NCBI GenBank assembly: GCA_003024785.1
Contig: PUQB01000161.1
Location: forward strand, 62,001 to 126,000
Source of the DNA: Selaginella tamariscina
Lineage: Eukaryota > Streptophyta > Lycopodiopsida > Selaginellales > Selaginellaceae
Direction: 5' to 3'
DNA length: 64,000 nt
Part shown: positions 1-64,000 of the stretch, piece by piece
How the letters are laid out: every line of letters begins with the position of its first letter
How positions within the stretch are numbered: position 1 is the first letter of the stretch
Program-made: the position numbers and the translations under genes
The notes under the pieces: model-generated
The model's input: only the letters and a program-made list of their open reading frames with translations
Database searches by the model: none
What the model was told of the DNA's origin: nothing

Positions 1-265
1 CCATATAGGAATATTTGGAAAGTTCCCTCTCGAGAAGTGCAATAGCTCTGAAGATGAATCTGGTTTAATGTCGGAGTCTAAGGATGATCTTCAATTAGAT
101 ATTAAATCGGAAGTTATCTTGAGGAGTAAAACATTCATATACTCCATTACCTATAGAAACATCAACAAAGATACGGAAGATCATGAACGATCTTTTAAGC
201 AGCTAAAACCTTCTTTGCCTCACTCAGAAGGTAATAGCGAAGAAGAATTGTTAATGAGTTCTTAG
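1..265 (+). pseudogene. C-terminal tail of X gene (element 0)
   Basis: This matches the acidic, Ser/Glu-rich C-terminus of the X protein in element I (23470-23660) and element II. It ends in the same SPHSEGNSEEEL-type tail, with the stop at 263-265. The upstream part lies outside the window. Several substitutions separate it from the other copies. It is a non-functional fragment; the tail has a basic patch followed by an acidic patch and no recognised domain. Confidence 0.6.
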
Positions 266-573
266 AGTGATGAACAGTTGTAAATGAGTGTAACATAAGG
301 CATTTTTGTATATTTCGTTTATATTTGTACAGAAAATAAATTCTCAAGGATTAATGAAGTTTTAGTCATGGGTCACACAATTAACAAGGTAAATAATATA
401 CCTTGATAATTGGACCATTTTAACTGTAATGAAACAGTTGAGAACATAGATTTTCAGCATTGCCATGAGGTAAGAGAGGGGTTTGACAAAAAATTTCTTG
501 TGCCACATGTCAGAATGAGAGAGTTCATGCAGGAAAATGGATAATAATGCAGCTCAAAACATCCTTACCATGA

Positions 574-1576
574 AACTCTACAAAAAGGACAAGTGCACTT
601 ACCTTACTGCATATGATGAATCTTTTTTGAAAATTGCATCTCTAAAAAAAGTTGTGCTTTGCTTGTGACTGAGGTGCCAGACTTCAAAAAAATTTCTTAA
701 GGAGTATATAAAGAGGGGAGTGATTCTTTAGTTGGTCCTTGTGCCGTTACAATTATTTTTCTCCATACGAGATGGTATACCTATTATGCAGTACAAGTTA
801 CGGCCATTAGAGCAGGAGTGGTTACCAAAAGAGGGGTTAATGCTCTTCAAAAGTGGAGAGAATGGAAAGCCACTTCTCCAGAAGGACAACCAGACCTATT
901 CCATTAAGTGCCTAGCTCAAGGAACAAGAGGTTATTATAATGGCAATCAAAAAATATGTGGCATGGGTTCAAAAATCGATGCTAAAGAATTCTGATAAGG
1001 CAACTGGTTACTCAGAACTATATAAGCATGTGGTCGACTATTGGGAGACTGTTGTTCGAGAGTTGGAAGGGCCTATGTCACAAGTACAGAATTGCAAACA
1101 CCTTTTTTGGCCTAAAACAAGGTGGTGAGAGGATTGAAATGACATCACTGAGCACAGACGATATAGAAGCCAGTAGTGATGTGGAAGTGCAAACCCCACA
1201 CTTTGTTGGACAAAGGAACCAAAAACCTAAGCATACTTTGATTGCTGCCAGGATCTTCAAAAACTAATGATGGTTCTCATTACTCCAGATGCGTCATATA
1301 ATCAGCCTATTTGGATGGGTTAAATTATCGACACACCTGAAGTAATCACAAAAAATAGTATTGTTAAGGTTGCATGGTTCAAACCACAAAAAAGGCGACA
1401 CAAGAAGGAGGCGAAAGATATAATGGATGCCTAGAGAAAACATGGTCTCCCAATCAAAAAGACCCAGCATGTTTTATAAATGTTAAATTCATTCGATATA
1501 GGTGGATGTTAAGAAGTGTTTGATAAAGTCACAATTAAACAAAACTGCAAGGGAATGTATGTTTTATGAAGCTTAA
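574..1576 (+). pseudogene. 3' fragment of DUF7869-like transposase gene (element 0)
   Basis: Aligns with exon 2 of the intact copy (32417-33422), beginning at the Ser-Thr-Lys-Arg region just after the GHTHEDID motif and ending at the same stop context. The frame changes several times (for example at about 680-740, 880-900, 1070-1130 and 1260), so it cannot encode the protein. An AT-rich tail follows to the terminal repeat ending at 2087. Confidence 0.75.
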
Positions 1577-2087
1577 AGCAATTACAAAATTATAAAATAT
1601 CATATATTTAATATTCATAATTATTATAAACTCTTAATAATAGACCAATTGTTTACTTAACTATATAAATTTAAAAAAACGATATGGAATATTGACTATT
1701 ATTATTATAGGATTTTGTATATTATTATATATTATTACTACTACAAATTTTTAATTAATAATGTTATATTTTAAATATTAATATTTTAATAACAACATCA
1801 ATATTTATATAATGTACCTTTTATGCTCTTCCTTAATTGTTATATTAGGCAATATATTATATAATTTAATACTTTCTACTTTTATAATGTTATTAATTTT
1901 TGTTCAATGAATGCTATAATTTATTCAAGGGTCAAATACAAAATAGAATATTCTAAAGAATATTCTTTTCAAACATATATTTTAAAGAATATTCCTTTAA
2001 TATCAGAAAATGCTAATTAAATAACTAAAATTGCTAATTATTAGGAAATAGGACTATAGCTATGCCCATTTTAGTTACAACTTGCAT
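1577..2087. other. AT-rich 3' tail plus terminal repeat of transposon fragment
   Basis: A strongly AT-rich non-coding segment matching 33423-33928 of element II. It ends in the transposase-side terminal repeat (2061-2087, ending ACAACTTGCAT). No gene seen. Confidence 0.65.
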
Positions 2088-2088
2088 A

Positions 2089-2738
2089 CATTGTAATGTT
2101 GCAGAAAAAGGTGATTTGTAAAGATTAGAATTTTGACCAACGAGTATGTTATAAACCTCTTGAATTTTACAATATAAAAAAGAAAACAAGCCATACTTCT
2201 TCAAGAATGAAAGAATAATTGGGACTCATTGGGAGATCAGTCGTTTAAGGATAATGAAGAACGCACATTGATTAGTGGTAGATGACTTTCCTCATAAGGC
2301 TATGCTCAACCAAAACATTGCTTGTATTCATCCAATCACTTTCGACCCATATTCTGATATCAATATCATGGATGAGCTAGTTACGTGCCTCAGAAAAAGA
2401 ATCTTGAAAACTTTTGTGAGCAGTATTCATCGTATTAAACATTTCCTAAAGCTTTTCTTTCTCGTGATTTTGAATTTTATAAAATGAAGAATAGCAACCA
2501 GGCGCTTTATAATATTATTCTTAAGAAACGTCAATTTTTAAATCAGTGTTTATGCAGACCTTTTCTTATCACATCTTATGTATTAACAAGGATGACATCT
2601 CCCAATTGCATTCGTGAGAGTGTTAGGTGGTGGCAACAACATCAAGATATTGACCAAAATGATTTGATTAATCTGGAGAGTGATGATTTAAACAAAATGA
2701 GAAGATTTCTTTGTATGATAGGAAGAAAGTATTTATAA
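2089..2738 (+). pseudogene. C-terminal part of FCP1/NIF-like Y gene (element 0)
   Basis: Matches the second half of gene Y in elements I and II. It includes the region of the HAD motif DDSPQKAML (here D-D-F-P-H-K-A-M-L, with a Ser-to-Phe change) and the conserved tail ending RKYL with a stop at 2738. Frameshifts around 2390-2490 split the frame. The N-terminal half was replaced by the 574-2087 fragment. Confidence 0.65.
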
Positions 2739-2998
2739 AAAATTAACATGTTGATAAGAAAATGATTTCATTTATAATTATGTTTGATAGTATTTTTAAT
2801 TATTGTAAACTATTTTTAGAATAATATGAATATTCTAAGATATTTTAGGAATATTCCTTATTAAGTAAGGTTATTAAAGGATTAATTTATTAATTAATTA
2901 ATATTTAAGGCTTAATTACATATTAATTAAATAATTAATTAATAATTAAAACTTAAGTATTAATTAGTAATTTATTTTATACTCCCATTTTCACGTAT

Positions 2999-3025
2999 CA
3001 TGCCCACTTTAGTTACAACGTGCAT
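2999..3025. repeat. Terminal inverted repeat, Y-gene end (element 0)
   Basis: A 27-bp terminal repeat ending in AGTTACAACGTGCAT. It is nearly identical to the rc of 6790-6816 and to 25401-25426. It marks the outer boundary of element 0. Confidence 0.75.
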
Positions 3026-3028
3026 ATA

Positions 3029-3117
<89 letters not shown>

Positions 3118-3130
3118 ATATATATATTGA
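3026..3130. repeat. (AT)n microsatellite
   Basis: About 100 bp of nearly pure TA dinucleotides directly abutting the element 0 terminus, perhaps the insertion target or a later expansion. Confidence 0.9.
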
Positions 3131-3600
3131 TAAACTGATAATTTGGTTTAAGAGAAGAATATTTTAAGAATAATAAAATAAGAAATCCTGTTAAGTCGAG
3201 GTTTTTTATATTATTATGTAACTTGTATTACTTCTTACTGTTCAAAATCATGTAATACATTGAAATCATCTGTAATAACTAATACACAATTATCAAGTGT
3301 CAATCACTTTTGGTAACTCATTTAAAATAACCTTACCTTAACAAAGTGTTAATATATTTAGGGTTCAAAGTTCTTTGTTTATATTTTTACTTTGTTACTA
3401 ATCCTCTACAATTCATGTTCAAAGCAAGATTTATCTTGTAGAAAAATATAAGTGGAAAGGAAGTGTAAATCATGCTGCAAATCATATTTCATTCTACCCA
3501 TAATTATCCTCCTTAGCACATGCGAGATTTATCCTATTAAAACCTTTTATCTATTTAAAATCACTACTCCTATTCATTGGAACCAATGGCCAAATATTAT
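3131..3600. other. AT-rich intergenic DNA, nothing recognised
   Basis: No open frame of note, no RNA gene and no similarity to other parts of the window seen. Confidence 0.5.
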
Positions 3601-3609
3601 TCGATGAGC

Positions 3610-3692
3610 AATAAGGTTCACCCATATAGCAAATATTACATGGTTCAACATTGACATTCCATGTAATATCGACTACATGGGTGAACCTTATT
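3610..3692. repeat. Inverted repeat (34-bp arms, 15-bp loop)
   Basis: Arms at 3610-3643 and 3659-3692 are complementary at about 29 of 34 positions. The outer 16 bp pair perfectly (AATAAGGTTCACCCAT with ATGGGTGAACCTTATT). It could be a small foldback element or a hairpin RNA source; there is no direct evidence of transcription. Confidence 0.75.
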
Positions 3693-3805
3693 ATTTATCT
3701 ATCAAGATGTTGGAACTTGCTAGCCCAAAGACTCCTTTAGAGAGTCATGTCTCTATAAATGCTAGTCGCTTATGTTCTTCCTCATGTAGGGCATTTTCCC
3801 ACTGA

Positions 3806-3907
3806 CCCCATAGCACTCCTTAGCGCTAAGGAATTCTATGGGGTGGGTGTGTGTAAAAAATCCCCACACCGAAGCATCCATAGCACTATGGAGTGTTTGG
3901 TGTGGGG
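3806..3907. repeat. Two tandem hairpins
   Basis: The first hairpin is 3806-3843, with arms of about 19 bp around TTAGCGCTAA and two mismatches. The second is 3862-3907, with arms of about 23 bp starting CCCCACACC and ending GGTGTGGGG. Both share the CCATAGCACT core, suggesting duplication of one foldback unit. Function unknown. Confidence 0.65.
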
Positions 3908-4199
3908 GGAGTGCCCCATAGCAAAATATTGTCATGGGTTGGAGCCGCCACACTAACTGCATGGACACTTAGCATTTGCTAGTAGGGTTTGCATGCACCG
4001 TGGTTCACACGTGTGGCTATGGTGTGCCTAAAGGGCTTGTTCCTCCTAAAATTTACAAAGGCCACCATTTCATTTATTTTTAAGATTTGTGGTCAAATAT
4101 AACAAAGGGTTAGTTTTGTCTTAAATAACAAACAAGGTAGGTTATGTTCGGCACAGCATTATCTCTTTTTACTCATCTTTTAAATCTTTAGGCGTTTCA

Positions 4200-4760
4200 T
4201 GTTCAACAACTTCCTCTTCTTACATCACCTTAAAATAACATAACTATTACGATAGTTCACAATATTCTTTAACAAAATGACCAAATTTATTACAATTATA
4301 ACATTTTGAAGCTCTATTGGTAGACTGCAAAGAAGCAAACTCCAGGACGGGCCCTTGGCCTATTGAGGTGGTAGTAAAGCTAATGGTTTTTGAGTTTTGA
4401 TGGGTCTTGTTAATGTGTCTGAAAACTTTGAACTATTGACAAAGGGACTTACACTTCAAATTGATGTGACTGAATTGATCATTTATTAAAACCTTCTTCA
4501 CCCGGACATTGGAGGATAACTATGTAGTTTAGGTTTGGTTCATTACCTTTATTGTACAAGTTTTTTAATGGCATGCTATAAGTTACCTTTTGAACTGCCT
4601 CTTGACAATCTCAATAGTTTATTAACTTGTACATTAAGATTTTCCTTTGAGTCTTATTATTCAAGTTAACCATGAAGCAATTTTGAGCTTCATCTTCACT
4701 CATATTTGGGACCAAATGCCGTACAATTTCGAATCAATAATTATAGTCTTTGAAGTTCTT
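4200..4760 (-). pseudogene. Degenerate retroelement gag with zinc knuckle
   Basis: On the minus strand, conceptual translation across several stops gives gag-like text, including a region near 4560-4740 of QEAVQKV type. At about 4270-4320 there is a Cys-Tyr-Asn-Cys...Gly-His-Phe-Val-Lys...Cys sequence, which is a CCHC zinc knuckle with one extra residue before the last Cys. No protease or reverse transcriptase follows. Family assignment (Ty1 or Ty3) is not possible from this fragment. Confidence 0.45.
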
Positions 4761-5142
4761 GTATACAAGTTGCCAAATCAGCATGCAATTGCAATCTAAG
4801 GTTATCCAACATATATTATTTTTTGATCATCTTTTTCATGTGTCTCCAACTGTTTTGGTATCCTCCTTCACCTTCAACAATTTACCACCAAGTTTATCTT
4901 TTTCCTTGAGAAACTACTTAACACACATACCTTTTTTGCCTTTCTCAAGGAAGCGACCTCAAAATAACTTTCCATATCATATAACCAATTATCTAAAACT
5001 TTGTAATATTTTGTAACTAACAGAATTCAACCAACTTGAACTTACTAGGACCACAACCATCTTCATTTATCAAAGAATTTGATCTAGAGAAACCTGACTT
5101 TGAATCATGTTTTTTTTTTTTTTTTTCCATGTATATGGTTGT

Positions 5143-6789
5143 TGTTAGAGTTTTAACCCGGAGGGCTAACACGTAGCAACACATGGCCGTTAGGTGGCCT
5201 TCCGGTGTCATCATCCTATGTGAGTAATGCTAAGTCTTCTAAGATAACCCCAAGAGTTTGACTTAGATGCCTAGTTAAACAAAAGACTTAGAATCCAAAC
5301 CTAAGTCCCCTATAATGACCATCCCCAAACCCTAGAGGATATCTCGAGTAGACTTTAGGATCCTATCCCAGTAGACCTAGACATGCTCATGTCCTAACCC
5401 CATAAAGAAGATGTGTCTCACAAGTAACTCCGTGATAGAACTAGGGCATTGTCATTACCCTTGAGGAATCACCCTCATCCAGGAGTACAACCCCTCTAGA
5501 ATGACAAGAGGTACCTTGAACCATGACTAACCCCTAAGAGTTTGAGTGGCCAAGTCATACCCTAGACTTAAGGCTAGTACTTAGTGAGGACATGAGTGTG
5601 CGTCATAGGCGGACACGAGTGTTCTACTAAGAAAACTCCCTAAGGTTAGGTTTGGATAACCTTAAGTACATGACCTTGCGAGTGCTTCACGAAAGGGCTC
5701 ATGCTAACAAGCTTAGGTCGTTCAACCCTTGGTTTTAAGGAGAACACTCTCCTAGCCAAGTGTGCCAAAGCACACCTAGTTATGAGACCTAACCTCTCTT
5801 GTGCAGATGTCTAAGGCTTGGCACCTTAGTGCAAGCACAAACATGCATGTTTGCTAGAGTATCCAACCCCTTGGAGACAAATCCATGACACAACCCCAAA
5901 GGGCATGCCTCGGTGTTGTATCATGTGACGTCTAGCCTAGTGTCACATCTTCATGTGACACTACCTTTCACAATGTGGTCTATCATGCCTTAGATTTAAG
6001 AGTCACAAACGTGGCTCTTAAATGCCAACTCTAAAACCCCTTAGTGAACCCTTATGAACTCGATAAGGAAACCCTATCAACTACAAACCCCACAATCACA
6101 ATTTAGATAAGAACACAAACATGCCTTACTTAGCTGTGAGTGTTGCTCTTAGCTTGACATGGAGGAAGAGGCTGGAGACAAGCCTCAACCTCTGACCCTT
6201 GGAACGTGCATTCCAATAAGAACTCATAGGCATGGATTTGTCAACATTAAGGGTAAATTACCATGAAGGTGGGACGTATCCCTGTCATCTGGAAGTTAGG
6301 GCGGCACAATAGAGGGATGTACCTTAACGACACACGATAAAGCTTGCATTGGCAGAAGAGCAACGAACTTAGTCATGAACCCAGGAGCTCTCCGACATGT
6401 ATTACTTAATACATGTGATAGAGCCCCCCCCCCCCCCCCCCCCCCCCCCTATTTTCTTGTTTACATAAGTGGGCTGGTAAAGAATCTCATTCCTAGAGGG
6501 AATATACTTGGTGAATTAATTAATGACTCATTAACCCCTAAGCCCTAACCTGAGGGGTTTAGGGCAACCCTAAGGTTAGGTCAACCTTAGGAGTGTTTCT
6601 ACCCATATTCAACATACCAAACTCACCAGAACCACCCAAAAACCTAATTAGGACATGAAAAACTAGGGTAAAAGTTTTCTAGATGGAAGTGCTAGCTTTA
6701 CCTAGAGTTTCTTGTAAATATCTAATGACACTCAGCCAAACTATATTTAAATGCACTAAGTTCAGTAACATAGTTCAGTAAGTAACAAT
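5143..6789 (-). mobile_element. Truncated solo LTR (family of 4 copies)
   Basis: The reverse complement aligns with the complete solo LTR at 25833-27593. The LTR 3' end (TGTTAGAG on the plus strand, for TGACA) is at 5143. The first ~47 bp of the LTR are missing at 6789, exactly where the terminal repeat of element II starts. A run of about 26 C at 6424-6449 corresponds to the G run in the other copies. No internal retroelement genes adjoin it. Confidence 0.75.
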
Positions 6790-6816
6790 ATGCACATTGT
6801 AACTAAAGTGGGCATG
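6790..6816. repeat. Terminal inverted repeat, left end of element II
   Basis: Starts ATGCACATTGTAACTAAAG and ends GGGCATG. Inverse copies lie at 2999-3025, 25401-25426 and 33902-33928. Confidence 0.85.
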
Positions 6817-7065
6817 ATACGTGAAAATGGGAATATAAAATAAATTACTAATTAATACTTAAGTTTTAATTATTAATTAATATGTAATTAAGCCTTAAAT
6901 ATTAATTAATTAATTAATTAATCCTTCAATAACCTTACTTAGTAAGGAATATTCCTAAAATATCTTAGAATATTCATATTATTCTAAAAATAGTTTACAA
7001 TAATGAAGAAATACTATCAAACATAATTACAAATGAAATCATTTTCTTATCAACATGTTAATTTT

Positions 7066-8160
7066 TTATAAATACTTTCTTTCTATCATACAAAGAAATC
7101 TTTTCATTTTGTCTAAATCATCACTCTCCAGATTAATCAAATCATTTTAGTCAATATCTTGATGTTGTTGCCACCACTTAACACTCTCACGAATGCAATT
7201 GGGAGTTGCCATCCTTGTTAATACATAAGATGTGATAAGAGAAGGTCTGCATAAAGGCTCATCTAAAAACTGACGTTCCTTAAGAATAATATTATAAAGT
7301 GCCCGGTTGCTATCCTTCATTTTATAAAATTCAATATCACGAGAAAGAAAAGCTTCAGGAAATGTATGATACGGTGGATACTGCTCACAAAAATTTTCGA
7401 GATTCTTCTTTCTGAGGCACGTATCCAAGTAGTTCACTAGCTCATCCATGATATCGGTATTAGAATATGGATCGAAAGTGATTGGATGAATACAAGCAAT
7501 GTTTTGGTTGAGCATAGCCTTCTGAGGAGAGTCGTCTACTACTAACATCTGTGCGTTCTTCATTATCCTTAAGCGACTGATCTCCCATGAGTCCCAATTA
7601 TTCTTTCATTCTTGAAGAAGTATGGCTTGCTTTCCTTTCTTATATTCTGAAATTCGAGAGGTTTATGACACATTCGCTGGTCAAAATCCAATCTTTACGA
7701 ATCACCTCTTCTGCAACACTACAATGTTTCTTAAGTAAATTCAACAGCGGTGTTAAGTTATGAATCTGCATGCATGACCAAATCCCCACAAGCGCACCCA
7801 TCTCCTTAAGCTTTTGAAAGAGACGATCCAATCCTGATGAAAAATAATATCATATCGAAATTTACCATGACAAGGAATGAAATCTCCTTGTTTGATTTCT
7901 GTTTTTCTATCCTGGGGCCTTTGTCGATGAAGCAGAACACCATTGACATCCAACAACACAATATGGCCATGAGTAACATGAGATGGCGTTGCCTCTTGAA
8001 TACTTTGCTCCCTTTCACATTTATCCGTTGCCACTATCTCGTTGCCTATCCCTTCATCATTTAATTGTACATCATCCTTACAAGATTCAGATATTGCATG
8101 CGCTGAAGAAATTGATTTCGGAACTGAAGCCAATAAAAATGATGATGAAGTGGCCCCCAT
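7066..8160 (-). pseudogene. Gene Y: FCP1/NIF-type HAD phosphatase-like protein (element II)
   Basis: Predicted start ATG at 8160 (MGATSSSF), stop at 7066-7068. Seen: a HAD motif I-like segment LLDVNGVLL, then a segment matching the NIF consensus (PGLDRLFQ, later VGIWSCM), then motif III/IV-like DDSPQKAML, and a C-terminal extension of about 110 residues with a WWQQHQD segment. The family (FCP1/SCP/NIF) dephosphorylates phospho-Ser/Thr, classically on the RNA polymerase II CTD, using DxDx(T/V). Here the second Asp is Asn in both readable copies, so catalysis is doubtful. A one-base loss near 7835 breaks the frame before PGLDRLF, and the frame changes again near 7640. The gene lies between X and the element end, on the same strand as X. 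Confidence 0.65.
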
Positions 8161-8485
8161 GTAACGATGTTTTGAGCTGCATTATTATCCATTTCCTGCA
8201 TGAACTCTATCATTCTGACATGTGGCACAAGAAATTGTCGCCAAACCCCTCTCTTACCTCATGGCAATGCTGAAAATCCATGTTCTCAATTATTTCATTA
8301 CATCTGCAAAATGATAATTAGCTGACCTTAAAATTATCAAGGTATATTATTTACCTTGTTAATGTGGGACCCATGTTTGAACTAAAAGCTTCATTAATCC
8401 TTGAGAATTTATTTTCTGTACAAATATAAAAGAAATATACAAAAATGCCTTATGTTACACTCATTTACAACTATTCGTCACTCTA

Positions 8486-11400
8486 TCAATTCATTATCAA
8501 TTCTTCTTCGCTATTACCTTCTGAGTGAGGCGAAGAAGGTCTAAACCGCTTGTGAGATGGTTCAAGATCTTCTGCATCTTCTATTGATGTTTCCATGGGT
8601 CCTGGAGTGTGCGAATGTTCTGTACTCTTCGAGATAACTTCCGGTCTAATATCTGATTGAAGTTCGTTCTCAGACTCTGAGATTGAACCAGATTCACCTT
8701 CAGAGCTATCGCACTTATTTGGAGGAACTTTCTCAAATACGCCTTTATGGAATCGTTGGGGTACTCAGTTGAGACCCAATCTATCCACTTGTTCAGGTCC
8801 TCAACCATGGTCTTATCCTTTTCAATGGCAAAACACACATGTATGCCGAAGGTAAACTCCTTCAAGACGGACCCCTAGTGCAGTAGTCAAAAACCCACGC
8901 ATCACTATGAGGACCCTTAATCAAGTTGACGATGCTCCGTGCCGCTTGACTTGTAATGTTTGGATAACGTACATTGTCGAATACGTCACTCATACCTATC
9001 GGTGTATCGGATGGAGGTTCAGGGCCGTTGGAGTGCAAACAGATGCCTGGCCAGTCATTTGGAAGTTGAAATTATTTGGCGCATTCCTAACAACCAAGTG
9101 AACAACGGTATCAATGCACTTGGGATTAGCATCGTTCATATAAAATCCTGTCCAACGATGTCTATTCTTCTTGGCGAAGGCGAAGGCAAAAGTATCGGTG
9201 ACATGAGCAAGAATCAAGAAATAAATACCTGAAAAAGTAGGTATCAGTGAGAGGCAAGCATGAATTCAATAATAAATACCTTCTATGTATATGCTTGCAC
9301 GGCTAAGTTTCTCCACCAGATCCTCTAGTGCCCTATCTGTCGAAAGATTTTTTGACACCCGCCGATCCATCACGAACAATTGAAACGGTTTCCTACAAGC
9401 AGTGATGTTACCCCATAAAGTCTCCGAATCTAACAACAAACATCTGTAGGGCTTGTCGTGATTCGTAGCATCCTCCTTTATAAGGTTCAATTCGGTTCTC
9501 CGCTGCTGAAGGACTGCCATAAGAGAAGGCGTCATCCCAATGTTCTCCTTTTTGGCGTTGGCGTGCAATAGATTCTTGCCCAGATCTTCCGATTGGTTCA
9601 CCCATTCGACAAGCATATCATCGTTCGTCACATGCAAATATTTGCTGACCTCTTCATATGTTGAAGTCGAGGTCCAACCCAGTTTGTGGCAGTGTATTCC
9701 CAACCACTCCTTGAAATGCCTGACCGTCTTCAACTCCATTGCCTTGAGATGAAAAGGAGAGGTTGGGCTGCTGTTATTAATTTGTAGTTTGCCATCGATC
9801 ACCAAATCAGCCAAGACTTCCATCTCCTCCATCGTTGTTCCATTTAAAGGCTTCAACCATGTGAGCTTGAAATCGTTGTCTACATCCTTTGTAGATTGAA
9901 CAGACTTAGCCTTCGGCGTCTTACTGGGTTTCTTTGCAGACTTTTCTGAGGGCTCCCCTTCACTTGTCTGCTTCTTCTTCAGTGTTCCTTTTGAAAAGGA
10001 TTCCATAATCCCCAACCATTTGGCAAAGATCCTATCTTCGGGGCAAGAAATCAACATCATCAGAAAGGATGTTTCCTTCCCGCCCACCTGGGCAAAATCA
10101 ACTGCTGCAATTTCTTCAACTCTCTGAGGAAAAAGACAGATTAATATACCGGCGAGATAAATCCCGCCCAAACAATTTGCTTACCCGGTATTCCGCAGAT
10201 TGTGTATTCCCTGCGGTAGCTCTTTGTGGTCGCTGAAGAGATTCCCACACGGCTCGCGTGTGTTTAAACTTCTCCCATATTTTGCTGTTGTAGTGGTTGG
10301 TGTCGGCAGCGTCCCATTCCGCCGATAACTTATGGTACTGCTCGATTGTGAGATTCGGCTTAGCTAAAAACGCCGATCTTTTTGTCAGCTTCTCACGGGT
10401 ATGCTCGGAAAGTTTTGTTGCCATCGTTCCTTTGTTGTGTTCCTCGAGAAGTCGTTGGGCTGCCGTTATTGTGTGCTGGCCACTAATGATGTAGTACTTG
10501 ATAGATTTTTATTCTCCGTCTGAATCTTCATGAGTTGTTCTGGTGTTGTGATCCAGACTTTGTCAGCGCCCTTCCTTCTTTCATAGTATGGACACAAAAC
10601 AGCATTATGTGGAACGGTATAAGAATTGTCGTCCTTCATCTTCTCCATGAGCTCAGCTACACGTTCCTGGTTGAGTGGCCTGTAATTGAAGTTCGCTGCA
10701 ATATTTAACCCTACAAGGATAAATCTTATCATCCAACATCATTTCCTTGTGACTTATTGCAGCATGAGATGCCACAGGTGCAGCTGACAAAACGATTGAT
10801 GATTTTCTTTTGCGATCCGAATCAACATGTGTGATCCCCGACTGCAGCTGTTCTAGTGTTCTCGGTACACTCTTCCAGCTCCCAAAGCTCCTAAGCAAAT
10901 TGAACGTGATCTGTAGAGAACCTGAGACCGAGCCACCCTCTCAATCTCCATTATGATGTCGCTGTGTTCTTCTTCAATGTGAAGAGGGAAGATTGCTCCA
11001 CTTGCTGATTTTCTGTATTGTGAAGCAATATCTCCTGACAATACACCTACTCGATGAGTCTGAAGATTTCGAAGTAGACATCCAGATGGATCCCCTCCAT
11101 AGATGGGCTTTCGTTGAGTTGAAGAAGAACTCCAAGGTCAACATCATTAGTGAACACGTGAACGTCATTATCCACAAGTCGACAAAACCACCCGAAATTA
11201 ATGTTGTAACTGACGACCTCTGGATCCGAGAACGTGACATTGGATGGAACAAGGCATATGTGTCGAGCATCGTCCAATCTGGGTTCGCAGCCTGCTTTCG
11301 GGTGCTTGACTAGCGAATCTACTTTCCATTGTTTTGCTTGTCCATGAGATGTGACAGAGGTTAATTTGACAGCAGCCATGGTTGCTCCAATGCGCTTCCC

Positions 11401-11614
11401 ATTTATCTTAAAATATGGCCAAGTTGATTCCAGAATCCCCCTGCCCATCTCTTCTCCTGCTCTTGTCTTTAATGTCACCTCAATTCCACATCTGAATACA
11501 AAAATGATTAGTTCAAGTATCCGAGTATAACAGATTTTATTTTAATTCTTACCCAGAATTTGACGACGACTCCATACTAATGACTCGATCTCCTTGTTTG
11601 ATCAAATCGTCCTT
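8486..11614 (-). pseudogene. Gene X: ParB-like domain plus degenerate methyltransferase-like protein (element II)
   Basis: Exons inferred on the minus strand: 11614-11553, 11491-10185, 10123-9280, 9228-8486; the last two introns are 61 and 51 bp with GT-AG ends. Order of recognisable parts: an N-terminal segment (GDRVISMESS..., 'GRGIL') resembling the start of the transposase gene; a ParB/sulfiredoxin-like domain (NYRPLNQERVAELMEKM, then YYIISGQHTITAAQRLLEE, like ParB box II); a Lys-rich linker; LFVMDRRVS, at the place expected for a DPPY motif; and DAWVFDYCSRGSVLKE with FAVEKD, like the AdoMet motif I of beta-class amino-methyltransferases. Frameshifts near 11045, 10925, 10690 (8-bp loss against element III), 10505, 9047 and 8880 make it a pseudogene. 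The domain calls rest on motif recognition only. Confidence 0.55.
10151..10171. repeat. Isolated copy of the palindromic motif in an X-gene intron
   Basis: CCGGCGAGATAAATCCCGCCC lies inside the 61-bp intron 10124-10184. It is a near-copy of the 18-bp array palindrome, outside the array. Element III carries a decayed version at about 34400. Confidence 0.6.
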
Positions 11615-11717
11615 CTGCAAAATAATACACTATAAATATAAATTATATAAAAACGCACACACACTTGTATAAACCCGAATATACAAAAATAATACACAGA
11701 GAGAAGTAGACGTAATT

Positions 11718-11804
11718 AACTGTCCGAAGCTCACATTTGTGTTAGTGCAAAAGAAAGATAACATTTCGTTTTAGAACCACCACAAATGTGAGCTCTGGAC
11801 AGTT
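11718..11804. repeat. Conserved hairpin upstream of X coding exons
   Basis: Arms 11718-11741 and 11781-11804 (24 bp, two mismatches) around CTCACATTTGTG. The same hairpin occurs in element III at 35997-36083. Its changes there are transitions that mostly leave G-U pairs in RNA. Confidence 0.75.
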
Positions 11805-11914
11805 TTACATAGATTCCTAGCTTTTACTCGAAATATTATGATAAGATGATAAAAGTAAATAAAATGAGATATGCAACTTATATATACTAATACACATATA
11901 TATTCACATGGAAG

Positions 11915-13395
11915 GTGCGGCGGGATTAATCTCGCCACCCCTTCAATGCCTCCTGAAAGAGTGGGCGGGATTAATCTCGCCACCTTTCTGGAGGCCTTGA
12001 ACGGGAGTGCGGAATTAATCTTGCCACCCTTCTCGGTCTCAGAGAGAACTGGGCAGGATTTATTTCTCACACCCCTTCAGTGACTCCAGAAAGGGGCGGG
12101 ATTAATCTCGCCCACCATGTAAGGATGGTTAAATGAATTTCCCCACCCTTCCCAATTCTCTCCATTGGTATGTTGAAAACCTTCTACGTCTCAGACAGAA
12201 ACGTTTGGGATTGGTCCGACTCACCAATGGAGAAAAAAGGAAGGGTGGCGGGATTCATTCCTCCAACAGGCATTGAAGACTCGGCGGGATTAATCCCGCC
12301 GCCCAGGGCCTTCACTCGGTCCCTATGCGGCGGGATTAATCCCGCCGGACGCCAATTCCCTGCGCGGAATCGGGCGGGATTAATCCCGCCGCCTAGGCAC
12401 TTCAGGCAGGCCAATGGCGGCGGGATAAATCCCGCCCGATTCCGCGCAGGGAATTGGCGTCGGCGGGATTAATCCCGCCTCCCAGGCCCTTCACTCGGGC
12501 CTTAGTCGGCGGGATTAATCCCGCCGAACGCCAATGCCCTGTGCGAAATCTTGCGGGATTAATCCCGCCGCCTAGGCCCTTCAGGCAGGCCAATGGCGGC
12601 GGGATAAATCCCGCCCGATTCCGCGCAGGGCATGCGTACGCGGCGGGATTAATCCCGCCCACCATGTAAGGGATGGTGAAATTAATCCCACCACCCTTCT
12701 CAGTTCCCTCCATTGGTATTTTGTAAACCTTCTCCGTCTCAGACAGAGTTAGTCGGGATTGATTCAACATACCAATGGAGGAAAAAAGAAGGGTGGCGGG
12801 ATTAATCCGCCACCGGGTAATGAAGGTTCGGAGAGACTAATCCCGCCGCCCTCTCGTAAATCATGCGCTCACACATATATATTGGCTGCGGCATTTTGAA
12901 CAGGGATGGGTGGGGGCGGGATTAATCCCGCCGCTTATATCCTGCGGAAGTGCCTGAGCGGCGGGATTAATCCCGCCGCCCTCCGCGAAGGGCATGAGCG
13001 TGGGGCCGGATTAATCCCGCCGTTCATGTCCTGCGTGAATTCCCTGGGCGGCGGGATTAATCCCGCCGCCTTACGCGCAGGACATGTCATGCAGGCTCTT
13101 CGGTTAGCCTTCCGTGCAGGATCTTTCATGCAGGCTCTTCGGTTAGCCTCATGAGCGGCGGGATTAATCCCGCCGCCCATCCCCTGTAAATGCCCTGCGC
13201 GGAATCCGGCGGGATTAATCCCGCCCATTAGGGCCTTCACACAGGCCATTGCCGGCGAGATAAATCCCGCCGCATTCCGCGCAGGGCATGGGTGAGCGGC
13301 GGGATTAATCCCGCCGCCATGGCCCCAACCATATAGCGGCGGGATTAATCCGCCGCCGAGGCTATAAACCTATAGCGGCGGATTAATCCGCCGCT
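11915..13395. repeat. Palindrome array A (element II, X side)
   Basis: About 20 good copies plus decayed ones of GGCGGGATTAATCCCGCC, a perfect 18-bp self-complementary palindrome, spaced roughly 40-50 bp apart. Some have TAAA for TTAA. The left part (11915-12120) is degenerate. The GC-rich spacers share GCGCAGGGCAT/ATGCCCTGCGC-type words. It sits between the X gene and the microsatellite core. Confidence 0.95.
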
Positions 13396-14556
<1,161 letters not shown>

Positions 14557-14557
14557 C

Positions 14558-14735
14558 CTGTGTGCACAGCCGCGCCGCCGATTTCACAGCCGCCGCCTCT
14601 TGAAACCTAAGAAATACCTAACCCTAAAGAATTAAATATATATATTAACCCTAATAGAATATTCCTTCTCTTAAACCCTAAAAAGAATAAAATATAGATT
14701 CGCCCTAAACGAATATTCTTTCATTATTTATAGCG
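14558..14735 (-). promoter_or_regulatory. Candidate promoter and 5' exon for gene X
   Basis: Inference. On the minus strand a TATAAATA box lies at 14724-14731. A GC-rich stretch follows, ending in a consensus donor (CACAG|GTGAGA; exon edge 14558). Element I conserves this donor at 20892-20897. If used, the first intron would run from here to the acceptor at 11615 and contain the microsatellite and palindrome array A. Confidence 0.35.
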
Positions 14736-14824
14736 CGTGCGTGTGCGTGGGTATCACATACACCCAAAAATATAAATCATGTAGGGATTTAACATGTGTG
14801 TGTCCATGAGAGTGTTAAAGTTTC

Positions 14825-14828
14825 ATGT
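14825..14828. repeat. Target-site duplicate ATGT (left of element I)
   Basis: ATGT precedes the element I terminus and recurs at 25427-25430. Removing element I plus one copy restores sequence matching element I's own core around 20600-20640, apart from one GT unit. Confidence 0.75.
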
Positions 14829-14855
14829 ATGCAAGTTGTAACTAAAATGGGCATG
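14829..14855. repeat. Terminal inverted repeat, left end of element I
   Basis: Starts ATGCAAGTTGTAACTAAAA and ends GGGCATG. It is the transposase-side terminus; its inverse is 33902-33928. Confidence 0.85.
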
Positions 14856-15326
14856 GCTATAGTCCCCATTTCCTAATAATTAGCAATTTTACTATTTAAT
14901 TAGCATTTTCTAATATTAAAGGAATATTCTTTAGAATATATGTTTGAAAAGAGAATATTCTTTAGAATATTCTATTTTTGTATTCTACCCTTTAATAAAT
15001 TATAGCATTCATTGAACAAAAATTAATAACATTATAAAGTAGAATGTATTAAATTATATAATATATTGCCTAATATAACAATTAAGAAGAGCATAAGAGG
15101 TACATTATATAAATATTGATGTTGTTATTAAAATATTAATATTTAAATATAACATTATTAATTAAAAATTGTAGTAGTAATATATATATAAATCCTATAA
15201 TAATATAGTCAATCTTCCATATCATTTTTAAATTTATATAGTTAAGTATACAATTTGGTACTATTATTAAAGAGTTTATAATAATTATGAATTTAAATAT
15301 ATGATATTTTATAATTTTGTAATGCT
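14856..15326. other. AT-rich tail between transposase stop and terminus (element I)
   Basis: Non-coding, inverse of 33423-33901. Contains paired GAATATTC-type motifs. No gene. Confidence 0.7.
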
Positions 15327-18279
15327 TTAAGCTTCAGAAAACATACATTCCCTTGCAGTTTTGTTAATCGTGACTTTATCAACGCTTCTTGACATCCACC
15401 CATATCGAATGGATTTAACATTTATAAAACATGCTGGGTCTTTTGATTGGGAGACCATGTTTTCTCTAGGCATCCATTATATCTTTCGCTCTCCTTCTCG
15501 TGTCGCCTTTTTTGTGGTTTGAACCATGCAACCTTAACAATACTATTTTTTGTGATTACTTCAGGTGTGTCGATAATTTGACCCATCCAAATAGGCGATT
15601 ATATGACGCATCTGGAGTAATGAGAACCATCATTAGTTTTGAAGATCCTTGCAGCAATCAAAGTATGCTTTAGGTTTTTGGTTCCTTTGTCCAACAAAGT
15701 GTGGGTTTGCACTTCCACATCACTACTGGCTTCTATGTCGTCTGTGCTCAGTGATGTCATTTCAATCTCCTCTCGCCACCTTGTTTAGGCCAGAAAGGGT
15801 GTTGCAATTCTGTACTTGTGACAGTAGGCCCTTCCAACTCTCGAACAACAGTCTCCCAATAGTTGCCACATGCTTATATAGTTCTGAGTAACCAGTTGCC
15901 TTATCAGAATTCTTTGGCATCGATTTTTTGAACCCATGCCACATATTTTTGATGCATCAATAATAACCTCTTGTTCCTTGAGCTGGGCACTCAATGGAAT
16001 AGGGTCTGGTTGTCCTTCTGGGAGAAGTGGCTTTCCATCCTCTTCCACTTTTGAAGAGCATTAAGCCTCTTTCGGTAACCACTCCTGCTCTGATGGCCGT
16101 AACTTGTACTGCATAATAGGTATACCATCTCGTATGGAGAAAAAGAATTGTAGCGGCACAAGGTGACCAACTAAAGAATCACTCCCTTCTTTTATATACT
16201 CCTTGAGAAATTTTTTGAAGTCTGGCACCTCAGTCACAAGCAAAGCACAACTTTTTTTGGAGATGCAATTTTCAAAAAGATTCATCATATGCGGTAAGGT
16301 AAGTGCACTTGTCCTTTTTGTAGAGTTGGAGACCTTGCTGAAGAACGCATCAATATCTTCATGAGGTGACCAACCATAAGGAAACTGAGCGTGATTGTTT
16401 CAAACACCACCTTTGGCAACAAGCATTGACAAGTATGCTAGCACATATCTAGAAAATAAAAGTAAGTATGAGCTTGAGAAACCCTTAAGTAAAATGATTT
16501 ACCTATTTTGTTCTCGCCTGCACAATTATCCATCTGTAAAAGCAAATGACGAGGAAGCTTATTTGATGTTGAGGACACATGTACACTATTTGAGCTAGAT
16601 CCCTCCACTGAACCTGAACTCTCAACAGGGCCATCTGTTTTTTGTGCAGGTTGCTGACAATGCCTCTCATATTCCCAAGTAGCCTCAAGTGCAGACGTGT
16701 TTGAGAGCATTATGTAAAGGTTGAAGGTGTTGTTTCTTCACTTTGAGATCACTGATAGGATTTGTCTGAGAGTGGGCTTCAAGGTTTCATGACATTTCCA
16801 AGGCACTTTGGTGTTGCAAAGAGCTTTGGAATGCTGGTCTTTGAATGATCCATCTTGTCATGGATCAAGCACAGGTACTCTGATGGGCGTGATATAGAAA
16901 GCATGCGGTGTGCATAGTACTGAGACCGACAAGTTTGTTGTGCAATCATGTGGGCCTCCATCTTCCTTTGAATGGTAGTGATCTTCACCAAGGTTTTTGC
17001 ACAAGCCTCTGCAGCCTTCAATGATGTACAAGTGTCACACTTAAAAAAGCTAGGTGTTTTGCAATCTCACATCCTTAAAATGAGTATCCATATGTTGTTG
17101 AAGTACCAGTGCAGATTGCTTGGAGCCCCATCAAACTGAGGCACTTGTTCACTGTTCACACAGTTCAATTGAGTGTAGATTGAAGGTAAAACCTTGAGAT
17201 TTTCCCTGACCCCTGCATTTGTGGTTCGGCATTTGTGAGGCATCCTGTCTGCATTTGCTTCCACAAAAGCCTTGAGTATCTCTATGGCTGCCATGATGTG
17301 AGAGCGGGTTTTGACCAAGCCAGTGTTCCCATGAACTGAGGTTCGCGCTCCATCTAGCCACTCATCCCTCCGACGTAGAACGTGGTCTTTGGGATCCGTA
17401 ATACTGTACCAAGCTTTGAAGCAGATGGCCACCTTATTAAATACCATGGATGTACTCTGATAACCTGTGTCCGAGGCCATTCCATCAATACACCCAGTTA
17501 GTGTAGCATATACAAACTCATGCCTTTGCTTTTGGGTGAGCATACGAAAGACATGTCTACATTGGGTAATTTCATTCCGGTCTGCCATCTGACAACACTT
17601 CTTCTTGCAACAGTCAATTGTGGAAATGCTCGTAACACTTTCGGAAGATGTAGGATCCATCTTTACCCTCTTGCTGAAACTTGCAGGGGAAGATCTACAA
17701 CCCATGAATCGCCTTTTTCTTACAATAGGACCAATGCAAGGAACTCTTCTTCAAATGAGTTGTTCTTCCGGGTTGTTATTATTGAAATCCAACCCAGAAT
17801 ATGTTGAACCATCTTGCCGTCTTAATTCAGATGTTCGCCACCTCACGAGGATCTAAGATACAATGTGCCATTAGGTGAAACCTCTGTCACAACTACACCC
17901 ACGAAGTCGGACCTAGTTTCTCTTCTGACACTGCTTCCATTGGATTTATGCTGCTCTCACGAAGAAAGAGAATCACCTCATCCATTACAGCAGGCAAGCC
18001 ATCATCTGGTAAACTCGTGCTACTATTTGTTTGTGACTCTGCATATTTTGTGTCAGCCTTGACTTCATCCAAATTCCACAATACAGGAGAACCCTCCTCA
18101 AATTCCATTCCCAGAACCTCAACATGCTTGTAAATGGTGTTCACCCATACGTACACACAAGATCCTTGGGAAATATTGTGACATGATGCATTATTATCTC
18201 GAACTTCCACAGTTCCAGTGCCAACTATCTCGTTGTTCCGAAGAAGACATACTTTATCTCCAGTATTAAACATATTGTC
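15327..18279 (-). pseudogene. Broken DUF7869-like transposase gene (element I)
   Basis: Collinear with the intact gene at 30297-33422 but damaged. The coding start region is at 18279-18271 and the stop at 15327-15329. A 128-bp segment (31828-31955 in element II) is missing at about 16788, with GAAAC microhomology at the joint, and removes the region downstream of the DKMDHSKTSIP motif. More frameshifts occur near 17395, 17050, 16330, 16060 and 15780. Key blocks (MDNCAGENK, the GHTHEDID region) are still recognisable. It cannot make a full protein. Confidence 0.85.
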
Positions 18280-18423
18280 CTGCACATAAATAATTGTATT
18301 ATTTATGATATCTGTTTATGCAATATTTTTAAGAAATCTGAATTACGGTTACTTAATAATATGCATATGCAATAATACATAATTATGTTTAGAGATAATA
18401 TCTCATGTTTGATTAATACAACT

Positions 18424-18895
18424 GATGGGCGGATTAATCCCGCCACGACTCCCTCCGACAAGGAAGAGCCGGCGGGTTAATCCCGCCGGCTCTTCCTTGT
18501 CGGAGGGAGTCCAAGGCGGGATTAATCCGCCCACAATTCTTACGACGGGGAATGGGTGGCGGGATTAAACCCGCACATAACTCTCTCCAAAACTATGATT
18601 TCAAAGAGATCTCGGGATAAATCCTGTCCCCAAATCTTTAAAACAGGGAAGTGGTGGCGAGATTAATCCCGCCACCCCTTCCCTGCCTCCTAAAATGGTT
18701 GGCGGGATTAATCCGCCGACAACTCTTTTTAATAAATTCTGGTAACTCTTCATCAGTTGAGAAGGTTATCGACGGGATTAATCCCGCCACTCTTTTTCAG
18801 TGGCGGAGAGAAGCATTGCCCGGGAGATGGTGGCGGGATTAATCCCGCCACTTCTTCAAAGAGGCGAAAAAAGAAATGGCCGGATTAATCCCGCC
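18424..18895. repeat. Palindrome array C (element I, transposase side)
   Basis: About nine copies of GGCGGGATTAATCCCGCC, several degenerate. At 18447-18511 the motif sits at the centre of a near-perfect 65-bp palindrome with spacer arms GACTCCCTCCGACAAGGAAG. Array D of element II has about 170 bp more here, so this copy probably contracted by recombination between repeats. Confidence 0.9.
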
Positions 18896-20480
18896 GCCCC
18901 GGTTAACCTAGAATATTAAGTTAAAAGGATATTTAAACGTGATAAATCCCTAACGGAATATATTATAATCCTAATGCATTTCTAAACCCCTAAATTGTAA
19001 TTTTAAGAGAGAATGTAAGAGAGTGAATCTTAATAAGTATTTTTAAATTTGTTTATAATACTTACTTGTAACAGCACTGAAGGCGCCGTGCTTTCCTATA
19101 AAGAATAGCACCCAATTTAATCTCGCTCCTGAGATGATCACTATGAAGAAAAAAGAAGATCTAAAGAGTGAAAAATACAGAAATGAAGAACCCTTGCCGG
19201 AGAAAGAACCAGATCTGAATTTGAGTGGGAAATTAAATGCATTTTCAAATTTACATGTCAGACCGACAATACATATGTCAGAAATTCAAATTTTTTAAAA
19301 AGAACAGAAAATAAAATTTAAGATGAGTTGACACAAATATCCGACACTCTAACATATATACTCTCCAGTTCCAATGAGTATTTTAAAATTGCATTTAATG
19401 TTTTCAAGTGATTCAAGCTGTTTAATATTACGAAATTTTAAATATATTCTACATTCTTAGTATTCAAGTATATTTATATATATATATATATATAAATATA
19501 TACTTATACAATAAATAAATTGATATATTATTATGTATCATTTAAAATATATTCATAGTCTGTTTATTATTATTATTTTCTTAATTACTCGAGTATTTAG
19601 TTTTCATTTCCTAGTATCAATGGGATATTCTTTAATATTTTATTAATATTTGAAGAATATTCTAATATTAAACTGATTATCATAATTAAATTAGTCTTGT
19701 TCTTAATTATTGCAGTAATTATTCTACATTTGTATATATTAATGGGATTTTCTCAATTAATTTGTTATTATTTCAAGAATATTCATGTGTTAAACCTTAT
19801 TATCAATATTAAATTAATACACACTATTGAACATATTTTAAATTATACATAATAATACATCATTTTATCTAATATATAGTCATATATAGTTTTAATAATT
19901 ATATATTAATATATTTCCTTAATTACTTGAGTAATTAATCTTCTTTATATTAATGGGATATTCTTTATTATTTCTTATTATTCCAAGAATATTCCAATAT
20001 TAAACATGATTATGATAATTAATTTAGTTAATTATTTGAGTACTTAATTTACATTTGTATATATTAATGGGATTTTCTCAATTAATTTCTTATTATTTCA
20101 AGAATATTTCAATGTTAAACCTTTTTATCAATATTAAATTAATATATATTATTAAAACTATATATGGCTATATATTAGATAAAATCATATATTATTATGT
20201 ATAATTTTAAAATATGTTCCTAGTGTGTTTATTAATTTTATTTTCTTAATTATTCGATGTTTGTTTTGCACACATATATAACACAATCATAAATTTACAC
20301 ACGCATTACAAGAACTTACAAAAACACATATGCACACACATGCACAACCCTAAACCAAATTGTATGTATATCTGTGTATAATATGTGTAAGTTATATGTG
20401 TACTAATATATGCAATGTGTACAAAATAATTTTTCAACACTCTCTCTTCTCTCATAATACACACCATGCATGATCCATCC
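18896..20480. other. AT-rich core and candidate 5' exon (element I)
   Basis: Inverse of about 27990-29450. It holds the mirrored candidate leader exon (19066 to about 19330, donor ACTTAC at 19060-19065 on the plus strand). Then come about 1.1 kb of A/T-rich DNA with repeated AAGAATATTC and TTAATGGGATTTTCTC blocks. No coding gene. Confidence 0.6.
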
Positions 20481-20489
20481 TAAATCCAA

Positions 20490-20516
20490 AACCCTAAACC
20501 CTAAACCCTAAACCCA
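20490..20516. repeat. Interstitial telomere-like repeat (CCCTAAA)n, element I
   Basis: Three to four CCCTAAA units in the transposon core. The inverted counterpart in element II is at 25518-25550. Confidence 0.85.
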
Positions 20517-20639
20517 TGTAATATGTGTGTATGTCTGTGTGTATACACGTGTGTATGTATATATTATGTGTATTAATATATGCAATGTGTATGTATGTAT
20601 TGATACACATGAAACTTTAACACTCTCATGGACACACAC

Positions 20640-20900
20640 ATGTTAAATCCCTGCATGATTTATATTTTTGAGGTGTATGTGATACACCCGCACACGCACG
20701 CGCTAATAATATAATAAAAGAATATTCGTTTAGGGCGAATCTATATTTTATTCTTTTTAGGGTTTAAGTATATTCTCAAAAGGAATATTCTATTAGGGTT
20801 GATATATATATTTAATTCCTTTAAGGTTTAGGTATATTCTTAGGGTTTCAAGAGGCGGCGGCTGTGAAATCGCGGCGGCGGCTGTCCACACAGGTGAGAT
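20640..20900. other. Mirrored candidate X leader (element I)
   Basis: Inverse of 14558-14820. The GC-rich AAGAGGCGGCGGCTGTG stretch and donor CACAG|GTGAGATC at 20892 are conserved, supporting a real splice site in the ancestral element. Confidence 0.4.
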
Positions 20901-20901
20901 C

Positions 20902-20932
<31 letters not shown>

Positions 20933-21177
20933 ATATGTATAGGAGTGTGCGTATAATTTTATTTATTAGTTTTATCTCTCGCACACACACGCACACTCCT
21001 GTGTATGTATATGTGTGTGTGGGTGTGTGTTTGTTTATCTGTATGATTTTATTTGTTTCGCTCACACAGCATACACACGATTATACATATACACATATAT
21101 ATATATATACCTATATACATATATACATACATATATTATGTGTACCAGTTTCTGTAAATTTTTTTTATTGATCTTGC

Positions 21178-21234
<57 letters not shown>

Positions 21235-21715
21235 TATGTGTACCAGTATCTGTAAATTTTTTTTTATTGATCTATCTCTCCCACACACACGCGCACTGCT
21301 TTACACACACACACATATATATATATATACAACATAGTTTATATATATGCTTATATATTCATATGGGTTATATATCTATATACACACATATATATATGTG
21401 TGTGTTTATCTGTATAATTTTATTATTTATTAGTTTTATCTCTCGCACACACACGCACACTCCTGTGTATGTATATGTGTGTGTGTGTGTGTTTGTTTAT
21501 CTGTATGATTTTTTTGTTTCGCTCACACGCATACACACGATATACATATACACACATATATATACCTATGTACACACATAATTTAGGTGTACCAGTACTG
21601 TATAATTTTATTTATTTATCTATCTCTTGCACACACACGTACACTCCTATACATACATACATACATACATATATATACACACACACATATATATATGTGT
21701 GTGTTTTTATCTCGC
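20901..21715. repeat. Microsatellite block, element I core
   Basis: TG/CA/TA tracts, inverse of 13396-14556 but shorter; the (TG)100 tract is much reduced. Confidence 0.85.
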
Positions 21716-21726
21716 TAAGCCCCTCG

Positions 21727-22735
21727 AGCGGCGGGATTAATCCCGCCGCTATATAGTTGGGGCCATGGCGGCGGGATTAATCCCGCCGCGAGGCCGCGCA
21801 GGACATGGGTGAGCGGCGGGATTAATCCCGCCGCCGAGGCCCCTCACGCAGGCTATGGGCGGCGGGATTAATCCCGCCGCTCTACGACAAACCGAAGAGC
21901 GGCAGGATTAATCCCGCCACCCATGGCCTACGTGAGGGGCCTCGGCGGCGGGATTAATCCCGCCGCTCATCCATGCCCTGCGCGGAATGCGGCGGGATTT
22001 ATCTCGCCGGCAATGGCCTGTGTGAAGGTTCTAATGGGCGGGATTAATCCCGCCGGATTCCGCGCAGGGCATTTAGAGGGAATGGGCGGCGGGATTAATC
22101 CCGCCGCCGAGGCCCCTCACGCAGGCCATGGGCGTGGGATTAATCCCGCCGCTCTTCGGTTTGTCGTAGAGCGGTGGGATTAAATCCCGCCGCCCAGGGA
22201 ATTCACGCAGGACATGAACGCTGGGATTAATCCGGCCCACGCTCATGCCCTTCGCGGAGGGCGGCGGGATTAATCCCGCCGTTCATGTCCTGCGTGAATT
22301 CCCTGGGCGGCGGGATTAATCCCGCCCCCACCCATCCCTGTTCAAAAATGCCGCAGCCAATATATATGTGTGAGCGCATGATTTACGAGAGGGCGGCGGG
22401 TTAGCCGCCGAACCTTCATTACCGGTGGCGAGATTAATCTCCGAACCTTCATTATCCCATTGGTATGTTGAATCAATCCGCCTAACTCTGTCTGAGACGG
22501 AGAAGGTTTACAAAATAATACAATGGAGGGAACGAGAAGGGTGGTGGGATTAATTTCACCATCCCTTACATGGTGGGCGGGATTAATCCCGCCGTGTACG
22601 CATGCCCTGCGCGGAATCGGGCGGGATTTATCCCGCCGCCATTGGCCTGCCTGAAGGGCCTAGGCGGCGGTTAATCCCGCAAGATTTCGCACAGGGCCTG
22701 GGAGGCGGGATTCATCCGCCGAACGCCAATGCCCT
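21727..22735. repeat. Palindrome array B (element I, X side)
   Basis: About 15-18 copies of GGCGGGATTAATCCCGCC or close variants at 40-50 bp spacing, inverse of array A. It passes into X-gene sequence at about 22763 without the 9440-11900 equivalent. Confidence 0.95.
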
Positions 22736-22762
22736 GTGCGAAATCGGGGTAAAATCATCGGG

Positions 22763-23660
22763 TGCGAAATCGAGACTTTATGGGGTAAATCACTGCTTGT
22801 AGGAAAACCGTTTCAATTGTTCGTGATGGATCGACGGGTGTCAAAAAATCTTTCGACAGATAGGCACTAGAGGATCTGGTGGAGAAACTTAGCCGTGCAA
22901 GCATATACATAGAAGGTATTTATTATTGAATTCATGCTTGCGCTCTTCACTGATACCTACTTTTTCAGGTATTTATTTCTTGATTCTTGCTCATGTCACC
23001 GATACTTTTGCCTTCGCCTTCGCCAAGAAGAATAGACATCGTTGGACAGGATTTTATATGAACGATTGCTATCCCAAGTGCATTGATACTGTTGTTCACT
23101 TGGTTGTTAGGAATGCGCCAAACAATTTCAAGCTTCCAAATGACTGGCCAGGCATCTGTTTGCACTCCAACGGCCCTGAACCTCCATCCGATACACCGAT
23201 AGGTATGAGTGACGTATTCGGCAATGTACGTTATCCAAACATTACAAGTCAAGCGGCACGGAGCATCGTCAACTTGATCAGGGGTCCTCACAGTGATGCG
23301 TGGGTTTTTGACTACTGCTCTAGGGGGTCCGTCTTGAAGGAGTGTTACCTTCGGCATACATGTGTGTTTGCCGTTGAGAAGGATAAGACCATGGTTGAGG
23401 ACCTGAACAAGTGGATAGATTGGGTCTCAACTGAGTACCCCAACGATTCCATAAAGGCGTATTTGAGAAAGTTCCCTCCAGATAAGTGCGATAGCTCTGA
23501 AGGTGAATCTGGTTCAATCTCGGAGTCTGAGAACGAACATCAATCAGATATTAGACCGGAAGTTATCTCGAGGAGTACAGAACATTCGCACACTCCAGGA
23601 CCCATGGAAACATCAATAGAAGATGCAGAAGATCTTGAACCATCTCACAAAGCGGCTTAG
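22763..23660 (+). pseudogene. Gene X 3' part: methyltransferase-like region (element I)
   Basis: Exon remnant 22763-22917, then an intron ending in CAG at 22968, then an exon from 22969 with an open frame to a stop at 23660. This exon is the best-preserved copy of the region. It contains ILAHVTDTFAFAFAKKNRH, later HSDAWVFDYCSRGSVLKE and VFAVEKDKTMVEDLNKW, which I read as an AdoMet-binding motif I and the following acidic strand of an amino-methyltransferase fold. The upstream remnant carries LFVMDRRVS where DPPY would be expected. The ParB-like domain and the normal start are absent, and the tail stops early (SHKAA) relative to element II. Not functional as it stands. Confidence 0.55.
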
Positions 23661-24041
23661 ACCTTCTTCGCCTCATTCAGAAGGTAATAGCGAAGAAGAA
23701 TTGATAATGAATTGATAGAGTGATGAATAGTTGTAAATGAGTGTAACATAAGGCATTTTTGTATATTTCTTTTATATTTGTACAGAAAATAAATTCTCAA
23801 GGATTAATGAAGCTTTTAGTTCAAACATGGGTCACACATTAACAAGGTAAATAATATACCTTGATAATTTTAAGGTCAGCTAATTATCATTTTGCAGATG
23901 TAATGAAATAATTGAGAACATGGATTTTCAGCATTGCCATGAGGTAAGAGAGGGGTTTGGCGACAATTTCTTGTGCCACATGTCAGAATGACAGAGTTCA
24001 TGCAGGAAATGGATAATAATGCAGCTCAAAACATCGTTACC

Positions 24042-25147
24042 ATGGGGCCACTTCATCATCATTTTTATTGGCTTCAGTTCCGAAATCAATTTCTTCAGCG
24101 CATGCAATATCTGAATCTTGTAAGGATGATGTACAATTAAATGATGAAGGGATAGGCAACGAAATAGTGGCAACGGATAAATGTGAAAGGGAGCAAACAA
24201 GTGATTTGCAAAATTCAAGAGGCAATGCCATCTCATGTTACTCATGGCCATATTGTGTTGTTGGATGTCAATGGTGTTCTGCTTCATCGACAAAGGCCCG
24301 AGGATAGAAAAAACAGAAATCAAACAAGGAGATTTCATACCTTGTCATGGTAAATTTCGATATGATATTATTTTTCGTCCAGGGTTGGATCGTCTCTTTC
24401 AAAGCTTAAGGAGATGGGTGCGCTTGTGGGGATTTGGTCATGCATGCAGATTCATAACTTAACACCGCTGTTGAGTTTACTTAAGAAACATTGTAGTGTT
24501 GCAGAAGAGGTGATTCGTAAAGATTGGATTTTTAACCAGCGAATGTGTTATAAACCTCTCGAATTTCACAATATAAAGAAAGGAAAGCAAGCATACTTCT
24601 TCAAGAATGAAAGAATAATTGGGACTCATGGGGAGATCAGTCGCTTAAGGATAACGAAGAATGCACATATCTTAGTAGTAGACGACTCTCCTCAGAAGGC
24701 TATGCTCAACCAAAACATTGCTTGTATTCATCCAATCACTTTCGATCCATTTCTGATATCGATATCATGATGAGCTAGTGAACTACTTGGATACGTGCCT
24801 CAGAAAGAAGAATCTCGAAAATTTTTGTGAGCAATATCCACCGTATCATACATTTCCTGAAGCTTTTCTTTCTCGTGATATTGAATTTTATAAAATGAAG
24901 GATAGCAACCGGGCGCTTTATAATATATTCTTAAGGAACGTCAGTTTTTAGATGAGCCTTTATGCAGACCTTTCTTATCACATCTTATGTATTAACAAGG
25001 ATGGCAACTCCCAATTGCATTCGTGAGAGTGTTAAGTGGTGGCAACAACATCAAGATATTGACCAAAATGATTTGATTAATCCGGAGAGTAATGATTTAG
25101 ACAAAATGAAAAGATTTCTTTGTATGATAGAAAGAAAGTATTTATAA
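24042..25147 (+). pseudogene. Gene Y: FCP1/NIF-type HAD-like protein (element I)
   Basis: Same gene as 7066-8160. Start ATG at 24042, but it is followed by one G fewer than in element II, so the frame is lost at once. A second base loss at about 24397 follows the RPGLDRLFQ segment, which here is better preserved than in element II. DDSPQKAML is at about 24678-24704. Further losses occur near 24750 and 24930. The stop at 25145-25147 is conserved. The lesions differ from those in element II, so the two copies decayed separately. Confidence 0.65.
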
Positions 25148-25400
25148 AAAAATTAACATGTTGATAAGAAAATGATTTCATTTGTGATAGTATTTCTTCA
25201 TTATTGTAAACTATTTTTTAGAATAAATATGAATATTCTAAGATATTTTAGGAATATTCCTTACTAAGTAAGGTTATTGAAGGATTAATTAATTAATTAA
25301 TTAATATTTAAGGCTTAATTACATATAATTAAATGATTAATTAATAATTAAAACTTAAGTATTAATTAGTAATTTATTTTATATTCCCATTTTCACGTAT

Positions 25401-25430
25401 CATGCCACTTTAGTTACAATGTGCATATGT
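25401..25430. repeat. Right terminal repeat of element I plus ATGT duplicate
   Basis: Terminal repeat 25401-25426 (CATGCC...ACAATGTGCAT, one C shorter than other copies), followed by ATGT at 25427-25430. Confidence 0.8.
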
Positions 25431-25827
25431 ATCAATACATAATACACATTGCATATATTAATACACATAATATATACATACACACGTGTATACACATAGA
25501 CATACATACATATTACATGGGTTTAGGGTTTAGGGTTTAGGGTTTTGGATTTAGGATGGATCATGCATGGTGTGTATGTATGAGAAGAAGAGAGTGTTGA
25601 AAAATTATTTTTGTACACATTGCATATATTAGTACACATATATACTTACACATATTATACACAGATATACATACATAGTATATGAGAGAAGGAGACAGTA
25701 CATATTATGGATCATGCATGGTGTGTATTATACACACAGACATACATACATATTAGTACATAATTATTAGAGAGACCGAGTACATATTATAGATCATGCA
25801 TGGTGTGTATGTTTGAGAGAAGAGAGA
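25431..25827. other. Element II core resumes: telomere-like and CA/TA-rich DNA
   Basis: Continues the sequence interrupted at 14828. Contains TTTAGGG repeats at 25518-25550 and repeated GGATCATGCATGGTGTGTAT blocks. No gene. Confidence 0.7.
25518..25550. repeat. Interstitial telomere-like repeat (TTTAGGG)n
   Basis: Four tandem TTTAGGG-type units, with further arrays at 27748-27773 and 27837-27865. Confidence 0.9.
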
Positions 25828-25832
25828 CAGTA

Positions 25833-27593
25833 TGTCATAATTTTTACTATGACTCGACCCTTTACTTTGGACGTTGACTGTTGTTACCTACTGTACTATG
25901 TTGATGGACCCTAGATGTAGTAGGAAACAGGCCTGCTTAGTGCACTTGGGTATCTGGTGATGGTCTGGCCGGGTGTCATTAGGTATTTGCAGGAAACTCT
26001 AAGCGAAGCTAGAACTTACCTTCTAGAAACCCACCCCCAATTTTGACGTCCCGAATAGGTTGTTTGGTCTTTGCAAATGAGTTCGGCGTGTTAAGTAGGG
26101 TTAGGAACACCCCTAGGGTTGACCTAACCCTAGGGTTGCCCTAACCCACGCCCTAAAACCCCCACCCCCTTGGGTAGGGTTTAGGGGTAGGAGTTATAGG
26201 CTCATATTGCTAATTTATCTAAGGGGCTAGAATTCAGTGCCAGCCCACTAATACAAACAAGTAAAGAGGGGGGGGGGCTCCGTCACATAAATAAGGTAGA
26301 GTATACGTAGGAGAGCTCCTGGGTTCATGAATGAGTTCGTTGCTCTTCTGCCGGTGCAAGCTTCAGCTTGTGTCGTTAAGGTACAACCCTCTGTTGTGCC
26401 GCCCTAACTTCCAGATGCCAGGGGTACGTCCCACCTTTGGGGTAGCTTACCCTTAACGTTGGCGAATCCATGCCTGGGAGGTCTTGTCGGAATGCACGTT
26501 CCAAGAGGCAGAGGTTGAGGCTTGTCTCTAGCCTCCTCCTCCACGTCAAGCTAGGTGTAGCACTCACGGCCAAGCAAGGCACATCCGTGTCCTTGTCCAA
26601 TTGTGGGCGTGGGATCTTGTTTGACATGTTCATGTTACCTGGTTCCTAGGGTTCATTGAGGGGTTCTAGAGTTGGCATTTAGGAACCACGTTTGTGGTAC
26701 TTGGTGCAACTCTTGAATCTAAGGGCTATGGCATGATAGCCCACATCTTGGAAGGCAGTGTCACATGGGGATGTGACACTGGGCTAAACGTCACATGGTA
26801 CAACGCCGAGGCACGCCTTTGGGGTTATGTCATGGGCTTGTCGCTAAGGGGTTGGATACTCTAGCAAACAGGCATGCTTGTGCTTGCACTAGGGTGCTAA
26901 GCCTTGGGCATCCGCTCAAGGGAGGTTAGGTCTCGTAACTAGGTGTGCTTTGGCACACTTGGCTAGGGGAGTGTTCTCCTTGGAATCCAGGGGTTGAACA
27001 ACCTAAGCTCATTAGCAGAAGCCCTTTCGTAAGGCACTCGCAAGGTCATGTGCTTAGGGTTATCCCAAACCTAGCCTTAGGGAGTTTGCTTAGCAAAACA
27101 CTCGTGTTCGCCTACGGCGCACACTCGTGTCCTCACTAAGTACTAGCCCTAGGTCTAGGGTGTAACTTGGCCACTCAAACCCTTAGGGGTTAGTCGTGGT
27201 TCAGGGTACCCCTTGTCGCCCTAAAGGGGTTGTACTCCCGGATGAGGGTGATTCCTCAAGGGGTAAGTGACAATGCCTTAGCTCTGTCACGGGGGTATGT
27301 GTGGAACACACGTCTCCTTGATGGGGGGTTAGGGCATGAGCCTGTCTAGGTCTTCTAGGGCAAGACCCTAAGTCAACTAGGGTTATCCCTCAAGGGTTCT
27401 GGGGGCAGACATTCTAGGGAGACTTAGGCTAAACCCTAAGTCTCTTGTCCACTTGGGCATTAGAGTCTAACCTTAGGGGTCGTTGGGGTTGTTCTGGGAA
27501 ACTTAGCGTTGCTCACACAGGGTGATGACGCCGAATGGCCACTTGGCAGCCACGTGTTGCCACGTGTTGGCCCTTTGGGTTAAAACTCTGACA
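25833..27593 (+). mobile_element. Solo LTR with 5-bp target duplication
   Basis: Starts TGTCATAATT and ends CTCTGACA, so it has the TG...CA ends of an LTR. It is flanked by CAGTA on both sides (25828-25832 and 27594-27598). It is 1,761 bp with no internal region, so it arose by LTR-LTR recombination or an equivalent loss. It interrupts the core of element II. Relatives: 5143-6789 (-), 44252-45885 (+), about 49107-50733 (+). Confidence 0.9.
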
Positions 27594-27747
27594 CAGTACA
27601 TATTAACATGGATCATGCATGGTGTGTATGTATGAGAGAAGACAGAAAGTACACATATATACATACAGAGTACACATATATACATGCACGTGTATACACA
27701 CAGACATACATACATATTACATGAGTAAATTCATTGTGTTACATATT

Positions 27748-27865
27748 AGGGTTTAGGGTTTAGGGTTTAGGATGGATCATGCATGGTGTGAAGAGAGAGT
27801 GTTGAAAAATTATTTTTGTACACACATGTATACACAGGGTTTAGGGTTTAGGGTTTAGGGTTTGC
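27748..27865. repeat. Two further TTTAGGG arrays
   Basis: TTTAGGG units at 27748-27773 and 27837-27865, separated by a GGATCATGCATGGTGTG block, within the element II core. Confidence 0.85.
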
Positions 27866-27959
27866 TCCCAACAAGCTTAATATAAATATTACACATGTAA
27901 ATTCAATGTGTTACATACACACAGATTGAGTACATATATCATACATGCGTTGAACATGA

Positions 27960-28985
27960 TGTTTTCAATAAAGAAGCAACATATTTCTTCAGTTTGGTTT
28001 AGGGTTGTGCATGTGTGTGCATATGTGTTTTTGTAAGTTCTTGTAATGCGTGTGTAAATTTATGATTGTGTTTATATATGTGTGCAAAACAAACATCGAA
28101 TAATTAAGAAAATAATATTAATAAACACACTATGAACATATTTTAAATTATACATAATAATATATGATTTTATCTAATATATAGCCATATATAGTTTTAA
28201 TAATATATATTAATTTAATATTGATAAAAAGGTTTAACATTGAAATATTCTTGAAATAATAAGAAATTAATTGAGAAAATCCCATTAATATATACAAATG
28301 TAAATTAAGTACTCAAATAATTAACTAAATTAATTATCATAATCATGTTTAATATTGGAATATTCTTGGAATAATAAGAAAATAATAAAGAATATCCCAT
28401 TAATATAAAGAAGATTAATTACTCAAGTAATTAAGGAAATGATATTAATATATATATTATTAAAACTATATATGACTATATATTAGATAAAATGATGTAT
28501 TATTATGTATAATTTAATAATAGTGTGTATTAATTTAATATTGATAATAAGGTTTAACACATGAATATTCTTGAAATAATAACAAATTAATTGAGAAAAT
28601 CCCATTAATATATACAAATGTAGAATAATTACTGCAATAATTAAGAACAAGACTAATTTAATTATGATAATCAGGTTTAATATTAGAATATTCTTCAAAT
28701 ATTAATAAAATATTAAAGAATATCCCATTGATACTAGGAAATGAAAACTAAATACTCGAGTAATTAAGAAAATAATAATAATAAACAGACTATGAATATA
28801 TTTTAAATGATACATAATAATATATCAATTTATTTATTGTATAAGTATATATTTATATATATATATATATATAAATATACTTGAATACTAAGAATGTAGA
28901 ATATAGTCTAAAATTTCGTAATATTAAACAGCTTGAATCACTTGAATAACATTAAATGCAATTTTAAAATACTCATTGGAACTGG
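27960..28985. other. AT-rich core of element II
   Basis: More than 1 kb of A/T-rich DNA made of diverged repeats containing AAGAATATTC, TTAATATATAC and GAGAAAATCCCATTAA. No gene seen. Inverse of about 19380-20300. Confidence 0.7.
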
Positions 28986-28989
28986 AGAG

Positions 28990-30296
28990 TATATATGTCA
29001 GAGTGTCGGATATTTGTGTCAACTCATCTTAAATTTTATTTTCTGTTCTTTTTAAAAAATTTGAATTTCTGACATATGTATTGTCGGTCTGACATGTAAA
29101 TTTGAAAATGCATTTAATTTCCCACTCAAATTCAGATCTGGTTCTTTCTCCGGCAAGGGTTTCTTCATTTCTGTATTTTTCACTCTTTAGATCTTCTTTT
29201 TTCTTCATAGTGATCATCTCAGGAGCGAGATTAAATTGGGTGCTATTCTTTATAGGAAAGCACGGCGCCTTCAGTGCTGTTTACAAGTAAGTATTATAAA
29301 CAAATTTAAAAATACTTATAAAGATTCACTCTCTTACATTCTCTCTTAAAATTACAATTTAGGGGTTTAGGAATGCATTAGGATTATATATATTCCGTTA
29401 GGGATTTATCCCGTTTAAATATCCTTTTAACTTAATATTCTAGGTTAACCGGGGCGGCGGGATTAATCCGGCCATTTCTTTTTCGCCTCTTCGAAGAGGT
29501 GGCGGGATTAATCCCGCCACCATCTCTCGGGCAATGCTTCTCCGCCACTGAAAAAGAGTGGCGGGATTAATCCCGCCGATAACCTTCTCAACTGATGAAG
29601 AGTTACCAGAATTTATTAAAAGAGTTGTCGGCGGGATTAATCCCGCCAACCATTTTAGGAGGCAGGGAAGGGGTGGCGGGATTAATCTCGCCACCACATC
29701 CCTGTTTTAAGGATTTGGGGACAGGATTATCCGAGATCTCTTTGAAATCATAGTTTTGGAGAGAGTTATGTGCGGGTTTAATCCCGCCACCCATTCCCCG
29801 TCGTAAGAATTGTGGGCGGGATTAATCCCGCCTTGGACTCCCTCCGACAAGGAAGAGCCGGCGGGATTAATCCCCCGCCGGGGACCTCTCTCCGGCGAGG
29901 ATGAGTCGGCGGGATTAATCCCGCCGGACTCCCTTCCTCGTCGGAGAGAGTCGGCGGGATTAATCCCGCCGGACTCCCCCCGAGGAGGAAGAGGCGGCGG
30001 GATTAATCCCGCCGGCTCTTCCTTGTCGGAGGGAGTCCAAGGCGGGATTAATCCCGCCGACTCTCTCCGAAGGGGTTGAGTCGGCGGCGGGATTAATCCC
30101 GCCGACCGTTCCTCGTCGGAGGGATTCGTGGGCGGGATTAATCCCGCCCATCAGTTGTATTAATCAAACATGAGATATTATCTCTAAACATAATTATGTA
30201 TTATTGCATATGCATATTATTAAGTAACCGTAATTCAGATTTCTTAGAAATATTGCATAAACAGATATCATAAATAATACAATTATTTATGTGCAG
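28990..30296 (+). promoter_or_regulatory. Candidate promoter, leader exon and first intron of the transposase gene
   Basis: Inference. TATATAT at 28990-28996. The transcribed leader would end at a consensus donor (CAA|GTAAGT, exon edge 29286), conserved in element I. The coding exon is preceded by an acceptor (TTTATGTGCAG, ending 30296). The intron (29287-30296) would contain palindrome array D. Confidence 0.4.
29450..30150. repeat. Palindrome array D (element II, transposase side)
   Basis: About 15 copies of GGCGGGATTAATCCCGCC at 35-60 bp spacing. The left half has AT-richer spacers; the right half has spacers built from TCCGACGAGGAA-type words that are themselves inverted around the motif. 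It ends about 150 bp before the transposase coding sequence. Confidence 0.95.
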
Positions 30297-33200
30297 GACA
30301 ATATGTTTAATACTGGAGATAAAGTATGTCTTCTTCGGAACAACGAGATAGTTGGCACTGGAACTGTGGAAGTTCGAGATAATAATGCATCATGTCACAA
30401 TATTGCCCAAGGATCTTGTGTGTACGTATGGGTGAACACCATTTACAAGCATGTTGAGGTTCTGGGAATGGAATTTGAGGAGGGTTCTCCTGTATTGTGG
30501 AATTTGGATGAAGTCAAGGCTGACACAGAATATGCAGAGTCACAAACAAATAGTAGCACGAGTTTACCAGATGATGGCTTGCCTGCTGTGATGGATGAGG
30601 TGATTCTCTTTCTTCGTGAGATTGAAGTCGGAAGAGGCATCATCACAGCTATAAATCCAATGGAAGCAGTGTCAGAAGAGAAACTAGGGTCCGACTTCGT
30701 GGGTGTAGTTGTGACAGAGGTTTCACCTAATGGCACATTGTATCCTGGATCCCTCGTGAGGTGGCGAACATCTGAATTAAGACGGCAAGATGGTTCAACA
30801 TATTCTGGGTTGGATTTCAATAATAACAACCCGGAAGAACAACTCATATTTGAAGAGGTTCCTTGCATTGGTCCTATTGTAAGAAAAAGGCGATTCATGG
30901 GTTGTAGATCTTCCCCTGCAAGTTTCAGCAAGAGGGTAAAGATGGATCCTACATCTTCCGAAAGTGTTACGAGCATTTCCACGATTGACTGTTGCAAGAA
31001 GAAGTGTTGTCAGATGGCAGACCGGAATGAAATTACCCAATGTAGACATGTCTTTCGTATGCTCACCCAAAAGCAAAGGCATGAGTTTGTATATGCTGCA
31101 CTAACTGGGTGTATTGATGGAATGGCCTCGGACACAGGTTATCAGAGTACATCCATGGTATTTAATAAGGTGGCCATCTGCTTCAAAGCTTGGTACAGTA
31201 TATACGGGATCCCAAAGACCACGTTCTACCGTCGGAGGGATGAGTGGCTAGATGGAGCGCGAACCTCAGTTCATGGGAACACTCGCTTGGTCAAAACCCG
31301 CTCTCACATCATGGCAGCCATAGAGATACTCAAGGCTTTTGTGGAAGCAAATGCAGACAGGATGCCTCACAAATGCCGAACCACAAATGCAGGGGTCAGG
31401 GAAAATCTCAAGGTTTTACCTTCAATCTACACTCAATTGAAACTGTGTGAACATGTGAACAAGTGCCTCAGTTTGATGGGGCTCCAAGCAATCTGCACTG
31501 GTACCTTCAACAACATATGGAATACTCATTTTAAGGATGTGGAGATTGCAAAACACTCTAGCTTTTCTAAGTGTGACACTTGTACATCATTGAAGGCTGC
31601 AGAGGCTTGTGCAAAAACCTTGGTGGAGATCACTACCATTCAAAGGAAGATGGAGGCCCACATGATTGCACAACAAACTTGCCGGTCTCAGTACTATGCA
31701 CACCGCATGCTTTCTGTGTCACGCCCATCAGAGTACCTGTGCTTGATCCATGACAAGATGGATCATTCAAAGACCAGCATTCCAAAGCTCTTTGCAACAC
31801 CAAAGTGCCTTGGAAATGTCATGAAACTTCCGATTTCATTGACAGGTGTGCTAACACATGGACACGGTTGTGAGTCATATGGACACTTTTCACTTCCACA
31901 TTGGTCTAGCGACTCCAATTTCACTATTGGGTCGTTAGCCATGTGTTTCAGAAACCTTGAAGCCCACTCACAGACAAGTCCTATCAGTGATCTCAAAGTG
32001 AAGAAACAACACCTTCAACCTTTACATAATGCTCTCATGAACACATCTGCACTTGAGGCTACTTGGGAATATGAGAGGCATTGTCAGCAACCTGCACAAA
32101 AAACAGATGGCCCTGTTGAGAGTTCAGGTTCAGTGGAGGGATCTAGCTCAAATAGTGTACATGTGTCCTCAACATCAAATAAGCTTCCTCGTCATTTGCT
32201 TTTACAGATGGATAATTGTGCAGGCGAGAACAAAAATAGGTAAATCATTTTACTTAAGGGTTTCTCAAGCTCATACTTACTTTTATTTTCTAGATATGTG
32301 CTAGCATACTTGTCAATGCTTGTTGCCAAAGGTGTGTTTGAAACAATCACGCTCAGTTTCCTTATGGTTGGTCACACTCATGAAGATATTGATGCGTTCT
32401 TCAGCAAGGTCTCCAACTCTACAAAAAGGACAAGTGCACTTACCTTACCGCATATGATGAATCTTTTTGAAAATTGCATCTCCAAAAAAAGTTGTGCTTT
32501 GCTTGTGACTGAGGTGCCAGACTTCAAAAAATTTCTCAAGGAGTATATAAAAGAAGGGAGTGATTCTTTAGTTGGTCACCTTGTGCCGCTACAATTCTTT
32601 TTCTCCATACGAGATGGTATACCTATTATGCAGTACAAGTTACGGCCATCAGAGCAGGAGTGGTTACCGAAAGAGGGCTTAATGCTCTTCAAAAGTGGAG
32701 AGGATGGAAAGCCACTTCTCCCAGAAGGACAACCAGACCCTATTCCATTGAGTGCCCAGCTCAAGGAACAAGAGGTTATTATTGATGGCATCAAAAAATA
32801 TGTGGCATGGGTTCAAAAATCGATGCCAAAGAATTCTGATAAGGCAACTGGTTACTCAGAACTATATAAGCATGTGGTCAACTATTGGGAGACTGTTGTT
32901 CGAGAGTTGGAAGGGCCTACTGTCACAAGTACAGAATTGCAACACCCTTTCTGGCCTAAAACAAGGTGGCGAGAGGAGATTGAAATGACATCACTGAGCA
33001 TAGACGACATAGAAGCCAGTAGTGATGTGGAAGTGCAAACCCCACACTTTGTTGGACAAAGGAACCAAAAACCTAAAGCATACTTTGATTGCTGCAAGGA
33101 TCTTCAAAAACTAATGATGGTTCTCATTACTCCAGATGCGTCATATAATCAGCCTATTTGGATGGGTCAAATTATCGACACACCTGAAGTAATCACAAAA

Positions 33201-33422
33201 AATAGTATTGTTAAGGTTGCATGGTTCAAACCACAAAAAAGGCGACACGAGAAGGAGAGCGAAAGATATAATGGATGCCTAGAGAAAACATGGTCTCCCA
33301 ATCAAAAAGACCCAGCATGTTTTATAAATGTTAAATCCATTCGATATGGGTGGATGTCAAGAAGCGTTGATAAAGTCACGATTAACAAAACTGCAAGGGA
33401 ATGTATGTTTTCTGAAGCTTAA
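30297..33422 (+). CDS. Intact DUF7869-like, putative DDE-type transposase (element II)
   Basis: Coding exons 30297-32239 and 32294-33422, with a 54-bp GT-AG intron splitting GENKNR|YVL; about 1,020 residues with no internal stop. The first in-frame ATG is at 30303; an acceptor just before 30297 suggests an upstream leader exon. Residues ~1-60 and ~100-170 hold two GDKV.../GRGII...-type beta-rich modules, weakly like DUF8039 of plant transposon proteins. A Cys-rich stretch (CCKKKCC) follows at ~235. Further on come HDKMDHSKTSIP, MDNCAGENKN and VGHTHEDIDAFF, the order expected for acidic residues of an RNase H-like DDE/D fold. I recognise these as DUF7869-type; the transposase role is inferred from its position inside the terminal repeats. 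It is the only intact gene of the element in the window. Confidence 0.8.
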
Positions 33423-33928
33423 AGCAATTACAAAATTATAAAATATCATATATTTAATATTCATAATTATTATAAACTCTTTAATAATAGTACCAAATTG
33501 TATACTTAACTATATAAATTTAAAAAATGATATGGAAGATTGACTATATTATTATAGGATTTATATATATATTATTACTACTACAAATTTTTAATTAATA
33601 ATGTTATATTTAAATATTAATATTTTAATAACAACATCAATATTTATATAATGTACCTCTTATGCTCTTCCTTAATTGTTATATTAGGCAATATATTATA
33701 TAATTTAATACATTCTACTTTTATAATGTTATTAATTTTTGTTCAATGAATGCTATAATTTATTAAAGGGTAGAATACAAAATAGAATATTCTAAAGAAT
33801 ATTCTCTTTTCAAACATATATTCTAAAGAATATTCCTTTAATATTAGAAAATGCTAATTAAATAGCTAAAATTGCTAATTATTAGGAAATGGGACTATAG
33901 CCATGCCCATTTTAGTTACAACTTGCAT
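33423..33928. other. 3' non-coding tail and right terminal repeat of element II
   Basis: AT-rich with GAATATTC pairs. The terminal repeat is at 33902-33928 (CATGCCCATTTTAGTTACAA then CTTGCAT). Confidence 0.8.
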
Positions 33929-33939
33929 CATAAGAGAAG

Positions 33940-35875
33940 GCATCATCGCAATGTTCTCCTTTTTGACGTTGGCGTGCAATAAATTCTTGCCTAGATCTTC
34001 CGAGTGATTCACCCATTGGACAAGCATATTATTGTTTGTCACATGCAAATATTTGCTGACCTCTTCGTATGTTGAGGCCGAGGTCCAACCCAGTTTGTGG
34101 TAGTGTATTCCTAACCACTCCTTGAAGTGCCTGACCATCTTCAACTCCATTACCTTGACATGAAAAGGAGAGGTAGGGATGTTGTTGTTAATATGTAGTT
34201 TGCCATCAATCAGCAAATCAGTCAAGACTTCCATCTCCTCCATCGTTGTTCCATTTAAAGGCTTCAACCACGTGAGCTTGAAATCCTCGGGCAAGAGATC
34301 AACATCATCAAAAAGGATGTTTCCTTCCTGCCCACCTGGCAAAATCAATTGCAGCAATTTCTTCAATCTCTGAATAAAAAAAGACAGATTAATATATTGG
34401 TGAGATAAATCCTGCCAAAATAATTTACTTACCCAGTAGTTGAACATTGTTCTTTCCCTACAATAGCTCTTTATGGTCGCTCAAGAGTTTCCCACATGGC
34501 TCGCGTGTGTTTGAACTTCTCCTATATTTTGTTGTTGTAGTGGTTGGTGTCGGCAGTGTCCCATTTCGCCGATAACTTATGGTACTGCTGGATTGTGAGA
34601 TTTGGCTTAGCTAAAAACATTGATCTTTTTGTCAGTTTCTCACGTGTATGCTTGAAAACTTTTGTTGCCATCGTTCCTTTGTTGTGTTCATCGAGAAGTC
34701 GTTGGGCTGCTGTTATTGTGTGTTGGCCACTAATGATGGAGTATTTGATTCATTTTCTATTCTTCGTCTGAATCTTGTGATTTGTTCTGGTGTTGTCACC
34801 CACACTTTCTCAGCACCTTTCTTTCTTTCGTAGTATGGGAACAAAACAGCATTATGTGGAACGGTGTAAGAATTGTCATCCTTCATCTTCTTCATGAGCT
34901 CAGCTACACGTTTTTGGTTAAGTGGCTTGTAATTGAAGTTTGGGTTGACACTGCAATACTTAACCCTACACTCATAAATCTTATCATTTAACATCATTTC
35001 CTTGTGGCTTATTGTAGCATAGGATGCCACAGGTGCAATTAACAAAACGACAAATGATTTTCTTCTGCAATCCGAATCAACATGTGTGATCCCCGACTAC
35101 AACTATTCTAATGTTCTCGGCACACTCTTCCAGCTTCGAAAGATTCCTAAGCAAATTGAATGTGATCTGTAAAGAACCTGGAACCGAGCCACCCTCTTAA
35201 TCTCCCTAATGATGTCGCTGTGTTTTTCTTCAATGTGAAGAGGGATGATTGCTCCACTTGTGGATGTTTTGTATTGTGAAGCAATATCTGTGAAAATACA
35301 CCTACTCGATGAGTATGGAGATCTTCAAAGTAGACATCTAACTGGATCCCCTTCATAAATGGGCTTTCGTTGAGTTGAAGAAGAACTCCACGGTCAACAT
35401 CATCAATAAAAACGTGAACGTCATTATCTACAAGTTGACAAAACCACTCGAGATTAATGTTGTAACTGGCGACCTATGGATCTAAGAACGTGACATTGGA
35501 TGGAACAAGGCATATGTGTCAAGCATCGTCCAATCTGGGTTCGCAACCTGCTTTCGAGTGCTTGACTAGTTCCATTGTTTTGCTTGTCCACACGATGTGA
35601 CAGAGGTTAGTTTGATAGCAACCATGGTTGCTCCAATGCGCTTCCTATTTATTTTAAAATATGGCCAAGTTGATTCCAGAATCCCCTGCCCATCTCTTCT
35701 CTTGATCTCGTCTTCAATGTCACTTCAATTCCACATCTGAATACAAAAATAATTAGTTCTTCAAGCACATATCCGAGTATAATAAATTTTATTATAATTC
35801 TTACCCAGAATTTGACAACGACTCCATATTAATGACTCAATTTCCTTGTTTGATTAAATTGTCCTTCTGCACAAT
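33940..35875 (-). pseudogene. Gene X fragment with ParB-like domain (element III)
   Basis: Matches the N-terminal two thirds of X. It preserves the ParB-like region better than element II: an intact stretch of about 110 codons (35045-34713) runs from ISHKEMMLNDK through VNPNFNYKPLNQKRVAEL to VWVTTPEQ. The frame then changes at the same point as in element II (about 34745), before the SGQHTITAAQRLL segment. Other stops and frameshifts (near 35370-35600 and 34440) and loss of the methyltransferase-like part make it non-functional. Confidence 0.6.
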
Positions 35876-35996
35876 AATACAATATGAATACAAATCATAT
35901 AAAAATGTACACACACTTGTATAAACCCGAATATACAAAATTATTACATAGATAAATTCACATACACCCCTCTTTGTCTCAGAGAGAAGTGGAATT

Positions 35997-36083
35997 AATT
36001 GTCCAAAGCTCACGTTTGTGCTAGTGCAAAAGACTGATAACATTTGATTTTAGAACCACCACAAATGTGAGTTTTGGACAGTT
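35997..36083. repeat. Conserved hairpin (element III copy)
   Basis: Arms 35997-36020 and 36060-36083, matching the hairpin at 11718-11804. Confidence 0.7.
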
Positions 36084-36189
36084 TCACATAATTTATTGGC
36101 TTTTACTTAAAATATTATGATAAGATGATAAAAGTAAATAAAATGAGATATGCAACTTATATATAATACACATATATATTCACATGGAA

Positions 36190-36770
36190 GGTAGAGCGGG
36201 ATTAATCTCGCCACCCCTTCTATGCCTCCTGAAAGGGTGGGCAGGATTAATCTCGCCACCCTTCTCGATCCCTTGAATGGGTGCAAAGGATTAATCCCGT
36301 CACTCTTTTCAGTCTTAGAGAGAACTGGTCAGGATTTATTTGGCACATCCATTAAGGGGAAAGAGAAGGGTGGCGAGATTAATCTCGTCGACCATGGAAG
36401 GGATGGCTCGCCACCCTTCTCAGTCCCTTAAACTGGTGTGCGATAAATCTTTTCCGTCTCAAACAGAAGTGGTCAGGATTAATTTGGCTCACTAGTTCAT
36501 AAGACAGAGAAGGGTGGCGGGATTAATCTCGCCACCCCTTCCATGCCTGGTGAGCGGGACTAATCCCGCCCAGGACACTCTCATATGAATAATAGTGGCT
36601 TTGCGAAAAACCCTAACCTGGAACATCAAAACAGGGGAGAGTTTTTTTAAATGGAAGTGCTAACATTGCCAGATTAATCTTGTCATCCTTCCTTGCCTTC
36701 TAGAATGGTGGGTGAGATTAATCCTGCCAACTTCTCTCTAAAACATAGAAGGGCAGCAGGATTAATCTTG
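36190..36770. repeat. Decayed palindrome array E (element III)
   Basis: About ten degenerate copies (for example GCGGGATTAATCTCGCC) with mostly C-to-T and G-to-A changes from the consensus. That pattern fits decay of methylated CpG-rich DNA. Confidence 0.8.
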
Positions 36771-36799
36771 CTACCATGTATGTGAATGTACATGTGTAT

Positions 36800-38100
36800 A
36801 AGTATATATAAGTTCTTTATCTCTTGATACTCATTGATATTCAATGAGTTAACCCTTGTCTTCTCCAAATAGCAACTTGATACGGTGAACTCCATTTGTG
36901 TGTGACAATTATCCCTCCATGGTCATCACAAATGGTCGTCATGGACTCTGCATGCCAGATGTGGAGTGAATCTAGGTGGTTCTGGTGGATGCCAAGATGT
37001 TGTTTGCCAATGTCCAATTCTGGGTCCTGAGTCTAAACCTCGGGGTGTATGGGGATCCCCCCAATCTAACTTCCTACCCTGTTCATTTAGATGATAAGCA
37101 TACCCAATTTTCTTATTGAAATATGTGGATGTCCTTTGAAATTTGAATGCAATTGTTATTGCCTTAATACGGCTCTTGTGCAGCTCCCATAACACAAATG
37201 TTGGTGCTACATTAGAAGTCTTTTGCTTCTATAAGAACTTATCTACTGATCAGTGTATACATGGATGTATGTGTGAACATGTGGAACTGCCTCCAAACAT
37301 TCCTTGAGCTGCAGTAATTTGAATGCATCCCTAATTATCTTACATGTGAATGTGAATGCTGCTATGTGTAATTGCAAACGCTTTGAACTATGGTATATAC
37401 GCCTTGATTACCTAATCAACCAAGCGTTCTTCATGTTCGTCCAACAGCTTGTGCACAAAAGTGTTGAAGTACCACTCCAATTGTTGCTGCTGTATCCAAT
37501 CTTGGATATATGTGATCAAGGTGGAAGATGGTCATGTCACACAATATAGAATTGGTGAGACTTCGATGGCGAGTCCAAATTGTGATTCAGGTTGTGGCCC
37601 TATGGAAGATCTGTTCCATGCGTTGGTGCATGAATCCATCTTATCGAATTGTTAGATGATGGAAATTGGGGTTGAATGGGAAATTAGAATCTGTGGGAAA
37701 AGGAAGAACTCTTGAATGTGTTGAAATCTCAAATTGAAAAGAAAATTCTAAAACGAAATCTAATAGGGTTTCTTCCGCACCACTACCCCTTTTTAAAATC
37801 AATGCATTTATGGGTTGTCAGATATTTTAGAGTGGCCTAGCTATCACCTTTTGGTTTGTCCTCTGTAATGATATCTCTATTTTCGTTAGATTTTGTAGTG
37901 TATATTCCAGTGTTGAATATTGTGAACCTCAATTTTCTTCACTAGTTGGAAATGGTGTTACACTCATATAAGCTGTCTTGGTTATATATTTGAAGCTTTG
38001 CTTACATTGTATTCTCTAGACATGAATGTTCTTTTCTTTTCCCTCGCCTTATTATCAACATGTCCTTCTCGTATTCCAGTCACATTTTGATTAACTTTTG
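36800..38100. other. Retroelement-derived non-coding DNA
   Basis: 36880-37060 is similar to 57165-57340 (both contain GGTGAACTCCAT and ACAAATGGTCGTC), so both may be LTR or leader parts of one gypsy family. I see no credible gene in 37060-38100. Confidence 0.4.
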
Positions 38101-40700
38101 CCCATTCTTTTGGTTCCCCCATAGAATCCTCATTTCCATGTAGTCCTCTTATTTCAATGGCTTCTTCATGGTCCATGACACATTTATCTATGTCGTCCTA
38201 CTTGTGTATTTTTGTATCCAGTTAGCATTTGTTGTAACTATGACTCAAGTAGTTCTTTCAATTCATATTGATTATCTTAGTTATACGGTCTTTAATATCT
38301 TGTTAGTAGTTTCTGCTTCACAAAATCTATCAATTCCAAGATGTATTCATTTCTTTTACTACTCTTAGGATTAATTGGTTCCATGAAATCTATTTCCCAC
38401 TTCATAAATGGTCCTAATGGCACTGTGGATGTAGTGGTTGTACTTGGTGATGTAGTGATGGTTCTTCAATATCTCATAAATATCCATGTTGTAAATAATG
38501 TCTTGGTTGTTCTCCTTTTATTTAAAATAAATTTGCATCAAGTAGATCATCGTTGATCCTTACTCCTTCCCTAATTAAGGTAATTTGATTGTTAATGTAA
38601 TTTTCTTGGTTTGTGAATAATTTGAAAATTAAACTCTTGTAATAGTAAGAACCATCACACCAATCTTCTCGAGTTTTGTTTGCTCAATAAATGGATGAGT
38701 GCCTAGTGATTTATAATAAATTTCACCTTATTAACTAATAGATAATGTCAAAATTTCTTTGTAGCATAAATCATTCCTAGAGCTTCTTTCTTAGTGGTTG
38801 TATAATTTCTTATGCAAGTACTAATCTTTTATTGGTGTAATACAACATACAATCTTTTTTACTTTTGTGTCTACGTTAGTACATTCAATGGCGTAAAACA
38901 ATGCATCCACTTGTACATAAAATTCTTGTGTCCAATTTGGGCTAACCAAAATAAGTGCTTTTGTCAACATTGTCTTCAATGTATGGAAACTTTTCTCGGA
39001 TTCTCCACTTGAACAGCTGTCCTTTCCTCAACAACATAATTAGTAGTTTCACTATTGCTACATAATTTTATTAAATTGTCGATGATATCCCATCTTACCA
39101 AGTAGTTGTCATATCCTTAACAACATAATTAGTAGTTTCACTATTGCTACATAATTTTATTAAATTGTTGATGATATCCCATCTTACCAAGTAGTTGTCA
39201 TTTTTCACTCACATCTATAGGTGTTTTTATGGTTTGTATTACCTTTAATTTATCATGATCCACCATTATCCCTTCCTTGCATACAATATGTCCAAAGTAT
39301 AATGTTATATTATTTTGTTAACACTTCTCAAAACACTTATTAAACATTCATTCTTGTCTCATAAATACTAAAATTGTTTAAGAAAACTTTCATAAATGTT
39401 ATTAGGTAGTCAAAAAGTAAGTGCAGAACTCAAAGGGCATGATGCGATATGTATAAACTCCCCATTCTCCTTTCTATTAATTTTTGACTTACAGTAGTTC
39501 TCATCTTTTGGTGTCATCTGATATAAATTGGCATGTGTAATCTCTATTAGTTCTAGATTATTGTCAAATAGTACTCTCTTCTTCTTTTGTATTCAGACCA
39601 TAGTGGCAATCATAATCCTTCATTCTTAAGGGTCTAGTTGGTTGTTCAATTTATGTCATTTGAGTCTTAATGTCAGCTTTTGTCCATTCTTGTATAACGT
39701 TGTTTCATTGTGCTCCCAATCATGTCGTATTTTTGCATCCTATAACCAAGGTCATCCTAATAAGATTCAATAGGGTCAATTCATCTATCCATAATATGAT
39801 TAAGGGCAACTTTAATTATGCCCATGGGTCGTACTTTTCTCTGATTTGTCATTCACACTAAAGAGGGTGCATTCTCCATTGCACCAAGTCCAATTCTTTG
39901 CAAGCTTCCTCAATAATATTGACTCTTGCCTCCATATATGGATATGTTTGGATGTTGTTTCTTCCAATATGCATAGTCATTGATACTTCCTCATCTAATC
40001 TTTCTCATCTCTAAGAATTTCAGTTGTATTTAGCTCAACTTTAGTTTTAGTTTATTGGGTATTAATTGCATTCAGTACAGTAGTTATTTGCATTTGAGCA
40101 CTCCCCTATATTCAATTGTACCAATGTTGTAATATCACACCCACAATACAATCTTCAAGTGGAAATGTTGATGGGGACCCCATGGATGGCTTGATTGTTT
40201 TGTGTGATATAAAATCTTTCTTTCTTCTTGCTGTATGTTATGGATCTAATTTGCCACTTTCTGCACTACAACTTCTCTTTTTTCTCAATTCTTTGCGTAC
40301 TGATTCTTCTTTATATGTTTCCATCTAGATTTGCTTAGTATGTGTTATTGCATATGTTTCTATGGAAGATAATTCCATATCTTCTTCTCACTTGCATTTG
40401 TGATTTTGCTCCTCCTAGGCACTCTCTTGCTGGACTTCAACCCTCTGTGATATTGGTTTTGGTAACAATATTCCTGGGTGAATGGTGTCCCCATTCTCCA
40501 CATGTGTAGCATCAGAAGTTATTTAATCTATTACATTCAATAGAGTAATGCCTTCTCCCTATATTTGAAACATGTCACATTTGGATTCTCACATGTTGCA
40601 ATGGTGGACCAATAATAAAGATGGCTCTGTTGTGTAGGTGCTGGCAATAACAGCTGCCCTACCCATTAATTCTTCATTGTTGTTATAAAATAAGCTGACC
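38100..40700 (-). pseudogene. Degenerate Ty3/gypsy pol (minus strand)
   Basis: Reading the minus strand from right to left: an RT segment EWGVYTYRIMPFEF (about 39430-39470), FGHIVCKEG near 39290, an RNase H/connection region (SPNWTQEFYVQVDA at about 38900, EALGMIYATKKF near 38790, HYLL then NH*ALIHLL), and an integrase core start GPFMKWEIDFMEPI near 38420. Many stops and frameshifts. An 89-bp tandem duplication lies within it. Confidence 0.7.
39028..39205. repeat. 89-bp tandem duplication
   Basis: Two near-identical units start with CAACATAATTAGTAGTTTCA at 39032 and 39121, inside gypsy pol remnants. Confidence 0.85.
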
Positions 40701-42690
40701 TGGTCCACAAGGGTATTCATGCCATTCCCATTCTTTGATCCTCATTATATTGTCTTTGTGGATAGTTAAGTTGATTTGTACTCTATGTCACATCCCATCT
40801 GGGTGGTGCACCTTTAGTGCACCCAATCATCGGCTATGGTTTGTACCCCGTACTTTGACACTGCCTTGCTTCATGTTCACTCCTCCACATTTGACACTTT
40901 GGTATTTTACATTCCAAAGCATTTGTCCTTCATTCTTACACAATGTGCATAATTACTTTTGGGTCATACTCATACCTCAAATTTCCCTCTTATGTTTGCC
41001 TCTATAGCATCTCTCAAATCATGTGGTCTAGCCAACCGTTTTTTTTTCATTTGCCTTTTTGCATGTTGTAAAGAAAGAACACAAATTAATATTTAAAAAA
41101 GAAATACTAAGCACTTAGTACCTATCTTCTTTTGTGGTTGATTTTGTTACACAAAATCATTAAATCAAACTTCAAGATATAAAGGTCAATGGATTTGCTA
41201 GTTTCCTTGTTGCTTGGTTGCCTTTGCATACTTAGAACTCTCCCTACATACCAGACGAACCTAGTTCGTGTTGCAATGTGTTTTCTCTCCTTTGCAACTT
41301 TAGGCTACTTACACTCTAGCAAATTAAACTAGTTCTTCATTAAAGCTCTCACTTTGCTCGGCACTGGTAAATGAGGACAAAAATCTCTTAAGTACCGTAA
41401 AAGAAAATAACATGTTGGACATCCAAGAATGTTTCACAATTGATAAAATGTTATTTTAGAGGCTTTTGAGTGCTTAGAAGCCATGTTCATCATGAAACCA
41501 ACTTAGATTGGTTTTGGGTCTAGGGTTGATGTACTACTATCCATAAGTTGTTCATAGTAGCCAATTCTTCACCAAGCTTGAGTCATTTAGAACCTCTGCC
41601 CAAAGAATTTATCAACTTTTTGTTGTTATGGATGAAGTCTTGCTCGTGGAGTCCATAAATAGTTCCATCCAAGTTCAAATGTCCATGAAAAATCCACCCT
41701 AGCCATTTCAAAGCGTATGGCTTGCTCAACATTCCAACCATGTCTTCTAGCATACACTTCATGTCCAACAAGAGGTCCTAGAACTTGCTTTATGGTTCAA
41801 GTTCACAATAAATACTTGAGCACAGTGTGTAATAACATTCTCCTAAAATGCCTTGATGGGTCGTGATTAGCAAATCACTAATAATCTTTGACATTATTAT
41901 GAAATATAAAGCACAACCTTGAGAGTTGCTGTGTCATCCCAATCAATAAGTACATCCATTCCAACCTCAATCTTACACAGCATTTGTTAGCGAGGTGTTA
42001 GGAAACCACCTGTCTAGATAGTAAAAATGAACCCTCTTCAATGCATTTTGTTCTATTTTGTCCACCCCCCCCCCCCCCCCCCCGCCCCAAACAACGCTTT
42101 ATGAAAGACAATAGTAAATAGTGGGGAAATAGCCAACTTCATGCACCAACAATTTGTAGCTATGCACAAGGTTTTTTTTTTTTATGACCTGTCAAGGTTA
42201 AGGATCAATAGAGGTGATTGACAATCACCCATCAGCTTTAACATTGTCACACAAGAGTATAAATTTCTAGACATTATAGCATTATGATTTCAATGCAATA
42301 TCTTATTCAACATTGTGTCATCATTAAAGGCTCTAATATTCTTGGACTTCCTTGGTTTGAAGTAGCGAATTTGCATTTTGATTGGAGAACTTGCACCACG
42401 TGAATGTTCACATGTTTGCCACTTCACACATTGTCTACTACGGGTGTCTACCTGGGAGTTCGGCTACAAGTTTGCACAACACATGCCACATGTGTTTAGC
42501 TGCAAGTCAGAATTTTGCATATTACCCTACACCAATTCAAGAATGATGTGGTGTCATGATCCATCTTTCGCCTTTATAGTTGTTTTTCATCCATTTACAA
42601 TCAATACAACAATTGCCTCTCCTACATCCATGGCAATACCTTCTCAATATGTTGATTTTGCTAGTGTTCTCAACAAAAAATGAGTAATGA
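40700..42690. other. Degenerate repeat DNA, no gene recognised
   Basis: No clear domain in any frame. Contains a poly-C run (about 42066-42083). Presumably gag or leader parts of neighbouring gypsy relics. Confidence 0.4.
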
Positions 42691-43083
42691 AATTGCCACA
42701 ACATGACTATCCAATCAATATGGTGGAAGGCAAATTACCACCATCAAGCCAATCTATGAATTGTCACCAAAGAAACTAGAAACACTCAAGTAGTACATCA
42801 AGGAGAATTTAGTAATAGGACTCATTTGGCACTCTTGCTCTCCACATGGGGCCATGTGTTCTTTGTTTTCAAAAATATGGTAGTCTACGCCTTCTCAATA
42901 AAATCATTGTGCCCAATTGGTACTTGCTCCCACTTATTTCTGATATGTTTGAATGACTATCCAAGGCATGGCATTTCAAAAATAGTGACTTGCAAAGGGT
43001 GTACAACTTAGTTTGCATCTAACAGGGTGAGGAATGGAAGATGGAATTTTGTACTCAATACAAATAATTTAATATACAATAAT

Positions 43084-43941
43084 GGGTCGAGTCGCACATG
43101 CACTTATACTTAAAAATTTGAAGTGCTAGCAATTAAAAAGTTAATGGTTTGTACATTCGCACATAGAAACTTTAAAATGATTTTTGCAATTTAATTACAC
43201 ATTTTAAGACTTGTTGTGTTCACACATGGTAGCGAATTTGTCCTCAAATTTAATGCATGTCTCTTTATACATGAAACACTTAAATTTTGCTAATGTTTTC
43301 ATCTCTAAATATGTTTTCACCTTTAAATTCTACTTAAAATTCAAAAATTCAAATTCAAATTGAGCTCGGGGATCATGGAGCTACGCGCCCTAAACCTGGG
43401 CCCCAAGCTCCACCACCAACACTGAGTTAGCCTCGGCCTCGATTGAGGCCTAGAGTTCGTGCCATCTCCTTCTCCCCACTCGCCACCTGATCGCTGTCCT
43501 GATCGCTGTCCTGATCAGCACCCTGCTCTTCCTCTGGAAGCCCTAAATCCCTAATCACCACTTAATTGAGATTTATGGGGGTGGCAATTGCACCCCTGAC
43601 ATCAGCCAATCTAGCACCAAAATCTAGCTGCCGCGAACCCTAGACCTAGCCCTTGAAGAATCTTGACAAGAATCTTTTTGAAATAATTCATAAGTGCCCC
43701 TTAAAATTTAAGATCACCTTCTGAGGTGGTTTTAAATTTTGATTTTTTTTCTTTTTAAAACACTAAAATTTTAAGGGTTACACCATTAAATTTAAAATAG
43801 GTACGGAACAAACAACCTTAAATTTTTCACACTTAAAATTTAACTTAATGGCCGCCCTTATCTCCTAAATACATGTACATAGCAATTTAAGTGCACTTTT
43901 GGCCCTTATCTCTAACTATAAGTGCAGGTGCGAATCGACCC
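43084..43941. mobile_element. Small non-autonomous TIR DNA element
   Basis: 858 bp with inverted ends of at least 25 bp (GGGTCGAGTCGCACATGCAC... against the rc of ...GTGCAGGTGCGAATCGACCC, two mismatches in the first 20). Flanked by AAT on both sides (43081-43083 and 43942-43944), a possible 3-bp target duplication. AT-rich outside, GC-rich in the middle, no open frame. Inserted in gypsy RT. Superfamily uncertain; PIF/Harbinger-like is possible from the 3-bp duplication. Confidence 0.75.
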
Positions 43942-44251
43942 AATGTCATTTACATTATTGAGTGCACTAGTTGTTTTTCAACATATGGCTATGGTGTTTT
44001 TCGAGACTTTCTCAACATGTTTATTGTTGTCTACATCAATAACATCCTCATTTTCTTTAAGACATAGGAGGAACATATTCAACACATGAGACAGGTTCTT
44101 CAACAACTCTGGGAGCATGGATTATTCACCAAATTGGAAAAGTGTTCTTTTGACCAGCCCACTATTAAGTTTGTTGGCTACTTGATCTTTGCCTGGAGGG
44201 TAGAGATGGATGCTTCAAAAGTTTGTACTATCCTTGATTAGGAACATCCAA

Positions 44252-45885
44252 TGTCATAATTTTTATTGTGACTCTTCTTTACTTTGGACATTGACTGTTC
44301 TTATAGAATTATGTTGACAAGCTTTATGTTTTAAGAAAACATGCCTGCTTAGTGCACTTAAGCATCTAATGATGATTTGGCCAGGTATCGTTAGGTACTT
44401 ATAAGAAATTCTAAATGAAGTTAGCACTTTCATTTAAAAAACTCTTACTTTGGTTTTTTGTGTCCTAGCTATCTGGTGAGTTTGACATGTCAAATATGGG
44501 TAGAAATATATGTGCCTAACCCTAGAGTTAACTTAACTCCATGCTCTAAACCCCTTGATTTAGGGTTTATGGATCGATGAGTCATTAGGTTAAACTCATC
44601 AAGTATATTCCTATTAAGAATAATATTATGTGCTAGCCAATTTTATAAAACAAAAAATGGGGAGGGCATGGGGTCCTCTATCACATATATGAAGTAAGAT
44701 ATGTAGTGAGAGTTCTTAGGTTCATAACTAAGCTTATTATTCTTTTACTAGTAAAAGTTCTATATGTTGTACCACTTCAACTTCAAGACAATAACCTTTG
44801 GGGTAATCTACCCTTAACATTAGTAAATTTGTGTATGAGAGGTCTTGTTAGAGTGCACGTTCTAAGGGTTAAAAGTTGAGGCATGTCTCTAACTTCCTCC
44901 ATGTCAAGTTAGAAGTAACACTCAAAACTAAATAGGGCACATTTGTGTCCTTATCCAAATGTGTGTGGGGTCTTGGTTGACACTCTTTACCAAGTTCATG
45001 AGGGTTCATAAAGGGGTTATAGAATTGGCATTTAAAAGCCACGTTCGTGGCACCATGTGTAACTCTGAAACTTGAGGGGCTATGGTGAGATAATCACATC
45101 TTGGGAAATAGTTATATGAAGATGTGACACTAGGCTAAATGGCACATAATACAATGCCTGAGGCATGCCCTATGGGTTTAACATTTAAGGTTAGATACTT
45201 TAGTAAGTAGGCATACTTGTGCTCACATCAGCCTTGGGCATTGACTCAAGGGAGGTTAAGTCTTGTAATTAGGTGTGTTATTATAGGGGGTGTTCTCCTC
45301 CATAATTCATTAATAAAAGCCCTTTTCATGAGGCACTCATGAAGTTGTGTACTTAGGGTTTTTCAAACTTTAGCCTTAGATTGTTTGCTTAGCAAAACAC
45401 TTGTGTTTGCCTATGGCACACACTTGTGTCCTCACTAAGTATTAGCCCTAGGTCTAAGGTATGACATGGTCACTCAAATCCTTAGGGATTAATTATGGAT
45501 TAAGGTACCCTTGTTGCCCTAAAGGGGTTGTACTCTCAAATGAGAGTGATTTCTTCAGGGGTAAGTCATGATGTCTTAACTTTATTATGGAGGTATGTGC
45601 AAGGCATGTCTTTTTAATGAGGTTAGGGCATGAGCTTGTTTAGGTCTCTTTGGACATGATTCTAAAGTCTATTTGGATTATCCTCTAAGGTTTAAAGCAT
45701 AATCATTTTAGGGGACTTAGAGTAGGGACCCTAAGCTTTGTGCCTATTTAGGCATCTAAGTTAGACTCTTGGGGTTGTGTTGGCTATTTAAATGGCTACA
45801 AGGTGTTAATGTTAACCAACACAACTTAGATGCCTTGGGTTGTGTTGGCAGCAACATGTTGGCCCTTTGGGTAAAAACTATGACA
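44252..45885 (+). mobile_element. Solo LTR inserted in gypsy RT
   Basis: TGTCATAATT...TGACA ends, 1,634 bp, same family as 25833-27593 but more diverged. Flanks TCCAA and TTCGA match at 3 of 5, and the differences are transitions. It splits the RT frame between VEMDASKV and the downstream PLTKL segment. Confidence 0.8.
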
Positions 45886-48149
45886 TTCGACATGTGTTCA
45901 AGAAGTGTAGTGCTTTCTCAGTTCCAGCAACTCCTACGATCTTCAAGATCATGCTACCTCTCACCAAACTAATGGGGAAGGACACGCCCTTCTAATGGAT
46001 GACCAAAGGCAACACAACTTTCAAGATGTTTTCACCAACACTCCCGTTTTATGCATCAAGATCCTACCAAATCATACATCATAGAGGCTTATGCATCGAA
46101 CTTCAGTATTAGTAGTGTGTTATCACAAGAGAATGCCCACCCCATAGCATTCCACTTATGCAAGTTCACAGCTACTAAAATTAGCTACAACATTTACAAT
46201 AAGGAACTACTGGTGATTGTGGATTCATTTGAGGAATGGCATTGGTTTTTGGAAGGATCATCGCACCTCACCATAGTCTACAACTATCACAAGACCCTCC
46301 AGTTTTGGGTGTTTGCAAAGGTACTTACTTACATGCAAGCATGTTGGTCACAATTACTTTTATGATTTTGATTTGTGATTTTACATTGCCCTGGCCATCT
46401 CAACAAGGTCAATGCCCTCTCTTGATGGGGTTATTTAGCTCCTATATGCCCAATGAGCCTATTTTTGATCTTCAATAGAATGTACTTTTGGATCCACAAC
46501 AATTATAAGCCAATGCACTTTCCAAATCTATTGCATGTTTATTGATCAACTTGAAGTTGCACAATATTTGGCTCAAGTATATAAAGTTTGTTACTTGATG
46601 ACTTACTTGCATTAGGCTCTTCCCCTGCTATATGTCACATTAACAAAACATTTGAGTTGTCCACAAGTTTAATAATAACAAATTTATAATTAAGTTGCCA
46701 TTGACTTTGTCCTTCTGCATTTTCTAAAGCTTTAGGCTCATTTCATGTTTCTTATGAAAGTGGCTTAGTTCATATAAGGTTCTTTGCCGAGGAGGTCACT
46801 TAGTGCATGCCATAATGATAAAAGGGAGATCCTTGGGTTCACTAGGGCAATGAAGGGATGCTCATTTGTTGTTGTGTGAGAGGAGATAGACAATGATGCT
46901 CTCCCACAACTAGAAGGCAAGCAATTGTATTTCTAGGGCCAATGCAACTTGCCATGACTCAAAATCAAGAGCGGTATACTTGCATATTAGATGAGGTTCT
47001 CCTTAAAATTATAAAAGGACATGAATGTGTTTTTGTAGCAGGTTTGCACTTGATTTTAGCAAGCAAGAAGATAAATCATGAATGGAGAAAATAATTTCAG
47101 GGAAATGAAAAAAAAAAATTGAGGCATAAAGGAAGGAGTGATTGATTCAAGTTAATCTCTTATGATAAAGATGGATATGCAATCTTCAAAATCTATTGTC
47201 ATGAGTGTGAACTTGCTTATGGAAAAGGCATCAAAGAGGATGTAGTCAATGAACAACATGATCATTGGCGAGATGAAGGATTCAATAGACTCCCAAGGAT
47301 GTCTCCATAGCCTCACTTGAAGGGCCATGCCATTCCAGTTGATTGGGGATCAATTATATAAGTGAGGGAGAGATGAGATCCTTTGAAAATGTCCCCTAAG
47401 GTGGAAAATTCTTGAGATCCTCAACACAACACACATGAGACCTGGTTTTGGGGGAAGAAAACAGCCAAGAAGATCTTACAAACGAGACTATGGTGGCCAA
47501 CGATCTTCTGAGATGCCACAAGAATAGTGAGGGGTTATAGTGATTGTTAGCAAACCAGTCGACTGACGACCAGCCAAGATATGGAATACTACTCATCAGT
47601 AGGGATGTCGGTGTTCAAGAAGTAGGGATTAGACTTCATAGGTCTGATCAATCCAAAGGCCCATATGACACACTCCAGGTACATTATGGTAGTAACAAAT
47701 TACGCATAAAGTGGGTAGAAGTGAAGGCACTCAAAAAGATAATGGTGAGGTGGATGTTCAAGTTCATTTATGGAACATTATAACGAGGTTCAGCTATTCA
47801 TTGGAATTGGTGTTGGACTAAAGGAGTCACCTCATCAACGAAACGGTCCACAAGTTGGTCAACACATGCATCATCAAACATTGCATGTCACTACCCACAA
47901 GAAAACAAATAGGCAAAGTCCACTAACAAAAGGCTGGTGACCATCCTTAAAAAAACTCTACCACAACGAACCTTGGTAGTGGGACAAGATGCTACTGTTT
48001 GTCTTGTGGGCATATCGGTTGACCTTTAAATCGACAACCATAGCCACGCCCTTTTGTCTGGCATATAGCCTAGAGGACATCATGCCATGGGAGTTCATCA
48101 TTCCTAGCTTGCAGATAAACTTGACAAATAAAATTGCAGAAGAGCAAGT

Positions 48150-49106
48150 TAATTGTGGAGCTTATGGAGGCTATCGTATTTACTCTACAGTTGATTTAAG
48201 CAGCTGGTTAATTGTTGCCACGCCTCTTCTACTTGCTTCCTCTTGCAATCCACGATCTCTCATAGTTAAACTCCATGGAGAAGCTATTCCAAATACCCCT
48301 TTGACTCCTTTTGAGTGGTCTGGCAACGGTCCATGAGCTTCTTTAATATAGTAGTCTGAATAAGACGGCCAGCTGGTTTAGGTTGGTGCAGAAGTACACC
48401 GAGCCGCCCAATCTGAATCGAATATCCACTCACTTAGTCTTTCCCATCTCTAGTTGTACCGTATGGATGAATTGGCGAGCTCGCTCGGCAAATTCTGGCC
48501 TCTCTACCTCTCCCCACGGGGCTTTGTAAAGACCAAGCAGCCACATCTGTTTTTGAACCCGTCAAACATCAGGTTGGTTAATCAATTCCTTAAAATTGGA
48601 GAACTTAGGGACCACCAGCTCCGCAACCCTATCATGGCCATTGTACAGCACTCAGATCTGCTGAATGGGTACCGGCTTGTTATGCTTCGTCCATTCCATC
48701 CTCCTAATGGTAGGGAATAGTCGGGCTATCCTACAGGGGAGTGAGTGTGCCCTCGTTCATCCTTGTTGTCCCTATTAGGAGGGTGCCATCGTGGCGGCCT
48801 ACCTCATCTAATATGACCAGCGCTTTTACCCACATGCCACAATACTATCAACCATTATTACCCCGTTTTATGTGCTCACACGTGTGGTCCACCCTCATAC
48901 ACCATGTGACCGTGTGAGCTGGCCACACGTCTGGGACTGGGATACCGATTCCCCGTTGAGTGCCCTTTCCTTCGGCTCTCAACGCCTCTACTTCGGTCAC
49001 GCCTTCACCCCAAAGGTCTGTGAGGTTTGCCTTCTTTGCCTGGTTTTCTTGAGTGGGGCCTTTTGCCAGGTGGATGTATGACTTGAGGTGATTCCCATTA
49101 ACCTTA
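48150..49106. other. Intergenic/repeat DNA, nothing recognised
   Basis: Open stretches exist (for example 48454-48720), but none has a domain, a start context or a partner elsewhere in the window that I could recognise. Confidence 0.4.
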
Positions 49107-50733
49107 TGTCATAATTGTCATAATTTTTACTATGACTCCCCTTTACTTTGGACGTTGACTGTTGTTACCTACTATACTATGTTGATAAGCCCTAGTTGTA
49201 GAGGAAACATGCCCGCTTAGTGCACTTGGGTATCTAGTGATGGTCCAGCCAGGTGTCATTAGGTATTTACAAGAAACTCTAGGTGAAACTAGCACTTCCA
49301 TCTAAAAAACTCTTACCATGGTTTTCTGGGTTAATAGTTAGTTCCGGTGAGTTCGGCATGTCGGATATGTTTAGAAATAACCCTAGGTTTGATAGGTTAG
49401 GGTTTAGGGGTTGATGGATAACTCACCAAGTATATTCCCTTTGGGAATGAGATTCCGTGCTAGCCCACTTATGTAAATAGGAAAACGGGGGGAGGGGGGC
49501 TTTGTCACATAAATAAGGTAGAGTATGTAGTACGAGAGCTCCTAGGTTCATGACTGAGTTCGTTGCTCTTCTGCTAATGCAAACTCTAACTTGTGTCATT
49601 AAGGCACAACTCTCTATTGTGTTGCCCTAACTTTTAGATGACAGGGGTACATCCCACCTTCAGGATAGCTTACCCTTAACATTGGCAAATCCATGCATAG
49701 GAGGTCTTATCAGGATGCACGTTTCAAGAGGCAAAGGTTGAGGCTTGTCTCCAGCCTCCTCATCCACGTCAAACTAGGTGTAGTACTCATGGCTAAGCAA
49801 GGCACATCCGTGTCCTTGTCCGTGTGGGATCTTGTTTGAAAGGTTTACATTACCCAGTTCCTAAGAGTTCACCAAGGGGTTCTAAAGTTGGCATTTAGAA
49901 GCCATGTTTGTGGCACTTTGTGCAACTCTTGAATCTAAGGGCTATGGTTTGATAGCCCATATCATAAAAGGCAGTGTCACATGAAGATGTGACACTGGGC
50001 TAAACGTCACACAATACAATGCTCGAGGCACACCCTTTAGGGTTGTGTCATGTGATTATTGCCAAGGGGTTGGATACTCTAGTAAATGCATGTTTGTGCT
50101 CGCACTAAGGTGCTTAGCTTTGGGCATCTACTCAATGGGAGGTTAGGTCTTGTAACTAGGTGTGCTTTGGCACACTTGACTAGGGGAGTGTTCTCCTTGG
50201 AATCTAGGGGTTGAACAACCTAAGCTTATTAACAGGAGCCCTTTTATGAAGCACTCGCAAGGTCATGTATTTAGGGTTATCCAAACCTAGCCTTAGGGAG
50301 TTTGCTTAGCAGAACACTCATGTTTGCCAATGGCGCACACTCATGTCCTCACTAAGTACTAGCCCTAGGTCTAGGGTATAACTTGGTCACTCAAACCCCT
50401 AGGGCTAGTTGTGGTTCAGGGTACCCCCTTGTTGCCCTAAAGGAGTTGTACTCCCGAATGAGGAGTGATTTATCAAGGGGTAAGTGATGATGCCTTAGCT
50501 CTGTCACGGGGGCATGTGTGAGACACATCTCTTTTGTGGGGTTAGGGCATGAGCCTATCTAGGTCTACTGAGATAAGATCCTAAAGTCTACTCGAGATAT
50601 CCTCTAGGGTTCGGGAGATGGTCATTTTAGGGGACTTAGGGTAGGACTCTAAGTCTTTTGTTTAACTAGGCATTTGAGTTAGACTCTTGGGTTGTCTTGC
50701 CATGTGTTACCCCTCCGAGTTAAAACTCTGACA
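49107..50733 (+). mobile_element. Solo LTR (fourth copy)
   Basis: Same family, ending TCTGACA at 50733. The start is ambiguous because TGTCATAAT is duplicated (49107 or 49116). No target duplication recognised. A minus-strand gypsy relic follows directly, but no primer-binding site links the two. Confidence 0.8.
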
Positions 50734-51055
50734 GTAACGGCTGCATGTTGGCTTCCAATAGCACTGTACCATTGTTGAAGGTTTTCAGTACTTCATACGG
50801 TCCTTTCCAACCAGGCTAGAACTTGCCCTTCTAGAATATTTGCGACTTCTTATACCACCAGACCCACTGCCCTTGCTCATATCCCTAGAGTTTCTTTCTT
50901 GTCCTTTGCTTGTTTGGTCTACTATTGGCTATTCTTTCTTGTCTAATATTGGCGGTTCTCTCTCATCAATTGCACCAAGAATTGCACCTCATCCAATTGT
51001 TCTAACTGCTCCAATCTTTTTCGTGTAACTGCTGTTTTGTTCATGATCATAGGGT

Positions 51056-54000
51056 CTAGGCTTGTTCATAAGCTAAATATGGTGAACTCCCATAGCATGA
51101 TGGCCTCCAGGCCATAAGCCAAATGGAAGGGCGTTGTTCCCATTGTGATTTGAATGTCATCTGATATGTCCATAATATGGATGGTAGCATTTCCTCCCAT
51201 CGCCTGGGTTTGCTGTGGCATAGCTTCCTCAAGATAGTGACTAGTATCTTGTTTATAGATTCAGCTTGTCCATTCCCATGTGGGTAGTAGGCTGTTGACG
51301 TGTGATGCTTAATGACGAACATATTGACCAACTCCCAGACAGTATCGTTGATGAAGTGGCTCCCCTGGTCTGATATTGCCTATCCGCTGACAGTCAATGC
51401 AACTCCTTGCTGCCTTGGTGGTGTCTCAAAAGATTGTTGGCCATCAATAGGATTTTCTCGGTCGTTTTGTCCCCTCGAAGTGTCTCGCCCCCGATCCTAT
51501 GAGGGCTATGTTGACAATCTTGGGGATTTCCCATGCCATGGGGCATCTTTGGAGTATGTCATCTCTCCCCACTTGTATAGTTGATCTCCAATCAGCTAGA
51601 ATGATAAGTGCCTTTGGGTGAGGTTTTGTCTGTGTGTAGCCAATATTCCTAAGAGCTTGCTCATCCTATTGGTGAGGTAGCATCATATTGGTTGTTGCCA
51701 TACTGGGATGTATGTGCCAACTACCGGTTCGGTGGTTCGCAGGGGTGCCCTATTTGACAGTTGCTTCGAAGAGGTCAGCATCCAATATATCAAGCAGAGG
51801 CACAGCTTTGGGTGGTTTGCCGCTCGTTATTTAGGAGAGGAGATTCGGTGATACATTCAACTTTCCTACCTTATGGACCACGGTGAACTCAAACTCCTGT
51901 AGGAGGACCCACCGGGTGGGCAGCCCGATGTGCTATGGTTTGTTGACGAGGTAGAGTAGGGCGTGACAATCCACAATCAATATGAAGTGGTTACCCAGGA
52001 GGCAGTGATGAAACTTAAATACTCCGTAGATGATTGCCATGCACTCTTTTTTAGTCACTAGGTAATTACGTTTAGCTGGCGTCACAAGTCAGTTTCCGTA
52101 TGTTATGGGTTGGAGCATCCACCCATCGTCCTCCTGGGACATGACCGCACATGCCATTGTGCTGGAGCTATCTGTCTGTAAGTGGAACTATTGATTCCAA
52201 TAGGTGCTTCCACTATCTGGCGTTGATGTCTTTAAAGGCCCCCTAACAATTGGTGGTCCATTCGTAAGGTATCTCCTTAGTGATTAATTGTCATTGGCTG
52301 GGCCCTATCAACATATTGTTAGATGAACTTGGGGTAGAACCCTGCTTTCCCCAGGAACCACTAGAGCTCTGTGACATTCTGTGGGGGTGCCATTTCAGCC
52401 AGTGCTCATACCGATCCCGGGTCTATAGTGATGCCCTCCCTAAAAATAATGTGTCCTAATGGCTTCCTTATGGTCATGCCAAATACACATTTTGAGGGTT
52501 TCTGGCAACACTGGAACACCCATTCCAAGCGTGCCACATGGTCCTCTGTTGGTCCATAAGCTGTGAAGTCATCCAGGAATGCCCGGATAAAGTCTATGTT
52601 GTCTGAGATACACGTTGGAACGTGGCCAAAGCATTGTAGAGTCCGAAAGGCATGACTTTAATGCATATACTCCCCAATCCATGATAAAGGCAGTCTTGGC
52701 TTGGTCTTCTGTTGTGATTGTCACCTGGTTGTACTCGTTGAAGTTGTCCATGAACGAGTACATTTCATGACTTGCTATGTCTTCTAGGATGGCTTCTACG
52801 AATGGGATGCGGAACGAGTCCTTCTCCATGGCAGCATTCAATTGCTGATAGCAAATTCTTAGGCGCCAATCCTTCTTAGGTACGATGACAATTGGTGATA
52901 GCCATTCTAGGTTCTCAATGGGGTAGACGAAGTCCGCTTCGAACCACTTGTCAATCTCTTGTTTTCCCTTCCAAGCGTAGTTTGGGTTGATGCGGTACTG
53001 TTGTTGGCGACTGGGTCGGATGTCACATTTTAATTTAATTTTTGTGCTGGCACAATTCAGGTGGTACTCTCCTTAGGTCATTGATAGGTGAACACTTCTC
53101 TGTACCTATGAAGGCAGTCGACAATCTCCTCCCCTAGTTCTGAACCCACGTGAGCATTGACATTTACTAGTCGAGGGTCTTCGCCAGTGCCTATGTTGAC
53201 CTACTTGATTGCTGCTTTGAGAGTCATGTTCTACCCATACATTGGCTTGCCGCAGTACTCCTCTTGGGCAGGCAAGGCCACACTCCACATTTTCTTCCAC
53301 AATACGGGCCACCTCGGAATTTGTGCTTATGTGGTGTCTGCTCTGGCCTCTAGCTGAGTCATAAGGTACATGGTGGCAAACTCCTGTACTTCCTACCAGG
53401 GGTCTACCTCTCCTACGACGAATAACTCTAACAAGCATGCCAGGATGACTGCTTATTCCTCATTGTTCAACCCCTCGCTTCAATTTGGGAGGTGGTATTC
53501 ATGGGGTTGGGATTCTAATGGTGGTGCCCAAACCTGTTTCACAGTGACAGATATTAATCCTCATTTGGTACAAAACCGGACTTGTTGATTCTCCCAGTCA
53601 TGTTATACCCTCGCACCCCTGAGCCACGGTCAGCCCAAGAGTACGTTGAACCCCCCTTTTGCATGCATGTTGAGAAAGACCATATTTATCAAGAACATAA
53701 TGCTTTGAATCATGATCCTTACTTCCCTCATGATGCCCTTGGGTGCCACCTTGGCTTATCAACACCGGGGTTTTTCGCACCCTCCCGGTGAGGACCTCGT
53801 GTACTCCCGTTGTCCCTCTTGCCCTTGGACCTTGCGCAAGTCTTACACGCTCCACAACAGCCTCCACTTCAACACGCTTTCGCGTCCACTGTCCTAGTTC
53901 CACGAGTTCAGTCCCCACTTCCTCCTCACTGGATTCCCCATTGTCTTCCTCCTAAAGGTCAATTGGTGGTCTTGTCTATTGGGCTTGTGATCTCGTGATC

Positions 54001-54800
54001 ACCCGCATTGCAGCTTTGCTAGTGACATTTCTACATGGTTGGCTTGTGGCGTGGGGACTAGTGTTATTGGGGTCGGAGTTGGTCCTTTGGCCACCCTTGT
54101 GGCCTTTGGTACGTGCGCTTCTAGCATGGGTTTGAGCATCGCGATCCAAGAGCATCAATACAGCTGGTGCTGTCTGCTGCACAGCGTGTAGATCATCTCC
54201 CAGCATTCCAGCTATTTGTTCTTGTTGTCATACCTTGGTCGATAGTGTTAGCGCCTCGGACTGTTGTCATACCTTGGTCAATAGTGTTAGTGCTCTCAAA
54301 AGTGGAACCTCCGATTGCGGTCTCCTAATCGCAACCTACAGCAGGGCCCATATTGTTGGTCTCTCAAGTTATCTGCCTCATGTCGCTCAATGGCCCAAGC
54401 AATTGCTTGGGGTAGTGTGTTGTTTATGAGCTCAATTAGCCGGTAACAATCATCCGTGTTGTGGAATCCACAGACATTACACACTTTACAATACTTGTCC
54501 CTATGCGTTGTGTATCCTAAATGAGCTAAAGTTGTAGTTAGGTCCTCATGCCGTGTTGTCGCCTTGTGGGCCTCCCTTTGTTGTGATTGCTTGTGCTCCC
54601 TGGTTCCCAATCGTCTTTCCTTTCTAACAAGTTGTGGGGTGTCTGAGAGTTTTCTTCGTCCGTGGTGTGTCATTTGCCCTTCCAGCATCTGATTTGTTTT
54701 GCGTCTTCCTCTCCTGGCGTCTCTTGGCTTTCTCGCTTTTCCGCCTTCTTGGCATACCAAAGTAACTTGTTGAACGTCTAGTCACCATCTAGTCGATCCA
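51056..54800 (-). pseudogene. Degenerate Ty3/gypsy gag-pol (minus strand)
   Basis: From right to left on the minus strand: gag-like sequence with a Cys/His cluster (CKVCNVCGFHNTDDCYRL at about 54440-54490); RT with DKWFEADFVYPIENLEW, SFRIPFVEAILEDI and EYNQVTITTEDQAKTAF (about 52980-52570); RNase H with KKECMAIIYGVFKFHHCLLG and LLYLVNKP (about 52060-51930); and integrase with SDQGSHFIN and STAYYPHGNGQAESINK (51400-51060). Numerous stops and frameshifts. The domain order is canonical for Ty3/gypsy. Confidence 0.75.
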
Positions 54801-55870
54801 CTTGCAGATCTCTGACCACAGTCCCTTTTGGTACCACATTTTCTTGGTCATGTTAATTGGGGCATCCCTTAACCAGGCAATGTACCCCAGCATGCGAACT
54901 GTGTATTCGTCGACCAACTCTCTCGCTTTCTACTTTAAGCTCGTTAGCTTATGGATTATCTCTTCCTTGCTCTTTTCCTCCCAAATGTATCCAAAAATGC
55001 CCTCCCTACGATTTCCCAATGAGCTCCTTCGTTTGCCTCGTGGAATCACATCCACCATGCATGTGCCTTTTTGCCCAAGGTGCATGCGAATGCACTCTAG
55101 TTGTTTTTACGCTTCTCAATTTGCATACATGCTCGAACTTGTGTACATGTTGGTCTGGGTCTTTACCCTTCGCTCCTCAGATTGCGTAGTAAGGGCAATA
55201 TTATTTTGCTCTCCTACATCCGATTGAGCGCACGGGCTAGTAAGGTCACGAATCAATTCCCATGGCATCCCGTTAGACATGGGAGGTGTTCTGATCCGAA
55301 CCATCCACTTTGAACGTGCTGTAGTCTATGTCTTGGTATTTTGCAGGAACCTTTCTCCTTCCTTGCACCCTCGCCCTCCGGTTGAGGGTGGGTGACGAGG
55401 ATGGGCCTCCTGGTTATCCCTTGGGGGCCCCTTTTGAGGGACCAACCTTCTGGTTAGTGGTGCAACATACTCGGCTAGACGGTATCCTCTCATCCAGTGA
55501 GTGTCATGACCTTGTGCAAGGCGAAACCTTTAGAACAAGGGCAGAACCTTTGAGCTGAAAGGAGGAATTATATTCAAGAGAGAAATGAATATAAAATGAA
55601 ACACAAGACCGAAGACTAGTGTTGAATGATCATGAAAAACCTGGAATTAAAACCCTGTTTATATATCTAAGGTCCTGAGGATTGTGTGGTCCACAACTGG
55701 AACATGCGTATGAATATACGCCTTGTTGTTGATTGTGTAATTCAATATCTAAGATTATACGGACAAGTTGGCTAATACATATGTGTGTGTTAGTAAAAAG
55801 GTCTCAAGTTCAAGTTCTGTGAAAGGCAAAAGATAATCCATGATCCTACAGTGAGTGGCTTTTGTAGGAC
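54800..55870. other. Gypsy leader/gag-derived sequence, no intact gene
   Basis: Continues upstream of the minus-strand relic; weak gag-like text only. 55560-55870 is AT-richer with no feature. Confidence 0.4.
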
Positions 55871-55873
55871 TGC

Positions 55874-56330
55874 GGGACTCTACAAAATCCCCTCGTGGCA
55901 TCGAGATGGTCATGGTTGATGGGGCGAATCCTCCTTGCCCTGAGATGGTATCCCCTTGTTTGACTCTACAAAATCCCTTATGGCATCGAGATGGTCATGG
56001 TTGACGGGGCGAATCCTCCTTGCCCTGAGATGGTATCCCCTTGTTTCATGGTGGTTGCAACTTGTCGTGCGCCATTGCCCTGAGATGGTATCCCCTTGTT
56101 TCGTGGTGGTTGCAACTTGTCGTGCCCATGCAGAATTTCCTCGCAGGGACGGAATCTCAATCTCATGGCATCGAGACGGTCATGGTTGACGGGGCAAATC
56201 CTCCTTGCCCTGAGATGGTTTCCCCTTGTTTTGTGGTGGTTGCAGCTTGTCGTGAAACAAGGTGGTTGTAGCTTGTCGTGCGCCCATGCAGAATTTCCTT
56301 GCAGGGACGGAATCTCAATCTCATGTGGTC
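55874..56330. repeat. Complex tandem repeat
   Basis: Overlapping repeats of blocks such as GGCATCGAGATGGTCATGG, CCTTGCCCTGAGATGGTATC, GTGGTGGTTGCAACTTGTCG and GGGACGGAATCTCAATCTC, each present 2-5 times with differing order. Confidence 0.85.
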
Positions 56331-57890
56331 GTTATGAAGCCTCAAGTTCTCATCTTGGTAACCACCCTGGCCTGCTGAGTCGTTTGATTTGTTGAACTCC
56401 TAATGCATAGGTTGTTTTGTCGATAATCGGTGCCCCTCCTTGTGAAGGCCTTCCAGATGAGGCTCTTCCTCCCTCTTTCCAGGCATTCATGGTCCTCTTG
56501 CCTTACCCTGTGTGGGTGACGGCGGCCCTGGGTCTCTTACCTTACGTCTGCATAGCGTGGGCCGATGCCAGACCTCTGGCTCTCATCCATGTCCCTATCT
56601 GTGCTAATTTTTCCGCCTCAAGATTCTTGTTTCCAACGCAGGCCTTCCCTTTCTTGGGTTCTCTTGCACGGGATTTCCTCCCTCGGAGGTACGCGTTGAA
56701 CACGGGTTTGGCTTTTCAGTGTGGGGGCTCATTATAGCCATCACTTTTACCTACATCAAGAGGGAGTGGAGGGCTTCCATCGTTCTGCCATTCGTCCCAC
56801 TCTACGTCATAGGTCATTGTTGGGTGGTGTTGCCCGTCTAGGTGCTGCTCGTTCCCGCACGCTCCTACACCTGGAATGACATAGGGATGTGCTCATACCT
56901 TTCTTCATCGTCTATGGCTTGCGACTGCCTTTGCTGCTACTTTGCCAGGTTTACCGCTTCTCAGAGGATTGACCATGTGGTGTTTGCATCGTTTCCTCGG
57001 GTAGGTGAGGTAGGGGCTGATTGTGGCAACTGGGGTACCTCTCTGCCTTCCATTAACCTCTCTCAACCAACTTGATATATCCTCCTTGCCAGTTGGTACT
57101 TGCTAATCTCCAGTTATTCAAATGAGTTAATCTCAGCTCTTTGGTTTCTCTTTCAGGCTGCAACCCTACTTGCTATGGTGAACTCCATCCGTGTGTAATT
57201 ACTATCCCTTCGTGGTCGCCACAAATGGTCGTCGAGGACTCCGCATGCCAAGTGTGGTGGTTCTATAAAGTCTTGGTGGTTGCCAGGACGTTGTGGTAGC
57301 ATCTAGTCCCAGGGGTCTACCTTTGAGTCGAACTTAGCTGGCCTCTACCCAAACGCCGCAAGGGTCTGTGTACATGTGAGGAGGAATTCTCCTAGGCGGG
57401 GGGGGGTTCCCCTTCCTGACTATATGTCATCGAACTAAGAACGGGGCAAGAGGAGAATAACCGAAGAAGGTGGTGGACAGAAGGAGTAAATATACATATA
57501 TTGCCTGTCTAAGTGCAAAGCTGCCCTAGATAAGGTGGAGCAAGATACAAAGAAGAAGATGGACTAGAAGAACTCCAACCCACTACAAGCCCTCCTACTT
57601 ATATAGTGGGTTGTTTAGTGCTAGACCCTAGGTACATGTGGCACACTCCCATTGGTTTGTTGCCATGTGCCAACGTCCTGCCTATAGCATTGCTCCCTCA
57701 TGTGTGCTCCCTCATGCATGCTATCCTAAGTATCTTGGTAGTTGATCCGAACGATTAGATCTACACCTAAGTTAAGCATCACTTGACAACTATCATTGTT
57801 AGTCTGCACTTGTTGCACCCTCACTAATTAGCCGCTCCGTCCCGTCGCTTGTTCACGCTGGCTAGTAGTTTAATGGTGGTCAAACCACCA
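56330..57890. other. Repeat-derived DNA, no gene recognised
   Basis: GC-richer than the surroundings. 57165-57340 resembles 36880-37060. A G run lies at about 57398-57407. No credible coding region. Confidence 0.4.
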
Positions 57891-57892
57891 TC

Positions 57893-60060
57893 AACCATCT
57901 ACTCTTAGCACATTTCAGCACATGATGAATGAAGTTTTTAATGATAAGTTTCTAAAGATAGTTGCAAAGTACTTGGATGACATTCTGGTTCATACTTGGG
58001 AAGATCATCTCAAGGAAATAACTCGTGTGTTTGATCGTTTCCAGGAGTATGGGCTCAAGTTGAAGAAGCCCGAGTGTGTTTTTGGCACAGTTAAAACTAT
58101 GTATTTGGGGTATGTGGTTTCTAGTGAGGGGCTGCATGTGGATCCATCCAAGGTGGAGGTTGTGATGAAATTTCCTCATCCAACAAAATCTTTACGGCAA
58201 TTTCTTTGTAAGGTCACATATTTAGGACATTTTATACCTCGTTTAGCTGATGTCAATGTTCCTTTGCAAGCCTTGCTACATGAGGATGTTCCTTTTGTGT
58301 GGACTAATGATTGTGAAGATTCTTTTTGTAAACTACAGAAGTATTTGACGTCCCCTTCATGTTTCATTATTTGGATTTTTCTCATCCTTTTATATTAGAA
58401 ACAGATGCTTTTACCATAGGTATTGGTGGAGTCCTAATGCAAAATGAGGTATGTGATGAGTCTGCTTAACATTCCATTGCATATGTGAGTAGGGCATTAC
58501 AAAGCCTTGAACACAGCTATTGTGCCTTAGATCTTAAGTGTATAGCTGCAATGTGGGCTTTTGAATGTCTTCATGTGTATCTTCATGGGTCTTGTACAAT
58601 TTTGGAGTGTGATCATGTAGCTGTTTTTGCCTACTTACTAAAGTTACTCAAAATGAGCACTTCAACTCCAGATGTATGACTTTGAAGTCAAACATTGTTT
58701 GGGGATAGTATGGTGGATGTTAATGCTCTTTTTAGAGCTCCTTGTGCAGTTTTTCCCTCCCATATGCTTGCAAGAGTGCCACCATTTTGCGGAGTGGACC
58801 ATGAGATTCAACTTGAGCATGGAATCCAAACATCTATTTCCTGAGCACTTAAGACCTATACGAGAGATGAAATTGTGAGATCTGATTAATTGGCCATAAT
58901 TATTCATTGGCACTAACGTTCAACTCTTGTTTCTCTTCATTTGTGTCACAATTTTGCATATATGATAATGTAATTTATTTTATTGGCATAAATGTTATGA
59001 CTTCGCTATGCTTGATAATTCCAGCCAATTTTATTCCTATATTTTGTAGCATATCATGATTCACCACTTTTTGGTGAACATTTTGGTTATCGAAGAACTT
59101 TAAACCGCTTACAACATTCTTTTTACTAGCCGAATATGCAACAAGATGTGATTTAATAGTTACAAAAGTTGTTTATTGTGTCAGACTTGGAACTCTTCAC
59201 AGTCAATTGATGCTTTGGAATCTATACAGATGGAACGGTCATTTGAACTTGTAACATGGATTTAATTAATCATTTCCCACCTTTAGCTATATGCAACTGA
59301 TATGTTGTAGTTTTAATAGATTATCTGACACGTTGGGTGGAGGTTAGAACTCAAATGCCACGGCACACAATGTTGTTGATTTTCTACTCATTCAGGTAAT
59401 TTTGCGCCATTCATGTCAAAAACGGATTTTATCAAATAATGGATATGTCTTTATTGTTAAAGTTTTGATAGTCCTTATTTTACGGATGGAATTCAATAAT
59501 CTTTCACGTATCCCTTTCATCCATAAACAAATGGGCTAGTCAAGCATTTGAATCAAACTTTTAAAGATATGATTTCTAAGTATTCGTAATGATTAGGATT
59601 AATATTTGTGAATTTATATACAACACTCGCATTCAAAGTTCCATTTGGCATATCTCCATTCAAAGCATTATATGGGAGAGACACTCAAGTGCCTCCAAAA
59701 GTTGGTTTGGTTTCTCACAACCTAAATATGTTGAAGCTCGATATTAGGCAATTTACTTAGATCGAGCTCTTCCTTTAGTACATGCTACTTCAACAGAACA
59801 TTTATTGAGCACAAGTTCAACAACTATAAAATTATAATTCTCGTCATCAGCCACCTCCTCAGTTTGTTATTAGTAACCTTGCTCTTGTGCATTTTTAGAA
59901 CTTCATAAAAAAAAAAAAAAAGACTCACTCTAGGAAATGGCTCAGTCCTTATAAGATTCTTCACTTTAAATTTACCATGTACAAGATGTTGAGTCTTAAG
60001 AAGTACCTTTGGTTACTCACGTTTTATGATTTAAAACATTTTTCTCACAAGGGGAATAAT
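57893..60060 (+). pseudogene. Degenerate Ty3/gypsy pol (plus strand)
   Basis: RT 57922-58380: FNDKFLKIVAKYLDDILVHT carries an intact YLDD-type catalytic motif, followed by YGLKLKKPECVFG and YLGYVVSSEGLHVDPSKVE. RNase H follows at 58385-58680 (ETDAFTIGIGGVLMQ, then a stop, then HSIAYVSRALQ). Integrase-like text runs to about 59900 with many stops. A purine-rich AAGGGGAATAA just before TGTAAGG (about 60047-60060) could be the polypurine tract and 3' LTR start. More recently active than the other gypsy relics, judging by the intact RT stretch. Confidence 0.75.
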
Positions 60061-60320
60061 GTAAGGTAATTACGAAGGTTAACCATGGTATATTCTAGAA
60101 ATTACTAAGAGATATTTATGGTGTTGCTAAATTCTTTATAAGATAATCTAAATATAGTTAGAATATACCTTTTCCTTTGTATATAAACTTTAACTTTGAA
60201 TACAAAAAGATATTAAAGTTTCTTATCTTTTGTTTTGGGGTTCTTACCTTTGTTATTTTTCTATCCATTGATTTTGTTCTATGGATATTAATTTATAGCT
60301 TTTACTACTAAAATATTTAT
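60059..60320 (+). mobile_element. Possible 3' LTR of the preceding gypsy relic
   Basis: Begins TGTAAGGTAATTACG after a purine tract and contains TATATAAACTTTAA. The end is not clear and no 5' partner was found. Confidence 0.35.
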
Positions 60321-60950
60321 ATTCGACTAAGGATTATTCTTAATAATGTAACATTAAAAGAGACCTTGTAAGTTTATTAAAAAATTTAAATAATTAAATA
60401 GACATTATTAAAGTGAGAACTAAATCTTATAAATGTTTATTAAAAAAGTAAAAAAAAAAAAAACTAGGCTAGTTCAAAATATATCTATATATTGTTGTAT
60501 AAACTATATGCAAAAATATTAAATCATCATTTTGTTTGTGGCAGCTGTTTGGGTGAGGCATTAAGGAAATAAGTTATTCCCTCTAATATACATAAGAAAT
60601 ATAAATTATTAAAGAATTTATAATCTAATTGTAAATCTATCAAAATCTTAAATTATATAATATTTTAGAATTTAATTTATATTAATTATTAGAGTGTCAT
60701 ATAAATTTATTCAAGAAATAATATATCATATTAAAGCAATATATTACTAATAATTTGATTTAAGGTACAATACACGTATTTATAAATATATAAAATACAA
60801 TATAAACTGCGCTTTAACAAAAGAAAGAAATTTCTGCTTATTTATAATCTTACCATAATAGAGAGCTACGGAATACGTTTAAAACCACACATACCAACTG
60901 TTCCTAACAATATTAATTGAAAGTGTAGCAATCAAATCGAAGCTGTCTTG
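60320..60950. other. AT-rich intergenic DNA
   Basis: No gene recognised. Confidence 0.5.
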
Positions 60951-60962
60951 AAGTTTCAAAGC

Positions 60963-61260
60963 TTGACCATAAGTGAATGTGCTTTTCAATATTGTGCCCG
61001 AGACCCCTAGATGAGCTGATGATATATCCTCTCTTTTGACCGAAAAAGAATCCAGAGTACGGCTACAACAAAGTATTTGTCTGAGTATCCCAATTACTTT
61101 CTGAGGGGGTTCGGCCTCCGCGTGAGCCCCACATTCCATCCATGCATGGAAGTATCCGTCCGCCATATGACGTTGGAGCTCCCACTCAAAACAGTCAAGA
61201 TGACTGCTGACCGCCCGGCATATATAAATACATATATATAGAGCACAACCAAGATACTAT
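60963..61260 (+). promoter_or_regulatory. VQ gene promoter with W-boxes and TATA box
   Basis: W-box cores TTGACC at 60963 and 61036 and TTGACT (as AGTCAA) at 61193; a TGACG element near 61168; a TATATAAATA box at about 61221-61230, 40-50 bp upstream of the ATG. VQ proteins partner with WRKY factors, which bind W-boxes. Confidence 0.45.
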
Positions 61261-61270
61261 TACTTCCTCA

Positions 61271-61633
61271 ATGGCAGCAGCAGAGTCCAACAGTTCTTCT
61301 CCAGTTACACCACTCAAAGTGGTGCACATCTTCTCCCCGAGAATATTTCGAACTGATGCTGAGAACTTTCGCTCTCTAGTTCAGTGCCTCACTGGTAACA
61401 ACAATCGGAATCTGTGCGATGACACTTGGGTTCCTATGGGATGTGTTGAGCTCACACCTCGTAATCAACACTCCCCCTCCATTTTGACTAACAACTGCAA
61501 CTTCCCACCTACTCTCGTTCCAAATTCAAGTACCCTCAGCGAGATAGACATTGTTTCAAGCCTCATCTCCTCCGATGGCCACTTCCAGACCTGCTGCCAC
61601 CGTTTCCTGGCGTCCCGTACCAGCCAGGCATGA
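61271..61633 (+). CDS. VQ-motif protein
   Basis: A 120-residue intronless gene. Residues ~37-46 read FRSLVQCLTG, an exact match to the plant VQ signature FxxxVQxLTG. VQ proteins are small nuclear transcriptional cofactors that bind WRKY factors through this motif and tune defence and growth responses. The N-terminus is Ser-rich, followed by a basic PLKVVHIFSPRIFRTDAENF stretch, typical of the region before the motif. The C-terminal half is low-complexity Ser/Asn/Thr without a known domain. Single-exon structure and size fit the family. The start is the first ATG after the TATA box, in a CTCAATGGC context. Expression may be WRKY-linked through the upstream W-boxes (inference). Confidence 0.85.
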   Translation: MAAAESNSSSPVTPLKVVHIFSPRIFRTDAENFRSLVQCLTGNNNRNLCDDTWVPMGCVELTPRNQHSPSILTNNCNFPPTLVPNSSTLSEIDIVSSLISSDGHFQTCCHRFLASRTSQA

Positions 61634-61783
61634 ATTTGCATAGATACCACTCTTAAGTAGCTAGCTAGCTAAGGAAATCTTTATATGAAGTGTACAAACA
61701 TATGCCTGCCGCTCTGGCTAGCTGTTGTGTTCATTATATATGGTAGCACTGGTAAATACAAATCATCTTCAGACTCAGAATTC

Positions 61784-63056
61784 TTAGCTTTCCATATCAG
61801 ATCTTACAGGAAACTCTAATCCCTTGAATGCTGGCATTCTCCGCACATCCTCATCTGAGTACATAGGAATGAACCAAAACAATTTTCTTGTTCCAAAAAC
61901 CTGATGTTTCAAATTAGGTACATGAGAATTATTTGACAGATGAAACGACTATCTTACTATCTTACCTGCTCAAAGTTCCTCCTGCGACCCAAATCATAGC
62001 GCCATCGAGCGGATGCTTTCTTCTCATAAGCCTGGAGAAAACTTGTCAGTCCAGACCAAGCAAATATGCCAGTTCGTACCTCTATGGTCGTTGTGTTCCC
62101 TGCTACTAAAGACACATGCATGATGAGAAAGCCAAGAACGCTTAAAGCAAAAGCCAAGTCCAGCACTAGGAGAAAAGAATTCAATTGAAGAGTTAGTAGA
62201 TAGAAGTTACACGAAAATTATAGGCAGACCAAATGCAAGGAATGTTGTTGCAAGTGTGCCAGGGAGCGCGGGTTCCTCGTCTACCTCAGTAAAGAATGCT
62301 ATGAAATGTGGCAGAAGTGAAAGGGACACCATAGCGGTTTCAAGGAATGTATAAAACTGCAAAGAAGAAAACTGTTTTTCTTTTGGGGGGGGGGGGGGGA
62401 TGGGGCGATTACCAGGAAAAGAAGAAAAGCTTTGTAGTTGTGAGCTCCCACACAATTGACAAACCCAAACACAGTGATGGTCCATCTTCAAGACACATCT
62501 CCCACCTACACGCACATGAATAGACACACAACCCTGGCACACACACACACAAAACTGTGGGACTTACACACGGAGCAATGGTGGCAGCGCGGTGGCTTGA
62601 ACTGGCAGCATTTCCTACAGAAACGCATTCGCGGGCTATCAAGGGTGGTGCTCATTGTTGCAGGGGAAGCTGCAGAGCTGAGTGAAGCCGATAAAAATGT
62701 GTTCTGTGCTTCCAGTCTTCCTCATTTACAACAATAGGTTTCCAGGTCAGAGGGGACGATTCCTGGGTCCGTGAAGACAACAGCGAAGTAGCACCATAAG
62801 AGCATTCCTAACTGATCTAGGTAATGTAAATGAATCGAGCATATACGTGGATTGGAAACATGCTTACCAGTATGTGAAAGAGGACAATAACCAGCACAGC
62901 TAGCGCAGTGCGATATCCAGCCTTGAACAAATCAGGACCGTAATTGGCTATGACCACCGCGTAATAAGATACGGAGACTATCGCGAGAACGACTATGATC
63001 ATGACAGATCCGACAACCCGAAGGCCTGTGCATAACTTGAACACGTTCCATGCCAT
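61784..63056 (-). CDS. DHHC-type protein S-acyltransferase (PAT12-16-like), with indels
   Basis: Seven exons on the minus strand: 63056-62868, 62811-62568, 62505-62413, 62356-62230, 62165-62080, 62031-61966, 61900-61784; introns 48-65 bp, all GT-AG. Four membrane helices (MIIVVLAIVSVSYYAVV; ALAVLVIVLFHIL; around FYTFLETAMVSLSLL; LAFALSVLGFLIMHVSL). A DPG motif follows helix 2. The Cys-rich domain has RFCRKCCQFKPPRCHHCSVC, GRC and the catalytic DHHC. A TTxE-type motif (GNTTTIE) follows helix 4. These enzymes palmitoylate membrane proteins at Golgi or plasma membrane. Oddities: an in-frame TGA at 62722-62724 inside exon 2, bracketed by two compensating one-base changes, and one extra base in exon 3 (62461-62463) right after DHHCVWV. 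These are either assembly errors or a decaying gene. Product call is firm; integrity is not. Confidence 0.85.
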
Positions 63057-63215
63057 GAAGTTTCTGAGCTTGGGCCAGCTATTCCGGGCAGCGGCCAGGT
63101 TGTTGTCGTGCGACGATCGAGGCGACGCTTAGGAATGCTACACATTCCCCACATTTGACGGTGATGAACCCTAAAATGCCCCCATTTCTAGGTTTAGTGA
63201 AAGCCCTACCCGAAA
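63057..63215. promoter_or_regulatory. Shared divergent promoter region
   Basis: Only 159 bp separates the ATG of the S-acyltransferase (-) from that of the IF1-like gene (+). GC-rich, with no TATA box seen and AAACCTAGAAATG-like sequence near 63180 on the minus strand. Both leaders must fit here, so transcripts may start within the same short region. Confidence 0.5.
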
Positions 63216-63682
63216 ATGGCGATGGCGGCGATGATGAAGAGGGCTGTGCAGCACACCTGCCGCGGTATCCGCCGAGGATACTCCGACTCCCGGATGCTGA
63301 GCGAGGAGGAGAAGGCTGCGGAGAACATGTATATCAAGGTCAGTTTTCATTCACATCCGGCATCTTATAATTACGGTTGCATGCAGAAAATGGAGCAGGA
63401 GCGCATGGAGAAGCTGCGCAAGGTACGGCAGGCTGTCTTGTCTCCCATTCTGACCATAGATTTGCTTGTCCACAGGCGGCAGAGCAGGCGCAAAGCGAGT
63501 TCAAGGGCGAAACAGGGGCGACAACCACAGCGGCTGATGGAACTCCGAGAACGGCTGAGGAAGCGGCGGCTGTGAGGAATAAGGGTATTGCTCTGGGCGC
63601 CGGCATTGGGGCCGTGTTGTGTGGTCTCTACTGGATCGTCTCTACGCCTCCGGACAAGAAGCAGAAGAAGATTGAGGACTAG
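63216..63682 (+). CDS. Plant mitochondrial ATPase inhibitor (IF1)-like small membrane protein
   Basis: Three exons: 63216-63338, 63387-63422, 63476-63682 (introns 48 and 53 bp), giving 121 residues. The N-terminus (MAMAAMMKRAVQHTCRGIRR) is basic and lacks acidic residues, as in a mitochondrial presequence. The core SEEEKAAENMYIKKMEQERM with following basic residues matches the IF1-like conserved helix found in plant homologues such as Arabidopsis At2g27730. An Ala/Glu-rich linker leads to a C-terminal helix GIALGAGIGAVLCGLYWIV and a KQKK tail, consistent with a single membrane span. IF1 proteins bind the F1 ATPase and block ATP hydrolysis; whether this membrane-anchored type does so here is inference. 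The first of several nearby ATGs was chosen. Confidence 0.8.
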
Positions 63683-63806
63683 GGGTTTTCCTCTTGTTAC
63701 GATGACGATGACGATGAATAAATATAACATCTTTTTTCACTTCCATTAGCATATTCCCCACGATAAGAAGGAAGTGGGTGCCCTAAAAAGCAGAGCATTT
63801 AGGTCT

Positions 63807-64000
63807 ATGGAGGACGAAGCGCTGTTACATCGTCTGGGAGTGACAGCTGCGAGAGCCGAGGACGTTGAGCGTCACGTGATTGCTGCCCATGTGAGTGGCT
63901 AATATCTTCTTTCCTTCCAATCTGACATTCTGTGCGATATAGGCCGAGGATGGACGGGAGAACATTGCTAAGCGGCTGGATTTACTGCAGCAAGAAATTG
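63807..64000 (+). CDS. 5' end of probable CSB/RAD26 (ERCC6)-type chromatin remodeller gene
   Basis: Partial. Exon 1 63807-63890 encodes MEDEALLHRLGVTAARAEDV..., followed by a 52-bp GT-AG intron and exon 2 from 63943 beyond the window. The LGVTxAxxEDxE pattern resembles the N-terminal leucine-latch region of CSB/Rhp26 proteins, including plant CHR8, which act in transcription-coupled repair. The downstream helix (ENIAKRLDLLQQEI) also fits the coiled N-terminus of that family. With only about 47 residues visible the assignment is tentative; the SNF2 helicase domain should follow if it is right. Confidence 0.45.

Follow-up and report, generated by a model that had tools for sequence, protein, structure and literature searches.

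The CMCT clade comprises DNA transposons with terminal inverted repeats (TIRs) and target duplications of 2-5 bp, some of which carry accessory genes, according to Kojima 2025 (PMC12730594). The element described here, from Selaginella tamariscina, resembles CACTA/En-Spm and the CMCT clade in its TIRs, its candidate short target duplications and the accessory genes that some of those elements have (PMC12730594), and it resembles CACTA/En-Spm in that two relatives, P0001 and P0005, score 19.9 and 17.8 bits against TNP1/En/Spm (PF03017), just under the 21-bit cut-off. It differs from both in that its putative binding-site arrays are internal. CACTA elements have CAC..GTG ends and a 3-bp duplication, whereas this one ends in ATGCA..TGCAT and no exact 3-bp flank match was found among 16 copies. 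Nor was there an 8-bp flank match among these 16, in contrast to the 8-bp target duplication given for Zisupton (KDZ) in PMC12730594.

With the silencing-escape-gene transposons of several lineages, the element shares the carriage of a gene thought to aid escape, but it differs from them in its NIF/FCP1-type phosphatase (gene X) and gene Y, its plant host and its DUF7869 protein. Systems of the ParB-parS type are bacterial partition systems; the likeness to these lies in a motif of Y that looks ParB-like to the eye and in arrays of palindromic sites within the same element. However, Y lacks ParB profile support, and no ParA was noticed when the names of reading frames of at least 100 aa in three copies were read by eye. 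The element is probably a high-copy cut-and-paste transposon that is autonomous and carries accessory genes as well as element-specific binding-site arrays.

Nested copies of an abundant element

The window, that is, the whole stretch of DNA analysed, is 64,000 nt of the forward strand of contig PUQB01000161.1 (GCA_003024785.1, positions 62,001-126,000); its features are collected in Table 1. Five TIRs match the pattern at no more than one mismatch (2061-2087, 2999-3025, the two outer TIRs and the inner TIR on the DUF7869 side), with no match in 100 shuffles, and a sixth, on the X side of the inner element, is short by one G. The outer flanks, when rejoined without the inner copy, align to the uninterrupted core of that copy, the only differences being two added bases at the junction, a single substitution and one more gap. 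Two gene blocks diverge outward from a repeat core, DUF7869 in one and Y then X in the other. The sequence-only reading had recognised this arrangement, together with the conserved 27-bp terminal repeats of a single family and at least two separately bounded copies, and all of this stands. It had also counted two fragments; fragments are present, but they represent at least three more copies (F1, F2 and F3), of which F3 was the insertion target of the outer element's right end. A deletion of ~3 kb in the inner copy takes most of Y, so that this copy does not have all three genes whole, and the earlier claim of the same three genes in the same order holds for other full copies but not for this one. 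The sequence-only reading did not describe the two palindrome arrays of the core. The outer copy also contains ~2.3 kb of another repeat.

Table 1. Features of the element family in the window
Feature	Position	Strand	Remark
Outer element, TIR to TIR	6790..33928	.	encloses inner element and another repeat
Inner nested element, 10,598 bp, gene Y mostly lost	14829..25426	.	orientation opposite to outer
Outer left TIR	6790..6816	+	
Outer right TIR	33902..33928	-	
Inner TIR, DUF7869 side	14829..14855	+	
Inner TIR, X side, one G missing	25401..25426	-	
Gene X, NIF/FCP1-type phosphatase, outer copy, broken by indels	7069..8181	-	
Gene X, inner copy, broken by indels	24020..25144	+	
Gene Y, outer copy, likely several exons, broken by indels, no known family	8489..11541	-	
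Gene Y C-terminal part, inner copy	22893..23712	+	
Palindrome array upstream of Y, outer copy, 26 sites at <=4 mismatches	11919..13355	.	
Palindrome array upstream of DUF7869, outer copy, 14 sites, 10 perfect	29456..30148	.	
Palindrome array, DUF7869 side, inner copy, 9 sites	18427..18895	.	
Palindrome array, Y side, inner copy, 17 sites	21730..22721	.	
DUF7869 gene, outer copy, intact 1,021 aa, 54-nt intron at 32240-32293	30303..33422	+	putative transposase
DUF7869 gene, inner copy, frameshifted	15300..18300	-	
Another repeat inserted in outer element, ~2.3 kb	25676..27989	.	boundaries approximate, from alignment
Fragment F1 (1-572 + 2088-3025) with F2 (574-2087) nested	1..3025	.	
Fragment F3: Y region and palindromes, older copy	33929 to at least 36527	.	

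Genome-wide there are 2,802 exact TIR matches, against none for the reversed control, and copies measure ~14.5-14.7 kb (14,498-14,712 bp in six that align end to end elsewhere), near the ~14.8 kb first estimated. Ten copies were fetched at the left TIR for gene content. Nine carry the X-Y block and six are collinear to the right end; DUF7869 is interrupted or cut short in two (C468 and C505) and rearranged in one (C448), while C458 shows only the first 1.3 kb of the element. X and Y thus recur inside other copies, and the supposition that copies bounded by these TIRs never carry them falls away. The same layout of X, Y and both arrays is found in a full-size older copy, 84-90% identical (C84:1363-15445). 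Part of this contig (C84:1363-8034, 6,672 bp) was considered as a sibling without X and Y and rejected: its right end is that of a 246-bp derivative which sits inside the full-size older element, and the idea that X and Y were later additions was therefore withdrawn.

Many copies are nearly identical, with two mismatches in a 5,181-column alignment in one example, which means that the element moved recently; the element might be caught in action. The TIRs are conserved on dispersed copies, as in cut-and-paste DNA transposons, and a 4-bp target duplication flanks five of the 16 large two-ended copies, against 0.5 expected by re-pairing. The other 11 do not have it, among them the outer element, whose flanks show no matching duplication; it is also absent from the C84 copy, whereas the inner element has a candidate (ATGT). 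Both 246-bp elements, which consist of two element ends only, without array sequence, carry one (ATAT and ACCA). Judged by its sequence, the family is a very abundant, recently active DNA transposon of ~14.6 kb. Of the earlier proposal of a distinct lineage that gained regulatory genes, the single transposon lineage holds, while the regulatory role and the gain are conjectural. Family sequence touches six of 34 left-end flanks (one weakly), a raw count from which no preferential self-insertion is claimed. Viral contigs gave no relatives by DUF7869 alignment, TIR core, palindrome pair, Y or X, and genome contigs searched with Y gave none.

The DUF7869 gene and genes X and Y

The spliced outer-copy protein matches PF25273 (DUF7869) at 159.6 bits, against a curated cut-off of 26 (E 9.1e-47), so its original naming was correct, and it has the motifs IHDKMD, QMDN and HTHEDID in common with P0001 and P0002. 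In a diverged copy the gene has changed at 40 of 1,057 positions and the DNA upstream at 53 of 496 (p 2e-7). Third-position excess is at best weak in two comparisons: against part of C448 it has p 0.08, and changes between the inner and outer genes fall 13/11/13 by codon position. The AlphaFold model of the DUF7869 relative P0001 (pLDDT 48.7) was too poor for structure search, and the literature searched yielded no mention of DUF7869. We infer that the protein is a putative RNase-H-like transposase that would act on the TIRs, leaving a 4-bp target duplication.

Every copy of X and Y in the window is disrupted. Across the X-Y region of eight copies, however, a single copy accounts for 192 of the 225 alignment columns with a missing base and for 138 of the 166 with an extra base (substitution columns: 45 private, 17 shared). 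Indels so largely confined to single copies look like assembly error, and pseudogenes were rejected as the main reading, although single copies of X or Y may really have decayed.

Copy C506 has an open frame of 386 aa for X, and this frame matches PF03031 (NIF) at 47.0 bits, against a curated 21.8 (E 2.8e-12), which upholds the FCP1-like identity first given to it. The catalytic motif of NIF/FCP1 phosphatases is DxDx(T/V). X has DVNGV as its first motif, where Asn replaces the second Asp, which makes phosphatase activity uncertain. A donor of X was not found among the 107 candidates scored out of 7,457, each with at least 90% identity, and a read-through of the window X had no match among 5.8 billion proteins.

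By its pattern of changes, Y is protein-coding and under constraint. Against C27 these fall 74/64/119 by codon position (of 444/446/438; third-position excess, p 2e-6) and, for the first part against C84, 33/49/62 (p 0.009); the excess falls short of significance for the last part against C84 (p 0.14) and against F3 (p 0.06). The name ParB/methyltransferase, in contrast, found no profile support in Pfam, PHROGs or NCBIfam: no ParB/Srx profile matched Y, nor any DNA methyltransferase profile its C-terminus, and all searches with Y stayed below cut-off. A query joined from Y stretches of two window copies gave the best sub-threshold matches, to a PHROG family without assigned function (E 0.0027) and to DUF6551 (E 0.033). 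The catalytic motif of amino-methyltransferases is [DNS]PP[YWF], and none was seen on reading P0008 by eye for the C-terminus of Y. Nothing resembling Y was found in 5.8 billion proteins (window read-through query), PDB sequences or phage records, bacterial Spo0J provided no bridge from Y to ParB, and the AlphaFold model of the C-terminus (pLDDT 34.9) was too poor for structure search.

X and Y might be captured passengers, carried without function, as the membership of X in a widespread phosphatase family and the broken window copies of both would allow. This is improbable, since both genes recur in nine of the ten sampled copies and in the older C84 copy, 86 of the 108 matches to X in the genome are free of stops, and third-position excess is found in X (15/19/34 against C84, p 0.008) as well as in Y.

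Palindrome arrays and control of the element

Directly upstream of both divergent gene blocks lie two arrays, of ~22 and ~15 sites, of the 18-bp palindrome GGCGGGATTAATCCCGCC. At no more than one mismatch there are 48 sites, where none is expected. Among 229 sites in six copies, 120 of 212 spacings are 43-46 bp. Neither the palindrome nor its first 15 bases were found in the literature searched; its inner 12 bases alone do occur, in one paper. The number of sites varies between copies (18-26 and 10-18), as in tandem repeats, and the arrays could be an ordinary satellite or a mutation-driven repeat with no binding function. However, a plain tandem repeat would keep its linkers as alike as the palindrome, whereas within any one copy the linkers come close to random sequence (major-base fraction in six copies 0.42-0.44, against 0.96-0.98 for the palindrome), and in the diverged C448 changes are seen at 19 of 252 palindrome positions and 118 of 435 linker positions, with the linker alignment uncertain. 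A satellite origin is accordingly rated improbable.

Sites that are element-specific, regularly spaced and constrained would also suit the assembly of a transposition complex, with the arrays as transposase binding sites, an internal counterpart of subterminal repeats, rather than as promoter operators. This is somewhat less improbable, but still unlikely: the arrays are kilobases away from the TIRs, the DUF7869-side array ends a constant 154-155 bp before the DUF7869 start codon in six of six copies, and the 246-bp derivatives, lacking array sequence, still show 4-bp duplications.

TnpA of maize Spm binds repeated sites near the Spm promoter. We infer an array-binding protein and a role for X in the autonomous transposon favoured here. 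A protein that the element encodes and that acts as a dimer, either Y or the N-terminal part of the DUF7869 protein, would bind the arrays and control, or hold open, both promoters, as TnpA does for Spm. X, whose family has the tail of RNA polymerase II as its target, would aid transcription of the element or its escape from silencing, and the 246-bp two-end derivatives would be mobilised in trans. A further, tentative possibility, which we hold to be doubtful, is a separate DUF7869-based superfamily encoding its own control, with an array-binding Y (possibly ParB-like, acting rather like ParB on parS) and a polymerase-II-tail phosphatase by which about a thousand copies would be kept expressed or unsilenced.

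An intact DUF7869 gene between the TIRs of a family with ~2,800 exact TIR matches makes the protein testable as a transposase. The regular arrays, the constrained Y and the FCP1-type phosphatase together suggest that the transposon comes equipped to control its own transcription.

Family members and nesting in the window

In the window, self-comparison distinguishes five or more members of a single repeat family, the boundaries of which are formed by a 27-bp terminal inverted repeat (TIR), ATGCA(M)(R)TTGTAACTAAA(R)TGGGCATG. This pattern has five matches in the window and none in 100 shuffles, so that the bounded copies and fragments described in the sequence-only reading are borne out. The nesting of the inner element is real, since the outer flanks, when joined over it, reproduce its own core save for one substitution, two added bases where the flanks meet and a single additional gap. 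Among the neighbouring features is a gene for a VQ-motif protein, a family found mainly in land plants, and on this ground the host is presumed to be a plant.

Family members and other features, in window positions unless a contig or slice is named
Feature	Position	Remark
Outer element	6790-33928	
Inner element	14829-25426	Opposite orientation to outer
Fragment F1	1-572 and 2088-3025	Contains F2
Fragment F2	574-2087	Within F1
Fragment F3	33929 to at least 36527	
Sixth TIR	25401-25426	One G missing
DUF7869 intron, outer copy	32240-32293	Single, 54 nt, GT..AG
Lone palindrome-like site in Y, at likely intron	10151-10168 (outer copy); 34399-34416 (F3)	Also in 5/6 collinear copies
Long TG/TA microsatellite-rich core	13396-14828	From Y-side array to inner-copy insertion point
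Second repeat family, ~1.6 kb, 4 copies	5143-6744; 25832-27466; 44251-45782; 49116-50699	68-85% identical; one copy within outer element, one adjoining its left TIR
LTR-type retroelement pieces	46003-46365; 52569-53072; 57874-58398	Reverse transcriptase and RNase H
VQ-motif protein, PF05678	61211-61633	E 1.7e-9; likely host gene
DHHC palmitoyltransferase piece	62207-62563	E 1.6e-5 (under family cut-off); likely host gene
Further gene X copy	C462:59692-60933	~1-2 kb outside window's left edge; probably part of F1 cluster
Older full-size copy	C84:1363-15445	14,083 bp
246-bp element in C84 copy	L069:6527-6772	Duplication ATAT
Second 246-bp element, contig C89	L075:101-346	Duplication ACCA

Copies across the genome and the target duplication

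In the window's own assembly (300.7 Mb, 1,391 contigs), a 701-base left-end query finds at least 40 places at 98-100% identity, the window's own among them, from 1,819 first-look candidates. Genome-wide, 2,802 sites match the TIR pattern exactly, against none for its reversed control. If most of these matches belong to two-ended elements, such elements would number of the order of 1,400; at 14.6 kb each, the family's share of the genome would not exceed about 7%, and small derivatives and fragments lower it. The first 100 TIRs listed include 28 facing neighbours, 13 of them spaced at 13.5-15.5 kb. A third TIR type, ATGCATGTTGTAACTAAAATGGGCATG, accounts for 16 of the first 100 matches listed, and the five ends of this type that were inspected all come from older copies or small derivatives.

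The block of X and Y is present in 9 of the 10 copies sampled, confirming that both genes recur between the TIRs of other copies. Six of the nine (C453, C460, C464, C481, C506 and C527) are collinear to the right end, with lengths of 14,498-14,712 bp; DUF7869 is interrupted or shortened in C468 and C505 and rearranged with an older copy in C448, while C458 shows the first 1.3 kb only, where the surrounding sequence includes 240 unknown bases. Mismatches among copies are few (2 over 5,181 columns in C448, 14 over 3,939 in C506) and gaps many, the pattern that assembly error should produce in young repeats. Contigs C445, C172, C139 and C42 stop short of the element's expected right end, as if this repeat broke the assembly.

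The three-gene layout is not recent, because the older C84 copy combines X and Y with DUF7869 and both palindrome arrays. In its older parts this copy is 84-90% identical to the young form, and near L069 3062 identity steps sharply from 98.8% to 83.8%, resembling a recombinant or misjoined assembly; C448 has similar steps. The 246-bp element inside the C84 copy consists only of the two ends (114 bp and about 122 bp), and the C89 element is 91% identical to it. Both resemble MITEs and are probably non-autonomous derivatives that the large element mobilises.

An exact 4-bp flank match (ATTT, ATAC, CTTC, ATGT, or ATAT, extendable to 6) is found in 5 of 16 two-ended large copies, the window's outer and inner elements included, against 0.5 expected from re-paired flanks. 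The other 11 have no 4-bp match, the older C84 copy has no flank duplication, and for 7 of 16 further copies the right end was not found within the 600-bp slice; the comparison left out copies on four contigs ending early and one listed copy. With both small elements counted in, the tentative reading is of a 4-bp duplication that may have been blurred by misjoins among near-identical copies.

The three genes

The DUF7869-like gene proposed from sequence is indeed present: at the right of the outer copy it has an intact frame of 1,021 aa, matching PF25273 at 159.6 bits. Five relatives, at 28-36% identity, were found among 5.8 billion proteins; the word DUF7869 was not found in the literature searched.

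On the outer copy's left lie Y and then X, pointing opposite to DUF7869. Both are broken by indels in the window. In the C506 copy X is open across 386 aa and matches the NIF, FCP1-type phosphatase family (E 2.8e-12), in agreement with the FCP1-like assignment. Such phosphatases usually carry the motif DxDx(T/V); X reads DVNGV at this position. With 107 of 7,457 genome candidates scored, 86 of the 108 matches listed are without a stop, one of the 86 being a 25-residue piece. Differences from the C84 copy fall at 15/19/34 of 359/360/358 sites at codon positions 1/2/3 (p 0.008).

Y is open in C506 for 631 residues and then for a further 273; the majority letters of eight copies are open over 478, 304 and 273 aa, the frame changing at likely introns. 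The earlier ParB/methyltransferase-like label is not supported, as searches of Pfam, PHROGs, NCBIfam, phage records and PDB sequences gave no such match; the ParB-like motif ISGQHTITAAQRL was seen by eye only, which is no test of ParB identity. The nearest weak matches are a PHROG without known function (E 0.0027) and DUF6551 (E 0.033), and no relatives were found in 5.8 billion proteins or in viral and prokaryotic contigs. Y was retained as a protein, to judge by its substitutions by codon position: 74/64/119 of 444/446/438 against the older C27 copy (~21-24% diverged; two stretches summed; p 2e-6), and 33/49/62 of 620 each for the first part against C84 (p 0.009; at the end of this part, some of the C506 sequence was read out of frame). 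The last part against C84 gives 22/13/24 (p 0.14), and F3 a trend only (68/48/71, p 0.06).

Palindrome arrays, proposed mechanism and classification

The 18-bp palindrome GGCGGGATTAATCCCGCC has 48 sites in the window at up to one mismatch (0 expected) and 229 in the six collinear copies. In each of these the Y-side array holds 18-26 sites and the DUF7869-side array 10-18, and 5 of the 229 lie outside the arrays. Spacings in these copies are 43-46 bp in 120 of 212 cases, and the major-base fraction is 0.96-0.98 in palindromes against 0.42-0.44 in linkers. The DUF7869-side array ends 154-155 bp upstream of the start codon in all six copies and the outer copy; the Y-side array starts 324-360 bp upstream of GDRVISME, residues at the start of Y, in the five copies in which that stretch was found. 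The older part of C448 has changes at 19/252 palindrome positions against 118/435 in linkers, whose alignment is uncertain, and at 40/1,057 DUF7869 coding positions against 53/496 in upstream DNA. The palindromes and the DUF7869 protein are both under constraint.

The palindromes lie at a fixed distance from the DUF7869 start and also upstream of Y, which suggests that the arrays are a putative operator for a dimer made by the element. Since the 246-bp derivatives are without them, the arrays may be dispensable in cis for movement. DUF7869 would cut at the TIRs, and its conserved motifs IHDKMD, QMDN and HTHEDID could form an RNase-H-type centre; X could favour the element via the RNA polymerase II tail.

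By the criteria in PMC12730594, the element is excluded from CACTA/CMCT by its termini and motif order, and from Zisupton by duplication length. It is a TIR transposon, with a fair chance of representing a new superfamily once its transposase is placed.
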